From positions 1-63,589 of IMG/VR virus record IMGVR_UViG_3300026094_000847: DNA of 63,589 nucleotides. One strand, given 5' to 3'. Made by a program: the position numbers and the translations under genes. This DNA is from a virus. Within the stretch, counting starts at the first letter, position 1. Each line of letters opens with the position of its first letter. The notes under the pieces were generated by a model, which saw only the letters and a program-made list of their open reading frames with translations, had not been told where the DNA came from and did no database searches. This document shows, in pieces, positions 1 through 63,589 of this stretch.

Positions 1-64
1 GTTCTAGCTTGGCTTTCTGTCTTAATTCTTTAGTTGATAATGTTGATATACCGTTAGCTGCCAT
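1..64 (-). CDS. Leftward gene, only its N-terminus inside the window
   Basis: The reading frame begins MAANGISTLSTKELRQ and runs off the left edge. Its ATG overlaps the stop codon of the next leftward gene (TGATG), so the two are translationally coupled. Too little is present to assign a function. Its partner carries a late promoter, so it is probably a late gene. Confidence 0.6.
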   Translation of the reverse strand, partial: MAANGISTLSTKELRQKAKLE

Positions 65-345
65 CAGTTGCCTCCAAACACTCTGCCGTGCTCACCTCGT
101 ATATCAGCTGGATGTTTGGGCTCTTGCCAGCCGCCTCCTGCACGTGTGGTAACAACTGTGATATCACTGACACGTTCATCTGGTTCGTTTGCATAACCAG
201 AGTCGGTGTTACAGCCCTGTAGATCATCTATTTGATTCTTTCTGCGAGTTTCGTCATCGTAGTAAGATGACTCCGCGTCTGTGCTCTTGTGTTCTACCTT
301 GTCGATCAAGTCTAGAATGTCGCGGATAATTTCTGTGGCACGCAT
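64..345 (-). CDS. Small acidic late protein, unknown function
   Basis: A 93-residue soluble, charged protein with no recognised domain. An AGGAG ribosome site lies just before the ATG, and a perfect T4-type late promoter (TATAAATA on the minus strand) sits 18 nt upstream. It overlaps the start of the next leftward gene. The late promoter suggests a virion or morphogenesis role, which is inference only. Confidence 0.7.
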   Translation of the reverse strand: MRATEIIRDILDLIDKVEHKSTDAESSYYDDETRRKNQIDDLQGCNTDSGYANEPDERVSDITVVTTRAGGGWQEPKHPADIRGEHGRVFGGN

Positions 346-363
346 CTAATTCTCCTGTCTACA

Positions 364-371
364 TATTTATA
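364..371 (-). promoter_or_regulatory. T4-type late promoter TATAAATA
   Basis: Exact TATAAATA on the minus strand upstream of the 93-residue gene, giving a short leader that contains AGGAG. Confidence 0.75.
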
Positions 372-372
372 A

Positions 373-380
373 TGTAAATA
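373..380 (+). promoter_or_regulatory. Late-promoter-like TGTAAATA before the ALAS gene
   Basis: TGTAAATA ends 5 nt before the ATG of the 5-aminolevulinate synthase gene. It differs from the late consensus at one position. No Shine-Dalgarno sequence lies between it and the ATG, so the message would start at or next to the start codon. Confidence 0.45.
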
Positions 381-385
381 CATGT

Positions 386-1579
386 ATGATAGATAAGAAA
401 CCTGTTCAACATCTCATTGATCAATTAAAAGAAAATGGGAAGTATAGAGTTTTTAACGATATTATTCGAGAGCGTGGCGATTTCCCCAATGCACTTTGGT
501 ATGGTCCTTACAATATCAAAAACATTGTTAATTGGTGCAGTAACGACTATCTAGGCATGGGGCAACACAAGATTGTTATAGATGCCATGCACACTGCGCT
601 GAATCAAACCGGCTCTGGCAGCGGAGGAACGCGGAACATAGGCGGGACTTCGCACTATCATGTCGCGCTAGAGCACGAACTAGCAACACTGCATCAAAAG
701 CAGAGCGCACTGTTGTTTACAAGCGCCTATGTAGCAAACGAATGGAGCCTGATTGCGCTTGCAAAAATAATACCAAACATAGAATACATATCTGATTCAA
801 AGAATCACAACTCAATGATTATGGGCATACGCCATTCAGGCGCACCCAAACAGGTTTTTGAACACAACAACCTAGAGGATCTAGAAAGCCGTGTTGCTAA
901 TTCTAGACTCAGCGGCAACACGCCTTGTATTGTGTTCGAAAGTGTATACAGCATGGACGGTGATGTTTCGCCTATGCAAGAGATCTGTGATATTGCTGAC
1001 CGTTATGAAGCCATTACGTATATAGACGAAGTTCACGCTGTTGGTCTGTATGGTGAGACCGGCGGAGGTTGGACTGAAAAACTGGGGCTACAATCCCGTG
1101 TTGACATAGTCAACGGAACCCTGGGGAAGGCATTTGGCGTCCAAGGAGGATATATCGCCGCGGACAGCGATGTCACAGATGCTATTCGACTGGTTAGTGC
1201 AGGATTTATTTTCACTACTTCAATGAGTCCTGTTACCTGCGCCGGCGCAATGGCATCTGTCAAATGGTTAAAGCAAAACAACTATATTAGGGAACAGCAT
1301 CAAGAAAGAGCGCAACGTCTAAAAGAACTGCTACAGCAGGCGGAATTGCCTGTAATGAACAGTGCAACGCATATTGTGCCTGTAATGGTAGGCAATGCCA
1401 AACGATGCAAAGCAATGAGTGACGAGTTACTGAACGAGCATAACATCTATGTTCAGCCTATTAATTCGCCAACTGTTGATGTGGGAACAGAACGATTGAG
1501 ATTTGCTCCGACGCCGTTTCATTCTGACTCAATGATGAGCGAACTGGTTTGCGCACTTCAATCGGTGTTCAAATCTTGA
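386..1579 (+). CDS. hemA: 5-aminolevulinate synthase
   Basis: PLP enzyme of the alpha-oxoamine synthase family that condenses glycine and succinyl-CoA to 5-aminolevulinate, the first committed step of C4-type haem synthesis. Visible signatures are [10 protein letters not shown] (50-59), the glycine-rich GSGSGGTRN (76-84), YSMDGD (188-193), DEVHAVG (214-220) and the PLP lysine K248 in GTLGKAFG. The C-terminal part keeps the INSPTV and [11 protein letters not shown] segments that separate ALAS from 8-amino-7-oxononanoate synthase and KBL. At 397 residues it matches the length of bacterial ALAS and looks intact. It stands alone, facing a leftward cluster. This route is typical of Alphaproteobacteria, which suggests acquisition from such a host. 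It probably boosts haem or tetrapyrrole supply during infection (inference). Confidence 0.93.
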
Positions 1580-1584
1580 TATTT

Positions 1585-1983
1585 TTATCTACCGATAATT
1601 GTTTTAATTTTTTGTGTGGTCGAATAACCTTCTAGCCTCTCAAAATATTCTATGTTCTTACAATGCTGAGCACCAACAATACGTTTACTTTTGTATTCGA
1701 TTCCGATTACCAATCTATCTGGTTGGTAGGCTTCGTAGATTTGTTCTAGCTCTCGTTCATTATCAAAGATACGAACTTCGTCGATGCCTTTGATGTTTTC
1801 TAAAAGTGCTTTTCTTTCTTCTTGACTGTTAGCAGGCCTGCTGTTTCCTTTAAGTTCTTTTACTCTACGATCACTGTCAATGCATACCAGCAGATAGTTA
1901 CTGTCTTTTCTTGCATACCCGATCAGTGCAAGATGACCTCTGTGCAGAATATCAAAAGTACCGTTAATTGCTGTCTTGGTCAT
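1585..1983 (-). CDS. Cytidylyltransferase-like nucleotidyltransferase
   Basis: A 132-residue protein of the HxGH nucleotidyltransferase superfamily (glycerol-3-phosphate cytidylyltransferase or RfaE C-terminal type). The signature NGTFDILHRGH lies at the N-terminus, and the C-terminal YSTT matches the family's second nucleotide-binding motif. The start is set at MTKTAING because an upstream extension would run deep into the cupin gene; the frames still overlap by 20 nt. With the cupin gene it forms a pair whose two domains recur as one fused protein at 51931-52725. It likely activates a sugar- or polyol-phosphate with CTP or ATP; the substrate is unknown. Confidence 0.8.
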   Translation of the reverse strand: MTKTAINGTFDILHRGHLALIGYARKDSNYLLVCIDSDRRVKELKGNSRPANSQEERKALLENIKGIDEVRIFDNERELEQIYEAYQPDRLVIGIEYKSKRIVGAQHCKNIEYFERLEGYSTTQKIKTIIGR

Positions 1984-2353
1984 TTTGTGTTTGGCTGTCT
2001 CCGGGAAAAATTCTATAGTTGTCTTCAACTGAATCTGGAGTGCTAACTTCAAAAATAACAGAGTTAGGAACCAGTGCTTCTAATTGATGCGGCACCATCG
2101 GCGGATTGCGCCAGATATCACCTTCCTTTAGGGTCTGTTCATGGGTGCTGCCGTCTTCTAGGTTCATTAATGTGAGTTTGAAACTGCCTGCATTTACAAA
2201 CCAACTTTCGTCTTTTTCTTTGTGAAAGTGCATTGAAAACTTTGCACCTGCACGATCGAATACTAGAAGTTTTCCGCAGTAACTATCAGTAGTAGCCCAA
2301 ATAATTTCATAGCCCCAACCTTTGTCTACTTTTCCTGATTGGCGTTCACTCAC
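1964..2353 (-). CDS. Mannose-6-phosphate isomerase-type cupin
   Basis: A 129-residue single-domain cupin. The metal motif appears as HFHKEKDE (around 43-50), with the second-motif histidine in VPHQLEA. It resembles the type II sugar-phosphate isomerase cupins common in marine phages. The frame overlaps the nucleotidyltransferase gene and shares its start point with the end of clpP. An isomerase or epimerase role on a nucleotide-sugar precursor is plausible but unproven. Confidence 0.75.
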   Translation of the reverse strand: MSERQSGKVDKGWGYEIIWATTDSYCGKLLVFDRAGAKFSMHFHKEKDESWFVNAGSFKLTLMNLEDGSTHEQTLKEGDIWRNPPMVPHQLEALVPNSVIFEVSTPDSVEDNYRIFPGDSQTQNDQDSN

Positions 2354-2940
2354 TAGCGCGACTCCTTGATTTCGTCTACTAAACCATAATCAAGAGCTTC
2401 TTGCGCACTCATAAACTTGTCTCGCTCCATGTCTTCGCGCAGTTCTTCGTAGGTTTTGCCTTTTGAATTATGTTTAACGTACACTTCAGTAAGGTACTTT
2501 TTAATTTTGATTATCTCTTCTGCATGAATCTCGATATCTGTGGCTTGACCGCTGGCACCTCCAGACGGCTGATGAATCATGTGCCGAGCGCTGGGCAACA
2601 TGTATCGTTTGCCTGCCGCACCTGCCTGTGCCAACAAAGAACCCATAGAACAAGCCTGTCCCATGACATAGGTTGCAACATCCGGTTTGATAAACTGCAT
2701 GGTATCGTAGATTGACATGCCTGCTGTTACTACTCCGCCCGGGCTATTGATAAACAAATTAATATCTTTGTCTGGGTTTTCGCTTTCAAGAAACAGCAAT
2801 TGCGACACGATCAAATTGGCCATGTTGTCTTCTACTGGTCCATTCAACATCACAATGCGCTCTTTCATCAAGCGACTGTAAATGTCGTAACTGCGTTCGC
2901 CTTTGCTGGTCTGCTCGACTACCATTGGAATAAGATTCAT
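2353..2940 (-). CDS. clpP: ClpP ATP-dependent protease proteolytic subunit
   Basis: A 195-residue serine protease of full bacterial ClpP length. The catalytic triad is intact: S98 in GQACSMGS, H123 in MIHQPSGG and D170 before MERDKFMS. The family segment INSPGG is also present. The N-terminus is short, as in mature ClpP without a propeptide. It heads a three-gene leftward operon with the cupin and nucleotidyltransferase and has its own sigma70 promoter. No ClpX or ClpA partner is visible here, so it would use host unfoldases or redirect host proteolysis. Confidence 0.95.
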
Positions 2941-2968
2941 TAGTTTCTCCGTTGTGTTCTAAAGTTAT

Positions 2969-2996
2969 ATTATAGCGGTTGCAAAAAAATTGTCAA
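2969..2996 (-). promoter_or_regulatory. Sigma70 promoter for clpP
   Basis: On the minus strand TTGACA and TATAAT are separated by 16 nt, ending about 29 nt before the clpP ATG. It interleaves with a rightward promoter-like sequence for the HNH gene. Confidence 0.7.
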
Positions 2997-3008
2997 TCGT
3001 TATATAAT
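2979..3008 (+). promoter_or_regulatory. Candidate sigma70 promoter for the HNH endonuclease gene
   Basis: TTGCAA, 18-nt spacer, TATAAT. It overlaps the divergent clpP promoter, so RNA polymerase could probably occupy only one at a time. Confidence 0.45.
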
Positions 3009-3047
3009 TGTAGTCTTATGTAAAGTAAATACTCTAGTAGGAACAAA

Positions 3048-3554
3048 ATGTCAACTCTCGTACTAAACGCAGATGCACAACCGACAAACTATCTCCCGCT
3101 GTCTGTTATTGACTGGCAGGAGGCCATACGCTATATGGTTTCTGAGCGTGCTAGAGTTGTAACCTTCTATGAAGATTGGGTTGTGAGCTCTCCCAGCTGG
3201 GAAACTCCCGTTCCTGCTGTAATTATGCTCAGCGAGTATCAAAAACCAAAGAAATCGGTAAGATTATCTAAGCGTAATGTTTATCTACGCGATGAATACC
3301 AATGTCAATACTGTAGTGAGATTGTAAACGAAAAAACTGCCAGTATCGATCACGTGTTGCCTATTTCTAAAGGCGGAAAGAATCGCTGGGACAATCTTAC
3401 CACGGCCTGTAGAACCTGCAACAGCAACAAAAGCTCTAAGCTGATCAAGCCCAAGAACACACCTTACAAACCCGACTATTGGGAATTGGTTGCTAAACGC
3501 AAGGCACGAGGCTACGCAGTTCTCCATCACAGTTGGAACGAGTTTTTAGGTTGA
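3048..3554 (+). CDS. HNH endonuclease
   Basis: A 168-residue protein. The HNH core occupies about residues 80-130: CQYC, then SIDHVLPISKGG, WDNLTTACRTCNSNK, giving the zinc-binding cysteine pairs and the His-Asn-His catalytic set. The N-terminal LVLNADAQP segment is typical of a widespread bacterial and phage HNH subfamily. It has its own promoter-like element and precedes the ligase gene. It could be a free-standing homing endonuclease or a host-DNA nicking enzyme. Confidence 0.88.
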   Translation: MSTLVLNADAQPTNYLPLSVIDWQEAIRYMVSERARVVTFYEDWVVSSPSWETPVPAVIMLSEYQKPKKSVRLSKRNVYLRDEYQCQYCSEIVNEKTASIDHVLPISKGGKNRWDNLTTACRTCNSNKSSKLIKPKNTPYKPDYWELVAKRKARGYAVLHHSWNEFLG

Positions 3555-3578
3555 CAGCATTGCTTTTTGTGCTATAAT
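3551..3578 (+). promoter_or_regulatory. Sigma70 promoter for DNA ligase, -35 overlapping the HNH stop codon
   Basis: TTGACA, 16-nt spacer, TATAAT. The TGA inside TTGACA is the stop codon of the HNH gene. Confidence 0.8.
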
Positions 3579-3605
3579 TTGGATATAGCAATTAGGAGCG
3601 TAGCA

Positions 3606-4925
3606 ATGCGAACCCAACCCATGTGGTACATTCACAATCTAGAAACCCATAACAGTCGACTAAACAAGGAAGCTATCCTCGAATCGGCTGTAGATGACAA
3701 CGTGCCAGAGTTTTTTGAAGGTCTTCGCATGGCATTAGACCCGCTGGTAACGTTTGGCGTTAAAGAAATTCCCGCGAAACACGACACAGAAGGCCAGGGG
3801 TTGAGTTGGGATAACTTTGTTGTAATGGCAGATAAATTGCAGTCTCGCGAGCTTACAGGCCACGCCGCACGTGATGCAATTGTAATACAAATGAATGTTG
3901 CTACACCGGAACAGTGGAACGATTGGTATCGCAGAATCTTACAAAAAGATCTGAAGTGTGGTGTAAGCGAAAAAACGATCAACAAAGTCGTCAAACGCAA
4001 GGGACGGCCTGAACTAGCCGTCCCTGTTTTCGAGTGCATGTTGGCACACGATGGCGCAAATCACGAAAAGAAAATTGCAGGACGCAAGATTCTAGAGCCC
4101 AAACTAGATGGTGTTCGCTGTGTTACAGTAATCGATTACGAAAAAAGATTGGTTCAGCAGTTTACCCGCAATGGCAAATTGCTCACAAACTTTGGCCACA
4201 TTACATCAGGACTAGAAAAGGTTATAGACGAGTTTGGAAGATCCTATGTAATTGATGGCGAGATCATGAGCAACAACTTTCAAGACCTTATGAAGCAGAT
4301 TCATCGCAAGAAAGATGTTCATGCAGAAGATGCTGTGCTACATGCGTTTGACATTTTGCCTTTGAGTGAATTTCAGTCGGGCAAGAGCGTGATGGCACAG
4401 CGCAAGCGTTCAAACTTTCTCAACACATTCCGTGGTGTGTTTGAAGACGCAGGTTCAGTTAAAATTGTGACTTGGGACGAAGCTGATCTCGATACAAAGG
4501 AAGGCAAAGCCAAATTGCATGAATACAATCAGTGGGCCGTCGACAACGACTTCGAAGGCATTATGATCAAAGATCCACAGGCACTCTACGAGTGCAAGCG
4601 AAGCACTAGCTGGCTAAAGATCAAACCTTTTATTGAAGTCACACTAGAAGTAGTCGACTACGAAGAAGGCACAGGACGCAACGAAGGACGCTTGGGTGCA
4701 GTTATTTGTGAAGGAACAGATGATGGAAAACAAATTCGAGTTAATGTTGGCAGTGGCTTTACGGATGCTGATCGCGATAGCTATTGGAACAGTCGTGATA
4801 GTCTTGTTGGCAACCTCATAGAAGTGAGAGCCGATGCTGTAACACAGAATCAAGACGGTACTTATAGCTTAAGATTTCCTCGATTCAAAACTTTCCGCGG
4901 ATTTGAGACAGGCGAGAAGATATAA
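3606..4925 (+). CDS. ATP-dependent DNA ligase (T4 gp30-like)
   Basis: A 439-residue nucleotidyltransferase-fold ligase that seals nicks in Okazaki and recombination intermediates. Motif I is EPKLDGVR with the adenylated lysine K166. IDGEIM is motif III, FEGIMIKDP motif IV and WLKIKPF motif V, followed by a C-terminal OB-fold region. The start at 3606 is chosen because it follows TAGGAGCG and lies downstream of the mapped promoter; the 13-codon upstream extension lacks a ribosome site. Confidence 0.95.
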   Translation: MRTQPMWYIHNLETHNSRLNKEAILESAVDDNVPEFFEGLRMALDPLVTFGVKEIPAKHDTEGQGLSWDNFVVMADKLQSRELTGHAARDAIVIQMNVATPEQWNDWYRRILQKDLKCGVSEKTINKVVKRKGRPELAVPVFECMLAHDGANHEKKIAGRKILEPKLDGVRCVTVIDYEKRLVQQFTRNGKLLTNFGHITSGLEKVIDEFGRSYVIDGEIMSNNFQDLMKQIHRKKDVHAEDAVLHAFDILPLSEFQSGKSVMAQRKRSNFLNTFRGVFEDAGSVKIVTWDEADLDTKEGKAKLHEYNQWAVDNDFEGIMIKDPQALYECKRSTSWLKIKPFIEVTLEVVDYEEGTGRNEGRLGAVICEGTDDGKQIRVNVGSGFTDADRDSYWNSRDSLVGNLIEVRADAVTQNQDGTYSLRFPRFKTFRGFETGEKI

Positions 4926-4970
4926 TAGTTAAGAAGCGATAATATTATTTTCACTCACTTGGAGTTAACG

Positions 4971-5189
4971 ATGTTTGGACTATTTAAAAAGAAAGAACCC
5001 GAAGAAGCAATTCAATACTATACTGTAGACTTTGACAAGATCGAAACACTGGAAGAACTTAGAGAAGTAGTGCGAGGTCTTGTTTCTGCTATCTCTCCGG
5101 TCCCGCGTTCAAAATTACGTGTGCCAGAAGATAGGCTTGAAAACTACCCTGTGTTGAAGAAAATTGTAGTCAAAGAAGAGACTAAATGA
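4971..5189 (+). CDS. Small protein, unknown function
   Basis: A 72-residue protein starting MFGLFKKK, with a basic N-terminus and acidic body. GGAG precedes the ATG by 7 nt. Its last nine codons share near-identical DNA with the end of the gene at 5465-5737, read there in another frame. No domain recognised. Confidence 0.6.
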   Translation: MFGLFKKKEPEEAIQYYTVDFDKIETLEELREVVRGLVSAISPVPRSKLRVPEDRLENYPVLKKIVVKEETK

Positions 5190-5191
5190 AT
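5161..5191 (+). repeat. 31-nt direct repeat, copy 1
   Basis: Matches 5713-5743 at 28 of 31 positions. It covers the last codons and stop of the 72-residue gene. Confidence 0.7.
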
Positions 5192-5203
5192 ATCTATTAG
5201 TAT

Positions 5204-5425
5204 ATGAAAGATTACACTAGACAATTCCCAATGGGTTGCGGCAAAAATTACACTGTTATCGACGTTTCGCACTGTAGAGAGCGGCTGAGATCAGTTGAGC
5301 ATAAAATGCTAGAATGGCTTGAGTATTATGATGATCAAAGTTGGTTTGCTTGGGAGCGGCCCGCCGATAAGATGATATTTGAAGACAAAAAAATTGCAAC
5401 AATATTCGCTTTAAGATGGACATAA
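5204..5425 (+). CDS. Small protein, unknown function
   Basis: A 73-residue protein rich in aromatic and charged residues (GCGKNYTVID near the N-terminus, WLEYYDDQSWFAWE in the middle). No strong ribosome site is visible before the ATG. It sits between two genes of similar size with shared 3' ends. Not recognised. Confidence 0.5.
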   Translation: MKDYTRQFPMGCGKNYTVIDVSHCRERLRSVEHKMLEWLEYYDDQSWFAWERPADKMIFEDKKIATIFALRWT

Positions 5426-5464
5426 CGTAGTAGGCATCTTAATTTTAACTTAACGGAGTAAAAT

Positions 5465-5737
5465 ATGTTTGGAGCAATGCTAAAATCATTTAAACGTGTT
5501 AAACACGAACCAGCAAGGCCAACGATTTCAGACTATGAAAGAAATCTACTTGAAATCTGGGAAAGTCTTGACAGCGAACTCAAGGCATTTGCAAAGTCCG
5601 ACAGGCCACATATCGCTCCTCGTGGTAATAAAATTCGCTTTAATGAAAAAGGAATGGCTGAGTTGGTTAGACAACTGGATGAGATTGGGTACGAAATCCG
5701 TAAAAAGAAGGGAAATCGTAGTCAAAGAAGAAATTAA
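5465..5737 (+). CDS. Small basic protein, unknown function
   Basis: A 90-residue protein starting MFGAMLKSFKR and ending in a basic KKKGNRSQRRN tail. ACGGAG lies just before the ATG. Its 3' end carries the second copy of the 31-nt repeat, but in a different frame from copy 1, so the tails differ. An alternative frame at 5496-5741 ends VVKEEIK like the 72-residue protein, suggesting a duplicated and frame-shifted tail. Confidence 0.55.
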   Translation: MFGAMLKSFKRVKHEPARPTISDYERNLLEIWESLDSELKAFAKSDRPHIAPRGNKIRFNEKGMAELVRQLDEIGYEIRKKKGNRSQRRN

Positions 5738-5743
5738 ATGAAT
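5713..5743 (+). repeat. 31-nt direct repeat, copy 2
   Basis: Three mismatches to 5161-5191. It lies across the stop codon of the 90-residue gene. Confidence 0.7.
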
Positions 5744-5873
5744 GTTATACTAGAATGAGTCATCTAAACATAAAGTGCTAAAAACCAAAAGAAGAAAGCA
5801 GATTTTTTTGTCAAACACATGATGGATTTAATTAATCTATTTAAATAAATGATAGTTTGTAAGGATTCACTTT

Positions 5874-6629
5874 TTGAAAATTAAAAAAACAATATTAGAT
5901 AGAATAGAATCAAAATTTTCTAACACATATGAATTACAACAGCGTTATAGAGCGCATCCCTGCTATTCTCTAATAGAAATTAAAAACTTTCTTCCTGTTG
6001 AAATAACACGAAAACTAGCCAAAGAACTAGACTATATCCCTCTTTCAGAATGTAGGAATTTTACTCGCCGCGGCTCTAACATATATGAATATAACAAGTT
6101 AGACGATACTCCAGTTGCTGACGAACTCGTACATGCCCTACATAGTTCTCAATTTATTAGCTGGTTGCAACAAGTAACTGATACTGTCGATATTATTCCA
6201 GATCCGCATCTAATCGGAGCAGGATATTCTAAAGCTTATAAAGGCGATAGTCTAAAGGTACATACAGATTTTAACTGGAACGACGAACTAAGATTGCACA
6301 GAAGATTGAATACTATTATCTTTCTCAATGAAAATTGGAAGGATGAGTACGGCGGACATTTAGAATTTTGGGACACAGAAAACGAAAACATGCTGTCTAA
6401 GATAAAGCCTGACGCTGGTAATTTACTAATTTGGAGCTATCATAACCTTGCCTATCACGGTTATCCAGAGCCTATGCATTGTCCAAAAAATGAGCCTAGA
6501 CGCAATTTTAGACTTTTCTATTATGTTAGCAATGCAAAACCAGATGACAAACATCCGCCTCATAGAAGTTTATATTGGTTTGACAAAAACACAAAAACCC
6601 CTTATGACGCATCCTGGAAAGAAAGATGA
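5874..6629 (+). CDS. 2-oxoglutarate/Fe(II) oxygenase, prolyl-4-hydroxylase type
   Basis: A 251-residue protein with the double-stranded beta-helix signature: HTDFNWN supplies the HxD pair, YHGYPEP the distal histidine and RRNFRLFYY the 2-oxoglutarate-binding arginine. The segment IFLNENWKDEYGGHLEFWD is characteristic of the P4H/Tpa1 type. The start is an unusual TTG after AAGGAT, since no in-frame ATG or GTG lies near. First gene of a tightly overlapping five-gene rightward operon (to 9904). It probably hydroxylates a protein or small molecule; the substrate is unknown. Confidence 0.85.
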   Translation: MKIKKTILDRIESKFSNTYELQQRYRAHPCYSLIEIKNFLPVEITRKLAKELDYIPLSECRNFTRRGSNIYEYNKLDDTPVADELVHALHSSQFISWLQQVTDTVDIIPDPHLIGAGYSKAYKGDSLKVHTDFNWNDELRLHRRLNTIIFLNENWKDEYGGHLEFWDTENENMLSKIKPDAGNLLIWSYHNLAYHGYPEPMHCPKNEPRRNFRLFYYVSNAKPDDKHPPHRSLYWFDKNTKTPYDASWKER

Positions 6630-7144
6630 AGACGCTGCATATAGATTTACCCAACTTTAATTTTAAAAATCTTAACTGGCTTGCACACGACAATGTTAGT
6701 TCGCAAGGTCGTGATGCAAAGTTCGAAGAACAAAACAGAAAATATATCGAAGCAGGTTTTACAGAATATAATTCTTTTTATTATCAAGCGTTTGATATAA
6801 CAGAAGAAATTACACAATTTGCACATGATCTTTTTCCTCGTTGTTCTATTTCTGTAATGTGTCAACCTCCAGGACAAACTCTGCCCAGTCACGAAGATAC
6901 TTTTTATAAATTTTCGAAGCTCAACGATGTTGACCCGTACAAGTGTGTAAGAGTAAATATATTTCTAGAAGATTGGCAGAGTGGACACTATTTTGAAATA
7001 AACGATACTCCTGTAGTACCGTGGGAGAGAGGGGATGCAGTTGTTATCTATAGAGACGAATTACATCTAAGCGGCAACATGGGTATGACCGAAAAATACA
7101 CTATGCAAATAACTGGAGTTGAAAGTGAACTTAAGAGGTGCTAA
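6626..7144 (+). CDS. Aspartyl/asparaginyl hydroxylase-like 2OG oxygenase
   Basis: A 172-residue protein. LPSHEDTFYK carries the first metal histidine, CVRVNIFLEDWQSGHYFEI the core strands, and RDELHLSGN a second histidine. This order resembles the aspartyl/asparaginyl beta-hydroxylase branch of the cupin fold. The ATG overlaps the upstream stop by 4 nt, so the two oxygenases are coupled. The lack of a clear HxD pair means it may act on a different metal set or be non-catalytic. Confidence 0.65.
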   Translation: MKTLHIDLPNFNFKNLNWLAHDNVSSQGRDAKFEEQNRKYIEAGFTEYNSFYYQAFDITEEITQFAHDLFPRCSISVMCQPPGQTLPSHEDTFYKFSKLNDVDPYKCVRVNIFLEDWQSGHYFEINDTPVVPWERGDAVVIYRDELHLSGNMGMTEKYTMQITGVESELKRC

Positions 7145-7991
7145 ACCCGTACAAGATCCTGCAATTAAGACATTTATTTCGCATCTCGAGCCTTCGCACG
7201 ATTTATACAACGAAGATATACAGGAACAGTTTATAGAAAAGTTTTTCAAATGGATTAATTCTAGCGAATTAAATTCTCTAAAGGGTTTAGAAACATTTAT
7301 AAACCGTAAGCTTACAGCAGGAACAGCCCAAACATTTGACCATTTTTATTGGGCAAACAAAACAAGAAGATTTAGATTCTATAAAGGCGAATTTATGTAT
7401 CACTCTGCCTGTTTAAAAAATGGCGGAGAATTTGAATATATCGAAAATGCCGACCTAGATGTAAACGATGCGGTAATTGTTTCTGTACCTTTTTCGGATT
7501 GGGGTACACAAAGACCTATGCAGAATTTACTAGAAACTTGTGATAGTCTTGATATTCCAGTACTATTAGATTTTGCATATTATCCTTGTGCTAAAAATAT
7601 CAGTATCGATCTAGCAAAACACAAATCAATCAATACTGTGGCCTTTTCTATATCAAAAGCCTTTGCTGGAGCAGAGTTTTTACGAGTAGGCATGCGTTTA
7701 CAAAAACAGGATCGAGACGACGGCATAGATGTTTTTAATTCTGTAGAAATGGTGAGTAGAGTCGGTATTTCTATAGCCTACCAGTTGATATCAGAATTTT
7801 CAGTAGATCATAATTGGCACACATACAAAGACGTTTATAAAGGAGTGTGCGAAGAATTAGAACTAGAACCTACAGATTGCGTAATGTTTGGCCTCGGCGG
7901 AGATCGATATCAAGAATACAATAGAGGAGGTTCTGTGAATAGAGTTTGTGTATCAGATATAATCGGAGAAAAATTGAATGGCAGTAGTTAA
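7125..7991 (+). CDS. PLP-dependent aminotransferase-like protein (fold type I)
   Basis: A 288-residue protein. VLLDFAYYPC matches the strand bearing the PLP-pyridine aspartate, and FSISKAFAGAEFLRVGM matches the Schiff-base lysine motif of class I/II aminotransferases. It is about 100 residues shorter than a typical aminotransferase and lacks an obvious small C-terminal domain. I place the start at GTG 7125 (GGAG 8 nt upstream); a TTG at 7119 is possible. It overlaps both neighbours. It may make or consume an amino group that the next gene's enzyme converts to a guanidino group. Confidence 0.65.
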   Translation: MNLRGAKPVQDPAIKTFISHLEPSHDLYNEDIQEQFIEKFFKWINSSELNSLKGLETFINRKLTAGTAQTFDHFYWANKTRRFRFYKGEFMYHSACLKNGGEFEYIENADLDVNDAVIVSVPFSDWGTQRPMQNLLETCDSLDIPVLLDFAYYPCAKNISIDLAKHKSINTVAFSISKAFAGAEFLRVGMRLQKQDRDDGIDVFNSVEMVSRVGISIAYQLISEFSVDHNWHTYKDVYKGVCEELELEPTDCVMFGLGGDRYQEYNRGGSVNRVCVSDIIGEKLNGSS

Positions 7992-9039
7992 TAGTCACAA
8001 TGACTGGGATCCCCTTGAAGAAATATTTGTAGGGGTTGCTGATCATGCTAGAATTCCTACCGTAGACCAATCTACCCACAGTTTCGGATTCGCTGATTGC
8101 ACCCATGACGAGATTAAAGACCTAGAAGGTCCGTCACCGCAATGGGTTATAGACGAAGCAAATGAAGACCTCGACCGTCTATCAGACGATCTGCGCAAAC
8201 TAGGAGTTACTGTACGCAGACCAGAAGCAATTGATCACTCAAAGTCATTTAAATCTCCAGACTGGGAAACAACCGGCTGGTATACCTATTGCCCTCGAGA
8301 TTTACTGCTACCTTTGGACAACCTAATTATCGATTGTCCAGGAGCAATGAGAGCTAGACAGTATGAAACTCTTGCATATAGAGATTTCTTGTATGAAGTT
8401 GTAGACGGTGGCGGAGAATGGTTAGCTGCACCTCGTCCTCGCTTGCTTGACGAAAGCTATCAGCTAGATGATCTTTCTCAACCTACTCTTACAAACAAAG
8501 AGATTGTGTTCGATGCTCCTAATGTAGTTAGGTTAGGCAAAGACTTAATCTATCAAGTTTCTAATTCAGGTAACTTATGGGGTTATAAATGGCTTAAGAG
8601 TGTTTTACAGCCGAGAGGTTATAAAATACACCTAGCAGAAAAGTTTTATTCCTACTCTCATTTTGACTCTACAGTGATACCGCTTCGTCCTGGACTGGTG
8701 TTGTTTAATGGTGATAGATGTACACCCGATTGGTATCCTCCGATTTTTAAAGACTGGGACAAAATCTTTATTCCGGGCGACAAAGTAGTTGATATCGGAA
8801 GCAATTTAGAAGGCAATGTTTCTCCTTGCTCTAAGTATATCGGACTTAATATGCTCAGTGTAAACGAAGACTGTGTTATTATCGATGAAAATCAAGAATA
8901 TGTTCGCAAGGAACTTGATAAATGGGGTATAGAATCTATTGGACTTCCTATGCGCCAAGCAAGAACGCTGTCGGGCGGATTTCACTGTGTAACCCTTGAC
9001 ACAAAGCGTAAAGGAAAATTGGAAGACTATTTTGCGTGA
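7978..9039 (+). CDS. Glycine/inosamine-type amidinotransferase
   Basis: A 353-residue member of the arginine:amine amidinotransferase family, which moves the amidino group of arginine to an amine. The catalytic set is recognisable: D179 in FDAPNVVR, H228 in SHFDSTVIPLRPG and C337 in GGFHCVTLDT. The 49-residue Asp-His spacing equals that of human AGAT (D254/H303). It overlaps the upstream PLP gene by 14 nt and the downstream radical SAM gene. It likely guanidinylates a product of this operon; the acceptor is unknown. Confidence 0.9.
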   Translation: MAVVNSHNDWDPLEEIFVGVADHARIPTVDQSTHSFGFADCTHDEIKDLEGPSPQWVIDEANEDLDRLSDDLRKLGVTVRRPEAIDHSKSFKSPDWETTGWYTYCPRDLLLPLDNLIIDCPGAMRARQYETLAYRDFLYEVVDGGGEWLAAPRPRLLDESYQLDDLSQPTLTNKEIVFDAPNVVRLGKDLIYQVSNSGNLWGYKWLKSVLQPRGYKIHLAEKFYSYSHFDSTVIPLRPGLVLFNGDRCTPDWYPPIFKDWDKIFIPGDKVVDIGSNLEGNVSPCSKYIGLNMLSVNEDCVIIDENQEYVRKELDKWGIESIGLPMRQARTLSGGFHCVTLDTKRKGKLEDYFA

Positions 9040-9904
9040 CAGAGATCGAGGACACTGGATACCAAATTTAGAATGGATGATTACAACATCCTGTGACCTT
9101 GCCTGTTCGGGTTGCGATCGATTTATCGATTTCGGACATAATTGGACAGAAAGTTTTGAAGATATAAAGACCAATATGGCATTTTGGAGCCAGCACCTTG
9201 AACCAGATAACCTAACAATAATTGGCGGAGAACCGTTAATTCATCCTCGCATAGCAGATATTTGTAAAGTTGCTAGAGAAAATTTTGATCATGCACAAAT
9301 TGAAATTTTTACTAACGGATTATTGCTTCCTAAACGTCCAAAGCTAATAGACAGATTATTAAAGCTTGGCAAGACCAGGCTTTCTGTTACATATCACACA
9401 CGCGATGAATTTGTAAGATCCAAAATAGACGAAAATATTAAAAAATTTATTTTTAAAGACTATCACTGGAGACAGATTGACAATAATGCTTGGCAGTACG
9501 AAAGCCTTATATTCGAAACTACTGATCCGCCTTATGAAGGCTGGCAAGAATATCGCAGAGAAATTGCCGGAGAGCTAAAACCTTACAATGACGGCGACCC
9601 AGAAGGTAGTTATAATGCTTGTGGCGTAAATCACTTTCCTATAATTTATAACAATAGATTATACAAGTGTCCACCGATTAGTATGGTTAAAACACACTTG
9701 AAGAAATACGATAGATTAAACGATCCTGATTGGGCACCCTATTTAAAATACAAAGGCCTCGGAACAGACTTCACAGAAGAAGAACTGGCGGAGTTTGTGG
9801 ATAATGTTTTTAAACCACACGCAATTTGCGGAATGTGTCCTGTAACCCCTATCAATAATCCACAGCCAGATGCTGTTATTAAACATAAGATAGAAAAATT
9901 ATAA
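9032..9904 (+). CDS. Radical SAM enzyme
   Basis: The CxxxCxxC cluster motif is in TTSCDLACSGC (cysteines 21, 25, 28 with this start), followed by GGEPLIHP, the SAM-binding GGE motif. Further cysteines near the C-terminus (NACG, YKCPP, ICGMCP) suggest auxiliary Fe-S ligands, SPASM-like. The start is uncertain: TTG 9032 gives an 8-nt overlap like the other genes of the operon, while TTG 8996 adds 12 residues. It is the last gene of the operon. It could oxidise, epimerise or crosslink a peptide or small molecule; the substrate is unknown. Confidence 0.88.
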   Translation: MRDRDRGHWIPNLEWMITTSCDLACSGCDRFIDFGHNWTESFEDIKTNMAFWSQHLEPDNLTIIGGEPLIHPRIADICKVARENFDHAQIEIFTNGLLLPKRPKLIDRLLKLGKTRLSVTYHTRDEFVRSKIDENIKKFIFKDYHWRQIDNNAWQYESLIFETTDPPYEGWQEYRREIAGELKPYNDGDPEGSYNACGVNHFPIIYNNRLYKCPPISMVKTHLKKYDRLNDPDWAPYLKYKGLGTDFTEEELAEFVDNVFKPHAICGMCPVTPINNPQPDAVIKHKIEKL

Positions 9905-9963
9905 ACAATCTCAAACAGCTAGACTAGATTGGATACAAAATCTCGAAAAAAAGGAGAAAAATC

Positions 9964-10155
9964 GTGAAAGTCAATATAGAAATCGATCTAACACCAGACG
10001 AGGCCAAAGAACTGTTCGTTCCAAGTGATAAACAATCAGAATTTATGACTAGAACCTATGACGCCTACATTAAGGCACTAAACGGAATGTTTAGAGAACA
10101 CATTGATCCTTATAACTTTACAGGGATCAATCCCAAAGCCAACGAAAAAACTTAA
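9964..10155 (+). CDS. Small conserved protein, DUF6489-like
   Basis: A 63-residue protein beginning MKVNIEIDLTPDEAKEL, which resembles the short DUF6489-type proteins of proteobacteria and marine phages. AAAGGAG lies about 9 nt before the start codon, which is GTG. It ends overlapping the convergent YqgE-like gene by 4 nt. Function unknown. Confidence 0.6.
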   Translation: MKVNIEIDLTPDEAKELFVPSDKQSEFMTRTYDAYIKALNGMFREHIDPYNFTGINPKANEKT

Positions 10156-10715
10156 AACCAAGCGTCAATTGCCTGTTCTGTTGCTCGTTGCATACAGGCT
10201 TCCCACATGACACCTTCCGGCATTTCATAGATATAGTCCACGCCTGGATCTTCTGTGATTAGCCAACTGCTGCCTGAATGCCAAGGTGGCTGGCCTTCCA
10301 ATTCTCTTTTAAGTTGATTTGGGCTCCAACTGGAAAAACCGTGCATGAATCTAAACTGCCTTGGTATGTCTCCTGCGGCAATGTGATGGAACATTCCTCG
10401 CGAACTGGTCATGGCCCAGTTTTCATTTATTACAATAGTTTTGTCCATAACCCAGTCTGCGTCGTGTAACATCCATATGCTCCCGGGCTGAACAGGGCCT
10501 CCCCAGTAAAGAGGAAATGGTAAATTTGCATCTATATTAATTTCGTCTCTGAGATCATTCACAGTAAATTCTGTGTCGCTATTAAGGCACAGCGCAACAG
10601 TGCTGGAGTCCTCTGCCAGCTGGCATACTAACAGCACAGAGCCTGCAAAACGTATGTCAGTCATGTGTGGTGGTGCTATCAGCAGAGAGCCAGGTGTAAT
10701 ATCTTCGTATTTCAT
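10152..10715 (-). CDS. YqgE/AlgH family protein
   Basis: A 187-residue protein matching YqgE/AlgH along its length: GSLLIAPPHMTD at the N-terminus, PLYWGGPVQPG in the centre, SRGMFHHIAAGDIP and SSWSPNQLKREL after it. Full-length by family standards. The bacterial family is of poorly defined function and often lies next to the ruvX (yqgF) gene. A phage copy is unusual. It overlaps the next leftward gene at its start. Confidence 0.85.
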   Translation of the reverse strand: MKYEDITPGSLLIAPPHMTDIRFAGSVLLVCQLAEDSSTVALCLNSDTEFTVNDLRDEINIDANLPFPLYWGGPVQPGSIWMLHDADWVMDKTIVINENWAMTSSRGMFHHIAAGDIPRQFRFMHGFSSWSPNQLKRELEGQPPWHSGSSWLITEDPGVDYIYEMPEGVMWEACMQRATEQAIDAWF

Positions 10716-11128
10716 GACCAGTCTGGTAAGTCTCCGCCGTACTGTTTACCTTTCATCTTTTTGCCCTGAACCTTGACTCGCTTGCGCCCTATCTTATGAC
10801 TTTTACCCCCATCTCTTGCACGGTAACCCTGACTCTTGCATGACGCAAGAGCGCTTGCTCCCAGGGCAGCGTCTGGCTTGCCTGACGTGCACAGCTCTTT
10901 GCTGGCTTTCCACTCTGCAAGTGCTTGATCGATATCCTGTGTTTCTACTGCCATCGAACGGCCGTCAATGTCGACTGTTTTTCCTACGGTCATTTTTAAC
11001 AGCCGGGCTAAACGATCTAGATCTTCTTCTTGGTCTAGGTATTCTTGTATTGCCTGAACAATGTACTGCCTTAGACTACTTCTGTCGTAAAACTGTACTC
11101 GTGCTTCGATTATGTCTCGTGTTCGCAT
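10712..11128 (-). CDS. Conserved phage protein with basic, glycine-rich tail
   Basis: A 138-residue protein. The N-terminal half is helical. The C-terminal part (about 85-138: ALGASALASCKSQGYRARD, then KIGRKRVKVQGKKMKG and YGGDLPDW) resembles a tail common to cyanophage and marine-myovirus hypothetical proteins. The basic tail could bind nucleic acid. Both ends overlap neighbouring genes. Function unknown. Confidence 0.7.
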   Translation of the reverse strand: MRTRDIIEARVQFYDRSSLRQYIVQAIQEYLDQEEDLDRLARLLKMTVGKTVDIDGRSMAVETQDIDQALAEWKASKELCTSGKPDAALGASALASCKSQGYRARDGGKSHKIGRKRVKVQGKKMKGKQYGGDLPDWS

Positions 11129-11367
11129 TATATCAACCCTGCAGAGCCTAACACTGCTGTGATCAGCAGAGCTTTGGTTTCGAGATCATCAGATGCTCTA
11201 TCTAGCTCGCGTTCGTCTATGATACGACTCATGATGTCTTGAAACTCCATGTCGTCTAGACCGCCGCCTTCATACTGTTCTAGTACTGCAAGTGCCGTCT
11301 GTGCTCGTGAACTGGCCCAATGTTCATTGGCTTCGCTCAACTGTTCTAGTAGATCTCGTTCTCTCAT
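11128..11367 (-). CDS. Small helical protein, unknown function
   Basis: A 79-residue acidic, predicted helical protein. No ribosome site precedes the ATG. Instead AATAAATA on the minus strand ends 6 nt before it, so its message may be leaderless. Overlaps the start of the following gene. Confidence 0.6.
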   Translation of the reverse strand: MRERDLLEQLSEANEHWASSRAQTALAVLEQYEGGGLDDMEFQDIMSRIIDERELDRASDDLETKALLITAVLGSAGLI

Positions 11368-11373
11368 ATATAA

Positions 11374-11381
11374 TATTTATT
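11374..11381 (-). promoter_or_regulatory. Late-promoter-like AATAAATA
   Basis: Minus-strand AATAAATA with 6 nt to the ATG of the 79-residue gene. Confidence 0.4.
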
Positions 11382-11426
11382 ATCAGATTGGCTGATTTAA
11401 TTTTATTCTATCTGATAACTATCTAT

Positions 11427-11984
11427 ATGAAGAGCTTGCTAGACTATGTTGGAATTTATCATTCAGTTGTCAATAAAGATCTGTGTGATGAGATTTTACA
11501 TGAATTAAACATCGCCGAATATATTGAACATGGATTCTATTCACACAGTGATAAAAAAAGATTCAAAACTGATGCAGAACCCTATATTAGTCATACAGAG
11601 ATAGAAAAAATATCGTATCTAAATGACATTGTAAATCAATGCTTAATTACCTACGTATATGAAAAGTCTGGAGGATATCTACCAGGGTTTGACGGATTCA
11701 CTAACGTAAGATTTAACAAATATCAAAAAGGACAAATTATGAGCAAGCACTGCGATAGAGTCCAAGAGATGTTCGATGGTGAACGAAAAGGAATTCCTAC
11801 ACTATCCGTGGTAGGGCTCCTCAATGATGATTTTACAGGTGGCGATTTTATTATGTTCGAAGACACTAAAATAAATTTAGAAAAAGGCACAGTGATTGTG
11901 TTTCCATCTACATTTATGTATCCACATAGGGTTACAGAAGTGAAAACAGGAATCAGACACTCATTTGTGAGTTGGAGTTGGTAG
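11427..11984 (+). CDS. 2-oxoglutarate/Fe(II) oxygenase
   Basis: A 185-residue prolyl-4-hydroxylase-like protein. The metal ligands are in KHCDRVQ (HxD) and YPHRVTEV (distal His), with the 2OG arginine in GIRHSFVSW. VGLLNDDFTGGDFIMF is the usual core strand pair. The start at MKSLLDYVG is preferred because the longer frame extends across the promoter region of the divergent gene. Substrate unknown. Confidence 0.85.
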   Translation: MKSLLDYVGIYHSVVNKDLCDEILHELNIAEYIEHGFYSHSDKKRFKTDAEPYISHTEIEKISYLNDIVNQCLITYVYEKSGGYLPGFDGFTNVRFNKYQKGQIMSKHCDRVQEMFDGERKGIPTLSVVGLLNDDFTGGDFIMFEDTKINLEKGTVIVFPSTFMYPHRVTEVKTGIRHSFVSWSW

Positions 11985-12069
11985 AAGAAAAATAGCGAAT
12001 CTGAAACATAAACTTTAAATTAATGCGAAGAAAACCGATTTCCACAAGCCGAATAACAAGGAGTCACAC

Positions 12070-12246
12070 ATGACCGAACAAGAACCCAGGCATATTACGC
12101 TGACCTATGCTATAGGAGAAGGCGAAGAACAGCACCTCGATTTCTTTCAGCTGGACCCGCCCGACGGCGAATGGATCTGCACGCTAGAGCCCGAAGAAGT
12201 CGACAGAATAATCAAAAGCGCGATTGATCGCGGAACCTTAGAATAA
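12070..12246 (+). CDS. Small acidic protein upstream of the FNR gene
   Basis: A 58-residue acidic protein beginning MTEQEPRHITLTYAIG. AAGGAG lies 9 nt before the ATG. It ends 18 nt before the reductase gene and is probably co-transcribed with it. Not recognised. Confidence 0.65.
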   Translation: MTEQEPRHITLTYAIGEGEEQHLDFFQLDPPDGEWICTLEPEEVDRIIKSAIDRGTLE

Positions 12247-12264
12247 CACAACAAGGAGAACACA

Positions 12265-13074
12265 ATGACCTGCGGATGCGGAAGATCACCAGACTCATGC
12301 AGAGGTTGGCACAGCCTCTCACAAGCGGAATACGAACAGGAGTATGCTCGCTATCTACGCTTAGAAGTGGGCAAAGTCTCAGTCACAGGTGTAGAACACT
12401 ACACTGATGCACTGTTCAAGTTCGCAACAGAACGACCCCCAGGCTTCGAGTTTCGAGCAGGCGAGTTTGTGATGTTGGGACTGGAAGGCACACCGCAGAG
12501 AGCCTACTCAATCGCAAGCAACCCACATGCTGACGATCTAGAATTCTACTCTATCAAAGCGCAGGAGGGCGAACTGACCAGCAGACTACAGCACATCAAG
12601 CCCGGCGACAGTGTTAGAGTCAGCCCCGCAAGCTCAGGCACACTCGTGCTCGACAACCTAGAACAGGGCACGGACCTTTGGCTGTTGGCTACAGGCACGG
12701 GCATAGCACCATTTGCGAGCATAGTGAGAGACCCACAGACCTGGCAACAGTATGAAAGGGTGCATGTTGCGTGGAGCGTGCGCACAGAACAAGAACTGGC
12801 TGCATACAGACACCTGTTTGAAGACACGCCCGTAGACTTCCACCCTACGGTAACACAAGACCCAGACTGGCAGGGCGCCAGTGAACGCATCTCTGCACTG
12901 TTACACAAAAAGCAGTTTGAGCTTGACAGCAAAACAGATCGCGTGATGCTGTGTGGCAATCTGAACTTCAACAGAGAGCTACAGAGCCAGTTGGAGCAAC
13001 GCGGATTCCGTCAAGGCACAAAAAAACGCAAAGGCACATTCCTCACAGAGCAGGCGTTTGTAGATCGAGCCTGA
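12265..13074 (+). CDS. Ferredoxin-NADP reductase-like flavoprotein with cysteine-rich N-terminus
   Basis: A 269-residue protein. Residues 1-31 carry CGCG, then C and GWH, the short cysteine/histidine motif also seen as separate small phage proteins. From about residue 35 it is an FNR-type reductase: RAYSIAS is the FAD-binding RxYS motif, ATGTGIAPF the NADP-binding motif, and the C-terminus is DRVMLCGN. It would pass electrons between NAD(P)H and ferredoxin or flavodoxin, or supply reduced flavin. Candidate clients here are the radical SAM enzyme and the flavin-dependent halogenase (inference). GGAG precedes the ATG. Confidence 0.85.
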   Translation: MTCGCGRSPDSCRGWHSLSQAEYEQEYARYLRLEVGKVSVTGVEHYTDALFKFATERPPGFEFRAGEFVMLGLEGTPQRAYSIASNPHADDLEFYSIKAQEGELTSRLQHIKPGDSVRVSPASSGTLVLDNLEQGTDLWLLATGTGIAPFASIVRDPQTWQQYERVHVAWSVRTEQELAAYRHLFEDTPVDFHPTVTQDPDWQGASERISALLHKKQFELDSKTDRVMLCGNLNFNRELQSQLEQRGFRQGTKKRKGTFLTEQAFVDRA

Positions 13075-13138
13075 AAGGCCGCGCGCAAATTTTTTTGCTC
13101 GAAGAGCGCAGCGATAAACTAGAGCAGGGAGAACCGCA

Positions 13139-13375
13139 ATGAACACACACTGGGAACCAACAACACTAGTACACAACACTGACACAGGTCAAACTGTCAC
13201 AGCTGATGTGACGCAGTTCACACCAGAACAGCGTCTCACAGTTAACCTACAGGGCATAGATATAAATCTACAGTACAACACGCAACATCAAGAGTATCAG
13301 GGATCTAGAGCTGGCAGAGAGTTCGTTAGCCAGGGTCCTAGGTACTACACAGTGAAACAAGGTCGTGCAAGATGA
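13139..13375 (+). CDS. Small protein, unknown function
   Basis: A 78-residue, Gln/Thr-rich, probably beta-rich protein with AGGGAG before the ATG. It overlaps the next gene by 4 nt. The 64-nt gap before it holds a short GCAAA/TTTGC hairpin but no clear promoter. Not recognised. Confidence 0.55.
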   Translation: MNTHWEPTTLVHNTDTGQTVTADVTQFTPEQRLTVNLQGIDINLQYNTQHQEYQGSRAGREFVSQGPRYYTVKQGRAR

Positions 13376-13572
13376 TGATGTCACAGCGTGAACTCACACG
13401 TGTGTTACAGTGGCTTGCAACAGCATATCCCGGCACACGCCTCAGTGACGTTGTTCGTGTGGGAGAAACCACAGACACACAGTGTGAACCCACTACCCAC
13501 GTAGAATGGCTGGACGCACACAAGCAGGCTCACTGGTGGTTAGTGCGTGATGCTTGGTTGCGAGCACAGTAA
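13372..13572 (+). CDS. Small protein, unknown function
   Basis: A 66-residue protein rich in tryptophan and arginine, beginning with three possible ATG codons that overlap the upstream stop. Not recognised. Confidence 0.55.
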   Translation: MMMSQRELTRVLQWLATAYPGTRLSDVVRVGETTDTQCEPTTHVEWLDAHKQAHWWLVRDAWLRAQ

Positions 13573-13582
13573 CAATACAGTC

Positions 13583-13798
13583 GTGAACTATAGAGCACAC
13601 TATCAACACACTATAATCAAACTACAGCGTGAACTCGATCGTGCGATGTACTTGGGTGATTGGGGAGCATACCTGCGACTGCGTCACAGAATAATAGAAA
13701 TCAAAGATCACATCCTAGAGCATGAGACGCGTTGTGGCTATGACTGTGCGTGTGAGCCAGAGCCAGAGTGGGCACAGTTTGCACAGCAGAAAGATTAG
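13583..13798 (+). CDS. Small helical protein with C-terminal cysteine pair
   Basis: A 71-residue protein from a GTG start. It is helical and basic, with a CGYDCAC cluster near the C-terminus that could bind metal. An upstream extension would overlap the previous gene. It is followed 2 nt later by the ParB-like gene. Not recognised. Confidence 0.5.
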   Translation: MNYRAHYQHTIIKLQRELDRAMYLGDWGAYLRLRHRIIEIKDHILEHETRCGYDCACEPEPEWAQFAQQKD

Positions 13799-13800
13799 GA

Positions 13801-14151
13801 ATGAACAGTGAGCAACACACAGAGTGGCACAGCAGAGACGGCAGTGTAACAATAACACTGAACGAACTGTTGAACTGCGCACGTGCTGTGTCCGTGACAA
13901 GCATGCCCTTAGATGCTCTCCAAGAATGTGTGTTAGATTGGCAGGGCGACCCAGAAGAATGGGCGAGAGTAAACAGTGTGGACATGCGCGATCCCATACT
14001 AGTGCTGGTTGTGGACGGCTGTGTTGAGAGGATAATAGACGGCAATCACAGAGTACAACGAGCACGACAGTTGGGTTGGCATGAGATTCGTGCACGTGCA
14101 ATTGAGTTGAAACGCTTGCCACGAGAATACACACAGGTGTTTGGATGGTAG
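13801..14151 (+). CDS. ParB/sulfiredoxin-like domain protein
   Basis: A 116-residue protein. The segment DPILVLVVDG followed by IIDGNHRVQRARQLG is the ParB-like nuclease/CTPase fold signature (DGNHR box). It is only the core domain, with no DNA-binding helix-turn-helix region. Phage ParB-like proteins often act as nucleases or DNA-modification factors; which applies here cannot be told. The ATG follows TTAGGA, with two nt after the preceding stop. Confidence 0.65.
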   Translation: MNSEQHTEWHSRDGSVTITLNELLNCARAVSVTSMPLDALQECVLDWQGDPEEWARVNSVDMRDPILVLVVDGCVERIIDGNHRVQRARQLGWHEIRARAIELKRLPREYTQVFGW

Positions 14152-14184
14152 TAGAGAATGTGTGTTGTGTGAATTACCCAATGT

Positions 14185-14275
14185 AAAGTGCGCAAAAGTG
14201 TGTGAACTGTGTAGTGAATGGGGCCTCGTGGGGTCTAGTGTGTATCAAAGTGTCAAAAAGTGTAGAAAAGTGTGT
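14185..14275 (+). repeat. AAAGTGTG-type repeat array, left copy
   Basis: Five A-rich AAAGTGTG or AAAGTGCG variants within 91 nt, all in one orientation. A similar array at 27908-27953 runs in the opposite orientation. Confidence 0.6.
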
Positions 14276-14593
14276 ATTTGTGCAATGCCTGTCATCCCCA
14301 TCCTCCTAAATCTTTGATCTCACTACAGATTCTACCCAAACACCGCTCGTTTGAACCGTTCGCCACAGTTTTACACACTAAATCCACAGTTTTTCACTCT
14401 CAATCCACACTAGATCCACTCTAGATCACGCTACACACAGCAGCGACTGGAGGCTGTGTTCAGCGTAGAAGCACACTTGCTAGTATGATACCTACACACA
14501 CTAACACTAGGATCACACACTCTGTGCTCGTCAGCTGTGGGATTTCACTGTCGTCGTTACGCATACTGTTAGTTAGTCACTGTGCGACACATT

Positions 14594-14611
14594 GGCCCCG
14601 CTGCTGGGATC
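14594..14611 (+). repeat. GGCCCCGCTGCTGGGATC repeat, copy 1
   Basis: 18-nt repeat identical to 14696-14713 and with one change from 16707-16724. It contains a short CCC/GGG hairpin. Confidence 0.75.
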
Positions 14612-14633
14612 ATGTGTGTGCGCGGTGTTTTCA

Positions 14634-14680
14634 TTATATAGCTAACTTCGCAAGCGTGGTGCGGAGAGTTTGCTATATAA
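14634..14680. repeat. Imperfect 47-nt hairpin
   Basis: TTATATAGC (14634-14642) pairs with GCTATATAA (14672-14680), and the interior arms AACTTCGCA and TGCGGAGAGTT pair with a small bulge. It lies between two identical 18-nt direct repeats. Confidence 0.65.
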
Positions 14681-14695
14681 CTATCTACTCACATA

Positions 14696-14713
14696 GGCCC
14701 CGCTGCTGGGATC
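14696..14713 (+). repeat. GGCCCCGCTGCTGGGATC repeat, copy 2
   Basis: Exact copy of 14594-14611, just upstream of the first array promoter. Confidence 0.75.
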
Positions 14714-14723
14714 GCACATGCTG

Positions 14724-14751
14724 TTGACACGTGTGCACATGTGTGTATAAT
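14724..14751 (+). promoter_or_regulatory. Strong sigma70 promoter giving a leaderless start
   Basis: TTGACA, 16-nt spacer, TATAAT. The expected transcription start falls on or next to the ATG at 14758. Confidence 0.8.
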
Positions 14752-14757
14752 AGTGTT

Positions 14758-15006
14758 ATGACGATTCCTTATGAGAGATTCAGAGCGGTCGACAACACGA
14801 GAGAGTGGTTGTTTCTAAATTTGAGCAATCAGCGGTTGCCCAAATATCTACGCGATGAGATAAGTTCACTGCTGCGGCACTATCCTTCTCGCATGGAACT
14901 GGCTGCTATTGCAGCTGACTCACCGGCGTGGTTGGAAGCAGAACCGGACGCTTTCGTAGAATGGGTAAATGAGCGTGGGTCAGGGGTTGACACAGAGTCA
15001 GAGTGA
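14758..15006 (+). CDS. BPSL0761-family-like small protein
   Basis: An 82-residue protein starting MTIPYERFRAVDNTREWL, with LPKYLRDEISSLLRHYPSRMELA. This pattern (TxPYERxRA, then LRHYPS) resembles the BPSL0761 family of short bacterial and phage proteins of unknown role. The ATG lies 6 nt after the -10 box, so there is no room for a ribosome site; the in-frame ATG at 14731 lies upstream of the predicted transcript. Its last codons contain the -35 box of the tRNA promoter. Confidence 0.75.
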   Translation: MTIPYERFRAVDNTREWLFLNLSNQRLPKYLRDEISSLLRHYPSRMELAAIAADSPAWLEAEPDAFVEWVNERGSGVDTESE

Positions 15007-15015
15007 TCGTACACT
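14987..15015 (+). promoter_or_regulatory. Array promoter for the tRNA cluster
   Basis: TTGACA, 17-nt spacer, TACACT. The -35 lies inside the end of the preceding gene. Confidence 0.75.
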
Positions 15016-15057
15016 GTATGCACAGTAAACAAAGAGGAGCGCACACACAAGGTTTTT

Positions 15058-15134
15058 GGGACCATAGCTCAATTGGTTAGAGCGCACCACTCATAATGGT
15101 AAGGTTCTAGGTTCAAGTCCTAGTGGTCCCACCA
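15058..15134 (+). tRNA. tRNA-Met (CAT), probably elongator
   Basis: Full cloverleaf with a 7-bp acceptor GGGACCA/TGGTCCC, anticodon loop CTCATAA and encoded CCA. The anticodon arm resembles bacterial elongator Met tRNA, so Met is preferred over lysidine-modified Ile2. The first anticodon-stem pair is a C-A mismatch. Confidence 0.9.
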
Positions 15135-15138
15135 AGTT

Positions 15139-15214
15139 CTCCCGGTAGCATAATGGATAATGCAACAGACTTCTAATCTGTAGACTGTAGGTTCGAGTCC
15201 TACCCGGGAGGCCA
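15139..15214 (+). tRNA. tRNA-Arg (TCT)
   Basis: Acceptor CTCCCGG/CCGGGAG, anticodon stem ACAGA/TCTGT with loop CTTCTAA, encoded CCA. It reads AGA/AGG codons, which are common in the AT-richer phage genes. Confidence 0.92.
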
Positions 15215-15218
15215 CCAT

Positions 15219-15305
15219 GCCCGTGTGATGGAATTGGTAGACATACTGGACTTAAAATCCAGAGACCGAGAGGTCGTGGCGGTTCGAGTCCGCCCACGGG
15301 TACCA
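15219..15305 (+). tRNA. tRNA-Leu (TAA)
   Basis: Class II tRNA with a long variable arm. Anticodon stem CTGGA/TCCAG with loop CTTAAAA, acceptor GCCCGTG/CACGGGT (terminal G-T pair), encoded CCA. Confidence 0.92.
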
Positions 15306-15388
15306 CACCGTCAAACCACCGCAGGGACTCCTGAACGACGCTTGGACAAAAAAGTTTTAGGGTTCAGCTTTTGTCCTAAAAATAATGC

Positions 15389-15417
15389 TTGCACATTCCA
15401 GTGTGCGAGGCTATACT
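15389..15417 (+). promoter_or_regulatory. Array promoter
   Basis: TTGCAC, 17-nt spacer, TATACT, upstream of the 67-residue gene. Confidence 0.65.
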
Positions 15418-15449
15418 GTGTTAACATTAACACAGAGAGGGCAAGCTTA

Positions 15450-15653
15450 GTGTTAACCAGCAAGCAAATAGCACGTAACGTTTTTGTTACATACTGTAGC
15501 ACAACCAACACGCTGTTCACGCACACAGCCAAAACAAAACCCAAAAACGTCAGCATGCACACTGCGGAATTTGCCATTAAAAATGCTGCCGCACAGCAAG
15601 TAAAAGAATTTTTAAAAATGCCTGCGCTGTACACACTGCGCAAAAAAGCGTAA
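15450..15653 (+). CDS. Small basic protein, unknown function
   Basis: A 67-residue protein from a GTG start 33 nt after a -10 box, with AGAGAGGG upstream. It is lysine-rich with an amphipathic C-terminal half. An apparent longer frame runs back through tRNA-Leu and is rejected. Not recognised. Confidence 0.5.
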   Translation: MLTSKQIARNVFVTYCSTTNTLFTHTAKTKPKNVSMHTAEFAIKNAAAQQVKEFLKMPALYTLRKKA

Positions 15654-15661
15654 AAAAACGG

Positions 15662-15690
15662 TTGACAACTTGTGCGTGTGCTGTTATAGT
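15662..15690 (+). promoter_or_regulatory. Array promoter
   Basis: TTGACA, 17-nt spacer, TATAGT. It drives the 60-residue gene and probably the ATPase behind it. Confidence 0.8.
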
Positions 15691-15723
15691 ATACGCATAC
15701 TAACACAAAACGGAGCGAACACA

Positions 15724-15906
15724 ATGACAGTAGCACAACTCGTAGCACAGCTACAAGCACTTCCTCAAGACCTTGACGTAACAGCGTTCTCGCATGCACA
15801 AGCAAGTGAGCTTGAACTGTATAGCGCAGAACTGTTTGAGTCACTGGGTGAACCTGAGGATGCGGACCACATTCCAGAATCAGTAACACTACACTTCGAC
15901 GTATAA
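15724..15906 (+). CDS. Small conserved protein, unknown function
   Basis: A 60-residue acidic protein starting MTVAQLVAQLQALPQDLDV, a pattern seen in many short phage proteins. ACGGAGCG, the ribosome site shared through the region, precedes the ATG. It ends 9 nt before the AAA ATPase gene and is likely in the same transcript. Confidence 0.7.
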   Translation: MTVAQLVAQLQALPQDLDVTAFSHAQASELELYSAELFESLGEPEDADHIPESVTLHFDV

Positions 15907-15915
15907 GGAGCAAGT

Positions 15916-16707
15916 ATGCCAGCCAAGAAAACAGAAACTGATGCTGAAATCGTAGAGCGTCTGCGCGAGCGATTTGAAATTCTCAATCTCATGACAGCCG
16001 CTGTGAAGTCAGGCGAAGTACGAGCTATGATTGTTACTGGACCACCGGGCGTGGGCAAGTCGCACGGCGTACAGGAAACTCTCGCCAAAGACGACATGTT
16101 TGCTGCACTGGGCAATCGCGCTCCCAAGTACGAGTTTGTTAAAGGTGCTATGAGTGCAGTAGGACTCTACGCCAAACTGTACGAGTATTCAGCTCGAGAC
16201 GAAGTACTGGTGTTTGACGACTGTGACTCAGTGCTGATGGACGACTTATCGCTTAATATCCTAAAAGCCGCGCTGGATTCAAGCAAGAAGCGAATGATCC
16301 ATTGGAACACGGATTCGCGCAGTCTGCGAAGTGAAGGCATTCCGCATTCGTTTGAGTACCAAGGTGGTGCTATCTTTATTACGAACTTGAAGTTTGAAAA
16401 CGTCAAGTCAAAGAAGCTGAAAGATCACCTAGAAGCACTTGAGAGTCGCTGTCATCACATTGATCTGGGCATGGACACGGATCGTGAAAAAGTACTGCGC
16501 ATTCGCCAGATCGTAGAAGATGGCATGCTGGACGCATATGAACTCAGCCGAGACGTCAAGCGTGACATCGTAGAGTATGTGGTAGAGAACCGTGAGCGAC
16601 TGCGTGAGCTCAGTCTGCGAAGTGTGTTGAAGATTGCGGATCTCGCACGTGCCTATCCAGATCGCTGGCGTAAGATGAGTGAAGTCACTGTGATGCGCAG
16701 GCACTAG
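15916..16707 (+). CDS. AAA+ family ATPase
   Basis: A 263-residue protein. Walker A is TGPPGVGKSHG (around 42-52), Walker B VLVFDDCDSVL (around 94-104), followed by a sensor-like FITNL. GGAG precedes the ATG. The rest is helical with many arginines, consistent with a small AAA+ lid. It is the largest protein of the early array. A role in host DNA or phage DNA metabolism is plausible; nothing in the sequence names a target. Confidence 0.85.
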   Translation: MPAKKTETDAEIVERLRERFEILNLMTAAVKSGEVRAMIVTGPPGVGKSHGVQETLAKDDMFAALGNRAPKYEFVKGAMSAVGLYAKLYEYSARDEVLVFDDCDSVLMDDLSLNILKAALDSSKKRMIHWNTDSRSLRSEGIPHSFEYQGGAIFITNLKFENVKSKKLKDHLEALESRCHHIDLGMDTDREKVLRIRQIVEDGMLDAYELSRDVKRDIVEYVVENRERLRELSLRSVLKIADLARAYPDRWRKMSEVTVMRRH

Positions 16708-16724
16708 GCCCCGCTGCTGGGGTC
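16707..16724 (+). repeat. GGCCCCGCTGCTGGGGTC repeat, copy 3
   Basis: One mismatch to the copies at 14594 and 14696. It begins at the last base of the ATPase stop codon, and the next promoter follows at once. Confidence 0.7.
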
Positions 16725-16725
16725 G

Positions 16726-16754
16726 TTGACAACAGCGACCCTAGATCATATACT
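16726..16754 (+). promoter_or_regulatory. Array promoter
   Basis: TTGACA, 17-nt spacer, TATACT; GATC lies just before the -10. Confidence 0.82.
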
Positions 16755-16786
16755 GTAACAGTGTTGAAGAAAGCGAGGTTTAGGGC

Positions 16787-16957
16787 GTGAAATTTATTCT
16801 AGGGTTGATCACAGGTGGCGTGATTGTGGCATACAATCCTTCTATCGTTGACAACATTCAGGTTTGGATCAACACAGCCGCTGACCGTGTGGTGGAGCAC
16901 ACAGAACCCACAGCAGTTGAACAGTTTAAAGGCAGGATCGATGATCTATCAAGATGA
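16787..16957 (+). CDS. Small membrane-anchored protein
   Basis: A 56-residue protein from GTG with GAGG upstream. It opens with a hydrophobic stretch (MKFILGLITGGVIVAY) that could be a signal anchor, then a hydrophilic tail. It overlaps the next gene by 17 nt. Not recognised. Confidence 0.55.
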   Translation: MKFILGLITGGVIVAYNPSIVDNIQVWINTAADRVVEHTEPTAVEQFKGRIDDLSR

Positions 16958-17117
16958 CGTAGAATTCAACCTCGCATGTCTGTTGGCAGACGGTGACGAG
17001 GACTTCACAGACGAAGAAACTGCTGACATGGGGCTGTACCTCATGCAGTGTGTGGCCATCAAGGCGGCGGGTGACGAACATCTCGTACACTGGGAAGCCA
17101 GCGAAGCAGTACACTAG
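16941..17117 (+). CDS. Small acidic protein, unknown function
   Basis: A 58-residue acidic protein beginning MIYQDDVEFNLACLLADGDEDF (first 20 residues shown by range 1-20), starting inside the end of the previous gene. The longer frame back to 16824 conflicts with that gene and is not used. Confidence 0.5.
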   Translation: MIYQDDVEFNLACLLADGDEDFTDEETADMGLYLMQCVAIKAAGDEHLVHWEASEAVH

Positions 17118-17125
17118 GAGGCGCA

Positions 17126-17353
17126 GTGAGCAAGCATTCAGGAGGCTTTAGCCTTAGATACAACAAGCAAACAGGCCAGTGGGATGTCATAGAGCACACT
17201 GAGCCGAGCAGGGCACCGGACAGCACAGGATCGGCTTGGATCTACGGTGACAGTGTTGCCATGGGAATCATTGATCGTGCAATAGAGCACATGACTGAGT
17301 TTCCCACAGTGGAAAAAATCTTATCACAGGTGGTTGACAAGCCCACTCGTTGA
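17126..17353 (+). CDS. Small protein, unknown function
   Basis: A 75-residue protein from GTG after AGGAGG. It holds the -35 box of the next promoter in its final codons. Not recognised. Confidence 0.6.
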   Translation: MSKHSGGFSLRYNKQTGQWDVIEHTEPSRAPDSTGSAWIYGDSVAMGIIDRAIEHMTEFPTVEKILSQVVDKPTR

Positions 17354-17362
17354 AGGTATACT
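17334..17362 (+). promoter_or_regulatory. Array promoter
   Basis: TTGACA, 17-nt spacer, TATACT, followed by an ACTGT/ACAGT inverted pair. The -35 is inside the upstream gene. Confidence 0.82.
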
Positions 17363-17400
17363 GTATATAACAGTTAGGGCAAAGGCATTAGGAGCGAACT

Positions 17401-17742
17401 ATGCAAGCACAGATCGAACGTCTCATCGAAGACATCAAATCAGACTATCGCACACACATGAGTCGTGTGGACAGCAAGAGTCACACGTCCAAGACCATGA
17501 TTCAAGAGTTTGAAGAGGGTGTTAGCGTGTCCCAAGGACGCAAGTACATCAAAATCCTTCACAAGTTGGGCACACAGACCATGGTGTGGGGATTCGTAGT
17601 TAACACAGACACGGACAAAAAGTTTCGCCGAGGTGACATCCTAAAGCCAGCAGGCTTTAATGCGCCAGCTCGCAACCAGCCACGTGGCAACATCCTAGAC
17701 GGCGACTACAGTATTCGTTGGACAGGGCCACTGTATCTATGA
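17401..17742 (+). CDS. Small protein, unknown function
   Basis: A 113-residue protein with a charged helical N-terminus and a beta-rich end (RRGDILKPAGFNAPARN, then GNILDGDYSIRW) that resembles short conserved phage proteins. GGAGCGA ribosome site. Overlaps the next start (ATGA). Confidence 0.65.
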   Translation: MQAQIERLIEDIKSDYRTHMSRVDSKSHTSKTMIQEFEEGVSVSQGRKYIKILHKLGTQTMVWGFVVNTDTDKKFRRGDILKPAGFNAPARNQPRGNILDGDYSIRWTGPLYL

Positions 17743-18101
17743 AGTGTTTGGTAGAGGTCACTGGTTGGGACACCGAGACACAGCCCAACCACACCTATCT
17801 CGTGTCGGGCGATAAAATGATTGCCTACAGGCCTCATCACACAGGCCCAGTAGAGTGGTTTAAACACCCCATGCGACTGAATCGTGCTCGTCGACGGTTT
17901 GAAGAACGAGCAGTGTGTTCTACAGAGTGGAGCATTGAGTCAGCTGAAGACCCCGCAGTGGTGACTGTGCAGGGCAGCCGTGGAAACACCTACGAAGTCA
18001 ACACCCAAGAGAAGACCTGTAGTTGCACGGGCTATCGATTCCACGGGCGCTGTCGGCACTTAGATCAAGTGATAGCACAACAGGGGTTGACAGCTGCATG
18101 A
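17739..18101 (+). CDS. SWIM-type zinc-finger protein
   Basis: A 120-residue protein. The C-terminal CSCTGYRFHGRCRH fits the SWIM pattern CxC...CxH. The N-terminal part is basic. SWIM domains bind DNA or proteins; a free-standing one this short is uncommon. It is coupled to the upstream gene by an ATGA overlap. Confidence 0.7.
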   Translation: MKCLVEVTGWDTETQPNHTYLVSGDKMIAYRPHHTGPVEWFKHPMRLNRARRRFEERAVCSTEWSIESAEDPAVVTVQGSRGNTYEVNTQEKTCSCTGYRFHGRCRHLDQVIAQQGLTAA

Positions 18102-18115
18102 CTAGGTCATACACT
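18087..18115 (+). promoter_or_regulatory. Array promoter
   Basis: TTGACA, 17-nt spacer, TACACT. The -35 lies within the last codons of the SWIM gene. Confidence 0.78.
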
Positions 18116-18145
18116 GTAACTACACTGAACAATTAGGAGCGAGCA

Positions 18146-18346
18146 ATGGACACTGTAACACTGTACCAGACCACATATGATGATCTCACAGAGAGCATCT
18201 CAGCCAAGACCTACGACGTCAACTACCTCAAAGGCTGCATTCATGGCCTTGCACTGTTTGCAGACAGCGATCCTCTGCATGTAGCACGAGAGATCAAACG
18301 GATGTCAGAAAAGATCCAAGCAGGGGTTGACGTCGCTGAACTTTGA
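18146..18346 (+). CDS. Small protein, unknown function
   Basis: A 66-residue protein with GGAGCGA before the ATG. Its C-terminal codons GVDVAEL contain the next -35 box. Not recognised. Confidence 0.6.
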   Translation: MDTVTLYQTTYDDLTESISAKTYDVNYLKGCIHGLALFADSDPLHVAREIKRMSEKIQAGVDVAEL

Positions 18347-18355
18347 TCTTAAACT
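18327..18355 (+). promoter_or_regulatory. Array promoter
   Basis: TTGACG, 17-nt spacer, TAAACT; weaker match than its neighbours. Confidence 0.6.
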
Positions 18356-18385
18356 GTACTTACACTGAACAACTAGGAGCGAACC

Positions 18386-18745
18386 ATGTCTAATTCAGTA
18401 GAAACACTCGTCGTCCAGGCGGCACACGACAAAGCGATCAGAGCGGCACGCGATGCGGCACAAGAGTTTGCCGATCGTCATTTCGAAGGCAACGACGGCG
18501 GTCCCTGTGGATTTGCGTGGGTAGATGCATACGGCATTCGTTCAAACTCAAAGATGGGCAAGGCTCTGCAGGCTGTGGGATTCCGCAAGAGTTATTCAGG
18601 CGGACTTCAACAGTGGAACGGACGCGATGGTTGGTATTTTGGCCAGAGCGTGGATGCAAGTGAAGCAGGTGCTCGTGCCTACGCTGAAGTATTCCGCGAA
18701 GAGCTTGAGTTGGACCGCGTGTTTGCAGGATCACGCCTAGACTGA
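18386..18745 (+). CDS. Conserved phage protein, unknown function
   Basis: A 119-residue protein. CGFAWVDAYGIRSNSKMGKAL, GFRKSYSGGLQQW and the ending FAGSRLD match a pattern I recognise from small proteins of many phages (first segment given in part: residues about 41-60). GGAGCGA ribosome site. It is followed by a rho-independent terminator. Confidence 0.7.
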   Translation: MSNSVETLVVQAAHDKAIRAARDAAQEFADRHFEGNDGGPCGFAWVDAYGIRSNSKMGKALQAVGFRKSYSGGLQQWNGRDGWYFGQSVDASEAGARAYAEVFREELELDRVFAGSRLD

Positions 18746-18752
18746 ACACGAG

Positions 18753-18808
18753 CGGGGTCTGTGTCCCCGACTGGGTATGGGCACCGCCCGAAATGGGCCC
18801 ATTTTTTT
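18753..18808 (+). terminator. Tandem hairpins with rho-independent terminator
   Basis: First hairpin CGGGG/CCCCG (18753-18769). Second ATGGGC (18777-18782) pairs with GCCCAT (18797-18802), followed by a T tract. Confidence 0.75.
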
Positions 18809-18818
18809 ATTGCAGGGG

Positions 18819-18849
18819 TTGACACAGTCGTCAATGATGTTACTATAAG
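18819..18849 (+). promoter_or_regulatory. Array promoter
   Basis: TTGACA with TACTAT (16-nt spacer) or TATAAG (19-nt spacer) as -10. Confidence 0.6.
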
Positions 18850-18877
18850 AGAGTAGGGCAAACACGGAGCGAACACT

Positions 18878-19276
18878 ATGACCACACTTCTACAGCACAT
18901 CGAGTCCATCAATGCTCGTGCAGATATCTTGATGCAGCAGGAGCCAGGCACTGTAGTGTTCAAACTCACAGACGACCTCAGCCATTGGCACGACCAGGGC
19001 ATCTACACCGTGGAAGACTTCCGTCGCAACGAGTTGATCAATGGGATTTCGGATGCTTCAAAGGACCTTTACGGTTGCCGCTTGCGCCTCAACTGGGATG
19101 AGATGTCTATTGAGCAGTTGCAGTCTACCTACGACAACATCTGCCGTCAACTCAATGAGCAGTTTGAGGAAGAGCAGGCCACAGCGGCTTGGGAAGCAGA
19201 GTTAGCACGAGGTCTGCCCGCGGACGTTGAGCCTCTGCCCTACGAAGAATACGCTTATCTAGAGGAGTCGATCTAG
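18878..19276 (+). CDS. Conserved phage protein, unknown function
   Basis: A 132-residue helical, acidic protein. ISDASKDLYGCRLRL followed by MSIEQLQ fits a motif (D..K..YG.R.....M...EL) widespread in short phage proteins of unknown role. ACGGAGCG ribosome site. Overlaps the next start. Confidence 0.7.
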   Translation: MTTLLQHIESINARADILMQQEPGTVVFKLTDDLSHWHDQGIYTVEDFRRNELINGISDASKDLYGCRLRLNWDEMSIEQLQSTYDNICRQLNEQFEEEQATAAWEAELARGLPADVEPLPYEEYAYLEESI

Positions 19277-19491
19277 TGGGATATGCCGCAATGCCAGCAG
19301 TTACTCCACAGTGGGAACAGGGCTCGCGAGAAAGCGAAGGACTGGAAGGTCCGTTCACATATCCCAATGGCAGAGTTCTGTTCTACGATCGCTGGGAGGG
19401 CGAATACTGGGATCCCTACACCGACCTGTATGTAGATCGCAGCGAGGTCGCACAGCTGCAGGCAGAGATCGTAGACATGATTAGGGGTTGA
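19276..19491 (+). CDS. Small protein, unknown function
   Basis: A 71-residue protein from a GTG that overlaps the upstream stop (TAGTG). Aromatic-rich centre (YDRWEGEYWDPYTDLYVD). Its TGA stop is part of the next -35 box. Confidence 0.55.
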   Translation: MGYAAMPAVTPQWEQGSRESEGLEGPFTYPNGRVLFYDRWEGEYWDPYTDLYVDRSEVAQLQAEIVDMIRG

Positions 19492-19516
19492 CACACAGTG
19501 CGAAAGATCATACACT
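19488..19516 (+). promoter_or_regulatory. Array promoter overlapping a stop codon
   Basis: TTGACA, 17-nt spacer, TACACT; the TGA of the -35 ends the upstream gene. Confidence 0.8.
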
Positions 19517-19538
19517 GTGAGCAAGTTGGAGGCAAATT

Positions 19539-19727
19539 GTGAGATCATATCGTTTTACATTTGATGTACACTGTGTGGGGTCGGGCTCAGCAGATCTTGC
19601 ACAGGTCGAAAGCATGATTGATCTCGCCATGCAAGAGTTGATCTACGATGACACGTTCGTAGCTGCTCTAGACGAGAACGAGGCTGTAACCATCCAGGTA
19701 AATAGGGTTGACACAGCCGATGAATGA
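19539..19727 (+). CDS. Small protein, unknown function
   Basis: A 62-residue protein from GTG after TTGGAGG. Its last codons (RVDTADE) carry the -35 box of the small-RNA promoter. Not recognised. Confidence 0.6.
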   Translation: MRSYRFTFDVHCVGSGSADLAQVESMIDLAMQELIYDDTFVAALDENEAVTIQVNRVDTADE

Positions 19728-19736
19728 CTGTACAAT
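19708..19736 (+). promoter_or_regulatory. Promoter of the candidate small RNA
   Basis: TTGACA, 17-nt spacer, TACAAT. Unlike the other array promoters it lacks the GGGCAAA/GGAGCGA leader downstream. Confidence 0.75.
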
Positions 19737-19742
19737 TTTCGT

Positions 19743-19878
19743 GAACTTTGATAGTTGTGACAAATTACAAGTTCCCACCGAATCAGCCGCCCGGCTGATA
19801 GCCATGGAATCCGATTCGCTCCCGGAGCCCATGGCACCCGGAGCACTCCCCCGCCCTCGGGAGTGCTCCACCCTTTTT
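19743..19878 (+). ncRNA. Candidate structured small RNA of about 136 nt
   Basis: A promoter-to-terminator unit with no plausible gene. Hairpin 1: ATCAGCC (19782-19788)/GGCTGAT (19793-19799). Then GCCATGG (19801-19807) pairs with CCATGGC (19829-19835), enclosing two small hairpins (AAT/ATT at 19808-19816 and GCTC/GAGC at 19818-19828), so a three-way junction. Last is an 11-bp terminator stem. The first 38 nt are unpaired and could serve as a seed. Any target is unknown. Confidence 0.6.
19840..19878 (+). terminator. Rho-independent terminator of the small RNA
   Basis: GGAGCACTCCC (19840-19850) and GGGAGTGCTCC (19859-19869) form a perfect 11-bp stem, followed by ACCC and five T. Confidence 0.85.
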
Positions 19879-19895
19879 CCAGCAGAGTCGATTCG

Positions 19896-20300
19896 ATGAA
19901 CTACTTGATCGACTTTGCTATTTTTGTTCTAGGTTGTGCGGTAGGCAGTGCTGTTACCACACGCATTGCGGGCCGGGCACTGGGCAACCTACTGAACGAA
20001 TTCAATATCGGCGATCGTGAAATCAAACAGAAAGCACGAGAGTTAGGAGTTGACGTCAGTGAGTTCTATCCAGAAGAAACAGAAGAAGACGCTGTGCGAG
20101 AAGTCACTGTGGAAAAGATCAATGACAACTACCTTGCCTATCATTATGAAACAGACGAGTTTATTGCACAGGCCAGCACACCCCAACAGTTGTTTGAACG
20201 GTTGGTAGAATACTTTCCCGCCAACACTCGAGTCAACATTGACATTGATCGTGGCGGACACTACTTCGAAGATCTAGTAGACAAGGAAGAACCAAAATAA
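19896..20300 (+). CDS. Small membrane-anchored acidic protein
   Basis: A 134-residue protein. Residues 1-25 are hydrophobic (MNYLIDFAIFVLGCAVGSAV), a likely N-terminal anchor, followed by an acidic cytoplasmic domain. No promoter or good ribosome site lies between the upstream terminator and this ATG, so it depends on read-through or an unseen promoter. Not recognised. Confidence 0.6.
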   Translation: MNYLIDFAIFVLGCAVGSAVTTRIAGRALGNLLNEFNIGDREIKQKARELGVDVSEFYPEETEEDAVREVTVEKINDNYLAYHYETDEFIAQASTPQQLFERLVEYFPANTRVNIDIDRGGHYFEDLVDKEEPK

Positions 20301-20311
20301 CTACTGCACTG

Positions 20312-20416
20312 ATGCCATTGACCGTGTTGCTTGCGTTGAGCATTGTGGTGTTTGCGATCGGTTGCGTCTCTGAGTGGTGTGATCACAGATCAATGGTTGA
20401 CAAGGGACTGGACTGA
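20312..20416 (+). CDS. Very small hydrophobic protein, possibly lipoprotein
   Basis: A 34-residue protein. Residues 2-17 are hydrophobic, ending in FAIGC, a loose lipobox. The next -35 box lies in its final codons (MVDKGLD). No strong ribosome site. Confidence 0.4.
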   Translation: MPLTVLLALSIVVFAIGCVSEWCDHRSMVDKGLD

Positions 20417-20425
20417 GCGTACACT
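20397..20425 (+). promoter_or_regulatory. Array promoter
   Basis: TTGACA, 17-nt spacer, TACACT, followed by an ACTGT/ACAGT pair. Confidence 0.8.
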
Positions 20426-20457
20426 GTAGATACACAGTTAGGAAACGGAGCGACACA

Positions 20458-20646
20458 ATGAAAGGCACTATTCGAATTGCACTGGGCTTTGTGATGCTGA
20501 TCTCAGCGGTTGGCGTGATGGAAGACTGCGGCGGTGCTTGCTACGAACCCCTCGGCCTGTTTGAAATTGCACTGGCAGGTGTGCTTGTGATGGGCGGAGC
20601 ATTCTTTGGCCTTTGGGGTGCGACTGCTGCCAATGCGGACGCTTGA
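20458..20646 (+). CDS. Small membrane protein, two predicted segments
   Basis: A 62-residue protein with hydrophobic stretches at about 5-20 and 36-56, separated by a short loop containing two cysteines (EDCGGACYE). ACGGAGCG ribosome site. The stop codon lies in the next -35 box. Confidence 0.65.
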   Translation: MKGTIRIALGFVMLISAVGVMEDCGGACYEPLGLFEIALAGVLVMGGAFFGLWGATAANADA

Positions 20647-20671
20647 CACTCTGCCTTAGAGATCATACACT
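20643..20671 (+). promoter_or_regulatory. Array promoter overlapping a stop codon
   Basis: TTGACA, 17-nt spacer, TACACT; GATC precedes the -10. Confidence 0.82.
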
Positions 20672-20703
20672 GTAACTACACTGAAGCACAAGAGAGCGAA
20701 ATC

Positions 20704-20970
20704 ATGTACAATCAATACGCAATGTTTACAGAAACAGGCAACATCCTTGTCAGTCGAATCGTGTTGGCCGCATACGACCTTGCGGTTCATCAAGTGGCCA
20801 CTAACCGAGACATCACAGGATTCGTCAGTCGCGAGTTGAGCCGACTGGCCAGCACGGAAGACTATGCAGAAGCAGGAGACACTGCGGTTCGTGAAGCAGT
20901 GTATTCCGCCCTTGCTGAAGCCATTGATGGCTATCAGTTCCACAATAACGACAGTTTGGAGACTGTGTAA
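20704..20970 (+). CDS. Small helical protein, unknown function
   Basis: An 88-residue helical protein, alanine-rich, with GAGAGCGA before the ATG. Its TAA overlaps the next ATG. Not recognised. Confidence 0.6.
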   Translation: MYNQYAMFTETGNILVSRIVLAAYDLAVHQVATNRDITGFVSRELSRLASTEDYAEAGDTAVREAVYSALAEAIDGYQFHNNDSLETV

Positions 20971-21116
20971 TGCGTGTAGGTGATCGCGTGTGCCTTAAAG
21001 ATGCACCCAACTTTGACTATGTGGTTGTTGAAGTGCGTTCCAATCGAATCATCGTAGAGGATCCGTTCGGTGATCGCTATGACTTCCCACCTCGCAGCCT
21101 AAGGACGATGGTATAA
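20970..21116 (+). CDS. Small beta-rich protein, unknown function
   Basis: A 48-residue protein beginning MRVGDRVCLKDAPNFDYVVV, like a single SH3-type or KOW-type barrel. It starts on the upstream stop (TAATG). Followed 1 nt later by the next gene. Confidence 0.6.
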   Translation: MRVGDRVCLKDAPNFDYVVVEVRSNRIIVEDPFGDRYDFPPRSLRTMV

Positions 21117-21117
21117 C

Positions 21118-21318
21118 ATGGAATGGAGCAAACGAGGTCGAATGATCGCAGGTGTATACCTTGGCGTGGGCTATGCGGGCACTGTGACCAAGAGTCGAAT
21201 CGATTCTGAAGGTTGGATCCATCACACCGTAGATCTGTTCGAGCCCATTGTGGTTCAAGGACGCAAACTGTCAAAGATCGAAGTGATTGACGAGCATCAA
21301 CGGTTGAGCCTCGGATAA
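21118..21318 (+). CDS. Small protein, unknown function
   Basis: A 66-residue protein, glycine- and charge-rich with beta character (GVYLGVGYAGTVTKSRIDSE). The stop codon lies inside a GATAAATA element. Not recognised. Confidence 0.6.
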   Translation: MEWSKRGRMIAGVYLGVGYAGTVTKSRIDSEGWIHHTVDLFEPIVVQGRKLSKIEVIDEHQRLSLG

Positions 21319-21321
21319 ATA
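21314..21321 (+). promoter_or_regulatory. Late-promoter-like GATAAATA
   Basis: GATAAATA with 5 nt to the next ATG. It contains the stop codon of the upstream gene. Confidence 0.45.
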
Positions 21322-21326
21322 CAGCC

Positions 21327-21674
21327 ATGGACACCGCAACAGTAGAACAATTTAAAAAGTGGGCCAAGAGCGAGATCTTTGGCGTGCTTGATCAGTTCAT
21401 GCGAGGCAGTGGCAAACCTTGGAATCCCATGATTAATGAGATCATGGACACACTGGAGTTTAAAAAGACTCGCTCAGGCAGCATTCGTGCTGTTACCACA
21501 CACCCCGACCGCAACACTCGTTGGTTCGAACTCACAGCCGACGGTGATGTCTACGGTCTAGGACTGTTAGGACCTAGAAAACACCGTGGCAACATCACAG
21601 ACGATCCCGATCGTTTTGTGGTGCGTGAAGACGAAATCGATCAACTCAAAACCCTCTCTGGTCTAAACAAGTAG
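21327..21674 (+). CDS. Small protein, unknown function
   Basis: A 115-residue protein with no ribosome site. GATAAATA ends 5 nt before the ATG, predicting a leaderless late transcript inside the early region. No domain recognised. Confidence 0.6.
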   Translation: MDTATVEQFKKWAKSEIFGVLDQFMRGSGKPWNPMINEIMDTLEFKKTRSGSIRAVTTHPDRNTRWFELTADGDVYGLGLLGPRKHRGNITDDPDRFVVREDEIDQLKTLSGLNK

Positions 21675-21693
21675 GCGAAAGTGTTTAGGGGGG

Positions 21694-21722
21694 TTGACAG
21701 GGCCACTCCGAAATCATATACT
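21694..21722 (+). promoter_or_regulatory. Array promoter
   Basis: TTGACA preceded by a run of G, 17-nt spacer, TATACT. Confidence 0.82.
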
Positions 21723-21756
21723 AGTATCAAGAGTTAGGGCAAAGAGGGCGAACAAC

Positions 21757-21885
21757 ATGACCAATTATCACGTTATCTACGCAACCTATCGTCAGCGGGA
21801 TGCACAACGAGTAGCCGGCCGCTATGAGCGTGCGGAACTCACATACACACCGCACTCGGGTTGGGAAGTTCGAGTCCCGGCCTAA
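21757..21885 (+). CDS. Very small protein, unknown function
   Basis: A 42-residue protein starting MTNYHVIYATYRQRDAQRVA, downstream of the array leader AGGGCAAAGAGGGCGAAC. The longer frame starts inside the promoter and is not used. Confidence 0.55.
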   Translation: MTNYHVIYATYRQRDAQRVAGRYERAELTYTPHSGWEVRVPA

Positions 21886-21897
21886 AGGAGAACTACA

Positions 21898-22068
21898 ATG
21901 GGATTTCTAGAAACACTCACAATCGTATTCATCGTTCTCAAACTCACAGATGTTGTTGTTTGGTCGTGGTGGGCAGTGTTTTCTCCCATGCTGGTGGGTT
22001 ATTTTGTGATCTTCGCAGGTGCAATTGTCATTGCGCTCACACGTATAGTACAGGATCGTAGAGGTTAA
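21898..22068 (+). CDS. Small transmembrane protein of a common phage type
   Basis: A 56-residue protein. LTIVFIVLKLTDVVVWSWW and FSPMLVGYFVIFAGAIVIAL are two hydrophobic segments around the WSWW motif, a pattern very frequent in phage transmembrane proteins. GGAG precedes the ATG. Function unknown. Confidence 0.75.
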   Translation: MGFLETLTIVFIVLKLTDVVVWSWWAVFSPMLVGYFVIFAGAIVIALTRIVQDRRG

Positions 22069-22069
22069 C

Positions 22070-22267
22070 ATGAGAACCATTGAAGAGATCGAACAGGCGA
22101 TTCGAGAAGCAGAAGAAGCGCAAGCAGAGACAGAGTTCAGTTCTGTGGGCTGGGACTTCTTGAACGCAGAGATCATCGGCTTGCACGCAGAACTCAAACA
22201 AGCGACTCTGCACCGAGATCGATTACAGTTGAGCGGCATGCTAGGGGTTGACACCCACGGCCGTTGA
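22070..22267 (+). CDS. Small coiled-coil protein
   Basis: A 65-residue protein, almost wholly charged helix (EEIEQAIREAEEAQAETE). It begins 1 nt after the membrane-protein stop. The final codons (GVDTHGR) carry the next -35. Confidence 0.55.
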   Translation: MRTIEEIEQAIREAEEAQAETEFSSVGWDFLNAEIIGLHAELKQATLHRDRLQLSGMLGVDTHGR

Positions 22268-22276
22268 CCATACACA
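22248..22276 (+). promoter_or_regulatory. Array promoter
   Basis: TTGACA, 17-nt spacer, TACACA; -10 is degenerate. Confidence 0.62.
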
Positions 22277-22306
22277 GTATACGAACTTAGGGCAAAGAGA
22301 TACACC

Positions 22307-22507
22307 GTGACAGATTTACTTGACAATTACGAACAGCTTCCCCTCCAAGTACAGGATCTACTTGACAGGTTCGACCAAGAATCAGAATCAGGTGATTCAT
22401 ATGCTGCTGCGGCGCGGCTGTCACAGGCGCTTGCTTGTTTGGGCTACTCTGTAGACTACGGGCCAGATGGTGAACTATGCGATTTGGTTGACACGAACTC
22501 AAACTGA
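22307..22507 (+). CDS. Small acidic protein, unknown function
   Basis: A 66-residue acidic protein from a GTG start. The final codons (LVDTNSN) carry the next -35. Not recognised. Confidence 0.55.
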   Translation: MTDLLDNYEQLPLQVQDLLDRFDQESESGDSYAAAARLSQALACLGYSVDYGPDGELCDLVDTNSN

Positions 22508-22516
22508 TCATATACT
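22488..22516 (+). promoter_or_regulatory. Array promoter
   Basis: TTGACA, 17-nt spacer, TATACT with GATC and an ACTGT/ACAGT pair. Confidence 0.84.
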
Positions 22517-22548
22517 GTATATAACAGTTAGGCAATTGGAGCGAGCAT

Positions 22549-22851
22549 ATGCCATACTACACCCACACTAAAGATCCAATCGGAATCTTCACAGAGAAAG
22601 ACACCGGCAATTATTTCGAATACAGCCTCAACCCAGACGACACTGTTCTTGCTCCGCCAGCACACGGCGGACGCAACATGGAATACCCACATATCGTTTG
22701 GGTAGGTGGTGAAGGCGTATGCGGTATGAGTGGCTATCGTTATGCCAAGGTTATGAAGAACGTGGTGCACATCATCACAGACGAAGATGACCGTGGTTGG
22801 GCTGTGGTTGAGAAGTGGCACATCAAGAACCACTCGGAGTATGTGGTTTAG
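22549..22851 (+). CDS. Small protein, unknown function
   Basis: A 100-residue protein rich in tyrosine and histidine, probably beta-rich. TTGGAGCGA ribosome site. Not recognised. Confidence 0.6.
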   Translation: MPYYTHTKDPIGIFTEKDTGNYFEYSLNPDDTVLAPPAHGGRNMEYPHIVWVGGEGVCGMSGYRYAKVMKNVVHIITDEDDRGWAVVEKWHIKNHSEYVV

Positions 22852-22853
22852 GG

Positions 22854-22881
22854 TCGACACCCGTCAAAATGATCATACACT
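22854..22881 (+). promoter_or_regulatory. Array promoter
   Basis: TCGACA, 16-nt spacer, TACACT with GATC. Confidence 0.65.
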
Positions 22882-22910
22882 ATACATATAGTGAAGTTAA
22901 GGAGCGAACA

Positions 22911-23069
22911 ATGACAGACTACAGAGATTTTGCAATTGAGTTGGTTGAAGAGATGGGCTACTCCGCAGAGGATATGCTCACAGCCTGCTTGAAGTATATG
23001 AGCATGGACGATGTTGAAGACATGTTACACTGTAACGAATATCCAACACCTTGCGAGGAGGATGCATAA
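22911..23069 (+). CDS. Small acidic protein, unknown function
   Basis: A 52-residue acidic helical protein (MTDYRDFAIELVEEMGYS) after AAGGAGCGA. The longer upstream frame lies across the promoter and is rejected. Its stop overlaps the next ATG. Confidence 0.6.
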   Translation: MTDYRDFAIELVEEMGYSAEDMLTACLKYMSMDDVEDMLHCNEYPTPCEEDA

Positions 23070-23230
23070 TGTTCAATCAATACTTTGTTTATTATGATGG
23101 CCGGTTCGCTGGCACTGTGATGGCTCTGAATGAGCGTAGTGCAAAGGACAAAGGTCGTCAGATGGTTGGTGTGAGTGCTTCAGCTTACACTGGAAAGTCA
23201 AGTCATTTAGTAGAGGTTGTAAGACGATAA
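23069..23230 (+). CDS. Small basic protein, unknown function
   Basis: A 53-residue protein beginning MFNQYFVYYDGRFAGTVMAL. It starts on the upstream stop (TAATG), and its own TAA overlaps the next ATG. Three genes are thus coupled. GAGGAGG precedes the ATG. Confidence 0.6.
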   Translation: MFNQYFVYYDGRFAGTVMALNERSAKDKGRQMVGVSASAYTGKSSHLVEVVRR

Positions 23231-23790
23231 TGCCAAACTGGTGCTATAACAATGTGGACATCACAGCCACAACAGAAGAAGGTAAGGCTCTGTTAGAACG
23301 AGTGAGCCGAGCAGAAGCCGCAGATGGTTTCTTTGGTATGTTCCTTCCACTGCCAGAGATCTTGCGAGACACTGTATCTCCCACGCCAGACAACCTCGAC
23401 AGTGTGCAGCGACAAGTTATGATCGCACAGACTGGACATACCAATTGGTATGACTGGCAGGTTGCCAACTGGGGCACTAAATGGGACATTGATCCCGTCA
23501 GTGAAGACTTTGACGGCGTGACTCTGAGCTTAAGCTTTGACTCAGCCTGGGCACCTCCCGTCCAGTTCTATGAGTATCTCAGAGAGCAGGGCTTTGAGGT
23601 CAGCGCGAACTACTATGAACCTGGCATGGCCTATGCAGGCGAGTGGGTCAACGGTGAAGACTTCATGATCGATGACGTGTATGCTCTCGCTCGTTTAGAA
23701 ACCAGTGAACTCAGCGAGCAGGAGTATAACATCCTCGACCAGTTCGGTGTGTACGACGATCTCGCAATGATGGAAGACAGCGTTGGTTGA
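23230..23790 (+). CDS. Api92-like ferredoxin-fold domain protein (DUF1281-like)
   Basis: A 186-residue protein. MPNWCYNNVDI at the start, WYDWQVANWGTKWD in the centre and FDSAWAPPVQFYEYL after it match the Api92-like ferredoxin-fold family found in phages and plasmids. Function of the family is not established. Coupled to the upstream gene. The stop codon is inside the next -35 box. Confidence 0.8.
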   Translation: MPNWCYNNVDITATTEEGKALLERVSRAEAADGFFGMFLPLPEILRDTVSPTPDNLDSVQRQVMIAQTGHTNWYDWQVANWGTKWDIDPVSEDFDGVTLSLSFDSAWAPPVQFYEYLREQGFEVSANYYEPGMAYAGEWVNGEDFMIDDVYALARLETSELSEQEYNILDQFGVYDDLAMMEDSVG

Positions 23791-23815
23791 CATGCTGTCT
23801 CAAAGATCATATACT
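23787..23815 (+). promoter_or_regulatory. Array promoter overlapping a stop codon
   Basis: TTGACA, 17-nt spacer, TATACT with GATC. Confidence 0.83.
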
Positions 23816-23848
23816 GTAGACACACTGTTAGGAAAAGAGGGCAAGACT

Positions 23849-24235
23849 ATGTTTGACACTTTCCACGAAGTAGCAAGTTGGCGTGACGACTTCTACCATG
23901 TCGTAGTAGACTGGTGGTATGAGGACGTGCCCATCCGCGACATGTTCGACGACACTGTTTCGGATGTTGAGGAAATGGAGCGACGCTGCGACGCGGGCAT
24001 TGACACTCACTTCATCACTCGAGTTCGCGTGTTCTATCGGGGACACCTCATGGCAGACGAGAACTTGGGATCCTGCTATGCCGCAGACTGTTCGCCTGAA
24101 GAGGAGATCCTTGAGAACCGTTTGGGCGGATACTTGGACGACATGCTGGAGCAGACTCGTGAGGCGGCAGATCGCGAACTCGTGCGCCTCAACCGCGAGA
24201 TTGCTCGTGACGCTGCTCTGGTTGACACGGTGTAG
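23849..24235 (+). CDS. Acidic protein, unknown function
   Basis: A 128-residue acidic protein. The N-terminal WRDDFYHVVVDWWYEDVP is tryptophan-rich and the C-terminal 40 residues form a charged helix. Start chosen after the array leader AGAGGGCAAGAC. Not recognised. Confidence 0.6.
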   Translation: MFDTFHEVASWRDDFYHVVVDWWYEDVPIRDMFDDTVSDVEEMERRCDAGIDTHFITRVRVFYRGHLMADENLGSCYAADCSPEEEILENRLGGYLDDMLEQTREAADRELVRLNREIARDAALVDTV

Positions 24236-24250
24236 TTGAGATCATATACT
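24222..24250 (+). promoter_or_regulatory. Array promoter
   Basis: TTGACA inside the upstream gene, 17-nt spacer, TATACT with GATC. Confidence 0.83.
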
Positions 24251-24282
24251 GTAGACACTTAGGGCAAACCAGGAGCGACACA

Positions 24283-24507
24283 ATGAGCATGAACTATCCT
24301 AACATGAGCTATTGCGCTGTTGAGAACACTGCGGCCGCAATGGATCAGATTCTTGCGCTGATCGACGAAGCAGGCGGCATTGGCGAGTGGATCGCAAACC
24401 TAGACGATCACGAGCGCGGCAAGGTAAAGTCTCTGCTGTTGGCCTGCTCTGAGATTGCAGAAGCGGAAGAAGACATTCGCTACGAACTTGACAGCACTGT
24501 GGCTTGA
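24283..24507 (+). CDS. Small acidic helical protein
   Basis: A 74-residue protein after AGGAGCGA. Acidic and helical. The next -35 falls within its codons for LDST. Not recognised. Confidence 0.6.
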   Translation: MSMNYPNMSYCAVENTAAAMDQILALIDEAGGIGEWIANLDDHERGKVKSLLLACSEIAEAEEDIRYELDSTVA

Positions 24508-24516
24508 TCATATACT
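24488..24516 (+). promoter_or_regulatory. Array promoter
   Basis: TTGACA, 17-nt spacer, TATACT with GATC. Confidence 0.83.
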
Positions 24517-24548
24517 GTACATGAACACTAAGGCAAGAGGGCAACGCA

Positions 24549-24842
24549 ATGGACGCACGTTTTGTAGACACGAAGAAACTGGCTCGTGAGATCGAAGAGA
24601 AGATCCTACGCCGGTTCGAGTCAGACTGGGCGCGGGCTTGTGAAGACGGCAGTCACGCCGCTGGCTTGAAGGCACTGTATATCTCCGACGCTGGCGACAT
24701 GCTGGAGGTCTGCCGCTATATCAGTCAGGGCCACACTCGTGCAGCACGGGCTGCACTGCTGTCAATGGACACTGCTCCCCGTGAGGACATGTTTGGTCTT
24801 ATCGAAGAGACTGCGGGCTCGGACTTCGTAGACAGTTGGTAA
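24549..24842 (+). CDS. Early paralogue A, unknown function
   Basis: A 97-residue helical protein, clearly homologous along its length to the gene at 25704-26000: both open with an R(F/Y)(V/I)(D/N)TK segment, carry ISDAG and a C(R)(Y/W)I core, and a conserved MDT.PRE box. A tandem duplicate separated by two genes. Function unknown. Confidence 0.7.
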   Translation: MDARFVDTKKLAREIEEKILRRFESDWARACEDGSHAAGLKALYISDAGDMLEVCRYISQGHTRAARAALLSMDTAPREDMFGLIEETAGSDFVDSW

Positions 24843-24846
24843 GGGG

Positions 24847-24875
24847 TTGACAAGACCCCTAGAACATCATATACT
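24847..24875 (+). promoter_or_regulatory. Array promoter
   Basis: TTGACA, 17-nt spacer, TATACT. The -35 lies inside a GGGG...CCCC palindrome. Confidence 0.82.
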
Positions 24876-24907
24876 GTAGACACTTAGGGCAAACCAGGAG
24901 CGACAAG

Positions 24908-25315
24908 ATGGCAACTCGCGCAACGATTGGACAGGTCACTGACGAAGGCTACATCCGTTACATCTACTCACACTGGGACGGCGGACTCAAAGGCGTAGGC
25001 GCTGTTCTCCTAGAGAACTACAACACTGACGATCAGATTGCCGAACTCATCGAGCAGGGTGATGCCAGCCAAATGGCACCCACTATTGAGGACTCAGTGT
25101 TCTATCACAGAGATCATGGCGAACTGCTCAACACAGTGTGCGCCGTTGAGACCAGCACTGTGAAGGACTTGAAGAACGACTATAACTATGTGTGGACAGG
25201 GTCAGAGTGGATCGTAGGCTATGAAGGCAGTTGGTATCGACTGTCATATCTGCTCAACGCTCGCATTCCAGGAATCCAAGCGGACGACTATGTGTTTGGC
25301 AGGCTAACTGCTTGA
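24908..25315 (+). CDS. Conserved phage protein, unknown function
   Basis: A 135-residue protein. MATRATIGQVTDEGYIRYIY then SHWDGGLKGVGAVLLENY is a pattern I recognise from many phages, where the opening reads (S/A)TRA.I and HWDGY. It has no established role. AGGAGCGA ribosome site; the stop is inside the next -35. Confidence 0.75.
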   Translation: MATRATIGQVTDEGYIRYIYSHWDGGLKGVGAVLLENYNTDDQIAELIEQGDASQMAPTIEDSVFYHRDHGELLNTVCAVETSTVKDLKNDYNYVWTGSEWIVGYEGSWYRLSYLLNARIPGIQADDYVFGRLTA

Positions 25316-25340
25316 CAGGAACCCGCCAAGGTCATATACT
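25312..25340 (+). promoter_or_regulatory. Array promoter overlapping a stop codon
   Basis: TTGACA, 17-nt spacer, TATACT. Confidence 0.83.
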
Positions 25341-25371
25341 GTATAAACACTGAACGAACAGGAGCGACACA

Positions 25372-25644
25372 ATGAATTCAGTACAGACAGCAGTCTCAGC
25401 TATCAACTCAATGAACACGAAGGAACTAGAGCAGGTTGTTGAAGCGATCAAACTGCGCCGCACCTACCTGTCGCGCGAAACTACTCGCGCACTGGCAACA
25501 GGAGACTCTGTTGAGTTTGAAGCACGTGGTCGCACCGTGACGGGCACGGTAATCAAAATCAATCGCAAGACTGTGATTGTCAGCGAGTCGGGCTACGGCA
25601 ACTGGAAGGTTCCTGCGAGCATGCTTCGCACGGAAACTGCTTGA
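25372..25644 (+). CDS. Small KOW/SH3-like conserved phage protein
   Basis: A 90-residue protein. A helical N-terminus is followed by GDSVEFEARGRTVTGTVIKI and NWKVPASML, a small beta-barrel pattern common in phages and resembling nucleic-acid-binding KOW domains. AGGAGCGA ribosome site; stop inside next -35. Confidence 0.7.
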   Translation: MNSVQTAVSAINSMNTKELEQVVEAIKLRRTYLSRETTRALATGDSVEFEARGRTVTGTVIKINRKTVIVSESGYGNWKVPASMLRTETA

Positions 25645-25669
25645 CACACTCTTTCAAAGATCATACACT
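25641..25669 (+). promoter_or_regulatory. Array promoter overlapping a stop codon
   Basis: TTGACA, 17-nt spacer, TACACT followed by an ACTGT/ACAGT pair 2 nt apart. Confidence 0.83.
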
Positions 25670-25703
25670 GTACACAGTTAGGGCAAAAACAGAGAGCGAC
25701 ACA

Positions 25704-26000
25704 ATGAACTCACGTTACATTAATACCAAAGCACTTGCCAAAGAACTTGAAGAGAAGATCGTGCGCGAGTTTCGCACGGACTTCGCAGAAGAGCGCATGG
25801 GCGACGACGACATTGGCTACACTGCGATGTTGATCTCCGACGCGGGCCGCATGATTGAGATCTGCCGCTGGATTGGTTGGGGCGAGTTTGATCGTGCACG
25901 TGAACTGCTGCGTGACATGGACACACTGCCGCGCGAGAACATGATGTACTACATCGAATCTGTCGCAGGCAGCAGCATGCTGGACACGATCTTTGCATAG
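25704..26000 (+). CDS. Early paralogue B, unknown function
   Basis: A 98-residue homologue of the protein at 24549-24842 with the same motif order and length. Start set at MNSRYI after GAGAGCGAC; the upstream extension is promoter. The two copies differ enough to suggest an old duplication. Confidence 0.7.
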   Translation: MNSRYINTKALAKELEEKIVREFRTDFAEERMGDDDIGYTAMLISDAGRMIEICRWIGWGEFDRARELLRDMDTLPRENMMYYIESVAGSSMLDTIFA

Positions 26001-26009
26001 GAGTCACTC

Positions 26010-26108
26010 ATGACAGGCACACTGGAAGAACGTTATGAGATCTACTGTGAGCAGGCTAGAAGTTTGGGCTGGCGTGTAAAGACATTTGACGAGTGGTTAA
26101 ACTTATAG
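26010..26108 (+). CDS. Very small protein, unknown function
   Basis: A 32-residue protein (YEIYCEQARSLGWRVKTFDE) of a type frequent in phages. AGGAG lies 8 nt before the ATG. One nt separates its stop from the next -35. Confidence 0.55.
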   Translation: MTGTLEERYEIYCEQARSLGWRVKTFDEWLNL

Positions 26109-26137
26109 TTGACACATCCAACAGTAGATCGTATACT
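26109..26137 (+). promoter_or_regulatory. Array promoter
   Basis: TTGACA, 17-nt spacer, TATACT with GATC. Confidence 0.83.
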
Positions 26138-26169
26138 GTAGACACTTAGGGCAAACCAGGAGCGATAGA

Positions 26170-26538
26170 ATGGCATATGTAAGTCAAGAATTCAAACGTG
26201 AAGTTGCACCCCAGATCCGTGCAGTGCTAAAGAAGTATGGCATGCGTGGCACAGTATCAGTGCGCAATCACTCCACACTGGCAGTGACGCTGACTGAAGG
26301 AGCAATTGACTTCCCCCGGCCTTACATGCAGGTCAACCACTACTGGATCGACGAGCACTATGAGGGCACCGCACGTGACTTCCTCACTGAGCTGTTAGCG
26401 GCAATGCGTGGACCCAACTACTATGATCACAGTGACATCCAGACTGACTACTTCTGTGTCAGCCACTACACTGACATTGACGTAGGGCGGTACAACCGGC
26501 CGTACCGTTGCACAGCACGAGAGGCACTTGCACAGTGA
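26170..26538 (+). CDS. Conserved phage/plasmid-type protein, unknown function
   Basis: A 122-residue protein. MAYVSQEFKREVAPQIRAVL, KKYGMRGTVSVRNHSTL, YWIDEHYEG and DYFCVSHYTDIDVGRY match a pattern recurrent in phage early regions. Role not established. AGGAGCGA ribosome site. Overlaps the next start. Confidence 0.72.
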   Translation: MAYVSQEFKREVAPQIRAVLKKYGMRGTVSVRNHSTLAVTLTEGAIDFPRPYMQVNHYWIDEHYEGTARDFLTELLAAMRGPNYYDHSDIQTDYFCVSHYTDIDVGRYNRPYRCTAREALAQ

Positions 26539-26747
26539 GCATTACCATACACGATCCTGAACAGGTACAGCCTGTTACTCACTATCTACAGGTCATAGAA
26601 GATCTCAAGCGCACGGGCGCGGAGCATGCTGAACTGCGTCCCGGTGGTGACAATGTAGTATGGGTCAGCCGAGGTTCCAGCACGTGTCCCATCAACATCT
26701 ACTACATATTCCGCAACGGACAGATCAGTAGCGTACAGGTTGACTAG
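26535..26747 (+). CDS. Small protein, unknown function
   Basis: A 70-residue beta-rich protein from GTG overlapping the upstream stop (GTGA). Its last codons (VQVD) form the next -35. Not recognised. Confidence 0.58.
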   Translation: MSITIHDPEQVQPVTHYLQVIEDLKRTGAEHAELRPGGDNVVWVSRGSSTCPINIYYIFRNGQISSVQVD

Positions 26748-26768
26748 CGCACCTCAAGACCATATACT
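26740..26768 (+). promoter_or_regulatory. Array promoter
   Basis: TTGACT, 17-nt spacer, TATACT. Confidence 0.72.
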
Positions 26769-26800
26769 TTATAAAAGTTAGGGCAAAGAGGGCAAACACC

Positions 26801-27328
26801 ATGACTGCATTGGATATCAACACATACACACCAGACGGTTTTGAACGTGTGTGCACGGTAACACAAGAAACAGCACACAACAACAGTTGGTTCTACACAG
26901 ACATCGACCAAGACCTTATGTTTCGAGATCACCGCAGCTGGATCTACTTTATTGTGGTTAACGGTGAAATTTGGAAGGTAGGCGAAACAGGCAATCCACT
27001 TGGCATTCGATACAAGCGCGGAACCAGCAGTCAACCAAAGCCAGGCACGGAAGGCAGACTGGGTCGTTACAGAACTGGTGACTACGGCGGCGCAGACAGA
27101 TACGACACTGACTGGACAATTCGCGAGCGCCTGCACACGGAACTCACAGAAGGTGCACGGGTTGAGTTTTGGGCCAAGGCTTGTCCGATAGCAGAAACCC
27201 AAATAACCGTTGCAGGCAACACTGAGCAGGTAGGTAGTGCAATACACAAAGAACTTGAAATGGCGTATCTGGATTACATATTTGAGCAGACAGGCACCCT
27301 ACCGCGTCTCAATAAACTGCGCAAATAA
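26801..27328 (+). CDS. GIY-YIG-nuclease-like protein
   Basis: A 175-residue protein. SWIYFIVVNGEIWKVGETGN followed by RYKRG recalls the GIY-YIG fold start, and a helix with E (IHKELEMAYLDYIFEQ) and final LPRLNK agree with phage proteins of that type. The canonical GIY and YIG triplets are altered (YFI, KVGET). It may be a divergent nuclease or an inactive relative. Confidence 0.6.
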   Translation: MTALDINTYTPDGFERVCTVTQETAHNNSWFYTDIDQDLMFRDHRSWIYFIVVNGEIWKVGETGNPLGIRYKRGTSSQPKPGTEGRLGRYRTGDYGGADRYDTDWTIRERLHTELTEGARVEFWAKACPIAETQITVAGNTEQVGSAIHKELEMAYLDYIFEQTGTLPRLNKLRK

Positions 27329-27331
27329 AGG

Positions 27332-27360
27332 TTGACAAACCACAGCCAAGATCGTACACT
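27332..27360 (+). promoter_or_regulatory. Array promoter
   Basis: TTGACA, 17-nt spacer, TACACT with GATC and an ACTGT/ACAGT pair. Confidence 0.83.
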
Positions 27361-27390
27361 GTAAACAGTTAGACAACAGGAGCGAACAAC

Positions 27391-27654
27391 ATGAAACACT
27401 CAAACACAGCACAGGTAGGTGATGTGATCCGCGCACTGGACTTTCAGGGTCAGCCCTACTATATCCAAGGACGTGTCCTGAAAAAAGGTGCAGTACACAC
27501 ACGCTCAGGTGTTTACCTCTACGATGGATATCACATCAGTATCGAACAGGACACACTGGGTGAGGGATCACGCGTGGGCGACATAGGTTATGTGCCATTC
27601 GAAACAGCGTTAGACTATGAAGATCGTGTACAGCGTGTGGAGAGCACAGCATGA
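27391..27654 (+). CDS. Small conserved phage protein, unknown function
   Basis: An 87-residue beta-rich protein (GDVIRALDFQGQPYYIQGRV) after AGGAGCGA. The pattern of a small barrel with a variable tail recurs in other phages. Overlaps the lipoprotein start (ATGA). Confidence 0.65.
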   Translation: MKHSNTAQVGDVIRALDFQGQPYYIQGRVLKKGAVHTRSGVYLYDGYHISIEQDTLGEGSRVGDIGYVPFETALDYEDRVQRVESTA

Positions 27655-27821
27655 GACTGCTGGCGCTTGTGCTAGCGTGCGCTGTGCTAGCAGGCTGTGC
27701 AGCACGCGAGCCACTACCACACGAACTGTTTGAACAGATTCCCAATTGGGATGGTGAAGCACACCAAGTGTGCTGTGGTCACTTGGAGACTTGTGAACCA
27801 CACCAGACTCCAAGGTGTTGA
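27651..27821 (+). CDS. Small lipoprotein
   Basis: A 56-residue protein. MRLLALVLACAVLAGCAARE is a lipoprotein signal peptide with lipobox LAGC, so C16 would be lipidated. The mature part has a CC pair and two further cysteines. It could act at the outer or inner membrane in superinfection exclusion or as an outer spanin-like part; nothing settles this. The stop lies in a TTGACA that has no matching -10. Confidence 0.75.
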   Translation: MRLLALVLACAVLAGCAAREPLPHELFEQIPNWDGEAHQVCCGHLETCEPHQTPRC

Positions 27822-28069
27822 CAGTGGTGGTCATGGTGGAGGGTAGTGTGGGGGGTGGGCCGGTATAGTGCGTACAGTGTAGTAGCTGTGCGCTAGCCTT
27901 AATATCTCACACTTTCACACTTTCACATTTTCGCACATTTCACACTTTCTCACACACACATTACACAGTTTTGAAACCCATGGTCTAGAATCACCAGGGG
28001 TGGGATAAACTTTATACATATGTAAATTTTTGCGCGGCCAAATTTTTTACCTATAGGACCCATTTGGGC
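27822..28069. other. Non-coding interval with repeat array
   Basis: No gene. G-rich at the left (GGGTAGTGTGGGGGGTGGG), then the inverted AAAGTGTG array, then AT-rich DNA with a TTTTTTACC tract, up to the next promoter. Confidence 0.55.
27908..27953 (-). repeat. AAAGTGTG-type repeat array, right copy
   Basis: Five closely spaced units read CACACTTT on the plus strand at about 9-11-nt steps, that is AAAGTGTG on the minus strand. Opposite in orientation to the array at 14185-14275. Confidence 0.6.
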
Positions 28070-28098
28070 TAGACACAGCTCACACACAGTGTTATAAT
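28070..28098 (+). promoter_or_regulatory. Sigma70 promoter
   Basis: TAGACA, 17-nt spacer, TATAAT. It drives the 135-residue gene. Confidence 0.78.
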
Positions 28099-28155
28099 TG
28101 CATTACACACACAGAGTTCCCATCTGGGCACTGTGAACACACACAGGAGAACACA

Positions 28156-28563
28156 ATGAAATATTGGAATCGAGAAGAGCGCGGCCTCTACACTAAAGCT
28201 CAACGTAAAGTAGCCGAACAAGCATTTTGGCTTGCCGCTGAAGTGTACGAGAACAGTGCGCACACTCACGAAGACGCGTGGGCAGCGTGGGATCGAGTCA
28301 TAGACTACACTAAAGACGTAGACGCTCGCATAGCCACTAGAGATCTGTTAAAAAAGCAGTACTATGGGTTCCACACAATTGCAAACAATTGGTTCTATGT
28401 AGACAGCACGGAACATGCTAAACAGCCATTCACACGAGCACAACTGTTGGCAGAAGCCAGACGGACACTGCATCCATCACAGAAAAACTTAGATCTAGAA
28501 CAGTTTTACACAGAGGTACACGGCAAGCCTGCACACGTGAGATCAGGATTTGGTTATGCCTAA
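28156..28563 (+). CDS. Unknown early protein
   Basis: A 135-residue, charged, mostly helical protein with AGGAG before the ATG. Last larger gene of the rightward early region. It overlaps the next membrane-protein start. Not recognised. Confidence 0.65.
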   Translation: MKYWNREERGLYTKAQRKVAEQAFWLAAEVYENSAHTHEDAWAAWDRVIDYTKDVDARIATRDLLKKQYYGFHTIANNWFYVDSTEHAKQPFTRAQLLAEARRTLHPSQKNLDLEQFYTEVHGKPAHVRSGFGYA

Positions 28564-28681
28564 GTGGGCAGTGATTGCAATCGCGCTGGCGGTAGTAATT
28601 GCTTATGCGCTTGTGTCAGACGTGGGGCGCACACCTAGTGGATCAGTGCAAGACAACTTTGGAGAAAACTGGAGTAGATAA
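28556..28681 (+). CDS. Small single-pass membrane protein
   Basis: A 41-residue protein. MPKWAVIAIALAVVIAYALV is one membrane segment, followed by a polar tail. It overlaps the preceding gene by 8 nt and meets the next leftward gene head-on at the stop codon. Confidence 0.6.
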   Translation: MPKWAVIAIALAVVIAYALVSDVGRTPSGSVQDNFGENWSR

Positions 28682-28855
28682 CTACTCAGTCAGTGTAACA
28701 CACAGTGCTTGATAGTTGTTGAGTACGGGCTTGCCCAATTGCTCAACAACCCGTGTGCGCTGTTCAAAACAGCTTTGCATAGTGCTGTGTGTGTTTAACT
28801 GTTGAACGCTAAAGCCGTTGAGTGTCATTGTGATTACAAATAATGTCCATGTCAT
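28682..28855 (-). CDS. Small exported or membrane protein
   Basis: A 57-residue protein. MTWTLFVITMTLNG is a short hydrophobic start, then a polar part with two cysteines (SCFEQR and ALCV), a layout common in small marine-phage membrane or secreted proteins. The start is uncertain; ATG 28870 and GTG 28876 are in frame upstream. Function unknown. Confidence 0.55.
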   Translation of the reverse strand: MTWTLFVITMTLNGFSVQQLNTHSTMQSCFEQRTRVVEQLGKPVLNNYQALCVTLTE

Positions 28856-28878
28856 ACGGCTATTTAGCATCTGCACAA

Positions 28879-29106
28879 CTAGCCAGTGTGCACAGTGAAC
28901 TGCGCATAACAGCTGAGATACACTAGAGCCATGGTCTGTTCTGGTTCTGAATCAAAAACCAGTGTAACCGCATCACGCTGATGTGTGTCGATGCCTAGGT
29001 CACAGTAGAGATCCACTGCGGCGGCATTTGTAAGGGCATCCTGTGCGGCTGGTGTATTGATTGTGTAATATTCTAGCACAAGCACGTGTTCTTGTGTACT
29101 GGACAT
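28879..29106 (-). CDS. Small protein, unknown function
   Basis: A 75-residue acidic protein starting MSSTQEHVLVLEYYTINTPA. Start chosen at 29106 because CATAAATA ends 5 nt upstream; a start at 29136 would lie upstream of that promoter. No ribosome site precedes either. Leaderless expression predicted. Confidence 0.5.
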   Translation of the reverse strand: MSSTQEHVLVLEYYTINTPAAQDALTNAAAVDLYCDLGIDTHQRDAVTLVFDSEPEQTMALVYLSCYAQFTVHTG

Positions 29107-29111
29107 GTGTG

Positions 29112-29119
29112 TATTTATG
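29112..29119 (-). promoter_or_regulatory. Late-promoter-like CATAAATA
   Basis: Minus strand, 5 nt before the ATG at 29106. Confidence 0.45.
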
Positions 29120-29145
29120 GTGGTGATGTGCTTCATGGTGTTTTT

Positions 29146-29203
29146 GCGCTATCGCGCTGCAAGCTTCGCTTGCTTGGAATCTACCGCGCTGCGCTTCGCG
29201 CAG
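29146..29203. repeat. Three adjacent GC-rich hairpins
   Basis: GCGC/GCGC with loop TATC (29146-29157), GCAAGC/GCTTGC with loop TTC (29159-29173) and CTGCGC/GCGCAG with loop TTC (29189-29203). Confidence 0.6.
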
Positions 29204-29219
29204 AGTTGCTGGACCTGGG

Positions 29220-29227
29220 GATAAATA
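29220..29227 (+). promoter_or_regulatory. T4-type late promoter GATAAATA
   Basis: 15 nt before the next ATG, with GGAGG in the leader. Confidence 0.6.
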
Positions 29228-29242
29228 CTGCGGAGGACGGAT

Positions 29243-29446
29243 ATGCCAACACAATACATAATGCCAATGGCTCGCAACGTTAACACAGGCCAAACTCAGA
29301 AGATTCAGGACCTAGCAGGTGGACGGTTTACTCAAACCCAACATCGTCTTGCACAACAGGTTGCTGAACAGTACGCACACAAGCTAAGCCAAAGCACAGG
29401 TGATGTGTGGGAAGGATTTATTAAAGACTACTCTCCAACCAGTTAA
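29243..29446 (+). CDS. Small conserved phage protein
   Basis: A 67-residue protein beginning MPTQYIMPMARNVNTGQTQK, with GGRFTQTQHRLAQQVAEQ. This layout (N-terminal RNVNTG, then a helix) is shared by small proteins of several marine phages. Driven by a late promoter with a normal leader. Function unknown. Confidence 0.65.
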   Translation: MPTQYIMPMARNVNTGQTQKIQDLAGGRFTQTQHRLAQQVAEQYAHKLSQSTGDVWEGFIKDYSPTS

Positions 29447-30039
29447 CCCCGCACAGGGTCATGTTCTGGCTGCATCATTCCTCTTACCCAGGTATCGAAT
29501 GCAACACTGTGTCTTTCACTGTGCGCTTCATCTACGGGATCCGTGTCGTGTTCAATGTACGAAGGAAACAGCACCAACAGCCCGGGCTCGGGACTGAATG
29601 TCCAATGCTGGCTGTTCAGTATATTTGTCTCTGCAGGAACTGTGCCGATGACCGACGGATGCGGTGTATATAGGTTTAACTGGCACGGATGGTGTTCAAA
29701 AAACAAAACTCCGCTGTAGTAACTGTTCACATGGTTGTGCCTTGATCTATTCATGCCTGCGAGGCTGCGATTTATCCAACTGTCTGTGATATACACACTG
29801 GTATTTGCATCTGATCGCAAAATGCTGTGATGCACAGTGTTACAGACTTCGTTCAGCTGCGTTTTGATGTCTAGCCATTCTGGACGATCCAGCAGTTTGT
29901 CGTCACGACTGATCTGGTTGATGTCATTGCGCTTCGCGGTTATCCAATCTATTTTGTCAAAGTCCGGTCGAGAATCCGTGTCTATACGTGTCACAAAAAC
30001 TGGACAGCTAAACAGTGGAACCGATTCAATTTCATTCAT
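29443..30039 (-). CDS. Putative 2OG-Fe(II) oxygenase (2OG-FeII_Oxy_5 type)
   Basis: A 198-residue protein. SWINRSLAGMNRSRHNHVNS, followed by YYSGVLFF and later LLVLFPSYIEHDTDP with RHSVAFD, fits the phage-common 2OG-FeII_Oxy_5 family. Metal ligands would be the HNH-region histidines and H in IEHD. Start at MNEIES, since an 11-residue upstream extension overlaps the next gene. Substrate unknown. Confidence 0.75.
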   Translation of the reverse strand: MNEIESVPLFSCPVFVTRIDTDSRPDFDKIDWITAKRNDINQISRDDKLLDRPEWLDIKTQLNEVCNTVHHSILRSDANTSVYITDSWINRSLAGMNRSRHNHVNSYYSGVLFFEHHPCQLNLYTPHPSVIGTVPAETNILNSQHWTFSPEPGLLVLFPSYIEHDTDPVDEAHSERHSVAFDTWVRGMMQPEHDPVRG

Positions 30040-30271
30040 AACACAGTATATATTGCAGATAGGTTTTTTCACAAAAAAATTCGCAGCTCAGTCTAGCCCG
30101 TGTGTGTTGCCGTTCTACCAGCATTTGAACTGTGCCTTCCTGTTCTTTTTTTGTTAGCCATGCAACACAATCTTCACCTATTTCTCTGTGCAACAAGGGC
30201 CAGTCGACTTCTAGATCGGGTCTAGGATGTGTATACCATCTACTGAGAACAACGATCTTACTCGTCATCAT
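30032..30271 (-). CDS. Small protein, unknown function
   Basis: A 79-residue protein starting MMTSKIVVLSRW, overlapping the end of the helicase gene by 14 nt. Rich in charged residues with three cysteines in the C-terminal half. Not recognised. Confidence 0.55.
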   Translation of the reverse strand: MMTSKIVVLSRWYTHPRPDLEVDWPLLHREIGEDCVAWLTKKEQEGTVQMLVERQHTRARLSCEFFCEKTYLQYILCYE

Positions 30272-31688
30272 CGTCCCCAAACTGATTGTTTAGTATTTCT
30301 CTCATTTTGCTACTGGTCACGGTAGCTTTGACCTTGGCCACAGGCTTGCCCTCGTCTGGCTCACGCTCTGCTTCTGTGTCTTGTGTTTGAGTCTTGCGTT
30401 TGATCGAGTCGATGATACTGCTGCCACCTCGGTTAGTGGCACCGTTGTGATCCTGATCCTCTTCGTCGCAGTCTGTGATTCGCAGTGTTTCTATGTTAAA
30501 TTCGAGATCAATTTTTTGTCCAACGCCACTCGAACTGCGTGTTTTCATTAGCTGTAGTTGATAACGTCCGCGCTCTCGCATGGCTCTGCTGGTAAAGATG
30601 CCGATAACATTGTCTGCTGTTTGAATCTTACTCAACCCGCCCGATATGTGGCTGTGATCAAATTCAACTTCTTCTACTGCGCCCCTGTTTAACTGTGCGG
30701 CAGTTACAAACACACAGTCTAGTTCCATTGCGAGATTGCGCAGTTCTTCAGAAACATACTTGTCTTTAATAAACAAATCACTAGGTGCTACACGTTTGCT
30801 GATAGGCATCAATAGATCTAGATAGTCTACTAGCAGAACATCTACTCTGCGTCCCATTTTGATTTCATATTCTTTGAGATAACTGCGTATGTCATTTGCG
30901 GTCTTTCCTGAAGGCATGTATTTGACCTGCATGGCACCACTTTTCTTGCCAATCATCTTGACTTTCATTTCAACATCGTCGAGGTCTTTGAATATTTCTC
31001 TAGTTGTGATGCCTGTTAGCATACTGTCCATGCGCATGCTTACCAATGGCTCCGATAGCTCTAAGGTAAGATAAACAACGTTCATGCCTTCTAGTGCCCA
31101 GTTTATTCCTAGGTTAGCAAGGAACAAACTCTTGCCTGCACCTGAACCGCCTGCAAATATGTTAAGCTCGCCTCGATTCATGCCGCCAAACAGTTTGTTG
31201 TCTAGCGCACTCCAGCCTGTGCTGATCTGGCCGTTTTTATCTTTTAATCCCAGCAGTCGTCCTCTAGGATCTTCAAAATAGTCTGTGCCCATGTCTTTGG
31301 CCAATCCGACCTGCACAGCTTCCTTGATCATAGATTCGACTTCGCCATATGCACCTTTTTCTAGTAGATCGGCGGAGTTAACAATCGCACGTTCGAGGCT
31401 CTTGTGTCTCGTAAACTCTTCAAACTCGTCCATGAGCCAATCGAGATGCCCTTCTTTGAGTTCACCGGGCGGTTCGAGATTGCTGCCACAACTTTTATTG
31501 ACCATGTCATAGTCGGGCAATACTGTATACTTTTTAGCGTATTCGTTAATAAACTCTGCGGTATCTTGCAGTTTTCTATCAAACAGAGAGCTGTCGAATA
31601 TACCCTGGCAGCGAACAAATGTCTCTGCATCACTTAACATTAGTTCTAAGTAAAGTTTCTGTAGATCATAGTTGTAATTTTTTTCCAT
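30258..31688 (-). CDS. gp41: Replicative DNA helicase (T4 gp41/DnaB type)
   Basis: A 476-residue DnaB-family helicase that unwinds the fork on the lagging strand. An N-terminal helical domain is followed by the RecA-like core: Walker A GGSGAGKS (180-187), Walker B VDVLLVDYLDLL, sensor VTAAQLNR and the C-terminal arginine region. The acidic C-terminus (DDDDE) resembles other T4-type gp41 tails. In T4 it works with primase gp61, which is encoded further along the same strand. Confidence 0.95.
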   Translation of the reverse strand: MEKNYNYDLQKLYLELMLSDAETFVRCQGIFDSSLFDRKLQDTAEFINEYAKKYTVLPDYDMVNKSCGSNLEPPGELKEGHLDWLMDEFEEFTRHKSLERAIVNSADLLEKGAYGEVESMIKEAVQVGLAKDMGTDYFEDPRGRLLGLKDKNGQISTGWSALDNKLFGGMNRGELNIFAGGSGAGKSLFLANLGINWALEGMNVVYLTLELSEPLVSMRMDSMLTGITTREIFKDLDDVEMKVKMIGKKSGAMQVKYMPSGKTANDIRSYLKEYEIKMGRRVDVLLVDYLDLLMPISKRVAPSDLFIKDKYVSEELRNLAMELDCVFVTAAQLNRGAVEEVEFDHSHISGGLSKIQTADNVIGIFTSRAMRERGRYQLQLMKTRSSSGVGQKIDLEFNIETLRITDCDEEDQDHNGATNRGGSSIIDSIKRKTQTQDTEAEREPDEGKPVAKVKATVTSSKMREILNNQFGDDDDE

Positions 31689-31719
31689 ACTTGTATTTTA
31701 CTTGAGGTTTCTATTATAG

Positions 31720-32403
31720 TCAATTTTTATATTTGCATATTGGTAAGGATTCATCGTTAGATACAATAAATTGCCATGTAGGTGTAAATCTATGCTTGTC
31801 ACGCATTCCAATTGCTGAATGTTCTATGTCGCCCCTGAACATAACAATACGGCCCGGTATAGGCATAATATTCAAACTGATAGGATAATGATCAGATTGG
31901 AATGTGATATCGTTGGTGTTAGGAATCATATCAGGCCGTAAGATAAATTTTGTTTCTCCCATTTGGTCGTGATTGTAATCTAGATTGGCATAAAATATTA
32001 CTGTATAGTTAGGGTCTGTAAAATTGTCTGTATGATAGCATGCATGTTCATTTGGTGCAAACAAGTTAATATGTGATCTACAACATCTTAAGCCATCTAA
32101 TTCTGGTAAGTGACTTTCAAAAAAACTCCAGCATTGTTTATAAAAGAACTGTTGACTCAAATCTGTAACAACATTGTTATTGCATGTGCTTAATCCCGTT
32201 GGCTTGTATTCGATTTTGGTATTAGATTTTTGATCTCCGAACGGTAAAAACCCGGCCAATGTAGGAATTTCTACTTGATTGTCAACCATGCCGTAGAAGA
32301 ATGATTGCGAATAAATTTCGTCGCACATCATTTTTAGATCTTGTAAATCAAAAACTTCGTCATACGTTACAATTAAATTATCCCAGTATCTTGTTTCTAT
32401 CAT
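31720..32403 (-). CDS. 2-oxoglutarate/Fe(II) oxygenase
   Basis: A 227-residue protein. ACYHTDNFTDPNYTV provides the HxD pair, then FYANLDYNHDQMGETKF, then FRGDIEHSAIGMRDKHRF for the distal histidine and arginine. AGGAGG lies before the ATG. It lies between a SufT-like gene and the helicase. Substrate unknown. Confidence 0.85.
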   Translation of the reverse strand: MIETRYWDNLIVTYDEVFDLQDLKMMCDEIYSQSFFYGMVDNQVEIPTLAGFLPFGDQKSNTKIEYKPTGLSTCNNNVVTDLSQQFFYKQCWSFFESHLPELDGLRCCRSHINLFAPNEHACYHTDNFTDPNYTVIFYANLDYNHDQMGETKFILRPDMIPNTNDITFQSDHYPISLNIMPIPGRIVMFRGDIEHSAIGMRDKHRFTPTWQFIVSNDESLPICKYKN

Positions 32404-32411
32404 GTTACCTC

Positions 32412-32711
32412 CTATAATAAGCCATGTTCAAGACGCGTTGCTTCAGGCACCATTTCTAGTGTAAACGGAGGGTCGAATGTAACATCTACTTCAACACTGT
32501 TTACTCCTTCTAACTGCATAGGAGCCTGCCTGATATCATTGCAGATTTCGTCAGCAAAAGGACACATAGGCGATGTAAGTGTATGCAGAATCTTTACGTG
32601 ATCGCCTTCAACTTCTACATTATAGATTATCCCAAGATCCTGTACATTAATACTGATTTCAGGATCGTATACCTCTCTCAAAACATTTTTTACATCATCA
32701 ACTGTTACCAT
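32412..32711 (-). CDS. SufT/MIP18-like Fe-S assembly protein (DUF59)
   Basis: A 99-residue single-domain protein. VLREVYDPEISINVQDLGII and the cysteine in LTSPMCPFAD, then VDVTFDPPF, are diagnostic of the MIP18/PaaD family, whose bacterial SufT members aid Fe-S cluster maturation. It overlaps the carbamoyltransferase gene by 7 nt. It could help mature the phage's own Fe-S enzymes such as the radical SAM protein. Confidence 0.88.
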   Translation of the reverse strand: MVTVDDVKNVLREVYDPEISINVQDLGIIYNVEVEGDHVKILHTLTSPMCPFADEICNDIRQAPMQLEGVNSVEVDVTFDPPFTLEMVPEATRLEHGLL

Positions 32712-34162
32712 ACTTTTACTCCATATGTGTTTTCAAATTCTCGTGCGTCCTGTTCTGAATTTACCATGGGTCTGCCTTTCATATTTAGGCTGGTATTGAG
32801 CAGTACAGGACACCCTGTTTCTTTGTACCAGGCTTCTAGCAGTTTGCGAAAGCCTGTGTTGTCGTCTTTGCCTACTGTTTGAACTCTAGCAGTACCATCA
32901 GCATGTACAACTGCTGGTATTGCTTCAGGGTCCTTAACCACCGCCGTAGACTGCATATAAGGGCCTACAACCCCGTCGAAATAGTCTTGGGCATGCTCGG
33001 CCAGCACCGCAGGAGCAAACGGCCTAAATTGCTGGCGTTTTTTAATTTCATTTACCCTTTGTTTGTTATCATGTGTTCTAGGATCAGCCAGCAGACTTCT
33101 ATTGCCCAGCGCTCTTGGGCCATACTCGGCAGGCCCATTGGCCACACCACACAGACCGTTAGAAACAAGGTCCTGTATCACGGGTTTAATAGGGTATGGA
33201 CGTTTTATGTTATACCCTAGATAAGGCCCCTGCCAATCTATGCGCATATTATAATGCCCTAAAACAGCACCCACAGCAGATCCTGCATCTCCCGGGTTGG
33301 GCATAATCCACACGCTGTCGTAATACTTGTAGGCCAAACTGTTTGCGCTACAGTTTAGTGCGCACCCTCCCATCAGCACTAGGTTCTTACTGGGCAAACG
33401 TTGTTCAGTGTAACGCAAAACAGATTCTAACATCTCTTCGTATATTTTTTGCGTTGCCGCCGCAATATCAAATCTATCTTGCTCTGTGTTTAAATCAGGC
33501 CTCCACCACTTACACCCGCGGTGCAGATTTTGTTTGAATGTGATGTCGGGATGGCCTATGCGGTTAACAAAATCGTTTAAAATTTCTTTTCGATATTTGT
33601 TAGGATCGCCGTATGCAGCCATGCCCATGAGAATGTATTCGTCCTCGTTAGGCTTTAGACCCACACGCTGTGTCATGGCCGAATACCATAATCCTACAGA
33701 GTGAGGATAGCTTTGAGAGTATGCTTTGGTTAGATTGTTGCCCTGTCCTTCCCAAACAGTGAGTGTTTCAAATTCACCAATCGAGTCAATAACGACCACA
33801 GTGGCGTCATCATAAGGGCTAGTAAAAAAACCAGCGGCAGCATGGCTACGATGGTGACTGCAATAATCAACTGTAGAATTAACCCCATAACCGCGCAGAT
33901 AAGCGCGAATGTCATTATCACGCCGCCGCCAACCTTGGCCTGCCCGTATCTGTCTAACTGTCTTTCTAAATGGTCTCTCATACCAAACTACTTTGTCTGG
34001 CTCGCCCCAACGTCGAGCATATTCTATTAGTTTAGTATTTAAGTGAGGATCATTTTTTATGCCGCTGAAGCGCTCGCTGTGCGAAGCAAATTCTAGTTTG
34101 TTTTCTGCGAACACAGCCAAGGCGGCATCGTGACTGTTAGCACTTATACCCCATGTTATCAT
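32705..34162 (-). CDS. Carbamoyltransferase (NodU/CmcH family)
   Basis: A 485-residue protein. The N-terminal Kae1-like part has SANSHDAALAV, the metal-binding HHRSHAAAGF and EDEYILMGMAAYG; the C-terminal YrdC-like part has GPAEYGPRALGNRSLLADPR and CPVLLNTSLNMKGRPMV. These enzymes transfer carbamoyl from carbamoyl phosphate to hydroxyl groups of natural products or sugars. Full length by family standards. Homologues occur in marine phages. The acceptor here may be a glycan or modified base. Confidence 0.93.
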   Translation of the reverse strand: MITWGISANSHDAALAVFAENKLEFASHSERFSGIKNDPHLNTKLIEYARRWGEPDKVVWYERPFRKTVRQIRAGQGWRRRDNDIRAYLRGYGVNSTVDYCSHHRSHAAAGFFTSPYDDATVVVIDSIGEFETLTVWEGQGNNLTKAYSQSYPHSVGLWYSAMTQRVGLKPNEDEYILMGMAAYGDPNKYRKEILNDFVNRIGHPDITFKQNLHRGCKWWRPDLNTEQDRFDIAAATQKIYEEMLESVLRYTEQRLPSKNLVLMGGCALNCSANSLAYKYYDSVWIMPNPGDAGSAVGAVLGHYNMRIDWQGPYLGYNIKRPYPIKPVIQDLVSNGLCGVANGPAEYGPRALGNRSLLADPRTHDNKQRVNEIKKRQQFRPFAPAVLAEHAQDYFDGVVGPYMQSTAVVKDPEAIPAVVHADGTARVQTVGKDDNTGFRKLLEAWYKETGCPVLLNTSLNMKGRPMVNSEQDAREFENTYGVKVW

Positions 34163-34284
34163 TTGTAAATAAACGGATCTCGTTTTTTAAGTTCTTTGAT
34201 TTTTTGTTCTAATTTTTTCTTTTGTTGGTACTTTCTGTAGGGTGTAAGTATCCATTCTTTTAACTTAACTAATTTATTCTTCAT
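34159..34284 (-). CDS. Small basic protein ending in RDPFIYK
   Basis: A 41-residue lysine-rich protein, a charged helix ending KKRDPFIYK. The same ending recurs in short proteins of cyanophages. It starts inside the end of the primase gene and overlaps the carbamoyltransferase start. A possible ATG further upstream would lie deeper within primase. Function unknown. Confidence 0.65.
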   Translation of the reverse strand: MKNKLVKLKEWILTPYRKYQQKKKLEQKIKELKKRDPFIYK

Positions 34285-35287
34285 TCTGTTTAATCCTGTT
34301 GAGCATGTGCTTTTTAGCAATTTCGCACTTGATAGATCCGTGCTGTGCCGTTTGTATTGCATCTACAAGCACAAATAATTCGCCGTATTTATTGACAGCA
34401 TCATTGGCATCTTTGACATCAAGATCCCAGTTGGGGAATGCAACACCCCAGTCTAGATCTACTGCGTCGTTAATTAAATTCATCCCCGCTCTATCTTGAT
34501 CGGGTATCACAATTACCTCTCTGCCCAGCTGATTGATGATTTTTGCCTGCTGTTCGTGTATGCGATTTGTAAGAAGAGCAACTCCGCCTGTGGCCAATGC
34601 ATCAAACGGGCCTTCGCACACAAATATAAATCGTTGATCTGGATTTTGTCTGTCTGCATTGAACACAAAGTTTGGATGCTGTTCACTGAGGTACTTGGGC
34701 TTTCCTGCTGTTACTTTTCTTGCAGTATACCCAACGATTCGGTTATGAAATTTGAAAGGCAATATCACACGACTTTCGAATCCGTCTAACGGAGACCAGT
34801 AAAAGTTTTCGTCGGTAGGATTAAATCCTCGATTGACTATGTATTCTACCACATATGCTAGCGCAGTCTCTGTGTTTAGATCTAGATCTTCTTCTATCCA
34901 TTCTCTAATTGGCTGAGCGCCTTCAGGCAGCTTTTTATCTTCAAATGCTACACGACTGTTTGATTCTTTCGGAATATATTCGGGCGATTCGGTTTTAAGT
35001 GCCTCGAACACAAGTTCTTTGATGTCGTCTTCGTCAGCACCTAGCCAATAGCAAAAACTTTTAAGTTTAGGACTAATAGTTCTGCCAGGCTGCCAACTTG
35101 TAGAAAACTTACAATTAAAACAATTATATATGAAGCCTGTATCTATTTTTACGCCGCCGCGTTTTCTACGATCAGGCTTGTGTCCTCGATGTACACAGCA
35201 CGGCGCATTAAAGCTAATCCAGCCACTGGGACTGGGTTTAGCGTTTAGCGGCAACAGTGACTTTAATTTGTCTAGAACAAACGTCAT
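34274..35287 (-). CDS. gp61: DNA primase (T4 gp61 type)
   Basis: A 337-residue primase making RNA primers for lagging-strand synthesis. The N-terminal zinc site is formed by C30/C31 with H33 and the CFNC pair (C56, C59). The TOPRIM domain follows: FVCEGPFDALA with the catalytic glutamate and VIPDQDRAG with the DxD. Same strand as the helicase, with the carbamoyltransferase block in between. Expected partner is gp41. Confidence 0.93.
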   Translation of the reverse strand: MTFVLDKLKSLLPLNAKPSPSGWISFNAPCCVHRGHKPDRRKRGGVKIDTGFIYNCFNCKFSTSWQPGRTISPKLKSFCYWLGADEDDIKELVFEALKTESPEYIPKESNSRVAFEDKKLPEGAQPIREWIEEDLDLNTETALAYVVEYIVNRGFNPTDENFYWSPLDGFESRVILPFKFHNRIVGYTARKVTAGKPKYLSEQHPNFVFNADRQNPDQRFIFVCEGPFDALATGGVALLTNRIHEQQAKIINQLGREVIVIPDQDRAGMNLINDAVDLDWGVAFPNWDLDVKDANDAVNKYGELFVLVDAIQTAQHGSIKCEIAKKHMLNRIKQNEE

Positions 35288-35299
35288 TGTTCTAGCATA

Positions 35300-36382
35300 C
35301 TATCTATAAAGTATTTTGTCAACTGTTCCTATGTCTGTAACTTCCGCAGATTTAACAAATTTGCGAAATCCATTGTACGAAACACCCTCGTGTTCAAATT
35401 CAGTAATAGCACCGTCGCTATCAGTTTCTGTTACTGTTATTATTAGATCATTAGTAGTGTCTTCACCGCCTAACTCAGAGCCTTTTATGATTATAACATC
35501 GTCTACATCATACTTAACTCCGCCGTTACGCGCTGCCACATCATAATTACCAAACACAGTTTGTGTTATTACAAACGTGGCCTGTGCGCCGGTTTTTGTA
35601 GGTGTATGAACTACCCTAAACCATCTATACTTGCCTGTGACGTTTTTATAGACATTTGCAGTTTGCTCTACGTATTCGGAAACTTCCAGCTCTGACCAAT
35701 TGCTGGGTGCTCCGCCTTCGTCTAGGCTACCTTCTATTGCAACTTCGCCTGTGTAGTTACTGAAATAGAATTGAAAGGTATGTGTTCCGTTTGGCTGTGT
35801 TAAATGTCGCTTGGCATCTATGATTGTGCTTTCGAAGTAAGGAAGTTCCTCGTCTCCTGTTGCCGCAGGATCAACTCTATTGAAATTGGTTATCTCCTGA
35901 CTTGCTGTAACCTCGCCTGTGGCCCCCGATAAGATTTCTAAGGTGTTGTATCCGCCATAGTGATCATCTGTGTATAGAATCTGTTTTGTTATCACTTCAT
36001 ACTGTGTGCTGTCAACGTTTTGTCTTTTTTCTGCAACAAGTGTGATGTCGTAGTATCCTGCTTCTAGATCAAATAGCTCTCTTTCTGTAAGAACTACTTG
36101 GTGCCTTCCTCGATCTACATCTAATACTGTGCAGTCTTTTTGTAAGGCTAAATCTTTAGTGCTTCTACTAATCAAGTTAAATACTAGGGTAGTGTCTGCA
36201 CCGAGCGAAATTTCTTTTTCTTCGCCGTTGCGTACTGTGAAATCTATAGTGTTATCAACACTGCGATATATTTTTAAATTGCGATTATACACTCTGCGAT
36301 ACCTTTCTTGGGTCCAAGATTGATTATAATTAGTAAATATGTCTAATTGATTTCGATATAAATATACACGATTTAGTTGCAT
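35300..36382 (-). CDS. Probable virion structural protein
   Basis: A 360-residue beta-rich protein with repeated short strands and few charged clusters, resembling the virion structural proteins that cyanophages encode in this context. A late promoter (GATAAATA) and GAGGT ribosome site precede it, agreeing with virion expression. No catalytic motif seen. A tail- or baseplate-associated role is possible. Confidence 0.65.
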   Translation of the reverse strand: MQLNRVYLYRNQLDIFTNYNQSWTQERYRRVYNRNLKIYRSVDNTIDFTVRNGEEKEISLGADTTLVFNLISRSTKDLALQKDCTVLDVDRGRHQVVLTERELFDLEAGYYDITLVAEKRQNVDSTQYEVITKQILYTDDHYGGYNTLEILSGATGEVTASQEITNFNRVDPAATGDEELPYFESTIIDAKRHLTQPNGTHTFQFYFSNYTGEVAIEGSLDEGGAPSNWSELEVSEYVEQTANVYKNVTGKYRWFRVVHTPTKTGAQATFVITQTVFGNYDVAARNGGVKYDVDDVIIIKGSELGGEDTTNDLIITVTETDSDGAITEFEHEGVSYNGFRKFVKSAEVTDIGTVDKILYR

Positions 36383-36405
36383 AATAATAAAAGGACCTCT
36401 TTACA

Positions 36406-36413
36406 TATTTATC
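36406..36413 (-). promoter_or_regulatory. T4-type late promoter GATAAATA
   Basis: Minus strand, upstream of the 360-residue structural gene, with a 23-nt interval that contains its ribosome site. Confidence 0.7.
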
Positions 36414-36414
36414 C

Positions 36415-36786
36415 ATGAAGATTTCAGATAACTTACAGGAAAATTTTCCGTTTATAAGCGTTATAAACCATACCGATAAAGAGTATGTAGGAATCATAAT
36501 CAATCAAGATGCTAATATAACCAGCATGTATGATTACGAAGCTCTTAGAACCGATGTAGAAAAACAGGCGTTGCTTGATCTTGGAGAAGCATGGTGGTGG
36601 GAAAGCAATAGGAGTATTCCTATAAATATTTTTCTCAATAAAGAAATACAACCGTTTGCCTACTGCATAAAAAATTTTAACAGTAAAGATGTTAAGGTTT
36701 TGCTAGGGCCAGCAACCAGTTTGAACGACTTTGTGGTTAAAAGAGTTAAAAGAAAATCAATTACATTAGTTAAAAAAACTAACTAA
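36415..36786 (+). CDS. Conserved marine T4-like phage protein
   Basis: A 123-residue protein. YVGIIINQDANITSMYDYEAL and LLDLGEAWWWESNRSIPIN, INIFL and a basic tail follow a pattern I recognise from cyanophage genomes (segments quoted in part). It faces two leftward genes, convergent with the oxygenase at its 3' end. Role unknown. Confidence 0.75.
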   Translation: MKISDNLQENFPFISVINHTDKEYVGIIINQDANITSMYDYEALRTDVEKQALLDLGEAWWWESNRSIPINIFLNKEIQPFAYCIKNFNSKDVKVLLGPATSLNDFVVKRVKRKSITLVKKTN

Positions 36787-37327
36787 CAAATTTGAACCAA
36801 CCGGTTGCAATTATTTTTTCTTGTTCACTACTTACAATTCCTCTATGTAGGTGTGTGAAGTCAGCAGGCCATATTACACTTAGTCCTTTTACGGCTTCTA
36901 ATTTAAAATCTTGATAATACCATTCGGTTCCGCCACTACTCACAGTATTGAGATATGTCATATACACAAGTTGTCTTGACGCATCGCCATTATCACGTTC
37001 ATAATGCCATACTTTATATCCTCCGCCGGGTGGATAGAATTGTATTAAGTTAGTTTGTTCAGTAACTAAATTAAAATGGTCGATTCCAAATCTATTTACA
37101 TAGCCTTCGTAACCATTTTGCAAATGATTAAAGTAATCGACAATGGCCGGATGGGTCGAGTGGTTGTAAAAAAGTAAATCTGTTGACTGCTTAACTGCAA
37201 AATCTACAATGCCTGTATTACCTACAGACCCGATATGTCTATATTCGTCGCTTGCAATCTTAAAATATTCAAGTAAATTATCGCAAACATATTCGGGCAT
37301 TGTCCAAGTATGAATAAAATTTTCCAT
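36779..37327 (-). CDS. Putative 2OG oxygenase, prolyl-4-hydroxylase-like
   Basis: A 182-residue protein. YMTYLNTVSSGGTEWYYQDF and WPADFTHLHRGIVSS match the P4H fold, but the usual HxD reads HYE in KVWHYERD, so the first metal pair is altered. Glutamate can replace aspartate in some relatives. Start at MENFIHTW, which overlaps the stop of the upstream gene (TAATG). Substrate unknown. Confidence 0.7.
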   Translation of the reverse strand: MENFIHTWTMPEYVCDNLLEYFKIASDEYRHIGSVGNTGIVDFAVKQSTDLLFYNHSTHPAIVDYFNHLQNGYEGYVNRFGIDHFNLVTEQTNLIQFYPPGGGYKVWHYERDNGDASRQLVYMTYLNTVSSGGTEWYYQDFKLEAVKGLSVIWPADFTHLHRGIVSSEQEKIIATGWFKFVS

Positions 37328-37893
37328 TATTTTATGTTTTCTGTGAGTAAATTCATATGCACAATGCATGCCATCGCATAAGAAACAGCATGTGCTTTCT
37401 TAAAGTAGTATGAACCATCAGCTGGCTTAGTCCACACTTCCTTTTGTATAGTCTTCCACGTTTCGTCTACTAAATGACGTTTTGCAGGACGAATTATTGC
37501 TAGTACGGCCGCTAACTGTTCTACGTTTTGCGGTTTCAATTTCTTCAATATCTCTGAGTGTCCTGATAGGTGAAACACCTGATCTACAAACTCTTGGTGT
37601 TCTAAAAGTTCCCATAGAGGCTCCTTATTAATTAGATGCTGTAGATGATCTTCGTCCTTTACATCTTTGTATATGCTTACATTTAAGAAATCGATCTTAA
37701 AATAACCTTTGGCCTCGGCCTGCTTGTAAGGAACCGAGCAAAGGCTAGTTTTAGCATCAACAGGAACTTCGTGCATGTACACGCCGGTGTTGTGTTTGGC
37801 TAATTCGTCGTCCTCTAACCGGCTTGCGGTAATATGATTGAAATATTCTAAAGCCTTGTCTCTATCTACAAAATCGATGTCTATGTCAGGCAT
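37327..37893 (-). CDS. Miniature DnaE-like protein (C-family polymerase palm)
   Basis: A 188-residue protein that keeps the DnaE active-site elements in order: MPDIDIDF at the start (D3, D5), GVYMHEV where DnaE has the AGGV segment, KIDFL with D68, HSEILKKLKPQ with LAAVLAIIRP, and FKKAHAVSYA near the C-terminus. A stop codon lies directly upstream in frame and AGGATA precedes the ATG, so it is not simply a clipped long gene. PHP, thumb, most finger and OB regions are missing. It may be a catalytic or regulatory relative; activity is unknown. Confidence 0.8.
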   Translation of the reverse strand: MPDIDIDFVDRDKALEYFNHITASRLEDDELAKHNTGVYMHEVPVDAKTSLCSVPYKQAEAKGYFKIDFLNVSIYKDVKDEDHLQHLINKEPLWELLEHQEFVDQVFHLSGHSEILKKLKPQNVEQLAAVLAIIRPAKRHLVDETWKTIQKEVWTKPADGSYYFKKAHAVSYAMACIVHMNLLTENIK

Positions 37894-37926
37894 TTGCTAT
37901 ATCCTAAATAATCAAAGTCTTCTTTT

Positions 37927-38424
37927 TTACATATAATTTAAATTAATTGTAATTCTAAATTGTTCGTCTGTGCAATTTGTGCTACGATGAGGGGTTGCTG
38001 AATTGAATATTAACAGACGGTTTTCTATAGATTCAACTTTAGTTCCATCACTTAATATTGTAAATCCATCATTGCTGTTTACATAGTATACGGCACCCTT
38101 ATGAGGAACTTCAAAATCTTTATGCCAATCATGTTCCTGCAGGCTACTAGTAGATGGAAAACAGTTTCCTTTTACACGCATAAGTGCAGTCATATTAAGT
38201 TTTTGACATATTGGTAGAGCAATAACATTAAAGAAAGGACTAGTAGGTTGATAATCTTTGTAGAAAGAATGATAAAGATAACCTACAGGAAAATCTTCAT
38301 TATTATGTGCCACATATCGTGAAATATACCACGGAACTGCATCTATATTGTTTCCTAAACAAGATCTTTGTATCTGTTCGGAAATATCTTTATCTAAAAA
38401 GTTATCAATAATTTTATATGTCAT
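37927..38424 (-). CDS. 2-oxoglutarate/Fe(II) oxygenase
   Basis: A 165-residue protein. EHDWHKDFEVPHKG carries the HxD pair, NSATPHRSTN the distal His, and RITINLN the arginine. It is small for the P4H fold. Overlaps the next gene's stop. Substrate unknown. Confidence 0.8.
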   Translation of the reverse strand: MTYKIIDNFLDKDISEQIQRSCLGNNIDAVPWYISRYVAHNNEDFPVGYLYHSFYKDYQPTSPFFNVIALPICQKLNMTALMRVKGNCFPSTSSLQEHDWHKDFEVPHKGAVYYVNSNDGFTILSDGTKVESIENRLLIFNSATPHRSTNCTDEQFRITINLNYM

Positions 38425-38624
38425 TGTATTCTTGTAGATCCATGTAGCAGAATAGGTAACACTTCTGCAAGCGTAGTTGCGTATTCCTCTGCATCTAATT
38501 CGCTATCAAAGCCTTCGAACTGTACAAGCACTTTGCTCTTAGTGTATCTCACATCGATATCGATGCTTTCGCTCGGCAGTATCCATTCTTCTTTTCTAGG
38601 CAGTCCGGTATCTTTTTCCGTCAT
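38421..38624 (-). CDS. Small protein, unknown function
   Basis: A 67-residue protein starting MTEKDTGLPRKEEW. The ATG overlaps the stop of the zinc-finger gene (ATGA). Mixed alpha-beta. Not recognised. Confidence 0.6.
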   Translation of the reverse strand: MTEKDTGLPRKEEWILPSESIDIDVRYTKSKVLVQFEGFDSELDAEEYATTLAEVLPILLHGSTRIQ

Positions 38625-39304
38625 TGTATATTTGCCTCTTTTATTACATCCTTGCAGAGTTCGTGATCTGCAGGTCTTGCTTGAAATCGTTTTTTCCAAT
38701 ACATAGGATCTATTAACGACCCTACAATCTCTAACTGCTCGTCGTTCATATTTCCTAACATCTTTTTTCCAGCCTTGCTGTTGAGTATAACCCAGGGACT
38801 TATTCTACCCTGCCTTATATCATTTGCTGCTCTGTTTAAATTTACATACAAAAAATAATGTTCCCATTCTGCGTCTTTTTCGTCTGCCCAATCCATCATA
38901 TTTTGTATTGTGCGTTGTATGGCTCCGTCGGCTGGTTCGGTTTTAATAAGATTAATAAGATATTTATCGTATAATTCGTCTCTGCACCAGTGATCTAACT
39001 TAACACCGCTAGTCACCACATAGTCAATAAATCTTTCAGGATATATAGGTTTGGTGTTAACCAGGAAGCTTCCAAATTTTATAAAAGCATTATAGTACGG
39101 ACTATTAGTAAAATCTTCAAAGGTTTTTGGCTTTTTTCCTTTCTGTGCAATTTCATAGAATTTCTGATAGGTTAACAATCCCATTTGACTGTGTTTTTCG
39201 GTACGAGCAAGATACCTGCGCTTTTTTTCGCACACATGCACAATGAGAGTTTTTTCTTTGGCAAATTTTTTGCCACAGTGTTCACACTTATAATTTAATT
39301 CCAT
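38621..39304 (-). CDS. Conserved protein with N-terminal C2H2-like zinc finger
   Basis: A 227-residue protein. CEHCGKKFAKEKTLIVHVCE forms a zinc-finger-like CxxC...HxxC at residues 6-25. The rest is helical with ISPWVILNSKAGKKML, a segment seen in related marine-phage proteins. It overlaps the clamp-loader-like gene, so a replication-linked role is likely. Function unknown. Confidence 0.65.
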   Translation of the reverse strand: MELNYKCEHCGKKFAKEKTLIVHVCEKKRRYLARTEKHSQMGLLTYQKFYEIAQKGKKPKTFEDFTNSPYYNAFIKFGSFLVNTKPIYPERFIDYVVTSGVKLDHWCRDELYDKYLINLIKTEPADGAIQRTIQNMMDWADEKDAEWEHYFLYVNLNRAANDIRQGRISPWVILNSKAGKKMLGNMNDEQLEIVGSLIDPMYWKKRFQARPADHELCKDVIKEANIQ

Positions 39305-39755
39305 TGATTGCTTTTTTATCCCAGCCTAGGTCTTCACAGTATTGCTTGATTTCTTTGTCTGTCGAAATAGCAGCAAGTGCAGCAATGTCAGCTCTTTTCA
39401 TATTAGGGAACAGTGTTGCAAGAAACTCTTCGCGTTTGTTCTTTTCCTTTTTAATTTTCAGCCACGGATGAAACTTAATGTTTTTGTCTTCTGCGGCGCA
39501 ACTGCATGCCAATTGCCAACACAGTTTCGGATGTCGATTTAAGAACTGAAAAAGATGTTTGTTATAACGTTCATTGGTAACAACACAAGCATGTTCTTGT
39601 GTTTCTCGATTTCCATTTACATTAGATAGATATCTATTTAGAGTAAAGAACACAACACTCTTTCGTTGATCTTCTGTTAGCTCATCCCAAACGTATTTGG
39701 CATCCATGTCACATGCCGCAAGTATTTCATTTAATTTTAGTTTGTCTTCAGCCAT
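39288..39755 (-). CDS. gp62: Probable clamp-loader small subunit (T4 gp62-like)
   Basis: A 155-residue protein. FFTLNRYLS, then FLNRHPKLCWQLACSCA with a middle W-rich segment, and an ending of short helices with LGWDKKAI resemble cyanophage gp62. In T4 this subunit joins gp44 to load the gp45 clamp. Neither gp44 nor gp45 lies in the window. Similarity is of overall pattern, so the call is moderate. Confidence 0.55.
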   Translation of the reverse strand: MAEDKLKLNEILAACDMDAKYVWDELTEDQRKSVVFFTLNRYLSNVNGNRETQEHACVVTNERYNKHLFQFLNRHPKLCWQLACSCAAEDKNIKFHPWLKIKKEKNKREEFLATLFPNMKRADIAALAAISTDKEIKQYCEDLGWDKKAINGIKL

Positions 39756-39999
39756 CTTTTATAGTATAATACAATAATAAAGTTTTTTCAAGTTGTTTCT
39801 TAAGGGCACTGTTTTGTTCAGCGAGATCACACAGTCTCTGCCAATCTGCATAGCTACATCCTCCTTGAGCCCTTGCCACTGCATCCGAGTCGCCGCCTAT
39901 AATCCATCTTTCAATATCTGGCCTATCTCTATATTTTGCATACACAACACCGTTTGCTCTTTCGTAAATAAGTGGTTCGTTTGGTTTTAAGGAGCTCAT
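39748..39999 (-). CDS. Small protein, unknown function
   Basis: An 83-residue protein. The N-terminal half is polar and beta-like (YERANGVVYAKYRD), the C-terminal half a coiled coil. Both ends overlap neighbours. Not recognised. Confidence 0.6.
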   Translation of the reverse strand: MSSLKPNEPLIYERANGVVYAKYRDRPDIERWIIGGDSDAVARAQGGCSYADWQRLCDLAEQNSALKKQLEKTLLLYYTIKDG

Positions 40000-40544
40000 G
40001 ATCTTAACATTACATAGTAATTTTTTACGGGAATATTTTTTCTAAGCTGTTTAGAATATTTTTCGAACTCTTTATAATCATCTGAAAGGATTGTATAACC
40101 ATTATTTTCAAACTGGTGTCGCCACCACTCGGGAGTTTCTTGTATAAGGTGTGCATTACGACCGTCAGGCAAAATCAACTTTGCAGGCGCACAACTGATC
40201 AAATGATAGTGAAAACGGGCTTTTGTCCCAAGCATTGCAATTGTATCTGCAATATGTTCTGGCTCGATATGTTCAAGAACATCTGTGCTGATTATCATAT
40301 CAACCGGTGTAATTTCTCTATCAAAAATAGGATTTCCTGGATCATATCCGAAGAGCTGGATATTTTTATAATTTTCTTTAAGTGTTTCTAAAAGTCTACC
40401 TTTACCGCATCCAAAATCTAAAATCGACTTTGGAACATTCGAATCAATAAAACCCTTTAAATGACAAGGTATCTTAGATCTTTTTCCGAATGGCGTTTCT
40501 CTGTGTATTGTGTTTAATATTTTTTTGTAGGACAAAGATATCAT
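39996..40544 (-). CDS. Class I SAM-dependent methyltransferase
   Basis: A 182-residue protein. SILDFGCGKGRLLE is motif I, FGYDPGN the acidic loop residue, and DMIISTDVLEHIEPEH motif II. Target-recognition part is not recognisable. It lies between a cupin gene and a coiled-coil gene. Substrate could be a glycan, protein or small molecule. Confidence 0.82.
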   Translation of the reverse strand: MISLSYKKILNTIHRETPFGKRSKIPCHLKGFIDSNVPKSILDFGCGKGRLLETLKENYKNIQLFGYDPGNPIFDREITPVDMIISTDVLEHIEPEHIADTIAMLGTKARFHYHLISCAPAKLILPDGRNAHLIQETPEWWRHQFENNGYTILSDDYKEFEKYSKQLRKNIPVKNYYVMLRS

Positions 40545-40894
40545 TAATCTTTGCTGCCCACAGTTCTTCTTTTGATATCGTCGTGGTTGAATTCTGCCCA
40601 GTATAGCTCGAATGCCACGCCATCTTCTACACCTTCGAATTGATGAAACTTGCCAGGCTTGACCTGCATGAAATCGCCCGCTTCTAAAATTGTTTCATCG
40701 ATCAACCCTTCTTGATCTTCTTGCCATACACGAACTAACATCTTGCCTGACTCAACGAAGAAGCCATTCCACTTAAATTCGTGTTTGTGTTCAGAACACT
40801 TTGCACCTGCCTTGTATTCAATCCTATGAAATTCTAGTACGCCGTTTGCATGTATTAATTCTGTCTGACCCCAAACCTTTCCTGCCTTTGACAT
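40544..40894 (-). CDS. Cupin-domain protein
   Basis: A 116-residue single cupin. CSEHKHEFKWNGFFVESG carries motif 1 and VKPGKFHQFEG motif 2. AGGAGG lies before the ATG. Similar in size to the cupin at 1964 but with a different motif 1. Likely a sugar-related metal enzyme or regulator. Confidence 0.75.
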   Translation of the reverse strand: MSKAGKVWGQTELIHANGVLEFHRIEYKAGAKCSEHKHEFKWNGFFVESGKMLVRVWQEDQEGLIDETILEAGDFMQVKPGKFHQFEGVEDGVAFELYWAEFNHDDIKRRTVGSKD

Positions 40895-40905
40895 AATTCC
40901 TCCTG

Positions 40906-41415
40906 TTAAACTAAATTTGCCAATTGTAAGACTTCGCTCTGTCTACTTATCTCTTTGACAAAGAAAGCACAGTAAGGGTTGGGCGTGTCTGACAAGGGAA
41001 CACACAGCAGTTGCCCATTTTTCATTTTTGGAAAATACCATTTTACATCTTGGAATATATTTGTAATTTCTACTGACGCAAACTCTGGCCTAAATCCTTC
41101 CAGCGGATTATGTATTAATGCTTCAAACCCGCGTTCGTTGATACTTGTAAGTGGCAACACTTCTGGATCCATTCCGCATTCTCTATCTCCTACTACCATA
41201 CACCAATCTAAAGGCATTGTAATTTCAGCGCCGCCGATCTTCATTTGTATAGCAGGAGAATTAAAACTTTCAAGAAACACAAGAGGAATAAAAAAGAAGT
41301 CAGGATCTTTCGGATCACTGTTATCGAGCACTGCAAACCGAACATCGTCTTCCAGTTCTTCGGGCAAGTCATTTAAATCGAAACTTGTATTTTCTAGTGT
41401 TAGTATTTTTGTCAT
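40906..41415 (-). CDS. Conserved protein, unknown function
   Basis: A 169-residue acidic beta-rich protein (LDWCMVVGDRECGMDPEVLP, then FRPEFASVEITNIF). It overlaps the end of uvsW by 4 nt and is probably co-transcribed. I do not recognise it. Confidence 0.6.
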   Translation of the reverse strand: MTKILTLENTSFDLNDLPEELEDDVRFAVLDNSDPKDPDFFFIPLVFLESFNSPAIQMKIGGAEITMPLDWCMVVGDRECGMDPEVLPLTSINERGFEALIHNPLEGFRPEFASVEITNIFQDVKWYFPKMKNGQLLCVPLSDTPNPYCAFFVKEISRQSEVLQLANLV

Positions 41416-42866
41416 AAGTCAACCTTTGTTATTGTAAATGGATATTTTGCTTCTCGATAGAATTTTTTCCTCTCTGTGAGATGCCGCTTGGCATACTTGC
41501 ACGTAGAAGTAATATCCCATATCTGTACAAAATCTTTGTCTTCTGCTTTGCGAATTCCTCGACCAATGCTTTGTATTACTCGCACAAAGCTTTTGCCAGG
41601 CTCTATTAGGACAAGATTAAAGATGCGAGGAATGTTGATACCCACAGCCGCCACACCATATGTGGCCACAAGCACTTTTCCATCTGCTGTTTTAATCTCA
41701 TCATATTCGTCTTTCCTATCATCCAGTTTCATGCTGCCGCTCACAAACACAGCATCATCGATTCGCTCGATCAATTTGTTACCAGTATCTACTCGATTTA
41801 CTAGGATCAATGTGTTTCCTGCTTGTTTAATTGTATTAACAGTTTCTGCAATCCAATCTAATCGTCGATCGTTAGTTACAAGCCATTTGTATTCTTCTTG
41901 GAAGTTGCGAAATGTTTCAATGTCTTTGGTCTGTAGAATATTGATATCTAATTTTGCAAGTACATCTTTTTCCTGAAGATCGTGAGCAGACACTTGGTTT
42001 ATTACAGGGCCGATACCTGCAAGTATGCCTTGGAACTGCCATTCTTCTTTGGGCACTGTTCCGGTCAATCCCCAACGAATAGCCGCATGTCTAAAATTTT
42101 GTGTAAGCAGTTTTTTTAATACATCGGCTTTTGCTTGATGCACTTCGTCAACAATTACCGCCACAACACCTTCAGCAAATTCTGCAAGACTTAGTGCTTC
42201 GGTATCGTATTTCTTTTTTTCTAATACATTCAAACTTTGCCAAGTGCAGATTGTATGTGTGTGTCCTAGTTCTTTTCTGTCTCCAAAGTATACTCCTACA
42301 TCTAGCCCGCAGTTACGATAATCTTCTTCAGTTTGTACAACAAGGCTTTTGTTAGGAACAATCACAACTGTTCTTCCGTATTTTTCACACAAATGGCTAA
42401 GTGTTGCGGTTGTAATTGTTTTGCCTGCTCCGGTTGCAACTTCTTGAATACTTTGAGGATTCTTTAAAAATTTGTTTACAACGTCGTATTGATAGTCGCG
42501 AAGCACAATGGGATTCCCAGCATCCGGGTGTCCCTCAGGCCAGCAAACGCCCTGTTGTTTCCAAAAATTTTCATCAATGAAATCAAACTTTAGTTCTGCA
42601 TGTTGTCTTTGATCTTCTACTTCGATTTCATAGCCACTTTGTTCTATGATCGGTAATACTCGATCAAGGTGTGCTAGATAGCCATTGCCGCCAATGCCAA
42701 AGAAACTGACTGTGCCGTCCCATCGTCCTAGTTTAAACGCAGGCATGTGTCGTGCATACGGCAACTCGTATTTGAGCGCATTTACACACTTGCGCCTAAC
42801 ATCTACAGCCAGACCTTCGACTTTAAAATTTACTTCGTCTTTGATAATCAGTTTACAGCTCGGCAA
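41412..42866 (-). CDS. uvsW: UvsW-type recombination helicase
   Basis: A 484-residue SF2 helicase that in T4 unwinds R-loops and branched DNA and helps turn off origin replication. Walker A is ATGAGKT (144-150), the DEAH-type box is VDEVHQ, and the helicase C domain has VATYGVAAVG and QSIGRGIRKA. The N-terminal about 100 residues correspond to the T4 UvsW DNA-binding domain. Full length. Confidence 0.94.
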   Translation of the reverse strand: MPSCKLIIKDEVNFKVEGLAVDVRRKCVNALKYELPYARHMPAFKLGRWDGTVSFFGIGGNGYLAHLDRVLPIIEQSGYEIEVEDQRQHAELKFDFIDENFWKQQGVCWPEGHPDAGNPIVLRDYQYDVVNKFLKNPQSIQEVATGAGKTITTATLSHLCEKYGRTVVIVPNKSLVVQTEEDYRNCGLDVGVYFGDRKELGHTHTICTWQSLNVLEKKKYDTEALSLAEFAEGVVAVIVDEVHQAKADVLKKLLTQNFRHAAIRWGLTGTVPKEEWQFQGILAGIGPVINQVSAHDLQEKDVLAKLDINILQTKDIETFRNFQEEYKWLVTNDRRLDWIAETVNTIKQAGNTLILVNRVDTGNKLIERIDDAVFVSGSMKLDDRKDEYDEIKTADGKVLVATYGVAAVGINIPRIFNLVLIEPGKSFVRVIQSIGRGIRKAEDKDFVQIWDITSTCKYAKRHLTERKKFYREAKYPFTITKVDL

Positions 42867-44028
42867 CAGTTGCCTCCGATTCTAAAAAATGTCCCATGTT
42901 GGGTCTCATGTTTTGTTCGTTTATGTAAAACACACAGGGATGTGAATGTAACCAATTGTTTAACAGTCTGTTATTGCTGATATAACAGACATCTGTACCA
43001 ACTATTGTAACGTCAACATTTTCTTTAAACAACCACTTGGGAGGTTTATGCTCAAACACCAAATATTTTTGTCCGTCTACTTTACCAGTTACTCCTTGTG
43101 ATTTAATATAGTTGTTAAATCCAATACAGCCTCGAAAACCTATTAGTATATCGCTGGCGTGCACGCCGGCTCTATTTGCTGTATACAAAAAATCTGATGC
43201 CCAATCTTTTTTATCAAGAGTTCGATCCTTGAGAAAAACAACAGTTCCTGCTGCCTGTTTTGCAATTTTAAAGAAATCATCTAATCGTTTAAGCCAGACA
43301 AGATCCGAGCGTTGAGTGCAGACCTGCTGAACTATATCCTCTGCACTGCCCCCGTAAGGTATGCCCATGTTCTTTGCATGCAATAAATCTGCATTCAAGT
43401 TATTGGTCCGAGTCTTATTAAAATACTCAACAACTTCTGCGTCGACATTTTTAAGTTTTACACAATTGTTTTCGATAACGCAGTGCGGAACAATATTTTC
43501 TGCGTTGTTTTGTACCTCTTCTACAAAAGATACAAGTGCATCGTAACTAGAATGCTTTTCAAAGGCATGCTTTTGTACAAACGAGTCTATGGCTAAAATA
43601 TTGTATTCAGTCGCCAGCAACATCCTTACTTTTCGATCTTTATCGAATACATCACTGAGAAAACTGGATCCCACAGTGTGATCGAGTTCGTCTTTGAGTT
43701 GAAAAGGAAATTGTAGGCAGATCCATGCCCCGCTTTCTTCTTGTTCTACCCAAACACGTTTGCTGTAATCAATTTCTCTAAATGGTATTTTCCATGCGGG
43801 CTCTTTGAGAATTTGATTTAAATCCACATCGTGTGCCTGTGCAAGGTGTTGATATTTTTTTAGCAACACAAGAACAAACTTGCCCTGTCGCTTAGTAAGA
43901 GGTTTTTGATTACTGATTAAATTTGCGAAATTTTTTACAGGAGCACGGTCCTTGCTGTCAATATTGATTTTACGCTTGAGAATTAGCGCATAGAAGTCTT
44001 GACAGGCATCTTCGACATAGTTATACAT
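42853..44028 (-). CDS. Large protein of unknown function next to uvsW
   Basis: A 391-residue soluble protein, no domain recognised. KDWASDFLYTANRAGV, DILIGFRGCIGFNN and FEHKPPKWLFKENVDVTIVG resemble the strands of a RecA- or helicase-like fold without a Walker motif. Start at ATG 44028; an upstream TTG is less likely. Overlaps uvsW by 14 nt, so it likely joins the same DNA-processing operon. Confidence 0.6.
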   Translation of the reverse strand: MYNYVEDACQDFYALILKRKINIDSKDRAPVKNFANLISNQKPLTKRQGKFVLVLLKKYQHLAQAHDVDLNQILKEPAWKIPFREIDYSKRVWVEQEESGAWICLQFPFQLKDELDHTVGSSFLSDVFDKDRKVRMLLATEYNILAIDSFVQKHAFEKHSSYDALVSFVEEVQNNAENIVPHCVIENNCVKLKNVDAEVVEYFNKTRTNNLNADLLHAKNMGIPYGGSAEDIVQQVCTQRSDLVWLKRLDDFFKIAKQAAGTVVFLKDRTLDKKDWASDFLYTANRAGVHASDILIGFRGCIGFNNYIKSQGVTGKVDGQKYLVFEHKPPKWLFKENVDVTIVGTDVCYISNNRLLNNWLHSHPCVFYINEQNMRPNMGHFLESEATVAEL

Positions 44029-44052
44029 ACAGTTAGTATACAACAACGAGTG

Positions 44053-44901
44053 TTAGAGATCAAGAGCATTTAGCAGTTTTTCAAACGGCATTCCGCTTGC
44101 AATTTCCTGCAGGGTAAACTCTGTGTGCGAATACCGTGCAAGCCATTGTTCTCTATCGGGCAGGGGCGGATTTTCGATAAGCGATAAATCTTTCATGCTT
44201 ACATCATATGCTAAACTTTCTGGTCCCGTGAACACAGGTATCCCGTTTAAAGCACTGCGTATTCCGGGGTTAGAACTCCAACTGACTGTTGCCCATGCAT
44301 TGTCGAATGCCATGTTAAATTCATCATAGGTGTGCGGAATTTTTTGCGGGGTTTGTCTAACAACATTAGAAAATTTGTGCTCTATGTCAGGCACTCTGCA
44401 TCTGGGATGTGGTCTAAATATTATTTTTCTATCGGTGTGTTTTCTTATTTCAGTTATTGTGTTTTCGACCCATCTTTCTACAGGCGGCATGTTTCTCCAT
44501 TGATGACTGCGTTCGTGTTGACCGCACAACAATATGTGATCTCCTCGTGTTCTCCAAGGATGCAATTCGAGGCCTAATTTTTTAGCACGCTCTAAATTAT
44601 CGTAATCAAACTTGGGCCATGTAGCTTCGCGGTTAATTCCGTTTACAGCCACTTTCCAAGTTTCTCCTCGACTTATACCGCCTACCTCAATCACCAGAAC
44701 AGGTTTATTATGTTTTCTAAAACTATCGAAAATTTGTTTGTTGCCCTGCATTCTGCCATGCCATAACACGCTCCAAATAACCGGAACGTCCTCGCCGGCA
44801 TTGACTACGTCATGGCCTAACTGCTTTAGCCCCTGCTCTGCCGCCCCAAAAACAGGTGCAGAATTTAGACTGCCGTGTTCTCTATATAATTTAAATCTCA
44901 T
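44053..44901 (-). CDS. GT-B-like surface-glycan protein, paralogue 1
   Basis: A 282-residue protein of the capsule-synthesis (KpsS-like) type. RPHPRCRVPD holds the GT-B R-x-H-P motif, and the C-terminal WATVSWSSNPGIRSALNG followed by GIPVFTG matches the sugar-nucleotide-binding end. WLARYSHTEFTLQEI is a tail shared with four paralogues at 46169-49740. Start at MRFKLYREHG; a TTG extension is not needed. Probably a glycosyltransferase for surface sugar. Confidence 0.72.
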   Translation of the reverse strand: MRFKLYREHGSLNSAPVFGAAEQGLKQLGHDVVNAGEDVPVIWSVLWHGRMQGNKQIFDSFRKHNKPVLVIEVGGISRGETWKVAVNGINREATWPKFDYDNLERAKKLGLELHPWRTRGDHILLCGQHERSHQWRNMPPVERWVENTITEIRKHTDRKIIFRPHPRCRVPDIEHKFSNVVRQTPQKIPHTYDEFNMAFDNAWATVSWSSNPGIRSALNGIPVFTGPESLAYDVSMKDLSLIENPPLPDREQWLARYSHTEFTLQEIASGMPFEKLLNALDL

Positions 44902-44934
44902 ATTAACTGTCAATAAATAAGTTGTATTTACATT

Positions 44935-45333
44935 ATGAGCAAATTTCTAAAACAACTTCAGAAAATTGATGCGCGGTTCGAAAATGCATTTGTTATCGGC
45001 CAAGGGTTCGGACTAGTAGAACAATTGCTTGCTGTATATAAAACTGTTTTTGTACAGGATACGGAACACCCCGGCATTGTTGCTAAAAATTTGGTCTATA
45101 GAATGCCCGCTAGTGACCTAAACCAACTAGCAAATATCAGTACTGTATATGTAGGACTAGACAATTTAGATGCATTGGATAAAATTGTGCCCAGACTTCT
45201 ACAACAAAAACCAGATTATTTTGTAGAAGGCAATGAAGTTATTGGCAGAGACAAATCCAAGGCCTTTTATGCTAATGGATATAGAGCCACAAGCCAGCAG
45301 GGATTATTTCACGTTTGGAAAAAAATAAAATGA
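44935..45333 (+). CDS. Rossmann-like protein, possibly truncated methyltransferase
   Basis: A 132-residue protein. FENAFVIGQGFGLVEQLLAV looks like a SAM-type glycine-rich start, but no full motif set follows. It is rightward, between two leftward paralogues, and ends in ATGA with the next gene. No ribosome site before the ATG. Function unknown. Confidence 0.5.
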   Translation: MSKFLKQLQKIDARFENAFVIGQGFGLVEQLLAVYKTVFVQDTEHPGIVAKNLVYRMPASDLNQLANISTVYVGLDNLDALDKIVPRLLQQKPDYFVEGNEVIGRDKSKAFYANGYRATSQQGLFHVWKKIK

Positions 45334-46172
45334 GTATATCTGTAGTAACAACATTTCATGCAAAAGGTCTCAAAGATTACGGCCAAAGAATGATTGATAC
45401 GTTTGTCCAAAATTGGCCAGACGAAGTTAAATTGTGGGTCTATCCGGAAAAATGCAACCCACAGGTTATCGATCACTCGCGTGTTATTCTCACAGATCTA
45501 GATTCAGTACAAGAACTTACAAATTTTAAAAACCGTTGGCGCGATGTGCCCAAAGCCAACGGCGATGTCAGTCGCGACCCTGTACGCAGTAAAAGAAAAG
45601 ACTCGGGCAAGGGTTTTAAATGGGATGCGGTTAGATTTGCACACAAGGTATATTCAGTCTTTGATTGTGCTAAAAGATGCAATACTGACTGGTTGTTTTG
45701 GATGGATGCAGATACAATTTGTCATAGTCCTATAACATTACAGAGAATAGAACAGTTTCTTCCACCACAAACAGATCTCTGTTACCTAGGAAGAAAAGGC
45801 AAGTACAGTGAATGCGGACTGTATGCGATGAATTTAAAATCGAATGCTACACAAGATTTTATCAAAGAATTTAATCGCATGTACGATGATGCAGAAAACG
45901 GTATATTTAAATTGGCCGAGTGGCACGATAGTTTTGTATTTGATGCAGTTAGATGCAAGATACCCAATTTAAAACAGCATGACTGGGCCGCTGGTTTACA
46001 AGACCTTCGTCCTCGCAGAGGCATGAGTGCGGGCGAAGGACATCCCTTAATAAATTCAGATTGGGGTGCTTATTTAGATCATCTCAAAGGCGGAAGAAAG
46101 CAGTTGGGTAAAAGCAAACGCGATGATCTTAAAGTGCCTAGAACAGAACCTTACTGGCAACAGTTTCGTTAA
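45330..46172 (+). CDS. GT-A-type glycosyltransferase
   Basis: A 280-residue protein. WLFWMDADTICHSPI is the GT-A DxD segment, with EWHDSFVFDAVR and GHPLINSDWG towards the C-terminus, as in sugar-transferases of LPS type. Start at MSISVV with ATGA overlap; an upstream ATG is possible. Its end meets the convergent GT-B paralogue. Likely adds a sugar to a surface or protein glycan. Confidence 0.75.
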   Translation: MSISVVTTFHAKGLKDYGQRMIDTFVQNWPDEVKLWVYPEKCNPQVIDHSRVILTDLDSVQELTNFKNRWRDVPKANGDVSRDPVRSKRKDSGKGFKWDAVRFAHKVYSVFDCAKRCNTDWLFWMDADTICHSPITLQRIEQFLPPQTDLCYLGRKGKYSECGLYAMNLKSNATQDFIKEFNRMYDDAENGIFKLAEWHDSFVFDAVRCKIPNLKQHDWAAGLQDLRPRRGMSAGEGHPLINSDWGAYLDHLKGGRKQLGKSKRDDLKVPRTEPYWQQFR

Positions 46173-47095
46173 ACATAAGATCTAAAAAAATTCCAAGCAG
46201 TGCCGTCTCTCAACTCATTAAAATTCCAATGGCTCATGCACAAGCGTTGTATCCACTGTTCACGTTCGGGCATGGCTGGATTCTCGATATTTTCTATACC
46301 TAAATTAGCAACACTTTCTGCTTGACTGTGGCCGGTTACGGGGTCAGTTATAATTACAGGAACTCCCTCAATTGCGCTGGCAACACCCGGCGAACTGTTG
46401 TATATAACTGTTGCCCATGCGCCTTTTAAATCGGTTGTAATATCTCTGCTGGTACTTAATCTAACATTTTTGTGCGCAATTCTAAGATAATTTCTAATTT
46501 TTTTATCGCCCGGATGTGCTCTTACTACGATAGGACGCTTTTTATCATACATGCGAATTTCTTGAATGGTTTTATTCATCCATTCTATCACATCGAATCC
46601 GCGCATGCTCCAGCCGCCGTTTCTTTGAAGGCAGAGAAGAATATGATCGCCTTCTTTTCTCCAAGGTTTTAAACTTAGGTTAAGATCTTTTTGAATCTGT
46701 TGCCAACGCGTTGCTGTAAAGTCTGAATCAAAATAAAATCCCGTCTTGGGAAACACACCATCAAAACTGTATCTCAAATAGCGTTTATGATTAGCAGGAT
46801 CTTTGTATAGAAAGAGATTGCTGTCAACTATCAAAGATCTCTTTCCGCGTTTTGCTTGACAATCTATCGCATTGCGTCTAACCTGTAGATGGGGTGCTTT
46901 TTTGCCATGCTCATGCACAAACCCCTGTATCAATGCCACATCAGCATCAACAACATTAGTTCCTTTGTGAGCTACAGCGTTATCGCCACAGGATCTCACG
47001 CCAGCAAGAAAGTTATCTAAAATTTGCGGTTTCTCAGGATTAGAGTTCCTTGCTGGAATACCTGCATAGTATGCAACAGCTTTAAGATAAGTCAT
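46169..47095 (-). CDS. GT-B-like surface-glycan protein, paralogue 2
   Basis: A 308-residue homologue of the protein at 44053. WRKEGDHILLCLQRNGG, RAHPGDKK with an intact R-x-H-P motif, YNSSPGVASAIEGVPV and WIQRLCMSHWNFNEL are shared. Overlaps the next gene by 14 nt. Confidence 0.75.
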   Translation of the reverse strand: MTYLKAVAYYAGIPARNSNPEKPQILDNFLAGVRSCGDNAVAHKGTNVVDADVALIQGFVHEHGKKAPHLQVRRNAIDCQAKRGKRSLIVDSNLFLYKDPANHKRYLRYSFDGVFPKTGFYFDSDFTATRWQQIQKDLNLSLKPWRKEGDHILLCLQRNGGWSMRGFDVIEWMNKTIQEIRMYDKKRPIVVRAHPGDKKIRNYLRIAHKNVRLSTSRDITTDLKGAWATVIYNSSPGVASAIEGVPVIITDPVTGHSQAESVANLGIENIENPAMPEREQWIQRLCMSHWNFNELRDGTAWNFFRSYV

Positions 47096-48191
47096 GATAG
47101 TTTTTAAGAATTTCCAACGCCTTGCCTTCGGTTAACTCATCAAATGTAAATTGGCTGTAACTTAACATACAAAGCCATTGTGATAGGTCTCCTCTATACA
47201 GATTGTTGACATCCTCTAATTTGTTAGCAGAAACAGGATTTGTAATATGTTTTCCTAAGGTGATTACTGGTATGCCTGCCCATATAGCTTCTGTAGCACC
47301 GTTTGAGTTTATGCTAACTACACAATGATAATCTTCATTGCACAATTCTTTGTAAAGATTTTTCCTTTTTCTTTTAGGTCTTTTTTCTCTTATTATTATT
47401 TTTTTATCTGTATACTTTGATAACTCATTTTTTACGTTTTCTGCCCATCCATTAAGGTCGACGTGAAAAACTTCTGCCGCAAATGGTCCAGGTTCTAATA
47501 TTAAAATATATTTCCCGTCATCTCTCCATTTCTTAGGAAACTTTTTAAAGTTTCCTAATCTATCCACAGGCGCTTGAAAAAATTTTCCATAATGCAAATG
47601 GTTCCTAACCAAACGGTGCCATTTCTTATTAGGCTCTAGGAAATTAGTATATCCGCTGTCAATGAACCAAAACGGATAATTATTATCTATTTTAGATACT
47701 AAAAGTCCTTCATTACCTGTAGTGTTTCTTATTAGGCAGTCTTGTTTGTAGTCTTTAAATTCCTTTCTACGCATTAACGTAGCTGTCTTATCTAATTTTT
47801 TACCAGTGCTTTTAACAAAATTTCGCTTTTCTGATTGTGTATACTTTGTAAAAATAAAATCGATACCAAATTTCTCAATAAAAAATTCTATATTTTTATG
47901 CACTCGATTATAATTCTTTTCTCTTTTTTCCTGCAGGAAATTTTGCACATAAGTTAAATGTGCTCTCGTATCTCTAGCAACACACTTTGTAATCTTGTCC
48001 CACGCTTTCTTTTTTCCTAAAGGAGGGAATCTTTTGACCGGCAATCTTTTCTTATCGTGTTTTAAAGCAAAATTATCCATGTAGGCCTGCGTGGATGTCA
48101 TTGCAAAGTTAAGATCTTTTGCTTTTTTATTATAATCTAATAAACTTAAAAGAAAGTGTGCTATTTCTTTATCGTTAATAAGCAGTTTCAT
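47082..48191 (-). CDS. GT-B-like surface-glycan protein, paralogue 3 with extra N-terminal part
   Basis: A 369-residue protein. The N-terminal about 120 residues are lysine-rich and unlike the others; the C-terminal half keeps WRDDGKYILILEPG, SINSNGATEAIWAGIPV and WLCMLSYSQFTFDEL. The R-x-H-P motif is replaced by REKRPKR, so activity may be lost or changed. ATGA overlap with the upstream gene. Confidence 0.7.
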   Translation of the reverse strand: MKLLINDKEIAHFLLSLLDYNKKAKDLNFAMTSTQAYMDNFALKHDKKRLPVKRFPPLGKKKAWDKITKCVARDTRAHLTYVQNFLQEKREKNYNRVHKNIEFFIEKFGIDFIFTKYTQSEKRNFVKSTGKKLDKTATLMRRKEFKDYKQDCLIRNTTGNEGLLVSKIDNNYPFWFIDSGYTNFLEPNKKWHRLVRNHLHYGKFFQAPVDRLGNFKKFPKKWRDDGKYILILEPGPFAAEVFHVDLNGWAENVKNELSKYTDKKIIIREKRPKRKRKNLYKELCNEDYHCVVSINSNGATEAIWAGIPVITLGKHITNPVSANKLEDVNNLYRGDLSQWLCMLSYSQFTFDELTEGKALEILKNYHDLS

Positions 48192-48946
48192 ATTTCGTAT
48201 TTTTTTATCAGGTTCCATGCTGTTCCATTTCTTATTTCATCTACACTAAATTGTCCGTAAGCTATGTTGTGACATTGCTTCTCTATTATATGTTTATCCG
48301 GAAAAAAAGGGTTTTGTAAATTATTTAGGTCAGTATTTGCAAGCGGGCTAGCGGCGCAGGGAACGCTTACAAATGCCGGAATTCCGTAAAGGACAGATTC
48401 TAGTGCTGCTATACTGTTCAAACAAACAGTTGCATATACACCGCTATCGAACGCGTCGTATATGCTGTATTCTCTATTTCTATATGTTCTCGAGCCTTTG
48501 ATTCTAACTTCAATAGGAAGATCGATTAATTCGCTTAGATGTTGTTTTGTTGCACATTTCCATTCGTTAAAGTCTATATTATAGTATCTGCAAGCTTTAG
48601 GATTAGGCATTACCATTAATATTTTTTTATTATAATGTTTTTGTCCTTTGTATATCAATCTGTTATCTGCCTCCACTAACTTATTCCATCTATCTGCAGG
48701 AACATCTCTTATCATAGAATGTTGCAAATTATTTTTAACTATTCTATGATAAAGTTTTTTGCCGGTAGGGTTTCCTTGTGCAGGAAAGTTACCAACGTAT
48801 CCAGTATCGATATAATAAAAATCTTTTTTATTTCTTATTGCTTCTTCAATTTTATCCTTTTTAATGATACCTCTTACTACAAGACTATTTGATAACTCTC
48901 CGTTTGCGGATTCAATAAACAAATTTTCTAAAGATAACTCGGCCAT
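48188..48946 (-). CDS. GT-B-like surface-glycan protein, paralogue 4
   Basis: A 252-residue protein. YIDTGYVGNF, KKILMVMPNPKACRYYNIDF, CLNSIAALESVLYGIPA and IAYGQFSVDEIRNGTAWN align with its neighbours. The R-x-H-P motif is replaced by RIKGSR. Closest to paralogue 5; the two look like a recent tandem pair. Confidence 0.7.
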   Translation of the reverse strand: MAELSLENLFIESANGELSNSLVVRGIIKKDKIEEAIRNKKDFYYIDTGYVGNFPAQGNPTGKKLYHRIVKNNLQHSMIRDVPADRWNKLVEADNRLIYKGQKHYNKKILMVMPNPKACRYYNIDFNEWKCATKQHLSELIDLPIEVRIKGSRTYRNREYSIYDAFDSGVYATVCLNSIAALESVLYGIPAFVSVPCAASPLANTDLNNLQNPFFPDKHIIEKQCHNIAYGQFSVDEIRNGTAWNLIKKYEI

Positions 48947-49740
48947 TATTCAAAATCCATTAGTTCTTTTGCATATCCGTTTTTGAGTTCATTTGTGTGA
49001 AATTGTCCGTATGACAAATGACATGCCCATGCAAAACGTAAATCATTATCTGCATAAAACGGATTTTCTATTTTACTTAAATTAGTTTCTGCTACTGGCT
49101 TTGCGGCATGAACAGGTGACAAAACAAAAGCCGGTATGCCGTTAAAAATACTTTCGACTGCTGCATTTGAATTAAATGTCACTAGTGCAAAAACGTCATC
49201 GTTTAATGCATCAATAAAAGGTTTTTCTCGTGTTCTGGTTAATCTACTTTTTACACGCTTCCTTATTTCGATAGGTCTGTCGGTATAGGATTTTATTTTT
49301 TCGACGGTGTTGTTAATCCAATTATCATAGCTTTCGTTGTAAAACTTACAAGGCTTCTCGTCAGGACAGGCTAATAATATTTTTTTTCCGGTCTTTTTCC
49401 AGTCGTAAATTTTTTTACCTATTTTTTCAAATCTATCCGGCGGTCTTTCAATTATTCTCTCGTGCTGTAAATTATTTTTTACAATTCTATGATAGTATTT
49501 CCAGCCATTAGGATTCATAGAAGTTACTTCATTTCCAAAATATCCAGTGTCCATATAAAAGAAATCTCTTTTATTTTCCCAACATCTCTTTATTATTTTC
49601 TTTTTAAGAATGCCTCTCAAAACAATAGGATCATCAGATTCATCAAATATAAATTCTTCGGTTGGCGTAGGAACCGAGCCACATGCTTTAGCAAAATAAT
49701 TTATGTAAGGATCCTCGCCACCTTTACTTAGAAAAATCAT
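48946..49740 (-). CDS. GT-B-like surface-glycan protein, paralogue 5
   Basis: A 264-residue protein. YMDTGYFGN, KKILLACPDEKPCKFYNESY, TFNSNAAVESIFNGIPAF and LSYGQFHTNELKNG parallel paralogue 4. R-x-H-P is replaced by RKRVKSR. It lies 6 nt downstream of the halogenase gene. Confidence 0.7.
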   Translation of the reverse strand: MIFLSKGGEDPYINYFAKACGSVPTPTEEFIFDESDDPIVLRGILKKKIIKRCWENKRDFFYMDTGYFGNEVTSMNPNGWKYYHRIVKNNLQHERIIERPPDRFEKIGKKIYDWKKTGKKILLACPDEKPCKFYNESYDNWINNTVEKIKSYTDRPIEIRKRVKSRLTRTREKPFIDALNDDVFALVTFNSNAAVESIFNGIPAFVLSPVHAAKPVAETNLSKIENPFYADNDLRFAWACHLSYGQFHTNELKNGYAKELMDFE

Positions 49741-49746
49741 ATGCTT

Positions 49747-51270
49747 TCAATGAAACTGTGCATAATAATCAAAACTATTAGGAAAACTTTCGATAATATT
49801 TCGTCTATTATCTAAATAGGGTTGCATTTTGCAATCTAATGACTTTAAAACATCAGGATCTTTATATCCCCAGAAATCCAAATGGCTTGTCTTGAAATTA
49901 GTAAATGGATTAATTTTATGCCCTGCTAACATATACAGATGCGCTCCTAATTGAGGCCAATTAAGTAAGTCAGGCAAATCGTAAATCGATGCTGTCCTTA
50001 ACTCGTATATTTGTCTCATAACTGGACTATCTGTAAAATCTTGTTTAAGAATATCCTGCCAATATTTACTGTCGATCCTATTTGTCATGGCATAATGTAT
50101 GGTTATAAAATCTGCAAAATACAAAAATTGTTCTCTGCAGGCATGGTTAAAAGTATGTGCATCAAAATTATTCAAAATATCTTTACCTTCACAGATGTTA
50201 ATAAAATGTATAAGAAATTCGTGCACGCTCATTAAACCATTTGATTCTAGTGGCTCAATAAATGCACCGCTTAACCCTATGCTGATGCAGTTTTTGACCC
50301 ACATACGTTCACTCATTCCGTTGCGCATCCTAATATGCTTAAAATCCATCTGTTCATGTATTGGGCCTAAATAGGATTTAAATTCTTCTAATGCTTCCTC
50401 ATCACTGATGTATTCTCTAGCGTAATTGTAACCGGTCCCTATTCTTGCCCAATTTGGTATTTCCCAAACCCAACCGTTTTTCAAAGCAACCGAATTTGTA
50501 TATAGTTTTAATTCTTCTTTTTTATTTACATATGGTCTGCCAGCTGCCCAAGCACTATCGGTGTACGTCTTGTTATTAAACTCGCGCCACGGTTCACCCA
50601 GTGCGCCTTCTATCAATAACCTTTTAAAACCGGTGCAGTCAAAAAACACATCACCTGTAATAATTTCATTTTTTGTTTTTACGCCTGTTATAAATCCCTC
50701 TGCATCTTTTACAACTTGATTAACGTGGCCAACAATACGTTTTACACCTCTAGGAATTGAATACTCATCTCTTAGATAAGAATAAAACAAATGAGTGTCA
50801 AAATGCCAAGCAGCATCTTTCGTTATATCCCAACCATCTATTACCTGTGTAGGAACCTTATTTTTATCTAAACAGTTTGCAATAGGTGAAAGCATTTCAA
50901 CAAAGTTTTCAAATTCTACATCTGGATTATAGTTTTGATAAGCGAACCAATCAGTAACACTACAATGACGTTCGTCTAATCTTCCGAATGGGTAATGAAA
51001 CCCTTTTTTATTATTAGAATGAAAATTTTCAAAACGTATTGATAATTTATGAGTCGCGTTACATTTTGTTATTAAATCTTCGCTGGTTATTCCTAGATAA
51101 TGTAGCCAACGTCTCATTAACTGTGTTGTAGACTCGCCTACACCGACAGCAGGAACATCTGGAGATTCAACGACTGTGATACTTTTATGCGGGAAAGTTT
51201 TGATCAATGTTGCCGCTGTCATCCACCCTGCCGAGCCTCCACCTACTATTACAATATTGTTAAACTTCAT
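49747..51270 (-). CDS. Flavin-dependent tryptophan-halogenase-family protein
   Basis: A 507-residue protein. The FAD-binding GGGSAGWMTA at the N-terminus, catalytic-type lysine K75 in NATHKLS, the WVWEIP version of the WxWxIP motif and FIEPLESNGL all match PrnA-like halogenases. It needs FADH2 and halide. Related halogenases are known from marine cyanophages. It lies within a glycan cassette, so it may halogenate a sugar-linked or free aromatic substrate; identity unknown. Possible reductant: the FNR at 12265. Confidence 0.9.
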   Translation of the reverse strand: MKFNNIVIVGGGSAGWMTAATLIKTFPHKSITVVESPDVPAVGVGESTTQLMRRWLHYLGITSEDLITKCNATHKLSIRFENFHSNNKKGFHYPFGRLDERHCSVTDWFAYQNYNPDVEFENFVEMLSPIANCLDKNKVPTQVIDGWDITKDAAWHFDTHLFYSYLRDEYSIPRGVKRIVGHVNQVVKDAEGFITGVKTKNEIITGDVFFDCTGFKRLLIEGALGEPWREFNNKTYTDSAWAAGRPYVNKKEELKLYTNSVALKNGWVWEIPNWARIGTGYNYAREYISDEEALEEFKSYLGPIHEQMDFKHIRMRNGMSERMWVKNCISIGLSGAFIEPLESNGLMSVHEFLIHFINICEGKDILNNFDAHTFNHACREQFLYFADFITIHYAMTNRIDSKYWQDILKQDFTDSPVMRQIYELRTASIYDLPDLLNWPQLGAHLYMLAGHKINPFTNFKTSHLDFWGYKDPDVLKSLDCKMQPYLDNRRNIIESFPNSFDYYAQFH

Positions 51271-51953
51271 TTTTCATATCTCATCATATCAATCAGTTCG
51301 TTTTTCCATTCTCGGTGAAATTTGCAAAATCTATATTCTTCTTGCTCGAACCAGGGACCGCCTTCAGTATAGTGTATCAGTTTAGGTTTATCTAGATCGT
51401 TGTAAACGCCAACAAGATAATTCCATGTGTGATCTAGTTCTCCGATTTCGCCGTCATTTAGCCAACTAAATCGATGAAGATATGCGCCGTTTATTTCTGG
51501 ATTGTTAACTAACTCCTGAGTAAGAGCTCTATTGCTGGGGTGGCCACAATTAAACAGCATGACACTAGACCAATTCTTGCGCGGATATACTGTCTGTTTT
51601 TGTCCGTCCATTTTAGTGCCTTCTTTAACTTTATAATCGTGTTTAACACACATTACAGCGTATTTGTCATCGGCTTGATCAAAAAGTTCTTTGATGTCTG
51701 TTGTAAGGATCATGTCGCAATCCATAAATAGAGCCCACCCTTCGAAGTTGGCTAGTTCTGGCACTAAAAATCTTGTAAATGTAAACTCAGTGCTGGCAAG
51801 TTTATCTACAGGTCTAGTATACCAGCCTGCATCTCTCAATTCCTGTTGTTTTAATGGTCTTACATCTGCCTCTGGTTGTTTGCTTACAATGCTGTGTTTA
51901 CAAACTTGGTAAGCAATATCTTCTCTGGTATCATATCCTACGAACACTTTCAT
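51267..51953 (-). CDS. GT-A-type glycosyltransferase (GT8-like)
   Basis: A 228-residue protein. ALFMDCDMILTTDIKELFD is the DxD segment, KNWSSVMLFNCGHPSN and LDHTWNYLVG are further GT8-like elements. It overlaps the halogenase start by 4 nt and the upstream fusion gene at the other end. Probably transfers a sugar from a nucleotide donor. Confidence 0.8.
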   Translation of the reverse strand: MKVFVGYDTREDIAYQVCKHSIVSKQPEADVRPLKQQELRDAGWYTRPVDKLASTEFTFTRFLVPELANFEGWALFMDCDMILTTDIKELFDQADDKYAVMCVKHDYKVKEGTKMDGQKQTVYPRKNWSSVMLFNCGHPSNRALTQELVNNPEINGAYLHRFSWLNDGEIGELDHTWNYLVGVYNDLDKPKLIHYTEGGPWFEQEEYRFCKFHREWKNELIDMMRYEK

Positions 51954-52725
51954 AATTTCTTCTCTCTATGTCTTCCTCTATGCATTCGTCGCCTGTTTGA
52001 ATTTCCAAAACGTGAGCTGGTACTGTTTCAGGATTACTAGCACAATGCCAAACACCCTTGCCGATATTATATGGTAAGCTTTCTAATCTTAGATGTGCTG
52101 TGTCGAATCTCTCTTTGTATTCTGTCTCTATTTTAACAACGCCTTCTAGAATAATCCATTGTTCGTCGCGCTTAAAGTGTCTTTGGTCGCTTAGCCTCTT
52201 GCCCGGATATATTACAAGTTCTTTGACTTTATATCCCTTGTCTGGTTTGTCGTCTAGCACCCTCCAATAGCCCCACGATCTTTCTGTTTTCTGAGTTTTC
52301 CACTCGTCCAGTATCCAACTTGAAGAATTTGCTTTCTTATCGCCGCCAATTCCATATGCAAATGTTACTCGAGCATGATTAGAAAACCTATCTTCTTCTG
52401 GCACATTACCTTGCTTCCTATCCCCGCCGTTTGCAAATATTATAGGATCATTTGTTTTCCAAAAGTTTATAGTCTGTTTGATAGCATCGCAAGCAGTATC
52501 GTCAGAATCGTCGAAGTCAATTACATGATCAACATCAGCTAACGCATTAATAATAGCTTTGCGATCTTTGGCTGGCATGAAGGGTCTGCCTTTTTTACGT
52601 GCTAACCAGCTGTCCGAATTTACCCCCACAACTAGATAATCACCAAGGGACTTAGCAGATTTAAAGTATGAGATATGGCCTATATGAAGAGGGTCGAACC
52701 CACCTGTAACTAACACAATTTTCAT
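51931..52725 (-). CDS. Cytidylyltransferase-cupin fusion
   Basis: A 264-residue two-domain protein. Residues 1-130 are a nucleotidyltransferase with GGFDPLHIGH and its conserved lysine pair. Residues about 145-255 are a mannose-6-phosphate-isomerase-type cupin with RHFKRDEQWIILEG. The same two domains are encoded as separate adjacent genes at 1585-2353. Probably makes an activated sugar precursor for the glycan cassette. CATAAATA ends 5 nt before the ATG, no ribosome site. Confidence 0.85.
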   Translation of the reverse strand: MKIVLVTGGFDPLHIGHISYFKSAKSLGDYLVVGVNSDSWLARKKGRPFMPAKDRKAIINALADVDHVIDFDDSDDTACDAIKQTINFWKTNDPIIFANGGDRKQGNVPEEDRFSNHARVTFAYGIGGDKKANSSSWILDEWKTQKTERSWGYWRVLDDKPDKGYKVKELVIYPGKRLSDQRHFKRDEQWIILEGVVKIETEYKERFDTAHLRLESLPYNIGKGVWHCASNPETVPAHVLEIQTGDECIEEDIERRNYESVRRI

Positions 52726-52730
52726 CAGGG

Positions 52731-52738
52731 TATTTATG
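52731..52738 (-). promoter_or_regulatory. Late-promoter-like CATAAATA
   Basis: Minus strand, 5 nt before the ATG at 52725. Confidence 0.5.
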
Positions 52739-52762
52739 CATTAATATAATCATCACAGCAAC

Positions 52763-53356
52763 TTAAGATTTCAGCATCAATACTGTGTCTTGTCGCTCTT
52801 TGCTAGACTTATATCCAATGCTGTGATACTTTTTTAAGACGGATTCTACATGTGTAGTGTTAGATAAACTATTTGTTTCGAATTTTATTTTCATTGGATA
52901 TAAACTAGGTTTATCCAAAATAAAATCATAATACTGATCTAGAATACAACAGTCGCCGCCTTCGGTATCTATTTTTAGATATGCAAGATGTTCAATATGA
53001 AATAAATCATACAGTCGACCTATACAAATTTGCTGGACAACATCAATAGTCACATACTTCTGTAAATTATGCTGTATATGTAATGGGTGATATTTTTTAA
53101 CACTATTACACCCTTTTAGATAATTCTTTAATCTGAACTTATCTATAATCTCTGGTTTGATGTAGTAAACATCGACAGGATCCTCTGAACCGTCCAAACT
53201 TATTACATAATTTAATTTATGAACGTTTTTAGGATTCGGCAAGTCATCTAGATATATGTTTACAGGCTCGATTGAAATTCCAAAGGTTGATTCATCTGCT
53301 TTTTCTATCAGCGTATCAAAATTACTAGTTCCTATTTCAATAAAGTCTAACTTCAT
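52763..53356 (-). CDS. FkbM-type methyltransferase
   Basis: A 197-residue protein. FIEIGTSNFDTL is motif I and LAYLKIDTEGGDCCILD the FkbM signature (KIDxEG). It likely O-methylates a sugar. It is 7 nt downstream of a GT-A glycosyltransferase gene. Confidence 0.8.
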   Translation of the reverse strand: MKLDFIEIGTSNFDTLIEKADESTFGISIEPVNIYLDDLPNPKNVHKLNYVISLDGSEDPVDVYYIKPEIIDKFRLKNYLKGCNSVKKYHPLHIQHNLQKYVTIDVVQQICIGRLYDLFHIEHLAYLKIDTEGGDCCILDQYYDFILDKPSLYPMKIKFETNSLSNTTHVESVLKKYHSIGYKSSKERQDTVLMLKS

Positions 53357-53362
53357 AAGAAA

Positions 53363-53977
53363 CTATCCCTTAGGGAATCTGTCCCTATATTTTGATTTAT
53401 AGTGAATGATTCTTGCACTTGTCTGATCACGTTTGAAGAAAAAATTATTAAATGTTTTACAATCTAAAACTTTTACTTTAGCATCTAAAATATCTAAGGT
53501 TTTGTTAATATAACTGTTATTAGGAATTTTACAAATTCTATTCAAAGCATTTTGATCGCCATTTACTTCTAACGATATTTTACACCATTCATTTAAAAAA
53601 TTTATCGAGTTAGGTGTTTTTTTCCAAAAACTTACGCCACTATTTAAACTGCTCTTTCTAAATGTAACTGCTAGATCATAGTTATCTATTGCATTGTCTA
53701 CATGATACTGCATTATGCAATCTATATCTATCCATGCTAGATATTGGTCATCGTCTAACTTACTAAGTGCGTCTAAAATCACAAATGGTTTTTTTGGAAA
53801 CTTTTGTAACGATTTGCTACTTGTATTTGATTCAAATGAAATGCCAAAATCTAAGCCGCCAAGATTATAAAAAATAGGTTCGTATCCACATTTTCGAATA
53901 CTTGTTAAACAAGGATCTATAAATTTAATTAAGTTTGAATCCGATGCTACTACTATGTTAAGTATTCTTTCTGTCAT
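53363..53977 (-). CDS. GT-A-type glycosyltransferase
   Basis: A 204-residue protein. YLAWIDIDCIMQYH supplies the DxD, and SLNSGVSFWKKTPNS with DQNALNR matches nucleotide-sugar transferases of this fold. Overlaps the next gene by 1 nt. Confidence 0.75.
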   Translation of the reverse strand: MTERILNIVVASDSNLIKFIDPCLTSIRKCGYEPIFYNLGGLDFGISFESNTSSKSLQKFPKKPFVILDALSKLDDDQYLAWIDIDCIMQYHVDNAIDNYDLAVTFRKSSLNSGVSFWKKTPNSINFLNEWCKISLEVNGDQNALNRICKIPNNSYINKTLDILDAKVKVLDCKTFNNFFFKRDQTSARIIHYKSKYRDRFPKG

Positions 53978-54687
53978 TAGATTTTTTTTCGTTTTCTTGT
54001 AGGAAGTAATTTGTTTACAACATTTTCAGTAAACCAACTATTAAATTCGCCGTGTTCTTCTATAGTTTCTTTGAAGTAGGTTAATTTATTCGAAGTTACC
54101 TCCCAGCCGGGAATGTCATAAATAGGCCGGCCTACCGAAACGTGTATTCCATGAATGGGTCTTTTTGATAGTCCTTCGCTAAAAACTGCATTAGGATACG
54201 TTTCTCTTGTTATGTTATGCAAAATAGTTTCATCTTGACCTTTTATCGGCGCTTTACTTCTAGCAGATTTTGTTTCAGCATACCATTTCTCCGACTCTAC
54301 AAAATGCAATCCGGATAACCTATCTATCTTATTTGTTCTATAAATGTTACTAAAAGGTAGATTTGTCTCCTCCATATGCAATATATGAAAAGGCTGCACA
54401 TGTTCGGTATGCATTATATCAATATCGCAAATATATGTATGTTTCGTATTGGTTGTAGGTTCTACAATATATCGTAATACATCTGCTCGCCCTTTAGGTA
54501 ATTTGTGAAAAATTACGTCTTTTTGTTTTTTAAAAATCTCAGGTTGAGGAACAAATAATTCTATCTTGCAACCTGGATTGCTTTTTTTAGCAAAATAAAT
54601 AAATGGTTCTACAAAATTTAAATAATGCCCGTTGCAACAACTTAAAAATGTAAGGTCAGCAGTGTTATAATCTAAAGTATATCTCAT
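53977..54687 (-). CDS. GT-A-type glycosyltransferase-like protein
   Basis: A 236-residue protein. TYICDIDIMHTEHVQPFHIL is the DxD segment. KGQDETILHNITRETYP resembles the region that orients the acceptor. The N-terminal strand order agrees with the GT-A fold. Overlaps the next gene by 4 nt. Confidence 0.68.
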   Translation of the reverse strand: MRYTLDYNTADLTFLSCCNGHYLNFVEPFIYFAKKSNPGCKIELFVPQPEIFKKQKDVIFHKLPKGRADVLRYIVEPTTNTKHTYICDIDIMHTEHVQPFHILHMEETNLPFSNIYRTNKIDRLSGLHFVESEKWYAETKSARSKAPIKGQDETILHNITRETYPNAVFSEGLSKRPIHGIHVSVGRPIYDIPGWEVTSNKLTYFKETIEEHGEFNSWFTENVVNKLLPTRKRKKI

Positions 54688-55217
54688 AATCTTTTTTTAC
54701 AATGTCTTAATTTAGTAAGTTCTTTATGTATCTCAAAAAAATGGGATGTGTATTTTTGTTCAACATATCTATTACAATCATGAACAAAAATATCGGTATT
54801 GGTAGTTGACAACGTATATGCTGTGTATATACTCTGCATTCTTCCAAAACTTGTTTTTTTATTTCCGGGCGGTGCGTCAACAAAAATTACGTCCCAATGT
54901 GTTTCTGTAACTTGTTTAGGTAAATCCATAACAAGTTCTTTCTGATGAGTCAAATAATAATCTGCTTTCTTAATTATTGTGTTGTATTTTACCTTAAGTG
55001 TGTCTGATGATTTTGGACTAATCCATTTTTCATCGTGCTCCAAAAATATGTTGGTGCCTTTGTTTATTGATCTCCAATATGGTGTGTCGTGGCCTGTTCC
55101 GAATACTAATAAATTAACTTTGCCTAAAAACTGGCTTATGTATTCGTATTCTACTCTAGTCATTTGGCCTTTGCCTACCAAAGACATAAGAGTATCTAAA
55201 TCATAGTGTTGCATCAT
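54684..55217 (-). CDS. DUF579/GXM-like sugar O-methyltransferase
   Basis: A 177-residue protein. NLLVFGTGHDTPYWRSINKG followed by FLEHDEKW, and later WDVIFVDAPPGNKKTSFGRM with IYTAYTLS, match the family of plant glucuronoxylan 4-O-methyltransferases. Those enzymes use SAM to methylate a sugar; a phage copy is unusual. Coupled to two GT-A genes. Confidence 0.8.
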   Translation of the reverse strand: MMQHYDLDTLMSLVGKGQMTRVEYEYISQFLGKVNLLVFGTGHDTPYWRSINKGTNIFLEHDEKWISPKSSDTLKVKYNTIIKKADYYLTHQKELVMDLPKQVTETHWDVIFVDAPPGNKKTSFGRMQSIYTAYTLSTTNTDIFVHDCNRYVEQKYTSHFFEIHKELTKLRHCKKRL

Positions 55218-55653
55218 CTAATCCAGCTGTTCTTAGTTTTACTACATTACTCAACTGCCATTGTTTGATATCAAGAGCCTTTGTAATACCTAGCCACTTG
55301 TTACGTATTAGTGCAAAGTCGTTGATAATTTTTTCAAAATCAACAATGTCGGCTTCGCCGTCAACATATTTTTCAACATCGCGACTAGACAACGCACGTT
55401 GGTAATTTTCTAGATATTTTTTAAAATGTTGACTTCTTAGACGTCGAAGTTCGATATTAAGATATTCTAATATTGCTTCAATTTCTTGTAACTGACTAAA
55501 ACGAGATTCGACCACAGCAGGCATTTCTGCTGCGGCCTTCTCGATTCGACCAGTAATCTTGGTTTCCTTTTTTGCTTCTTCTAATTCGTCATAAAAATAT
55601 TGAATAGCATTAGGAATATTCGAAATATCTTTTGTTATGCGATCATACCACAT
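55201..55653 (-). CDS. Probable UvsY-like recombination mediator
   Basis: A 150-residue helical protein. LENYQRALSSRDVEKYVDG and a C-terminal WLGITKALDIKQWQLSN resemble the conserved segments of cyanophage UvsY (YY.G... and a C-terminal helix). Two genes downstream of uvsX and on the same strand. In T4 UvsY loads UvsX onto gp32-coated DNA. Similarity is by pattern only. Confidence 0.5.
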   Translation of the reverse strand: MWYDRITKDISNIPNAIQYFYDELEEAKKETKITGRIEKAAAEMPAVVESRFSQLQEIEAILEYLNIELRRLRSQHFKKYLENYQRALSSRDVEKYVDGEADIVDFEKIINDFALIRNKWLGITKALDIKQWQLSNVVKLRTAGLDDATL

Positions 55654-55871
55654 TAATCAAAATACTCGTCCAAGCCTTCTTCGTCGTCAATTGCATACTC
55701 GATCGCTCCGTCTAAATGAGGATCGACACCTTTTAGTGCAACCAATGTTGATTCTTTAATTCCGTGATCCATTAGCACGTTAATAAAGTCAGTTGCTACA
55801 TTATCCCTCTTATCATTCGGCAGATGCTCTATTGCAACCTGCCAAAGATCGCCGATTTGCTCTTCATTCAT
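55653..55871 (-). CDS. Small acidic protein between uvsX and the UvsY-like gene
   Basis: A 72-residue acidic helical protein that overlaps uvsX by 8 nt. Not recognised. Its position suggests a recombination link. Confidence 0.6.
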   Translation of the reverse strand: MNEEQIGDLWQVAIEHLPNDKRDNVATDFINVLMDHGIKESTLVALKGVDPHLDGAIEYAIDDEEGLDEYFD

Positions 55872-56949
55872 TAATTTCAGTCTCCGTAGTTTCTACAACG
55901 TCAACATCGTCTTCTAAAGGTTCTTCTTCCTTGGGTCCGGAGAGATCGTAGAATTGATCAATAATCATATCTAGCTTTTCGCCCGTCCAGGCCTTTCGAT
56001 ATTCTTTATGTTCCTCTCCGTTGACGTCAACGTATTTAAGTCTATTGCCATCTTTTTGGAGAATGCCTTTCTTTTCAAATAGATCTACAAGACCGCTGTA
56101 AGGATCCATGCCTGTTTCGTATGGAATCTTAACTTGTACGCTTTCAAACGGTTTTGCATAGCGCGTCTTCATAACCTTACAGGCGGCACGAATGCCGTGT
56201 ACGTCGGAGGTCTTGTTGCCATCTTCGTCTTCTTTGAGCTTGAGCTTTTTCATTGCTATTACAATACTGGAAGCATACACAAAACCCTGTCCGCCTGAAA
56301 TCTTGTCATCCGGGTCGAACATGTCCTGTGATGCATAGGTATGATTAGTACACACCATGCCTACGTTGTAACTACCAAACATGTTAACACAGTTTCGAAC
56401 AAGTGCTGTCAATGCTTTGGGCTTGCGACCCATATCGCCTTTCAAATCACCCTTGCCAAACTGATCCACATCAGTAGGCGTAAGCAACATGCCTAGACTG
56501 TCTACTACAAACAAGACTTTGGGACGATCCTCTTCTGCCATGTCTTTGTAATCCTTCATAAACTCGGACACAGTTTTAGCAACGTCGTCGATCATTGCCA
56601 TGTTGAGTTTAAGAAGTTTTTCTTCGCTTGTGTCAACATCAAGTCTTTGAAGCCAATCTTCATCCAATGCATTTTCTGAGTCAATGAGAACAACAAAAAT
56701 GCCTTGATCCTGCGCATGTTTAATGATATTGCCCGAACAAAAATAGCTCTTGCCAGAACCGCTTTCGCCGGCAAACACCGTTACTTTACCTAAGGGGACC
56801 CCCTTGTGAAAATCACCACTTACCAAATAGTTTAGTGCGTAATTACCAGTCGATACCCAATCTGTAGGGTCATTAAAACCTACACCAAGTCCGTCAATGC
56901 TCTTGGTTAGATTTTTTCTAAATTTACTTAAATCAAATGCCTTTGCCAT
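55864..56949 (-). CDS. uvsX: UvsX RecA-like recombinase
   Basis: A 361-residue strand-exchange protein. Walker A GESGSGKS (61-68), Walker B KVLFVVDSLGMLL, and RecA-type L2 loop segment FDPDDKISGGQGF. The acidic C-terminal tail is typical of T4 UvsX. A 56-nt gap with a hairpin separates it from gp32. Confidence 0.95.
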   Translation of the reverse strand: MAKAFDLSKFRKNLTKSIDGLGVGFNDPTDWVSTGNYALNYLVSGDFHKGVPLGKVTVFAGESGSGKSYFCSGNIIKHAQDQGIFVVLIDSENALDEDWLQRLDVDTSEEKLLKLNMAMIDDVAKTVSEFMKDYKDMAEEDRPKVLFVVDSLGMLLTPTDVDQFGKGDLKGDMGRKPKALTALVRNCVNMFGSYNVGMVCTNHTYASQDMFDPDDKISGGQGFVYASSIVIAMKKLKLKEDEDGNKTSDVHGIRAACKVMKTRYAKPFESVQVKIPYETGMDPYSGLVDLFEKKGILQKDGNRLKYVDVNGEEHKEYRKAWTGEKLDMIIDQFYDLSGPKEEEPLEDDVDVVETTETEINE

Positions 56950-56972
56950 GTTTACTCCTATAAGCCTGAAGG

Positions 56973-57000
56973 ATAGGGCATGCAGATGCAGAGGCCCTAT
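56973..57000 (-). terminator. Intergenic hairpin between gp32 and uvsX
   Basis: ATAGGGC (56973-56979) pairs with GCCCTAT (56994-57000), 14-nt loop, without a T tract. It could attenuate or mark RNA processing between two genes of unequal demand. Confidence 0.5.
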
Positions 57001-57005
57001 AGATT

Positions 57006-58013
57006 TTATTCTGCAGATTTACGTGCACGAATCTGTGCAAGAATATCCTGTGCGCGGCTTGCACCTTCTTCGCTTTCAGTGCTTTCCTGCGCAGGTTCTG
57101 CTGCCGGCTTGCTTTCTTCTGCAGGAGCAGTTTCTGCGACAGTCTCTTTAACTGGTTCTGCTGCTGGCGCAGGCTTTGGAGCGGCAACCTGTGTTTTGTT
57201 GGGATCACCTGTTGCTTGACTCATGCCAGCTGGACGGAAATACTGACTCCAGCGATCTGCGTCATAGGGTTCACCATCGACGCTGGCCTCGAACATTTCC
57301 TTCATTACCTGCATTTCGACTTCGCCTGGCTTCTTGGGTAGGAAGTCAGAAAGATTAAACAACCCATGCTTTTCGATTGCCGCCGCTTCTTCTTCAGTAA
57401 GACTGCGTTCACGACGACTCCACTGAGAAGTAGAATAGTCTGCATACCCGCCTTTTGAAGTTTTCTTGATGCGGAAGTCAACACCGCGCATATAATCAGT
57501 CGGCAGTTCTTCTAGCTCTGGATCCATTAGCGCACCCTTAATGATCTGGAAAATCTGAGGTCCGATAATAAACCTACGAATAGGATTTTCTGGTGTGTTG
57601 TCTTCTTTGATAGGATCGTCTACTACAAAGCCTTGGAAGATATACGAACGCTTCTTCCAATACTTACGACCCATGTCCTCAAGACTCGGATCTTTAAACC
57701 ATGTGCGCACTTCAGATAGGATTGGGCAGGTATCCCCTTCGCCATACATTTCTACACAGGGAATTTGTACGATTGTCTGACGGCTGTCAGTCTCGCCTTT
57801 GATGCCTGAGAAAGGCAGTTTGATCATTGCACGTTCTACCCAAAAGAACGTGTTAGAATCGTTGCCGTCTGGAAGGAATCGAAGAACGGTTTCTGAACCT
57901 TCTTGCATATTCCAGTGCGGATAAATTGCGTTGTCGCCCGGACCTGATGATCGATTGCCACCGCCGTTATTTTGCTCTTGAAGCTTTGCTCGGATTTCAG
58001 CTAATGATGCCAT
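57006..58013 (-). CDS. gp32: Single-stranded DNA-binding protein (T4 gp32)
   Basis: A 335-residue protein. A basic N-terminal start (MASLAEIRAKLQEQN), then a core OB region with CVEMYGEGDTCPIL and YWKKRSYIFQGFV that match gp32, and a C-terminal tail of acidic and Ala/Pro/Glu-rich residues. In T4 the tail contacts replication and recombination partners. Start at MASLAE because AGGAGG precedes it. Its own promoter lies 50 nt upstream. Confidence 0.94.
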   Translation of the reverse strand: MASLAEIRAKLQEQNNGGGNRSSGPGDNAIYPHWNMQEGSETVLRFLPDGNDSNTFFWVERAMIKLPFSGIKGETDSRQTIVQIPCVEMYGEGDTCPILSEVRTWFKDPSLEDMGRKYWKKRSYIFQGFVVDDPIKEDNTPENPIRRFIIGPQIFQIIKGALMDPELEELPTDYMRGVDFRIKKTSKGGYADYSTSQWSRRERSLTEEEAAAIEKHGLFNLSDFLPKKPGEVEMQVMKEMFEASVDGEPYDADRWSQYFRPAGMSQATGDPNKTQVAAPKPAPAAEPVKETVAETAPAEESKPAAEPAQESTESEEGASRAQDILAQIRARKSAE

Positions 58014-58064
58014 TATGTGCCTCCTTTGTTGTTGCCTAATGGTATGCCTAATCGCATAAAACAT

Positions 58065-58093
58065 ATTATGCGTGTTTTATTTAGCGTTGTCAA
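58065..58093 (-). promoter_or_regulatory. Sigma70 promoter for gp32
   Basis: Minus strand TTGACA, 17-nt spacer, CATAAT. An inverted repeat GCATAA/TTATGC (58054-58071) overlaps the -10 and could be an operator. Confidence 0.7.
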
Positions 58094-58120
58094 GCGGAGA
58101 TTGAATCTATTTTCCACAAT

Positions 58121-58128
58121 GATAAATA
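58121..58128 (+). promoter_or_regulatory. T4-type late promoter GATAAATA
   Basis: Plus strand, 28 nt before the DnaE-like gene, with ACGAGG in the leader. Confidence 0.5.
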
Positions 58129-58156
58129 TCTCTACCAGGCAAACACGAGGCAAAAA

Positions 58157-59833
58157 ATGAGTGCAAAATTAGACGAAGTAGAAAAGCTAGTAGAGGCTTT
58201 TGAAAGGCAACTGCCAGAAGGCAAAGAATACGAAGACAGGTTAAGAGAAGAACTAGAAATAATAGCAGATCTCAACTTTTCTAAACATTTTCTTAGAGTG
58301 GTAGAGATATTAAATCTCACCAAAGATATTCCGCATATTACTCGGGGCTCAGCAGGCAGCAGTCTTATTTGTTGGCTATTAGGTATATCCGATGTAGATC
58401 CTATTAAAGAAAGAATCCCCTTGTCACGATTTATGAATCCCAAGCGAGACGATTTACCAGATATAGATCTAGATTTTCCACATTGGAAACAAGATACTGT
58501 AATGCAGAGAATATACAAACGCTGGCCGGGACAGAGTGCAAGGGCGTCAAACTATGTGACATATAAAGAAAAGAGTGCTGTTAGAGAAGCCGCAAAACGA
58601 TTTGGCGCTCCGGGAAATCTCAAACGAGGTTTTAAACTAGAAGAAGTTATAGACAAAGACTATATTAAAGATGCAGAAAAACTTGCACAGAAATTAAAAG
58701 GTAAAAAACGCTGTATCTCTAAACATTGCGGCGGTGTGCTTATATTTGACAGACCCGTTCCTAAAAGTCTTTTAAATGCTGAGAATCAAATACTGCTAGA
58801 CAAATATGAAATTGAAGATTTAGATCATTTTAAAATAGACATATTAGCTAACAGAGGGTTAAGTCAGTTGTGGCACATTTCAGATCAGCATCTTTTAGAT
58901 TATCCAGAGCATGATGAAGCAACCGCAGAACTGTTATCATCTGGCGATGTTCTAGGCGTAACACAAGCAGAATCACCTGCAATGAAAAGACTATGCAAAG
59001 CCATCAAACCGCAATCGAGAGAAGACTGTGTGCTTGCCACAGCACTAATACGTCCAGTAGCAACAATGGGTAGACGCAAGGCCAGCTTTTTTCAAGATTG
59101 GAGCCAAGATAACTTTAGTAAAACTATTGTGTACGAAGACGATGCCATAAGCCTAATATCGGAAATCCTTGGTTGCGACCATTATGAAGCAGATATGTGG
59201 AGGAGAGCGTTTGCTAAGAAAAACGAAGAAAAAATATTTGAATTTATGCGTCTCGTTGGAGATCATCCGCGCAAAGATGAAGTTTTTATGGCTCTTAAGG
59301 AACTAAGTCATTTTGGGCTATGCAGAGCGCACGCAATTAATCTAGGCAGACTAATATGGTCTCTTGCATACGAAAAAGCACACAATAGGAGAGATTTTTG
59401 GACAGCCGCATTAAAACACTGCAAAGGATCATATGCTCGTTGGGTATATTGGCACGAAGCTAAATTAGCAGGCTCTGTGCCCAGTATTACTGAAGGCGAC
59501 GAAGTTACTGAACTACAACAGCTAGGAAAATGGCGAAGCGGCCGTTTTATACCAGGCTGTCAAGAGATTAGAAAGCCCGGACAGATTGAATTTTGTGGCT
59601 TAGTGGCCAACTATAGAGTATTTAAAAGCGGTCCAAAAGAATACATAACATTTGTTACTTTGGGCACAGGCAATGGCAAATATCTTGATGTTATTCTTAA
59701 AGGAGCCAACAGTTTTAGAGACAAACAACTGCTTTGGGGGAGAGGTAAATTGGGATATAAAAATAACTCAGAATATGTTAGTGTATACAAGTATAAAAAA
59801 TTAGCACTTAAAGAGGTTGAACATCTACAATGA
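58157..59833 (+). CDS. PHP-less DnaE-like polymerase (C-family)
   Basis: A 558-residue protein. RGSAGSSL (63-70), PDIDLDF with D102 and D104, CGGVLI, KIDIL with D228, DMWRRAFAKKNEEK and FGLCRAHAINLGRL align with the DNA polymerase III alpha palm and fingers. The end (GQIEFCGLVANYRVFKSGPK) looks like the DnaE OB-fold. The N-terminal PHP domain and about half of a normal DnaE are absent. All three catalytic acids are kept. T4-like phages normally use a B-family gp43, so this is a second-type polymerase. Confidence 0.88.
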   Translation: MSAKLDEVEKLVEAFERQLPEGKEYEDRLREELEIIADLNFSKHFLRVVEILNLTKDIPHITRGSAGSSLICWLLGISDVDPIKERIPLSRFMNPKRDDLPDIDLDFPHWKQDTVMQRIYKRWPGQSARASNYVTYKEKSAVREAAKRFGAPGNLKRGFKLEEVIDKDYIKDAEKLAQKLKGKKRCISKHCGGVLIFDRPVPKSLLNAENQILLDKYEIEDLDHFKIDILANRGLSQLWHISDQHLLDYPEHDEATAELLSSGDVLGVTQAESPAMKRLCKAIKPQSREDCVLATALIRPVATMGRRKASFFQDWSQDNFSKTIVYEDDAISLISEILGCDHYEADMWRRAFAKKNEEKIFEFMRLVGDHPRKDEVFMALKELSHFGLCRAHAINLGRLIWSLAYEKAHNRRDFWTAALKHCKGSYARWVYWHEAKLAGSVPSITEGDEVTELQQLGKWRSGRFIPGCQEIRKPGQIEFCGLVANYRVFKSGPKEYITFVTLGTGNGKYLDVILKGANSFRDKQLLWGRGKLGYKNNSEYVSVYKYKKLALKEVEHLQ

Positions 59834-60144
59834 TATATAGGTCGAGACTGCATTTATATCCTCACAAAGAACCGCAAGGCAAATCGTACATTGTCGGAGA
59901 AAAACGCGCTCTAAAAGAACTTGCTCGAGCATTGGATCGAGCCGCAAACGGACACATTGGCATTGATAATGTAAAATTATACTCTAGCGACGGTCATGAA
60001 TACGAAGTAATTATTGCCAAGGACATTGCAGAAGAAGAGTGGCAGAATCTACAATTACCTTACGAAAAAAATGCTTCGCCCGATGTGTTAGAATCAATCC
60101 AGTTGTGGGAAAGCATAAGAGAAGAATGCAAGCAGGACTATTAA
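59830..60144 (+). CDS. Small protein coupled to the DnaE-like gene
   Basis: A 104-residue protein starting MIYRSRLHLYPHKEPQGKSY, overlapping the polymerase stop (ATGA). Mixed alpha-beta, with no domain recognised. It might be a partner of the polymerase. Confidence 0.65.
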   Translation: MIYRSRLHLYPHKEPQGKSYIVGEKRALKELARALDRAANGHIGIDNVKLYSSDGHEYEVIIAKDIAEEEWQNLQLPYEKNASPDVLESIQLWESIREECKQDY

Positions 60145-62126
60145 AGTCCTGCTAGCTTTTTAAGTGTGTCAAATTCGGCTGTGTCTTCGCCGGTGTTACC
60201 GAGTTCGTCGAGCTCAACATCTTGTGTCGGAGCCATTCTTTCAATCATTCGGCTTGCGGCTTTTCCTGCGGTTTCGCCAAACTTTTTAGCAACCTGTTGT
60301 TCAACCGCAGTTGGACCTTTTGGAAACGTGCCTTTTTCTCTGTCATAAAAGCTCATTACAAAATCAGCAACTTCTTCTACTTTAAAGGTTTCGCCGTCTA
60401 CTTCAAACTCGTCCTTGCCCTGTTTTTTGGCCTTGGCCATTGCACCAGTAAACTTATTGCCTTCTTCTTGCATGTCGCCAAAGTCAATATCATCAACAAC
60501 ATCAGGTGCATTGTCCTCAAGCCAATCTTTTACCATTGGCCGAACACACTGCTCTGGGTCTTCCTTGGCCGCCTGTCTAATTTGATTAAACAGCGAAGGA
60601 TCGTCAATCACGCCTTCTAGACTTCCAATAGCATTTGTTCCGTCAACGCCGGCCGGAAAATGTTCGCCCATAAGATTGTTAAGCTGTCTTACCGCCGCCT
60701 GTTTTTCTTCGGCGTCTCTGCTGACAATAGCACTTTCTTCGCCTAGATTGTTAACCCACGATTCGAATCTATCAAACCCGTCCATCATATCATCCATTGG
60801 GTTATCATCGTATTCTTGTCTAAAATCAAAATCATCATTCTCATAGCCGCCACCGTAGTCTTGTTCGAAGCCGTCTATCATGCGATCTAAAATGCCTTCG
60901 TAATCGTCATCTGGGTGTAGATCAGCGCCGTCTACGATGTCTCCATATCTTTTTTCAATTTCTCTTTGAACATCAGGACCGTATTTTCCATTTAGAGCAT
61001 CGCTTAACATTTCGTAACCAGCATCTCCGCTGTCAGCAACCTTTTGCTTAAACTCTTCTGGATCCATTCCTTCAGCAACTTCAGTGTTGTTTTCTCCGAC
61101 TATGTCGTTATATCCTATTGTATTGTTTTCTTTCATGAGCCTATACAATACAGGAAACACATTTTCCATTTCCTCTTTAAAGCTGATTACAGTGAATTTA
61201 CTTTTGAGATCTTGCCTTACAGTTTCTGGAAGTTCCGTGTCTTGATTTTTAGAGAAGTTATCTACATAAGATTCGTAGTTCTTTTGTTTAGAAAGTCGCT
61301 TTATTTGTTCTTTGAGATTGTTTAGTTGCTCGGTTCCTTTTTCTACGATTTCTGAATTATGTTCGTTTACTAGATTGTTTTTATTAACATAGTTCTGAAA
61401 CATTTTAAGTTGTTTAATTTCTTCGCTAATTCCGGTAATGCTTGAACCTATGTCATCATATGGGTTCCCGCCGTTTGCAACATGGCGCTGCATGGCTCTA
61501 GCACCTGCAAGATGAATGTAAGGATATTTAAATCTTTCTCCTTGTGCATTCTCAATAAAAAGTGCCGAAATATTTCTAGTTCTTGCATTCGGGCTCAGCT
61601 CTTGATCATCAGTGAGTTTCTTGCTGTGCTTGATGATTAATTTTGTGTCATTTAATTTTTGGAAGCTCTGTGTCTTTGTTCCATACAGTGTGCTTTCATT
61701 CATTATGTTTTCCTCTACGGGCTCTTGCATTGTCTGTTGTGGTTCCTGCATAGCATGAGTTCGCAGGAAATCATAATCTCTTTTGTCTAGTGCGTCTTTA
61801 GTAATATCTCTTACATCAAAATTTAGGAGTCTTCTTTTTGCAAAGCCTCTTAACTCACGCAAAAAATTATACCAGTTCTTTTGTTGATCGTTGTCCATTC
61901 CCTCCGCAATTCCGGAAGAAAAGTAAACTTTCATGGACCCTTCTTCTGCAAGGCTTATCGAAACATGGCCTAGACTTTTTTCACCTTCCATGTAATTAAA
62001 ATCAAAAAAAGCAGCCAGTTTGGGATCTACAGTAATTTCGCCAGTTTCCTCTCCCAGTTTAAGGCCAGAGAACCTGCTGCGAATCTTATAAAATAGATCT
62101 TCTGAAATATTTTCTAAAGCATTCAT
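60141..62126 (-). CDS. Large protein of unknown function next to terminase
   Basis: A 661-residue acidic protein. N-terminal half is structured (LAAFFDFNYMEG, RELRGFAKRRLLNFDVRD); the C-terminal half is rich in Asp, Glu and Gly with DDMMDGFDRF and low complexity. A similar protein occurs next to terminase in related marine phages. GATAAATA ends 6 nt before the ATG and no ribosome site is visible, so a leaderless late message is predicted. A head or scaffold role is possible, not shown. Confidence 0.65.
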   Translation of the reverse strand: MNALENISEDLFYKIRSRFSGLKLGEETGEITVDPKLAAFFDFNYMEGEKSLGHVSISLAEEGSMKVYFSSGIAEGMDNDQQKNWYNFLRELRGFAKRRLLNFDVRDITKDALDKRDYDFLRTHAMQEPQQTMQEPVEENIMNESTLYGTKTQSFQKLNDTKLIIKHSKKLTDDQELSPNARTRNISALFIENAQGERFKYPYIHLAGARAMQRHVANGGNPYDDIGSSITGISEEIKQLKMFQNYVNKNNLVNEHNSEIVEKGTEQLNNLKEQIKRLSKQKNYESYVDNFSKNQDTELPETVRQDLKSKFTVISFKEEMENVFPVLYRLMKENNTIGYNDIVGENNTEVAEGMDPEEFKQKVADSGDAGYEMLSDALNGKYGPDVQREIEKRYGDIVDGADLHPDDDYEGILDRMIDGFEQDYGGGYENDDFDFRQEYDDNPMDDMMDGFDRFESWVNNLGEESAIVSRDAEEKQAAVRQLNNLMGEHFPAGVDGTNAIGSLEGVIDDPSLFNQIRQAAKEDPEQCVRPMVKDWLEDNAPDVVDDIDFGDMQEEGNKFTGAMAKAKKQGKDEFEVDGETFKVEEVADFVMSFYDREKGTFPKGPTAVEQQVAKKFGETAGKAASRMIERMAPTQDVELDELGNTGEDTAEFDTLKKLAGL

Positions 62127-62132
62127 AATAAG

Positions 62133-62140
62133 TATTTATC
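62133..62140 (-). promoter_or_regulatory. T4-type late promoter GATAAATA
   Basis: Minus strand, 6 nt before the ATG of the 661-residue gene, and overlapping the terminase stop codon. Confidence 0.6.
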
Positions 62141-63589
62141 AGACTATGCCGCTTATGTAAATAGGCATAGGCATTTCTGCTTCCTCTACTTTTTCAGCCA
62201 TTTTGTTGTAAATTGCCGGATCCCAATCGGCTAGAACAGCGGCCATCCGCACAACCAACAGACAGGCCGAAACCAAATCGTCTGTTTGCTGCCCTTTTGC
62301 CTTAAAGCCAATGCCGGTGGACACATAGTTTTTCAGCTCTGAAATAAGAGGTTTTGAATGTATGGTCATGTTGTTTTGCTCGATCAAATGCTTTAATCTA
62401 GAACAGGCAGATATTTTAGTTTTATGAGTGGTATTAAAACCTTTTCTAAATCTTCGAACATGGCCTCTACGTATAGGTTCACTCAAAAACAAACCGTGAA
62501 AGTTTTCTTCACCTATATCGTTTATTACAATAAGCGCGGATTCTCCCAGCGTGTTGTTTTCGACAGAATAATATATCTGTGGCGGGCTCCCGCGCTCCGA
62601 ACCTTGTTCGTGAACCTGTTTTAGAATTTCTCTCATAATTTTCACTTGTTCTTGTACAGGTGTCATATTGTGACGCCATTCGGCAACCTGTTCCATGCTA
62701 GGTAGCTCAAACACCTGTATTGCACCATGGTCACCGCCGGTGCCAAGGCTGGGATCCAATGCTACCAAATAAGAACAGTCTGGATCAATTTCTTTATACC
62801 AGCGGGTCTGACCCATTTTATAAATTGGCTCTTTGCCTTCTAGTTCAGCTAATTTAACGCTGTTTAGAAGTGTTTCATCATAGATTAAAAATTCGCATTC
62901 GAATTCGCGTTTAAATCGTTCTTCTCCGATTTTAGCAATTTCTTGATTGGCCCAGTCTTGATCTCTATCGGGGTGCTCATTCCAGTGTGCAAAATACGGA
63001 TAAAATCCGTTGGTTCCTGTTTCTTGTTCGTTCCCGTGCTCGTCAAATTTTTTGTTCGCTTCTGTCCAGATTAGAGCAAACTGATCTTCGTCTGAGTTAG
63101 GTGTCGATGTAACAATACATTTACCGCCCGTTGACAGTGTAGGTGATAGTGCTGTCCAAAACTCAGATGCTTTTTCTGGTGGTTGCACAAATGCAAACTC
63201 ATCGCAGTAAATTAAGGAAAGGGATTTGCCGCGTCCTGTATTTTCGGTTGTTGTAGTTGCTTCTACTCTGCTGCCATTGTCAAACTCAACTGAATTTCGA
63301 TTATAGGTATAGACGCCCGCTCTTATAAAATCAGGCAGCATCTCATATCCGTATCTAAATCGATTCATAATATCCTGGGCACCTGTATATTTGTGTGCAG
63401 CGATTAAAACCTGTGCTTCTGGCGTAAACATACTGTACCAAAGTAGATACCCTGCCGCGCAGGTGGTTTTTCCCATTTGTCTCGGCAACATAGCCACAGT
63501 ATATCTGTAATCGTGATAAGAACGGATTAGTCCCTCTTGAAAATCATAAGGAACAAAGTCAATACTACCTCGTGTAGGATGCTGGATTT
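62139..63589 (-). CDS. terL: Terminase large subunit (T4 gp17 type), N-terminus beyond the window
   Basis: The frame is open to the right edge; the window holds about 483 residues. Walker A is RQMGKTT after VPYDFQEGLIRSYHDYR, Walker B LIYCDEFAF, the coupling segment VTSTPN, and the nuclease domain has LVALDPSLG, VENNTLGE and DDLVSA. It packages DNA with ATP and cuts concatemers. The N-terminal region lies outside, so the start is unknown. Confidence 0.95.
   Translation of the reverse strand, partial: IQHPTRGSIDFVPYDFQEGLIRSYHDYRYTVAMLPRQMGKTTCAAGYLLWYSMFTPEAQVLIAAHKYTGAQDIMNRFRYGYEMLPDFIRAGVYTYNRNSVEFDNGSRVEATTTTENTGRGKSLSLIYCDEFAFVQPPEKASEFWTALSPTLSTGGKCIVTSTPNSDEDQFALIWTEANKKFDEHGNEQETGTNGFYPYFAHWNEHPDRDQDWANQEIAKIGEERFKREFECEFLIYDETLLNSVKLAELEGKEPIYKMGQTRWYKEIDPDCSYLVALDPSLGTGGDHGAIQVFELPSMEQVAEWRHNMTPVQEQVKIMREILKQVHEQGSERGSPPQIYYSVENNTLGESALIVINDIGEENFHGLFLSEPIRRGHVRRFRKGFNTTHKTKISACSRLKHLIEQNNMTIHSKPLISELKNYVSTGIGFKAKGQQTDDLVSACLLVVRMAAVLADWDPAIYNKMAEKVEEAEMPMPIYISGIV

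Follow-up and report, generated by a model that had tools for sequence, protein, structure and literature searches.

Gene content of the cassette

The window, i.e. the whole stretch of viral DNA of 63,589 nucleotides that was analyzed, harbors five rightward, overlapping genes at positions 5874–9904 on the plus strand, as initially annotated, and two of their start codons were corrected. og1 (5874..6629, 251 aa) begins with a TTG codon preceded by AAGGA and shares 4 nt with og2 (6626..7144, 172 aa). For the gene of the PLP enzyme (PLP, 7119..7991), GTG at 7125 is a likelier start than TTG at 7119, given a GGAG 7 nt upstream and relatives that start with MNLRGAKP, and this start leaves an overlap of 20 nt. 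PLP in turn overlaps by 14 nt with the amidinotransferase gene (AMT, 7978..9039). The radical SAM gene (RSAM, 8996..9904) likely starts at TTG 9032, where its relatives start, rather than at TTG 8996, by which the overlap of AMT and RSAM amounts to 8 instead of 44 nt. Among relatives, the overlap lengths group near similar values (−13 or −4, −20, −17 and −8).

The initial annotation had named two 2OG-oxygenase-like proteins, a PLP enzyme, an amidinotransferase and a radical SAM enzyme, and active-site residues are conserved in all five. Og1 matches 2OG-FeII_Oxy_3 (PF13640) above the Pfam cut-off (E 2.4e-15), its metal triad H130-x-D132...H195 is invariant in 18 homologues and R209/R213 are conserved, so that it carries the HxD...H triad, the 2OG-binding Arg/Lys and the family match of a 2OG/Fe(II) oxygenase. 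Og2 matched nothing in Pfam or PHROG and gave weak matches only in a PDB profile search. Its HxD...H motif (H89-x-D91...H147) is invariant across 28 homologues, as are R109 and N151, and past H147 there is no invariant Arg/Lys, with R109 and Q161 found instead. The AlphaFold model of this small protein (pLDDT 94) finds its best folds among double-stranded beta-helix/cupin proteins and 2OG oxygenases, and we regard og2 as a probable 2OG/Fe(II) oxygenase.

The short PLP enzyme shows only a sub-threshold match to Aminotran_1_2 in Pfam (0.0087), does not belong to the DegT family, and gave neither a sequence match in the PDB nor an hhalign match to a HisC of SAR116. Its AlphaFold model (pLDDT 91) has HisC, the Thr-P decarboxylase CobD and GntC as best PDB folds (E 5e-13), and the Schiff-base lysine K180, the pyridine-nitrogen aspartate D151 and the phosphate-binding R189 are invariant in an alignment of 32 homologues. 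The assignment to fold type I is secure because the model matches HisC-type enzymes of this fold and the three residues are kept; the more precise placement is a prediction from fold and conserved residues only. As HisC and CobD folds both match, the enzyme may be either an aminotransferase or a decarboxylase.

AMT aligns with the StrB1 structure 1bwd over its full length (residues 3–351, 3e-94) and is about 46% identical to StrB1 compared to 37% to the glycine amidinotransferase AGAT. The D179/H228/C337 set recognized initially is present: H228 and C337, together with D108 and D230, are invariant among 14 aligned AMTs, while D179 is Asp in 12 and Glu in two freshwater relatives. Full-length homology and the catalytic Asp, His and Cys mark the protein as a putative L-arginine:amine amidinotransferase of the StrB1 type. 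In the AMT tree, the phage proteins, StrB1 and two AMTs of picocyanobacteria form one group (94/91), and AGAT, SxtG and HsvA occupy a separate branch (97/98); the branch of StrB1 itself is long (0.89, support 88/79). These data back the predicted formation of a guanidino group from arginine, as had been proposed. A search of the PDB with a 33-residue fragment returned AGAT matches only and was set aside.

RSAM matches Radical_SAM in Pfam (5.2e-12) and has the hallmarks of an enzyme with a twitch domain, namely CX3CX2C (C33/C37/C40), GGE (77–79) and auxiliary cysteines of the type CX10GX4C...CX2C (C209...C225...C278-X2-C281). The cysteines are conserved among 21 homologues, with C225, C278 and C281 invariant and C209 kept in at least 90%; the motif glycine is Asn in the protein of the window and Gly in many relatives. 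The twitch fold does not allow the reaction of RSAM to be predicted, and the literature searched held nothing useful on its top radical SAM structure, 7wzv.

Recurrence of the cassette in other phages

The five-gene set is found in many marine and freshwater phages. Its exact order, which we sought as the initial annotation had suggested, is kept in 31 of 88 AMT-bearing contigs despite divergence of the neighboring proteins to about 55–65% identity, and thus recurs more than by chance. AMT and PLP are adjacent in nearly all AMT-bearing contigs, the PLP gene lying at most three genes from AMT in 23 of 26 representatives chosen at 95% identity, and in a 343-kb phage record these two stand alone on the strand opposite to their neighbors. 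Such strong linkage across diverged phages bears out the proposal of one pathway, and neither finding that might have spoken against it was made, since the homologues do co-occur and even divergent ones retain the active sites of PLP and AMT. Frameshifted or dead PLP or AMT genes were ruled out, the active-site residues being retained down to 32% (PLP) and 25% (AMT) identity. The PLP–2OG pair also occurs without AMT, and hence oxidation may precede guanidination or be independent of it. The commonest downstream neighbor of the cassette is a 385-aa protein without a family match.

Across all bacterial genome contigs, the PLP gene was detected at three loci, one of them probably phage DNA, and samples of 136, 200 and 398 genomes yielded matches solely in carrier genomes known beforehand. 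Because bacterial searches gave so few carriers, the family is essentially viral. No homologous PLP gene was present in isolate phage records.

Sugar genes around the cassette and its relatives

The only two bacterial AMTs found on the StrB1 branch, on which the connection to surface sugars is anchored, both lie in surface-polysaccharide loci. One is flanked by a pseudaminic-acid-type synthase and a cytidylyltransferase, in the order PseG-like, NeuB/PseI, AMT and CTP_transf_3 with PseC downstream; the other accompanies a WbuX amidotransferase, a glutamine amidotransferase and a polysaccharide deacetylase. Some AMTs of the bacterial branch on the SxtG side adjoin the hopanoid amino-sugar genes HpnI/HpnJ/HpnK, and a PLP–2OG pair of SAR116, rare in bacteria, sits among glycosyltransferases and RmlA/B/C/D.

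In phages, the neighbors of the cassette include GT8, GT25, a TupA ATP-grasp protein, a CTP_transf/MPI fusion, an FkbM methyltransferase and a NodU-like carbamoyltransferase. A divergent group has the order PLP–AMT–2OG–2OG–NAD sugar epimerase, PLP–og2 islands of other phages contain epimerases and GT7, and some relatives in large phages lie among sugar epimerases and glycosyltransferases. The copy of cyanophage S-SCSM2R is located amid five glycosyltransferases, and that of a Campylobacter phage adjoins nucleotide-sugar transferases. A recognized sugar or glycan gene occurs within the fetched flanks of 14 of 23 phage representatives, though not of all, and on these flanks and Pfam matches sugar genes cluster with the cassette as in a phage glycan-modification island. 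The cassette itself encodes neither a glycosyltransferase nor a nucleotide-sugar enzyme. The window does possess a glycan island (51267..54687, minus strand, recognized by Pfam) with a GT8 glycosyltransferase, a cytidylyltransferase/mannose-P-isomerase fusion and a nucleotide-sugar transferase; it lies about 40 kb from the cassette, and in relatives the equivalents of its genes (clusters 10, 11 and 20) directly adjoin the cassette. Marine phage genomes hold glycan genes in many places, and the background of such co-location should therefore be high.

A probable role in glycan tailoring

The reading we favor, with a probability of roughly 0.55, is that the cassette is a set for glycan tailoring carried by large phages of aquatic habitats, T4-like ones included. 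From the intact active-site residues, the folds, the linkage, the tree placement and the sugar-locus context of relatives, we infer the following reaction order, substrate, glycan attachment and biological purpose. The HisC-like PLP enzyme would create an amine, its precursor being small or derived from a sugar and perhaps phosphorylated, and AMT would transfer the amidino group of L-arginine to this amine via an amidino-enzyme intermediate at Cys337, so that a guanidino group arises. Both 2OG oxygenases, together with RSAM of the twitch type, may hydroxylate or dehydrogenate precursor or product, and glycosyltransferases of phage or host would place the guanidino unit on a surface glycan, either the LPS/O-chain of the host during infection (e.g. 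for a superinfection block) or a virion glycan. A wider and more tentative proposal, which we hold at somewhat less than even odds, is that a dedicated pathway for guanidinylated sugars or sugar substituents is widespread in aquatic phages, ranging from T4-like myophages to jumbo phages, and alters charge and identity of a host-surface or virion glycan; surface glycans would thus be guanidinylated enzymatically, with a phage-specific HisC-like PLP family at the core of the pathway.

The enzymes might instead make a free guanidino small molecule during infection, such as a modified amino acid or amino-alcohol that serves as a signal, inhibitor or metabolic aid and joins no polymer; in that case, PLP would follow the chemistry of guanitoxin synthesis or of HisC/CobD, and the acceptor of AMT would be a free amine. 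Members of the HisC/CobD fold family usually act on small amino acids or phosphates and not on sugars, which counts against a glycan, and both Thr-P decarboxylase and GntC, a PLP enzyme that takes part in guanitoxin biosynthesis, are among the fold matches of PLP. R275 of PLP, invariant among the aligned homologues, could bind a carboxylate, and three oxidative enzymes combined with PLP and AMT follow a natural-product-like logic. However, the cassette lacks an exporter, ligase, NRPS-like or resistance gene and the wider neighborhoods are of the glycan rather than the natural-product type, and we consider a free product rather unlikely.

Among the three options of the initial annotation, a glycan decoration gained positive evidence from the bacterial relatives in polysaccharide loci and the sugar genes around phage copies, a modified nucleobase gained none, and no conserved precursor ORF backs a peptide product. 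A guanidino nucleobase could shield phage DNA; known phage DNA hypermodification, as in the thymidine pathways, uses radical SAM and PLP enzymes, and nucleic acids are targets of some phage 2OG enzymes. Yet in 15 virus records that carry the cassette or PLP, with the window as one of them and some perhaps incomplete, the 5-hmdU DNA kinase HMUDK_hel occurs in none and the thymidylate synthase family in two, and the bacterial polysaccharide loci as well as the grouping of AMT with StrB1 likewise make DNA a very unlikely target. Similarly improbable is that RSAM and the 2OG enzymes modify a peptide or protein, be it RiPP-like or at tail-protein side chains, with AMT and PLP supplying a modified amino acid. 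This would suit the tail-fibre or neck-like genes next to the cassette in some contigs and the weak match of og1 to the peptide-modifying 2OG oxygenase YhhC (4.4e-7, far below cut-off), but no small precursor ORF is conserved family-wide near the cassette, the best candidates being limited to six or seven related contigs, RSAM is a BtrN-type single-cluster twitch and not a two-cluster SPASM enzyme, and the known acceptor of the StrB1 branch is a cyclitol and not a peptide. In virome papers, viral genes of the creatine pathway or for a glycine amidinotransferase are classed as auxiliary metabolism (PMC11360552, PMC8226683), and on this view AMT would be such an enzyme and feed the energy or nitrogen metabolism of the host. 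A creatine- or guanidinoacetate-type role is highly improbable in view of the closer relation of AMT to StrB1 than to AGAT; moreover, AMT has neither a guanidinoacetate methyltransferase nor a kinase as a recurrent neighbor, and the linkage to PLP, 2OG and RSAM genes would be left unexplained.

Should glycan tailoring hold true, phages build guanidino-bearing surface decorations with arginine as donor. Phage glycan islands and clusters of AMT and radical SAM genes in Campylobacter phages are already known; a guanidino surface decoration, whose chemistry is familiar from antibiotics such as streptomycin, was not found described for phages in the literature searched. It would provide a testable function for amidinotransferase genes filed under creatine/glycine metabolism in virome surveys, and also for the orphan genes of 2OG and radical SAM enzymes that abound in marine phages. 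A host or virion glycan with a positive charge could directly affect adsorption, superinfection exclusion and host range of very abundant ocean phages.

Comparison with known systems

StrB1, the inosamine-phosphate amidinotransferase of the streptomycin pathway (1BWD), has the same catalytic Asp/His/Cys as the phage AMT and shares with it the stretches [ST]H-x-D-S-T-x-x-PLRPGL and CS-x-x-IG-[LM]-N. Unlike StrB1, the phage AMT has 2OG oxygenases and a PLP enzyme resembling HisC as its partners, and the DegT aminotransferase, inositol dehydrogenase and kinase of the streptidine-type pathway are absent from the cassette, none of them recurring beside phage AMTs. GntC and other HisC-type enzymes have the fold of the phage PLP (TM about 0.6–0.69) at an identity of 11–18%. 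BtrN, a twitch radical SAM dehydrogenase of the aminocyclitol 2-deoxy-scyllo-inosamine (PMC9012708, PMC6231123), combines CX3CX2C with a four-cysteine twitch cluster as RSAM does; its structures 4m7s/4m7t match RSAM weakly (0.004–0.005) and are outscored by other families of radical SAM enzymes (7wzv, MoaA).

At the level of gene clusters, the hypervariable host-recognition or LPS-type islands of pelagi- and cyanomyophages contain glycosyltransferases, rfaE-like cytidylyltransferases, 2OG oxygenases and radical SAM cassettes, and no guanidine-forming cassette was found described in the available portions of these sources (PMC7029224, PMC9602691), the former of which proposes that pelagimyophage glycosyltransferases alter the host O-chain. 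Synechococcus phage S-SCSM2R clusters amidinotransferase, radical SAM and glycosyltransferase genes. In the Campylobacter phages CP220 and CPt10, amidinotransferase, radical SAM and nucleotide-sugar genes form a swapped module (PMC2853527), which, unlike the window cassette, has several radical SAM genes; the AMTs of these phages and of S-SCSM2R are only 28–42% identical to that of the window.

A recurrent five-gene cassette in a T4-like phage

The window is classed among the virus records of IMG/VR and, judged by its gene content (UvsX, UvsY and gp32 (T4-type), a primase/helicase and a large terminase read from the sequence, and a ligase assigned via PHROG), stems from a T4-like myophage. The five rightward, successively overlapping genes reported by the initial annotation are indeed present at 5874-9904 (+) and encode two 2OG oxygenase-type proteins (og1, og2), a short fold-type-I PLP enzyme (PLP), an amidinotransferase (AMT) and a radical SAM protein (RSAM). 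og1 and og2 overlap by 4 nt (ATGA). PLP probably starts at GTG 7125, because GGAG lies 7 nt upstream and the family N-terminus MNLRGAKP is obtained; this start gives a 20-nt overlap with og2. PLP and AMT overlap by 14 nt, and AMT and RSAM by 8 nt from the probable start TTG 9032 (44 nt with the longest ORF).

Relatives of AMT and PLP were found at 157 and 324 places in IMG/VR, respectively, of which 80 each were kept; as they were retrieved by similarity to the window, the sample is skewed to close relatives, and representatives were dereplicated at 95%. The homologues co-occur, with PLP located within three genes of AMT in 23 of 26 AMT representatives, the others belonging to isolated Synechococcus and Campylobacter phages. 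The exact order og1-og2-PLP-AMT-RSAM, which the initial annotation had proposed to look for in other phages, recurs in 31 of 88 contigs; the remaining ones are truncated at contig ends, carry small insertions or show variants such as PLP-AMT-2OG-2OG-sugar epimerase. In a 343-kb record, PLP and AMT are the only genes of the region oriented opposite to their neighbours. Of 15 PLP-bearing records that were sampled, 10 yielded no AMT; the records are fragments. Since PLP often adjoins og2 in these 10, PLP and 2OG genes may form an older core to which AMT was added later. The cassette is thus a real and conserved biosynthetic unit that is probably functional.

The window also encodes a 5-aminolevulinate synthase (386-1579 (+); TIGR01821, 565 bits versus a cut-off of 339) with relatives at 203 places in IMG/VR, the best 80 of the 203 being 72-79% identical; in isolate phage records identity reaches at most about 33%. 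Judged by sequence, two ORFs (58157-59833 (+) and 37327-37893 (-)) resemble separate parts of a DnaE-type DNA polymerase III alpha subunit.

Active sites of the cassette enzymes

AMT matches the inosamine-phosphate amidinotransferase StrB1 (1bwd) at 3e-94, outranking HsvA, SxtG and the glycine amidinotransferase AGAT. Within the previously noted D179/H228/C337 set, H228 and C337 are invariant, as are D108 and D230, while position 179 is Asp in only 12 of 14 sequences; it is Glu in L051 (3993-5045) and L057 (6001-7053), two relatives with an otherwise intact active site. Identity of AMT is mostly 80-93%, versus mostly 52-65% for the four accompanying proteins (L001-L056), which suggests that the AMT gene is either under stronger constraint or has recombined separately.

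PLP comprises 290 aa and scores under the Pfam cut-off. Its predicted model (pLDDT 91) matches HisC, CobD and the guanitoxin enzyme GntC, and D151, K180 and R189 are invariant across 32 homologues with identities down to 32%, which argues against a dead active site.

Pfam places og1 among the 2OG/Fe(II) oxygenases; its HxD...H triad is invariant and is followed by downstream arginines. No family could be assigned to og2; its H89-x-D91...H147 is kept in a profile of 28 homologues and its confident predicted model adopts a double-stranded beta-helix, but it is only a probable oxygenase because the usual distal Arg/Lys is absent. At least three further 2OG oxygenase-like genes (phrog_61, phrog_81) occur in the window (11292-11984 (+), 29443-30072 (-) and 36779-37369 (-)).

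Gene context points to sugars

Three lines of evidence point to sugars as the target of the cassette. Phage AMTs cluster with StrB1 and two picocyanobacterial AMTs (support 94/91), while AGAT, SxtG, HsvA and proteobacterial AMTs form a separate branch (97/98); the two picocyanobacterial genes lie in surface-sugar loci. One locus (L180, 8543-11537) contains a PseG-like protein, NeuB/PseI, AMT and CTP_transf_3 in a row with PseC downstream, and the other (L179, 1078-10208) includes WbuX, an N-acetyl sugar amidotransferase, together with a glutamine amidotransferase and a polysaccharide deacetylase. The presence of AMT in these polysaccharide loci, which are of nonulosonic-acid or acetamidino-sugar type, suggests guanidino surface sugars in bacteria too. 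Some AMTs of the 97/98 branch lie near the hopanoid amino-sugar genes HpnI/J/K, likewise an amino-sugar or cyclitol setting.

The second line is a rare bacterial PLP-og2 pair in a SAR116 genome, situated amid glycosyltransferases, a methyltransferase and RmlA/B/C/D. Thirdly, phage neighbours include GT8, GT25, GT7, sugar epimerases, cytidylyltransferase-MPI fusions, TupA ATP-grasp, FkbM methyltransferase and NodU-like carbamoyltransferase, the AMT of S-SCSM2R lies amid five glycosyltransferases, and the window carries a matching glycan island at 51-55 kb. This line is supportive only, since phages of this kind commonly carry glycan genes (PMC7029224, PMC9602691), so that a high background of co-location is expected.

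In several relatives, counterparts of the window's NodU/TobZ-like carbamoyltransferase (32705-34162 (-); Carbam_trans_N and _C) immediately precede the cassette. A tryptophan-halogenase-like flavoprotein (49747-51270 (-); PF04820, 2.3e-97) belongs to the glycan island, and other phages have a gene read as halogenase-like close to the cassette. Directly after PLP, one phage group rich in sugar epimerases encodes a TPP-dependent E1-dehydrogenase-like half protein (L161, 9849-10478), which hints at another route to the precursor.

Proposed pathway and alternatives

The cassette is most likely a guanidino-sugar tailoring module. Judged by its fold and residues, PLP would make an amine, which AMT is predicted to guanidinate using arginine, an established chemistry of its family for which the catalytic residues are present. 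og1, og2 and RSAM, by the families recognised, would carry out oxidation, and the gene context suggests that the guanidino unit would be attached to a host or virion glycan. HisC/CobD-type enzymes and StrB1 both prefer phosphorylated substrates; on this speculative analogy, a candidate substrate would be the phosphate of an amino alcohol or amino sugar.

The best rival is a free guanidino metabolite, to which the resemblance of the predicted PLP fold to GntC and CobD would fit and which is favoured by the fact that no cassette member attaches a sugar. Modification of DNA would be expected to involve other partners, but among 15 sampled, possibly partial records the 5-hmdU DNA kinase is absent and thymidylate-synthase-type enzymes are mostly absent. 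Similarly, no conserved precursor of a RiPP was found near the cassette, and a creatine pathway conflicts with both the AMT tree and the partner genes of AMT.

Comparison with known systems

We found no description of the cassette or of phage guanidinylation of glycans in the open-licence literature searched. Creatine-pathway genes of viruses are listed in an ocean virome survey (PMC11360552), and in the Campylobacter phages CP220 and CPt10 clusters of five radical SAM genes and a putative glycine amidinotransferase are swapped, which were judged likely non-essential metabolic modules in 2010 (PMC2853527). RSAM possesses CX3CX2C and GGE motifs and four C-terminal cysteines matching the first-four-cysteine SPASM pattern (PMC6231123), and is hence predicted to contain a twitch domain with a single cluster. 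BtrN, which oxidises an aminocyclitol alcohol, has an auxiliary cluster ligated by four cysteines (PMC9012708), but the profile match of RSAM to BtrN is weak.

Follow-up and report, generated by a model that had tools for sequence, protein, structure and literature searches.

A dense early-promoter array in a T4-superfamily virus and a predicted phage RNA that may pair with its shared ribosome-binding sites

Introduction

Why would a virus place one similar promoter after another in front of its small genes, and how might the genes driven in this way be controlled together? The question is raised by a viral stretch of 63,589 nucleotides (IMG/VR record IMGVR_UViG_3300026094_000847), referred to here as the window. 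By its sequence, the window comes from a T4-superfamily virus, a relative of phage T4, and it carries T4-like genes for UvsX, a gp32-like SSB, a UvsW-like helicase, a gp41/gp61-like helicase and primase, the terminase large subunit and ligase.

Results

The promoter count of the first-pass annotation is borne out, since a relaxed scan yields precisely 27 separate sigma70-type sites at 14724-28098, every one on the plus strand; with 27 promoters for 41 genes, they are also, as it had argued, far denser than operons require. Its description of the sites as near-identical holds for about 20 of the 27, which form one tight family (GG-TTGACA-N11-WGATCA-TAYACT-GTA), and fails for the 7 looser ones (14724, 15390, 15662, 18819, 19708, 21694 and 28070). 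The 17-nt spacer that it gave for most promoters is present in 22-23 of 27, the remainder having 16 nt, and its two leader types are found as well (GGAGCGA in 13 genes and GAGGGC in 4 genes, plus variants).

14724..28098, +, the whole array: 27 sigma70-type promoters serving about 41 small genes and 3 tRNAs (scans, weight matrix)
14724..14751, +, promoter 1, looser; 16-nt spacer, start codon at the predicted +1
14987..15015, +, promoter 2, upstream of tRNAs; TGATCG supplies the stop codon of the preceding gene
15390..15417, +, promoter 3, looser; weak -35, T4-like dyad CTGTGTTA/TAACACAG
15662..15690, +, promoter 4, looser; T4 PeSL-like 13-bp dyad around the -10
16726..16754, +, promoter 5; 12-bp hairpin over the -35
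17334..17362, +, promoter 6 (relaxed scan)
18087..18115, +, promoter 7 (relaxed scan)
18327..18355, +, promoter 8 (relaxed scan)
18819..18847, +, promoter 9; -10 looser
19488..19516, +, promoter 10 (relaxed scan)
19708..19736, +, promoter 11, looser; leads into a structured RNA, no gene behind
20397..20425, +, promoter 12 (relaxed scan)
20643..20671, +, promoter 13 (relaxed scan)
21694..21722, +, promoter 14, looser (relaxed scan)
22248..22276, +, promoter 15 (relaxed scan)
22488..22516, +, promoter 16 (relaxed scan)
22854..22881, +, promoter 17; 16-nt spacer, dialect that of relative L009
23787..23815, +, promoter 18 (relaxed scan)
24222..24250, +, promoter 19 (relaxed scan)
24488..24516, +, promoter 20 (relaxed scan)
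24847..24875, +, promoter 21 (relaxed scan)
25312..25340, +, promoter 22 (relaxed scan)
25641..25669, +, promoter 23 (relaxed scan)
26109..26137, +, promoter 24 (relaxed scan)
26740..26768, +, promoter 25 (relaxed scan)
27332..27360, +, promoter 26 (relaxed scan)
28070..28098, +, promoter 27, looser; other class, TAGACA/TATAAT

With at most one mismatch allowed, the window holds 30 copies of the pattern TTGAC-N18-TAYACT, the expectation being 2.5 (0/100 shuffles), and the exact 30-mer promoter pattern gives 16 forward matches, none in reverse and none for a reversed-pattern control. A weight matrix trained on 22 sites and scored leave-one-out gives 15-38 for array sites, the top score elsewhere in the window being 16.8; on ten Markov-random sequences its maxima are 5.9-19.4.

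Conservation within the spacer is not uniform: the first 11 nt total 0.5 bit, while WGATCA holds 5.6 bits and the GTA after the -10 holds 3.4 bits. It is tempting to speculate that such genome-specific spacer motifs (WGATCA here) serve as operators at which a transcription factor of the phage turns off the array: each site carries 34 bits although about 13-18 would be enough, WGATCA and GTA are conserved beside a random N11, and the spacer motif differs from genome to genome. However, no DNA-binding protein was recognised among the array genes, and T4 early promoters hold 33 bits as well, their extra conservation having been ascribed to polymerase contact (PMC2988021). We consider operators quite improbable; they could coexist with the RNA described below. 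Other forms of control at the promoters were rejected. The GATC at the -10 is not a strict methylation site for Dam control, since GGTC, GACC, CATC and AATC are tolerated there. A dyad within the spacer, as a general operator, was enriched in relative L097 only; neither the window nor T4 or the relatives showed an effect of a spacer arm concealing the RBS in read-through transcripts; and hairpins over the -35 were weak in the window (p=0.007) and strong at single sites only.

The largest array gene is NrdC.10-like, and the same region of T4 (NC_000866) carries 17 early promoters of such a kind; the array is thus, in kind, a T4-type hyperplastic early region, and its genes are probably early genes.

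15916..16707, +, NrdC.10-like AAA ATPase; just 3' of this gene, relatives have the anti-leader hairpins described below
15058..15305, +, tRNA-Met, tRNA-Arg and tRNA-Leu behind promoter 2

Arrays like this one are present in relatives, where the gene order is shuffled and each genome has a promoter "dialect" of its own; the named phages searched show no direct similarity to the array. MotA had no match in the window or in 4 relatives, though the records may be fragments; the positive controls, T4 and Acj9, were matched. T4 early promoters and PeSL cassettes were reportedly treated by Arbiol in 2010 and Comeau in 2014. T4 has a dyad around the -10 (5.88 own vs 4.13 swapped, p=0.0002), whereas this pairing of stem-loop and promoter is absent from the window overall (3.67 vs 3.74, p=0.71) and is seen there only at 15390 and 15662. 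The test was positive in relatives L097 and L009.

From the number of promoters, the first-pass annotation had concluded that the small proteins are made independently. Terminator-like sites in the array are at chance level (12 vs 12.5 expected; only two look real), and 16 of the 25 promoters having an upstream gene contain the stop codon of that gene. Array transcripts should therefore overlap, and independent transcription units are not supported. Exchange at the promoters, which it had also proposed, agrees with gene order in relatives: adjacencies are broken at 59/74 promoter junctions vs 15/29 others (p=0.007, the events not being independent). In addition, leader blocks are copied among cassettes, as with the identical leader at 24222, 24847 and 26109. 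Promoter spacers are more similar within a genome than between orthologous promoters, and the idea that promoters are inherited with their genes was discarded, since orthologous promoters resemble each other in their spacers no more than unrelated promoters do (difference 0.007, p=0.33).

The promoter at 19708, which has no gene behind it, led, when followed, to a structured RNA that we call the anti-leader RNA.

19743..19880, +, predicted 138-nt structured anti-leader RNA, intrinsic terminator at its end (MFE -60.2, z -8.9, 0/200 shuffles as stable)
19801..19835, +, its hairpin hp2; 9-nt loop AUUCGCUCC at 19814-19822, the reverse complement of GGAGCGAAU
19840..19869, +, its terminator hairpin hp3, in which the loop CCGCCCUC (19851-19858) is complementary to GAGGGC

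This RNA is predicted to have a promoter just upstream, a perfect terminator and a stable fold. The hp2 loop is complementary to GGAGCGA and holds the only TCGCTCC on the plus strand of the array; similarly, the hp3 loop holds the only GCCCTC there. The first-pass annotation, which saw both leader types, missed that these are complementary to loops in an RNA that the array itself encodes. In Rfam, only tRNAs passed the cut-off in the window, and none did in five other element loci; CcsR1 (RF02791) was rejected as the identity of the RNA (20 bits vs a cut-off of 65.3). The named phages searched gave nothing significant for it, and the element is present in at least about 80 viral contigs.

15712..15718, +, RBS tag GGAGCGA; also 17391, 18136, 18376, 18866, 20447, 22538, 22901
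24272, 24897, 25361, 26159, 27379, +, further copies of GGAGCGA
21744..21749, +, RBS tag GAGGGC; also 23837, 24537, 26788

All 14 copies of GGAGCGA in the 63.6 kb lie inside the array, one being an in-gene copy at 23977. Loop pairing at -9 kcal/mol or better is found for 22/41 array genes vs 0/46 other genes (p=2e-9), a match that is partly generic because CUCC complements any GGAG, so that the specific signal is the CG/CA/GC part; over 300 trials, shuffled loops of equal composition match 7.4 array genes on average and 27 at most. Nearly all tagged genes are ones that come first after a promoter (21/24 of these are tagged, vs 1/17 internal genes; p=1.4e-7). Cofolding, which cannot form loop-loop kissing, gave a weak whole-molecule interaction (-1.8) with one target.

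Among relatives, the loop sequence changes together with the RBS word of the genome, the dominant words being GGAGCG in L009, L117 and L125, GAGGGC in L011 and L097, and GGAGCA in L017. A loop holds the complement of its own genome's word in 18 cases, whereas random RBS-like words give 2.8 (0/20000) and a shuffle of the dialects across genomes gives 7.8 (89/20000), although with only three loop/RBS dialects, among related phages, the independent changes are few. Each of the six genomes that have a dominant RBS word carries the complement of that word in a loop immediately downstream of the NrdC.10-like gene; L012 and L020, whose RBS dialects are weak, have no loop match at that place, and L020 does carry the element. 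L017 offers a natural loop/leader pair (ATTTGCTCC/GGAGCAAA), and L097 has four hairpins in tandem, each with GCCCTC. Moreover, the outer stems vary yet remain paired (6.49 own vs 3.84 swapped, 0/5000). At element loci, GGAGCGA starts number 375 on the same strand and 37 on the opposite one, and a stem plus T-run is found in 61/127 cases vs 0/120 for chance 15-mers in bacteria. A perfect-stem loop search overlooked bulged hairpins, and folding was used in its place. Matches to CCGATTTGCTCCCGG in viral contigs were rejected as the element, 52/53 being chance matches without the outer stem; the single genuine one is the L017 genome.

One could argue that this is an ordinary T4-type early region, in which the leader is simply an efficient Shine-Dalgarno site that spread as cassettes were copied, the hairpins are terminators and the loop resemblance is incidental. 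T4 does have an array of the same kind, leader blocks have been copied between cassettes (24222, 24847, 26109), and a CUCC loop suits any GGAG. However, the loops track the genome dialect beyond GGAG (18 vs 2.8; 6/6 just after NrdC.10), and neither outer stems covarying around a constant loop nor a window RNA holding complements of both leader types would be explained. Disfavoured already by the covariation, this account seems unlikely to us.

Action in cis is possible in many relatives because their hairpins occupy the 3' UTR of a gene, directly after the stop codon in L117, L125 and L126; the loop would then pair with the RBS on the message that carries it, setting translation or stability. 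Yet the RNA of the window lies behind a promoter of its own, with no tagged gene, and one RNA copy stands against 17 or more tagged leaders. As the explanation of the element, we find cis action very doubtful.

Discussion

We consider it reasonably likely that the early genes share an RBS tag and that an RNA of the phage, expressed along with them, pairs with this tag in trans, most likely repressing translation. The array would be a series of head-to-tail cassettes, each consisting of a promoter, a leader with the tag and between one and four small genes; the unmodified sigma70 polymerase of the host would transcribe them and read through into the next cassette. With GGAGCGA or GAGGGC common to the leaders, the RNA from the array promoter at 19708 would display the complements of both in its hairpin loops and most likely bind the tagged RBSs by loop pairing, blocking ribosome entry. 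Early protein synthesis would be a pulse, the same promoters yielding the messages and, delayed, their inhibitor. That the RNA is made, pairs in trans and represses is what we infer, the pairing because loops covary with RBS words, and it suggests that the whole tagged gene set could be switched off by one RNA of the phage's own.

Alternatively, the RNA could activate or protect the tagged messages, for example by masking GGAG from a RegB-like endoribonuclease. T4 RegB cuts GGAG in the RBSs of early genes (PMC3014915), and loop pairing would cover the same site. However, pairing over the RBS would block ribosomes too, and protection strikes us as highly improbable.

Beyond the window, we see an even chance that environmental T4-superfamily phages use a tag/anti-tag RNA code, in which every cassette carries a genome-specific RBS tag, a phage RNA with the matching loop regulates all tagged messages, and tag and loop change together, giving each lineage a private code. 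If so, this code may decide which cassettes exchanged from other phages come under control. Early shut-off in T4 is achieved partly in ways still not fully understood (PMC2988021, PMC3014915), and a simple and general solution would be an RNA that reaches every member of the early regulon through the one leader tag they share. Moreover, candidates for host takeover or anti-defence in uncultured phages could be marked by an RBS matching the phage's own loop.

The array resembles the early promoters and PeSL of T4 in its dense, one-strand, strong early promoters before small genes, in the hyperplastic region with NrdC.10, and in a shuffled gene order that breaks at promoters; the -35 differs (GTTTAC in T4 vs TTGACA here). 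An early-gene regulatory motif of an archaeal virus (PMC11065993) and the promoter repeats of halovirus HF2 (PMC8707807) likewise give many small early genes one promoter sequence, but those promoters are archaeal, control by a protein (Aca8) has been proposed, and there is no matching RNA. T4 RegB and RegA also have early mRNA RBSs as their target, RegB at GGAG, with early shut-off as the presumed purpose (PMC3014915), whereas the agent here would be an RNA with complementary loops in place of a nuclease or repressor protein. Finally, mycobacterial B11/6C and CcsR1 (RF02791) are stable hairpin RNAs whose C-rich loops pair with the RBSs of many messages; in contrast, the predicted RNA of the window is phage-encoded, with a longer, tag-specific complementarity and loops that change together with the tag.

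Promoter array

The window comes from a linear virus record (IMG/VR, 63,589 bases), and its core genes (UvsX, a gp32-like protein, a UvsW-like helicase, gp41-/gp61-like helicase and primase, terminase and DNA ligase) place it in the T4 superfamily. G+C is about 50% in the array region (12000-30000) and 33-45% elsewhere in the window, which also carries a phage modification or surface-sugar gene set:

49747-51270, tryptophan halogenase
32705-34162, Nol-like carbamoyltransferase
53363-53977, nucleotide-sugar transferase
54684-55217, GXM-like domain

We recovered all 27 promoters that the first-pass annotation had placed at 14724-28098, every one on the same strand, and a weight matrix sets them apart from the remaining window. 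Their description as near-identical holds for about 20, which form one tight family (consensus GG-TTGACA-N11-WGATCA-TAYACT-GTA), but not for the other seven, which are looser. Because N11 contributes only 0.5 of the motif's 34 bits per site, the motif must be kept by selection on separate parts, and not by recent copying alone. The leaders at 24222, 24847 and 26109 are identical from the -10 through the ribosome-binding site (RBS), which shows that copying takes place as well. Two paralogous genes (24549-24842 and 25704-26000) share 47% identity and have a promoter each, which represents a cassette duplication. Around the array's left end, GGCCCCGCTGCTGGGRTC occurs three times (14595, 14697, 16708) and could form a small hairpin. 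The predicted +1 of promoter 14724 coincides with the start codon (ATG) of gene 14758, whose message may be leaderless (14724-14758).

The array holds about 41 genes (mean 91 aa), 24 of them promoter-first, and three tRNAs. Terminator-like sites number 12, no more than the 12.5 expected by chance, and two of them, at 18786 and 19840, look real. In 16 of the 25 promoters with an upstream gene, that gene's stop codon lies between -35 and -10, preferentially as the TGA within TTGACA (5) or as a TGA starting with the W in WGATCA (8); thus several upstream proteins carry a promoter-encoded C-terminal tail, such as VDTESE, VDKPTR or VDTADE. Across 14987-26747, a T at the head of TGATCA nearly always belongs to a stop codon that is in use, a dual coding of promoter and tail. 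Given the read-through and this fusion of promoters to genes, the proposal that the small genes are transcribed independently is unlikely, and overlapping transcripts are to be expected from the sequence.

Through the NrdC.10-like ATPase (15916-16707) we reached 80 related viral loci, many with arrays. They hold the same genes in shuffled order, with adjacencies kept in 9/16, 2/10 and 1/10 cases in three of them (L009, L097 and L117). In agreement with the suggestion of recombination at the promoters, adjacencies broke at 59 of 74 promoter junctions against 15 of 29 others (p=0.007, the events not being independent). The spacer and discriminator motif is specific to each genome, and orthologous promoters resemble each other across genomes no more than unrelated ones do. 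T4 was our positive control: 17 early promoters lie in its nrdC-tRNA region (T4 38000-80000), and their -10 boxes stand between the arms of long, perfect dyads, arms that vary between promoters and pair within each. Such a -10 dyad is not general among the window promoters (p=0.71). Early promoter logos per genome have already been described for T4-like phages (PMC1524935), and the array is a new member of the T4 kind of early region.

A predicted structured RNA complementary to the leaders

Promoter 19708 has no gene start for about 150 nt downstream. Behind it lies a 138-nt RNA (19743-19880) with a strong predicted fold (MFE -60.2, z -8.9) ending in an 11-bp terminator. Its second hairpin (19801-19835) displays in its loop AUUCGCUCC, the reverse complement of GGAGCGAAU, and the loop of the terminator hairpin (19840-19869), CCGCCCUC, includes the complement of GAGGGC, so that together they complement both array leaders. 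Each of these complements has exactly one plus-strand copy in the array, inside the RNA, and all 14 copies of GGAGCGA in the window are within the array. Loop pairing of -9 kcal/mol or lower is predicted for 22/41 array genes and 0/46 others; by position, for 21/24 promoter-first and 1/17 internal genes.

The element in related viruses

The hairpin CCG-AUUCGCUCC-CGG, within a variable outer stem and followed by a terminator, recurs in relatives; the hairpin itself occurs in at least 120 viral stretches, some by chance. Taking chance 15-mers in bacterial genomes as the null, an outer stem plus T-run accompanies 61/127 viral matches and 0/120 bacterial ones, and the outer stems covary. GGAGCGA start sites number 375 on the element's strand against 37 on the opposite one, and GGAGCGA outnumbers GGAGCAA by 322 to 28 in the 73 loci with the full element. 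Variant hairpins with the loop AUUCGCUCU stand beside AUUCGCUCC copies in three loci (L158:8874, L159:1470, L238:8896), whose phages may have a second tag.

Loops also follow the RBS word of their genome. In L097, which uses GAGGGC, GCCCTC occurs in four hairpins in tandem, of which the last is in the terminator, and folding puts GCCCTC in the loop of at least three; L011, also using GAGGGC, has GCCCTC-bearing loops, and L017, using GGAGCA, carries ATTTGCTCC and TTGCTCC. In nine genomes, 18 loops match the genome's own word; random words give 2.8 matches and shuffled assignments 7.8. With a fixed word set (GGAG/GAGG plus two bases), the 750 nt after the NrdC.10-like gene contain the complement in 6/6 genomes with a dominant RBS word. 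The folding thresholds were set following the failure of a stricter search.

Proposed mechanism and known systems

The promoters, tags, predicted fold, complementarity and covariation can all be read in the DNA itself. We propose that host sigma70 polymerase would read the array early and the tagged leaders would be translated; as the RNA built up, its loops would occupy the tagged RBSs and early translation would end. Since the Shine-Dalgarno sequence lies within the paired stretch, repression is the likeliest direction of action. T4 RegB cuts GGAG within early RBSs (PMC3014915), and the RNA may instead protect tagged messages from a RegB-like nuclease; the hairpins may also act in cis.

The RNA is not a scored Rfam member, no significantly similar DNA was found, at the sensitivity of blastn, among 50,697 named phage records, and our literature search did not find a description of it. 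Its proposed working would be like that of C-rich anti-Shine-Dalgarno sRNAs. In T4, the proteins RegB and RegA act on early messages (PMC3014915), whereas here an RNA would do the same job.

Follow-up and report, generated by a model that had tools for sequence, protein, structure and literature searches.

Positions 19743–19878 of an uncultivated phage contig (IMG/VR record IMGVR_UViG_3300026094_000847; its whole length of 63,589 nt was analysed and is called the window) very probably encode a real non-coding RNA. The reading we favour with good confidence is that this element is a phage-encoded, trans-acting antisense RNA, which would use two loops on shared leaders to repress the phage's own array genes. 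This reading draws on sequence and comparison, namely on the predicted structure, its covariation, the complementarity of loops and leaders, and the co-variation of the two. An earlier note on this DNA had suggested that the RNA may act on host or phage mRNA or bind a protein; loop-leader pairing narrows that range to the mRNAs of the phage's own array. The 63.6-kb record is possibly a fragment of a larger genome. By eye, the translations of two of its ORFs (386–1579 and 2353–2940) resemble an ALAS/KBL-type aminotransferase and a ClpP protease.

The elements found around the RNA, all of which lie on the plus strand, give good support to the view that it is a structured small RNA with a promoter and a terminator of its own. 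A consensus scan recovered the sigma70-type promoter at 19708–19736 that had been claimed before (TTGACA at 19708–19713, a 17-nt spacer and TACAAT at 19731–19736), with a score of 11 out of 12. Promoters of such score occur 45 times in the region versus 14.7 ± 3.7 times in shuffled sequences. The promoter overlaps the 3' end of the ORF 19539–19727. With a 5' end inferred from the -10 box, the proposed RNA measures about 136 nt (~19743–19878); transcripts started at the promoter at 19488 (gene 19539–19727) would contain the same region as their 3'UTR. The intrinsic terminator at 19840–19878 is likewise as described, with a GC-rich 11-bp hairpin (19840–19869) followed by TTTTT (19874–19878). It is the strongest terminator-like site of a 16-kb stretch that holds 11 such sites, a number not above chance (11.6), and its exact sequence was absent from all other viral contigs scanned. 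The earlier note had seen only one open frame, and the element indeed has a single plus-strand ORF of at least 40 codons. It begins at the TTG of the -35 box and runs for 63 codons, without a ribosome-binding site and without a relative in PHROGs. DNA searches of named phages with the element region gave no match. An Rfam search of the window and eight relatives returned tRNAs only; the element is in no Rfam family.

The RNA folds far better than expected from its composition, with a folding energy z of -8.25 with and -5.18 without the terminator, and none of 200 shuffles folded as well. The fold begins with a hairpin at 19743–19774, which the earlier note did not contain and for which no match to leaders was found. 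It is followed by a 7-bp hairpin (AUCAGCC/GGCUGAU, 19782–19799) that had been predicted before, and by the anti-leader hairpin at 19801–19835. The outer stem of the latter, GCCAUGG/CCAUGGC, pairs 19801–19807 with 19829–19835, as the earlier note had it. That note had drawn this stem as the closing helix of a three-way junction with two inner hairpins. Both the minimum-energy and the centroid fold show one inner hairpin, in which UCCG/CGGA closes a 9-nt loop, AUUCGCUCC, and AA/GC lies between the inner and the outer stem. As the folds and the geometry of the relatives favour a single inner hairpin, the three-way junction was rejected.

The same geometry and a covarying stem were found in 23 other sequences. 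The earlier note had suggested looking for stems that are kept while their sequence changes, and this is the pattern we observed. Among the 24 sequences with the geometry of the window, a set chosen for pairing, the covariation score was 0.541 versus 0.152 in shuffled alignments (0 of 500 as high), and all seven outer pairs carried changes on both sides. In 97 distinct copies not selected in this way, the outer helix measured 6.95 bp versus 4.26 bp with swapped partners. Covariation was also detected in class 1 alone and in class 2 alone, and was weaker in class 3 (P=0.038). Because the outer stem covaries, the structure is supported as RNA, which argues against a coding reading.

Between 15600 and 28500, the window contains an array of small genes without a known function. 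Strong sigma70-type promoters, nearly identical to each other, occur there at least 19 times, and the leaders are uniform and fall into two types. Two loops of the RNA are reverse complements of these array leaders, a feature that the first reading of the sequence had missed. Loop A (AUUCGCUCC, 19814–19822) is the reverse complement of the type-1 leader GGAGCGA(A), whose core GGAGC is also the Shine-Dalgarno sequence, so that part of this complementarity is common to any anti-Shine-Dalgarno sequence. Loop B (CCGCCCUC, 8 nt, 19851–19858), situated in the terminator loop, is the complement of the type-2 leader GAGGGC(G); this match was noticed post hoc, and its support outside the window comes from one genome (L004). 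The earlier note had stated that the leader common to the other array genes is missing from the element. GGAGCGA is absent as such, yet it is present there as its complement.

Thirteen nearby genes carry the type-1 leader, all on the plus strand. It reads GGAGCGAA at 15712–15719 (gene 15724), 17391–17398 (gene 17401), 18376–18383 (gene 18386), 18866–18873 (gene 18878), 22901–22908 (gene starting at 22911) and 27379–27386 (gene 27391). The form GGAGCGA stands at 18136–18142 (gene 18146), 20447–20453 (gene 20458), 22538–22544 (gene 22549), 24272–24278 (gene 24283), 24897–24903 (gene 24908), 25361–25367 (gene 25372) and 26159–26165 (gene 26170). Four genes on the same strand carry the type-2 leader, as GAGGGCG at 21744–21750 (gene 21757) and as GAGGGC at 23837–23842 (gene 23849), 24537–24542 (gene 24549) and 26788–26793 (gene 26801). 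Altogether, 15 of the 17 promoter-proximal array starts match loop A by at least 7 nt or loop B by 6 nt. Elsewhere in the window, a 7-nt match to loop A was found at none of 27 plus-strand and one of 38 minus-strand starts. Type-1 leaders with loop A gave calculated duplex energies of -13 to -14 kcal/mol and type-2 leaders with loop B of -13 to -16 kcal/mol, compared to only about -5 kcal/mol for loop A with three of the four type-2 leaders. Since AGGGC occurs about 10 nt upstream in several type-1 leaders, one RNA could hold the leader and the upstream AGGGC together, in antiparallel order.

The family extends to other phages, where anti-leader hairpins were found directly behind an AAA ATPase gene. 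The window encodes this ATPase at 15916–16707 (plus strand; PHROG 1250, a homologue of the T4-like nrdC.10). In the closest relative, L002, the unit behind the ATPase gene shares CTCCGATTCGCTCCCGG with the window element and differs in its outer stem (CACUGC/GCAGUG) and its terminator. L002 retains homologues of both genes that flank the RNA in the window, with no RNA between them; its own unit lies about 4.5 kb upstream of these homologues, right after the ATPase gene. Because L002 keeps the neighbours without the RNA and has its RNA behind the ATPase, the RNA is independent of the downstream gene.

A scan of viral contigs for the motif CCGATTCGCTCCCGG, which by design fixes the loop and the CCG/CGG stem, yielded at least 120 loci. 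Among the matches listed, a T-run followed the hairpin at 92 loci; 81 of these 92 had GGAGCGA leaders on the same strand, and 11 had no leader in the sequence examined. At these loci, again among the matches listed, 338 leaders were on the same strand as the motif versus 9 on the opposite strand. As control, three other 15-mers with the three other bases at one loop position gave 113 loci and 16 leaders in 958 kb. This control goes back to a scan with CCGATTDGCTCCCGG for further loop variants, which produced chance matches except for the L010 contig. The sequence GATTCGCTCC occurred 31 times in 21 records versus once for the reversed control, a few of the 31 occurrences being reverse complements of the leaders GGAGCGAATC. 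Sequence comparison indicates that the hairpin is restricted to phages with matching leaders. L011 has a hairpin and GGAGCGA in none of its nine promoter-linked leaders. At five loci (L106, L108, L109, L119 and L128), CCGGGAGCGAATCGG stands on the strand opposite to the motif, immediately upstream of an ATG or a few bases away from one; these leaders match loop A over its whole length and could place their own Shine-Dalgarno sequence in the loop of a hairpin.

The hairpins were located behind three genes, encoding the ATPase, a winged-helix protein of about 90 aa (HTH_39 match just under the cut-off) and a protein of 100 aa that belongs to no known family. In L083–L201, the winged-helix and 100-aa genes carry the hairpin in the 3'UTR, and their own leaders (AAAGGAAA or AAAGAGG) are non-matching. 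A tblastn search of the phage record collection revealed no relative of these two genes. For the gene downstream of the RNA (19896), tblastn in phages gave only two matches with E values of about 0.1, and a pattern scan of viral contigs gave no relative; the L002 homologue was visible by eye. Relatives that share only an array gene (L395–L420) had neither GGAGCGA leaders nor elements. In the cultured ATPase-bearing phages PA5oct, Acj9 and S13, the hairpin was absent and no convincing match between leader and 3'UTR was seen. A genome scan for the ATPase identified one distant MAG contig, which gave no host clue.

The main evidence is that loops and leaders co-vary among phages. Loci for this analysis were found with the ATPase protein as the only bait, not by motif, and each ATPase gene's leader was compared with the hairpins behind its stop codon. 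Besides the pair GGAGCGAA/UUCGCUCC, several other pairs emerged. In L010, ten leaders read GGAGCAAA and five loops read UUGCUCC, one of which is the full UUUGCUCC. L048, L059, L065 and others combine GGAGCUAG with the loop CUAGCUCC, and L052/L062 combine GGAGGAGCAA with UUGCUCCUCC. In L004, the leader GAGGGCA (5 leaders) meets the loop UGCCCUC; in L074, GGAGAGA meets UCUCUCC. L018/L020 and L026 have 12-nt pairs between ATPase leader and 3'UTR whose leader part lies upstream of the Shine-Dalgarno sequence, and between these two versions two flanking letters differ on both sides. Compensating changes, as expected for a trans-acting antisense sRNA, were seen on both sides of the pairing, for GGAGCAAA in one contig (L307 being the same contig as L010) and for GAGGGC in two genomes. 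Of all records examined, only L004 and the window have GAGGGC leaders at least twice, and both have GCCCUC loops. Behind the ATPase gene of L052, L060, L062 and L074 we observed very large pyrimidine-rich loops, for example CACUUGCUCCUCCUCUCUCCUCCAAG, on a long stem and with several CUCC repeats; in L060, the loop and its own leader agree poorly at the positions that vary.

Across 20 hairpin-bearing ATPase 3'UTR units, the loop matched its own leader by 6.5 nt on average, compared to 4.95 nt for the leaders of other phages, and none of 20,000 permutations was as good. Without selection for hairpins the signal was smaller (P=0.0015 with and P=0.003 without the GGAGCGA group, at 75% clustering). 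A generic search for more leader-loop pairs in lineages with other leaders gave none, only reverse complements of leaders.

Whether the hairpins would act in trans or in cis may differ between the genes that precede them. The leaders of the winged-helix and 100-aa genes match the loop by just 3–4 nt (38 of 38). Among the other promoter-linked leaders at those loci, 124 of 292 match by at least 7 nt. Because their own leaders do not match, the copies behind these two genes could not act on their own gene and would act in trans, if at all; the genes that bear the hairpin in their 3'UTR seem to be spared. The window RNA follows gene 19539–19727, whose leader, GGAGGCAAA, is likewise non-matching (4 nt). 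In the GGAGCUAG group, usually only the ATPase and at most one other gene have the leader, and since it is nearly confined to the ATPase, pairing may occur in cis there. Self-control in the ATPase arrangement may be the older form.

Autoregulation mainly in cis, with 3'UTR hairpins pairing to the 5' leader of the same mRNA, ancestrally that of the ATPase, is an unlikely account of the window RNA, although the 3'UTR loop does match its own leader in many ATPase genes and the GGAGCUAG group has hardly any other gene with the leader. The window RNA is a separate unit behind a gene with the non-matching leader GGAGGCAAA, the own leaders of classes 2 and 3 do not match either, and for the L010 loops the array leader GGAGCAAA is a better fit than the leader of the ATPase itself, GGAGCATA. 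Cis autoregulation is probably the ancestral form rather than the mode of the window. We regard it as quite unlikely that the hairpin is primarily a site for a phage or host RNA-binding protein, such as a repressor that also binds the leaders, with complementarity as a secondary matter. With a shared site, one would expect loop and leader to have the same sequence, but they are reverse complements rather than similar and change jointly in several lineages. What a protein site would account for is the constant 9-nt loop and closing G-C pair on very different stems, a constancy that includes the first hairpins of tandem pairs, which the search did not select.

Also very unlikely is a cis-acting attenuator or riboswitch, in which promoter, structured leader and terminator control read-through into gene 19896–20300. 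In favour of such a device, 27 nt separate the terminator from the ATG at 19896, and we saw no further promoter in that interval. Linkage to the downstream gene is not kept, however: the L002 homologue lacks such a leader while the L002 hairpin unit stands behind the ATPase, and in relatives the units come after three different genes, immediately followed by the terminator and then by unrelated genes. Moreover, the folds show no anti-terminator that uses the conserved loop, and co-variation of loop and leader would go unexplained. A general anti-Shine-Dalgarno RNA aimed at host mRNAs is just as improbable. Loop A contains CUCC, and anti-Shine-Dalgarno loops of this kind in bacterial RNAs act on many mRNAs; here, the conserved part extends past the Shine-Dalgarno sequence into CGAA, and loops track the leaders of the phage itself, even where these lack GGAG, as GAGGGC does. 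Hardly credible is a short protein gene of 63 codons or a leaderless peptide. The frame 19708–19899 is uninterrupted, and its end overlaps the next gene in ATGA, yet its start codon is the -35 box and it has neither the ribosome-binding site nor the PHROGs relative of a gene. The L002 unit shares only a 17-nt stretch with the window element, which leaves no conserved frame, and the covariation of the stems is that of an RNA.

In its proposed mode of action, a trans-acting antisense RNA of the phage, the element resembles several known RNAs. C-rich loops of Staphylococcus aureus RNAIII and other UCCC-loop RNAs pair with Shine-Dalgarno regions of several mRNAs. The window RNA shares C-rich hairpin loops complementary to such regions, whereas RNAIII belongs to other organisms, is much larger, has cellular targets and has no repeated co-varying leader. 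The CcsR or cuckoo RNAs have the loop motif CCUCCUCCC. The CcsR-type RNAs of Alphaproteobacteria are described as 3'UTR-derived anti-Shine-Dalgarno RNAs (PMC8625941). Hairpin loops with an anti-Shine-Dalgarno sequence are common to CcsR1 and our element; the latter is phage-encoded, has AUUCGCUCC and CCGCCCUC in place of CCUCCUCCC, and its loop tracks a phage-specific leader. The Rfam model of CcsR1 (RF02791) matched the window weakly, with 20 bits versus a gathering score of 65.3, which does not make the element a member.

Among phage RNAs, c4 of P1 and P7 acts as an antisense RNA, and its loops base-pair with a phage mRNA around the ribosome-binding site (PMC12197685). Loops complementary to the ribosome-binding region of phage mRNAs are found here as well, a likeness in mode of action and not in membership: the Rfam C4 model had no match at the gathering score in the window and eight relatives, nor at E≤10 in the element, and no relation to c4 in sequence was detected either. 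Moreover, c4 adjoins an ant/kil antirepressor operon, which it targets, whereas the array genes next to our RNA matched nothing in Pfam and no PHROG with a known function. While c4 targets one mRNA (ant) in immunity, the leader addressed here stands on a dozen or more genes, and the loops sit in covarying hairpins and a terminator. PreS of lambda and VpdS of vibriophage VP882 are further phage-encoded regulatory RNAs active in infection (PMC12197685). In contrast to the window RNA, they depend on Hfq, PreS acts on host dnaN and VpdS on host and phage mRNA levels, and neither has a common-leader regulon. A literature search that covered few subscription journals found no phage RNA aimed at an array-wide leader and no such co-evolution of loop and leader.

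In the mechanism we propose, loop A would pair with the leader GGAGCGA(A) and loop B with GAGGGC(G/A), the two leaders that promoter-proximal genes share within the small-gene array of the phage itself. The Shine-Dalgarno sequence would thereby be covered and translation blocked, and the whole array would be shut off together once the RNA accumulates. We infer expression as a separate RNA, pairing in the cell and the timing of this event; repression is favoured over activation because the pairing sits on the Shine-Dalgarno sequence. More tentatively, the leader could serve as an 'address' that drifts jointly with its reverse-complement RNA as a lineage code, so that a set of genes is shut off at a defined time and, perhaps, mRNAs of co-infecting relatives are told apart; we consider this extension possible, though doubtful.

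In the common view, lytic phages control the timing of their genes chiefly at the level of transcription. If our interpretation is true, the element would be a post-transcriptional master switch, with one RNA matched to a leader that is repeated over an array, and with joint evolution of loop and leader in many uncultivated phages. This would suggest what the leaders repeated in small-gene arrays may be for, and it may provide a set of orthogonal RNA regulators.
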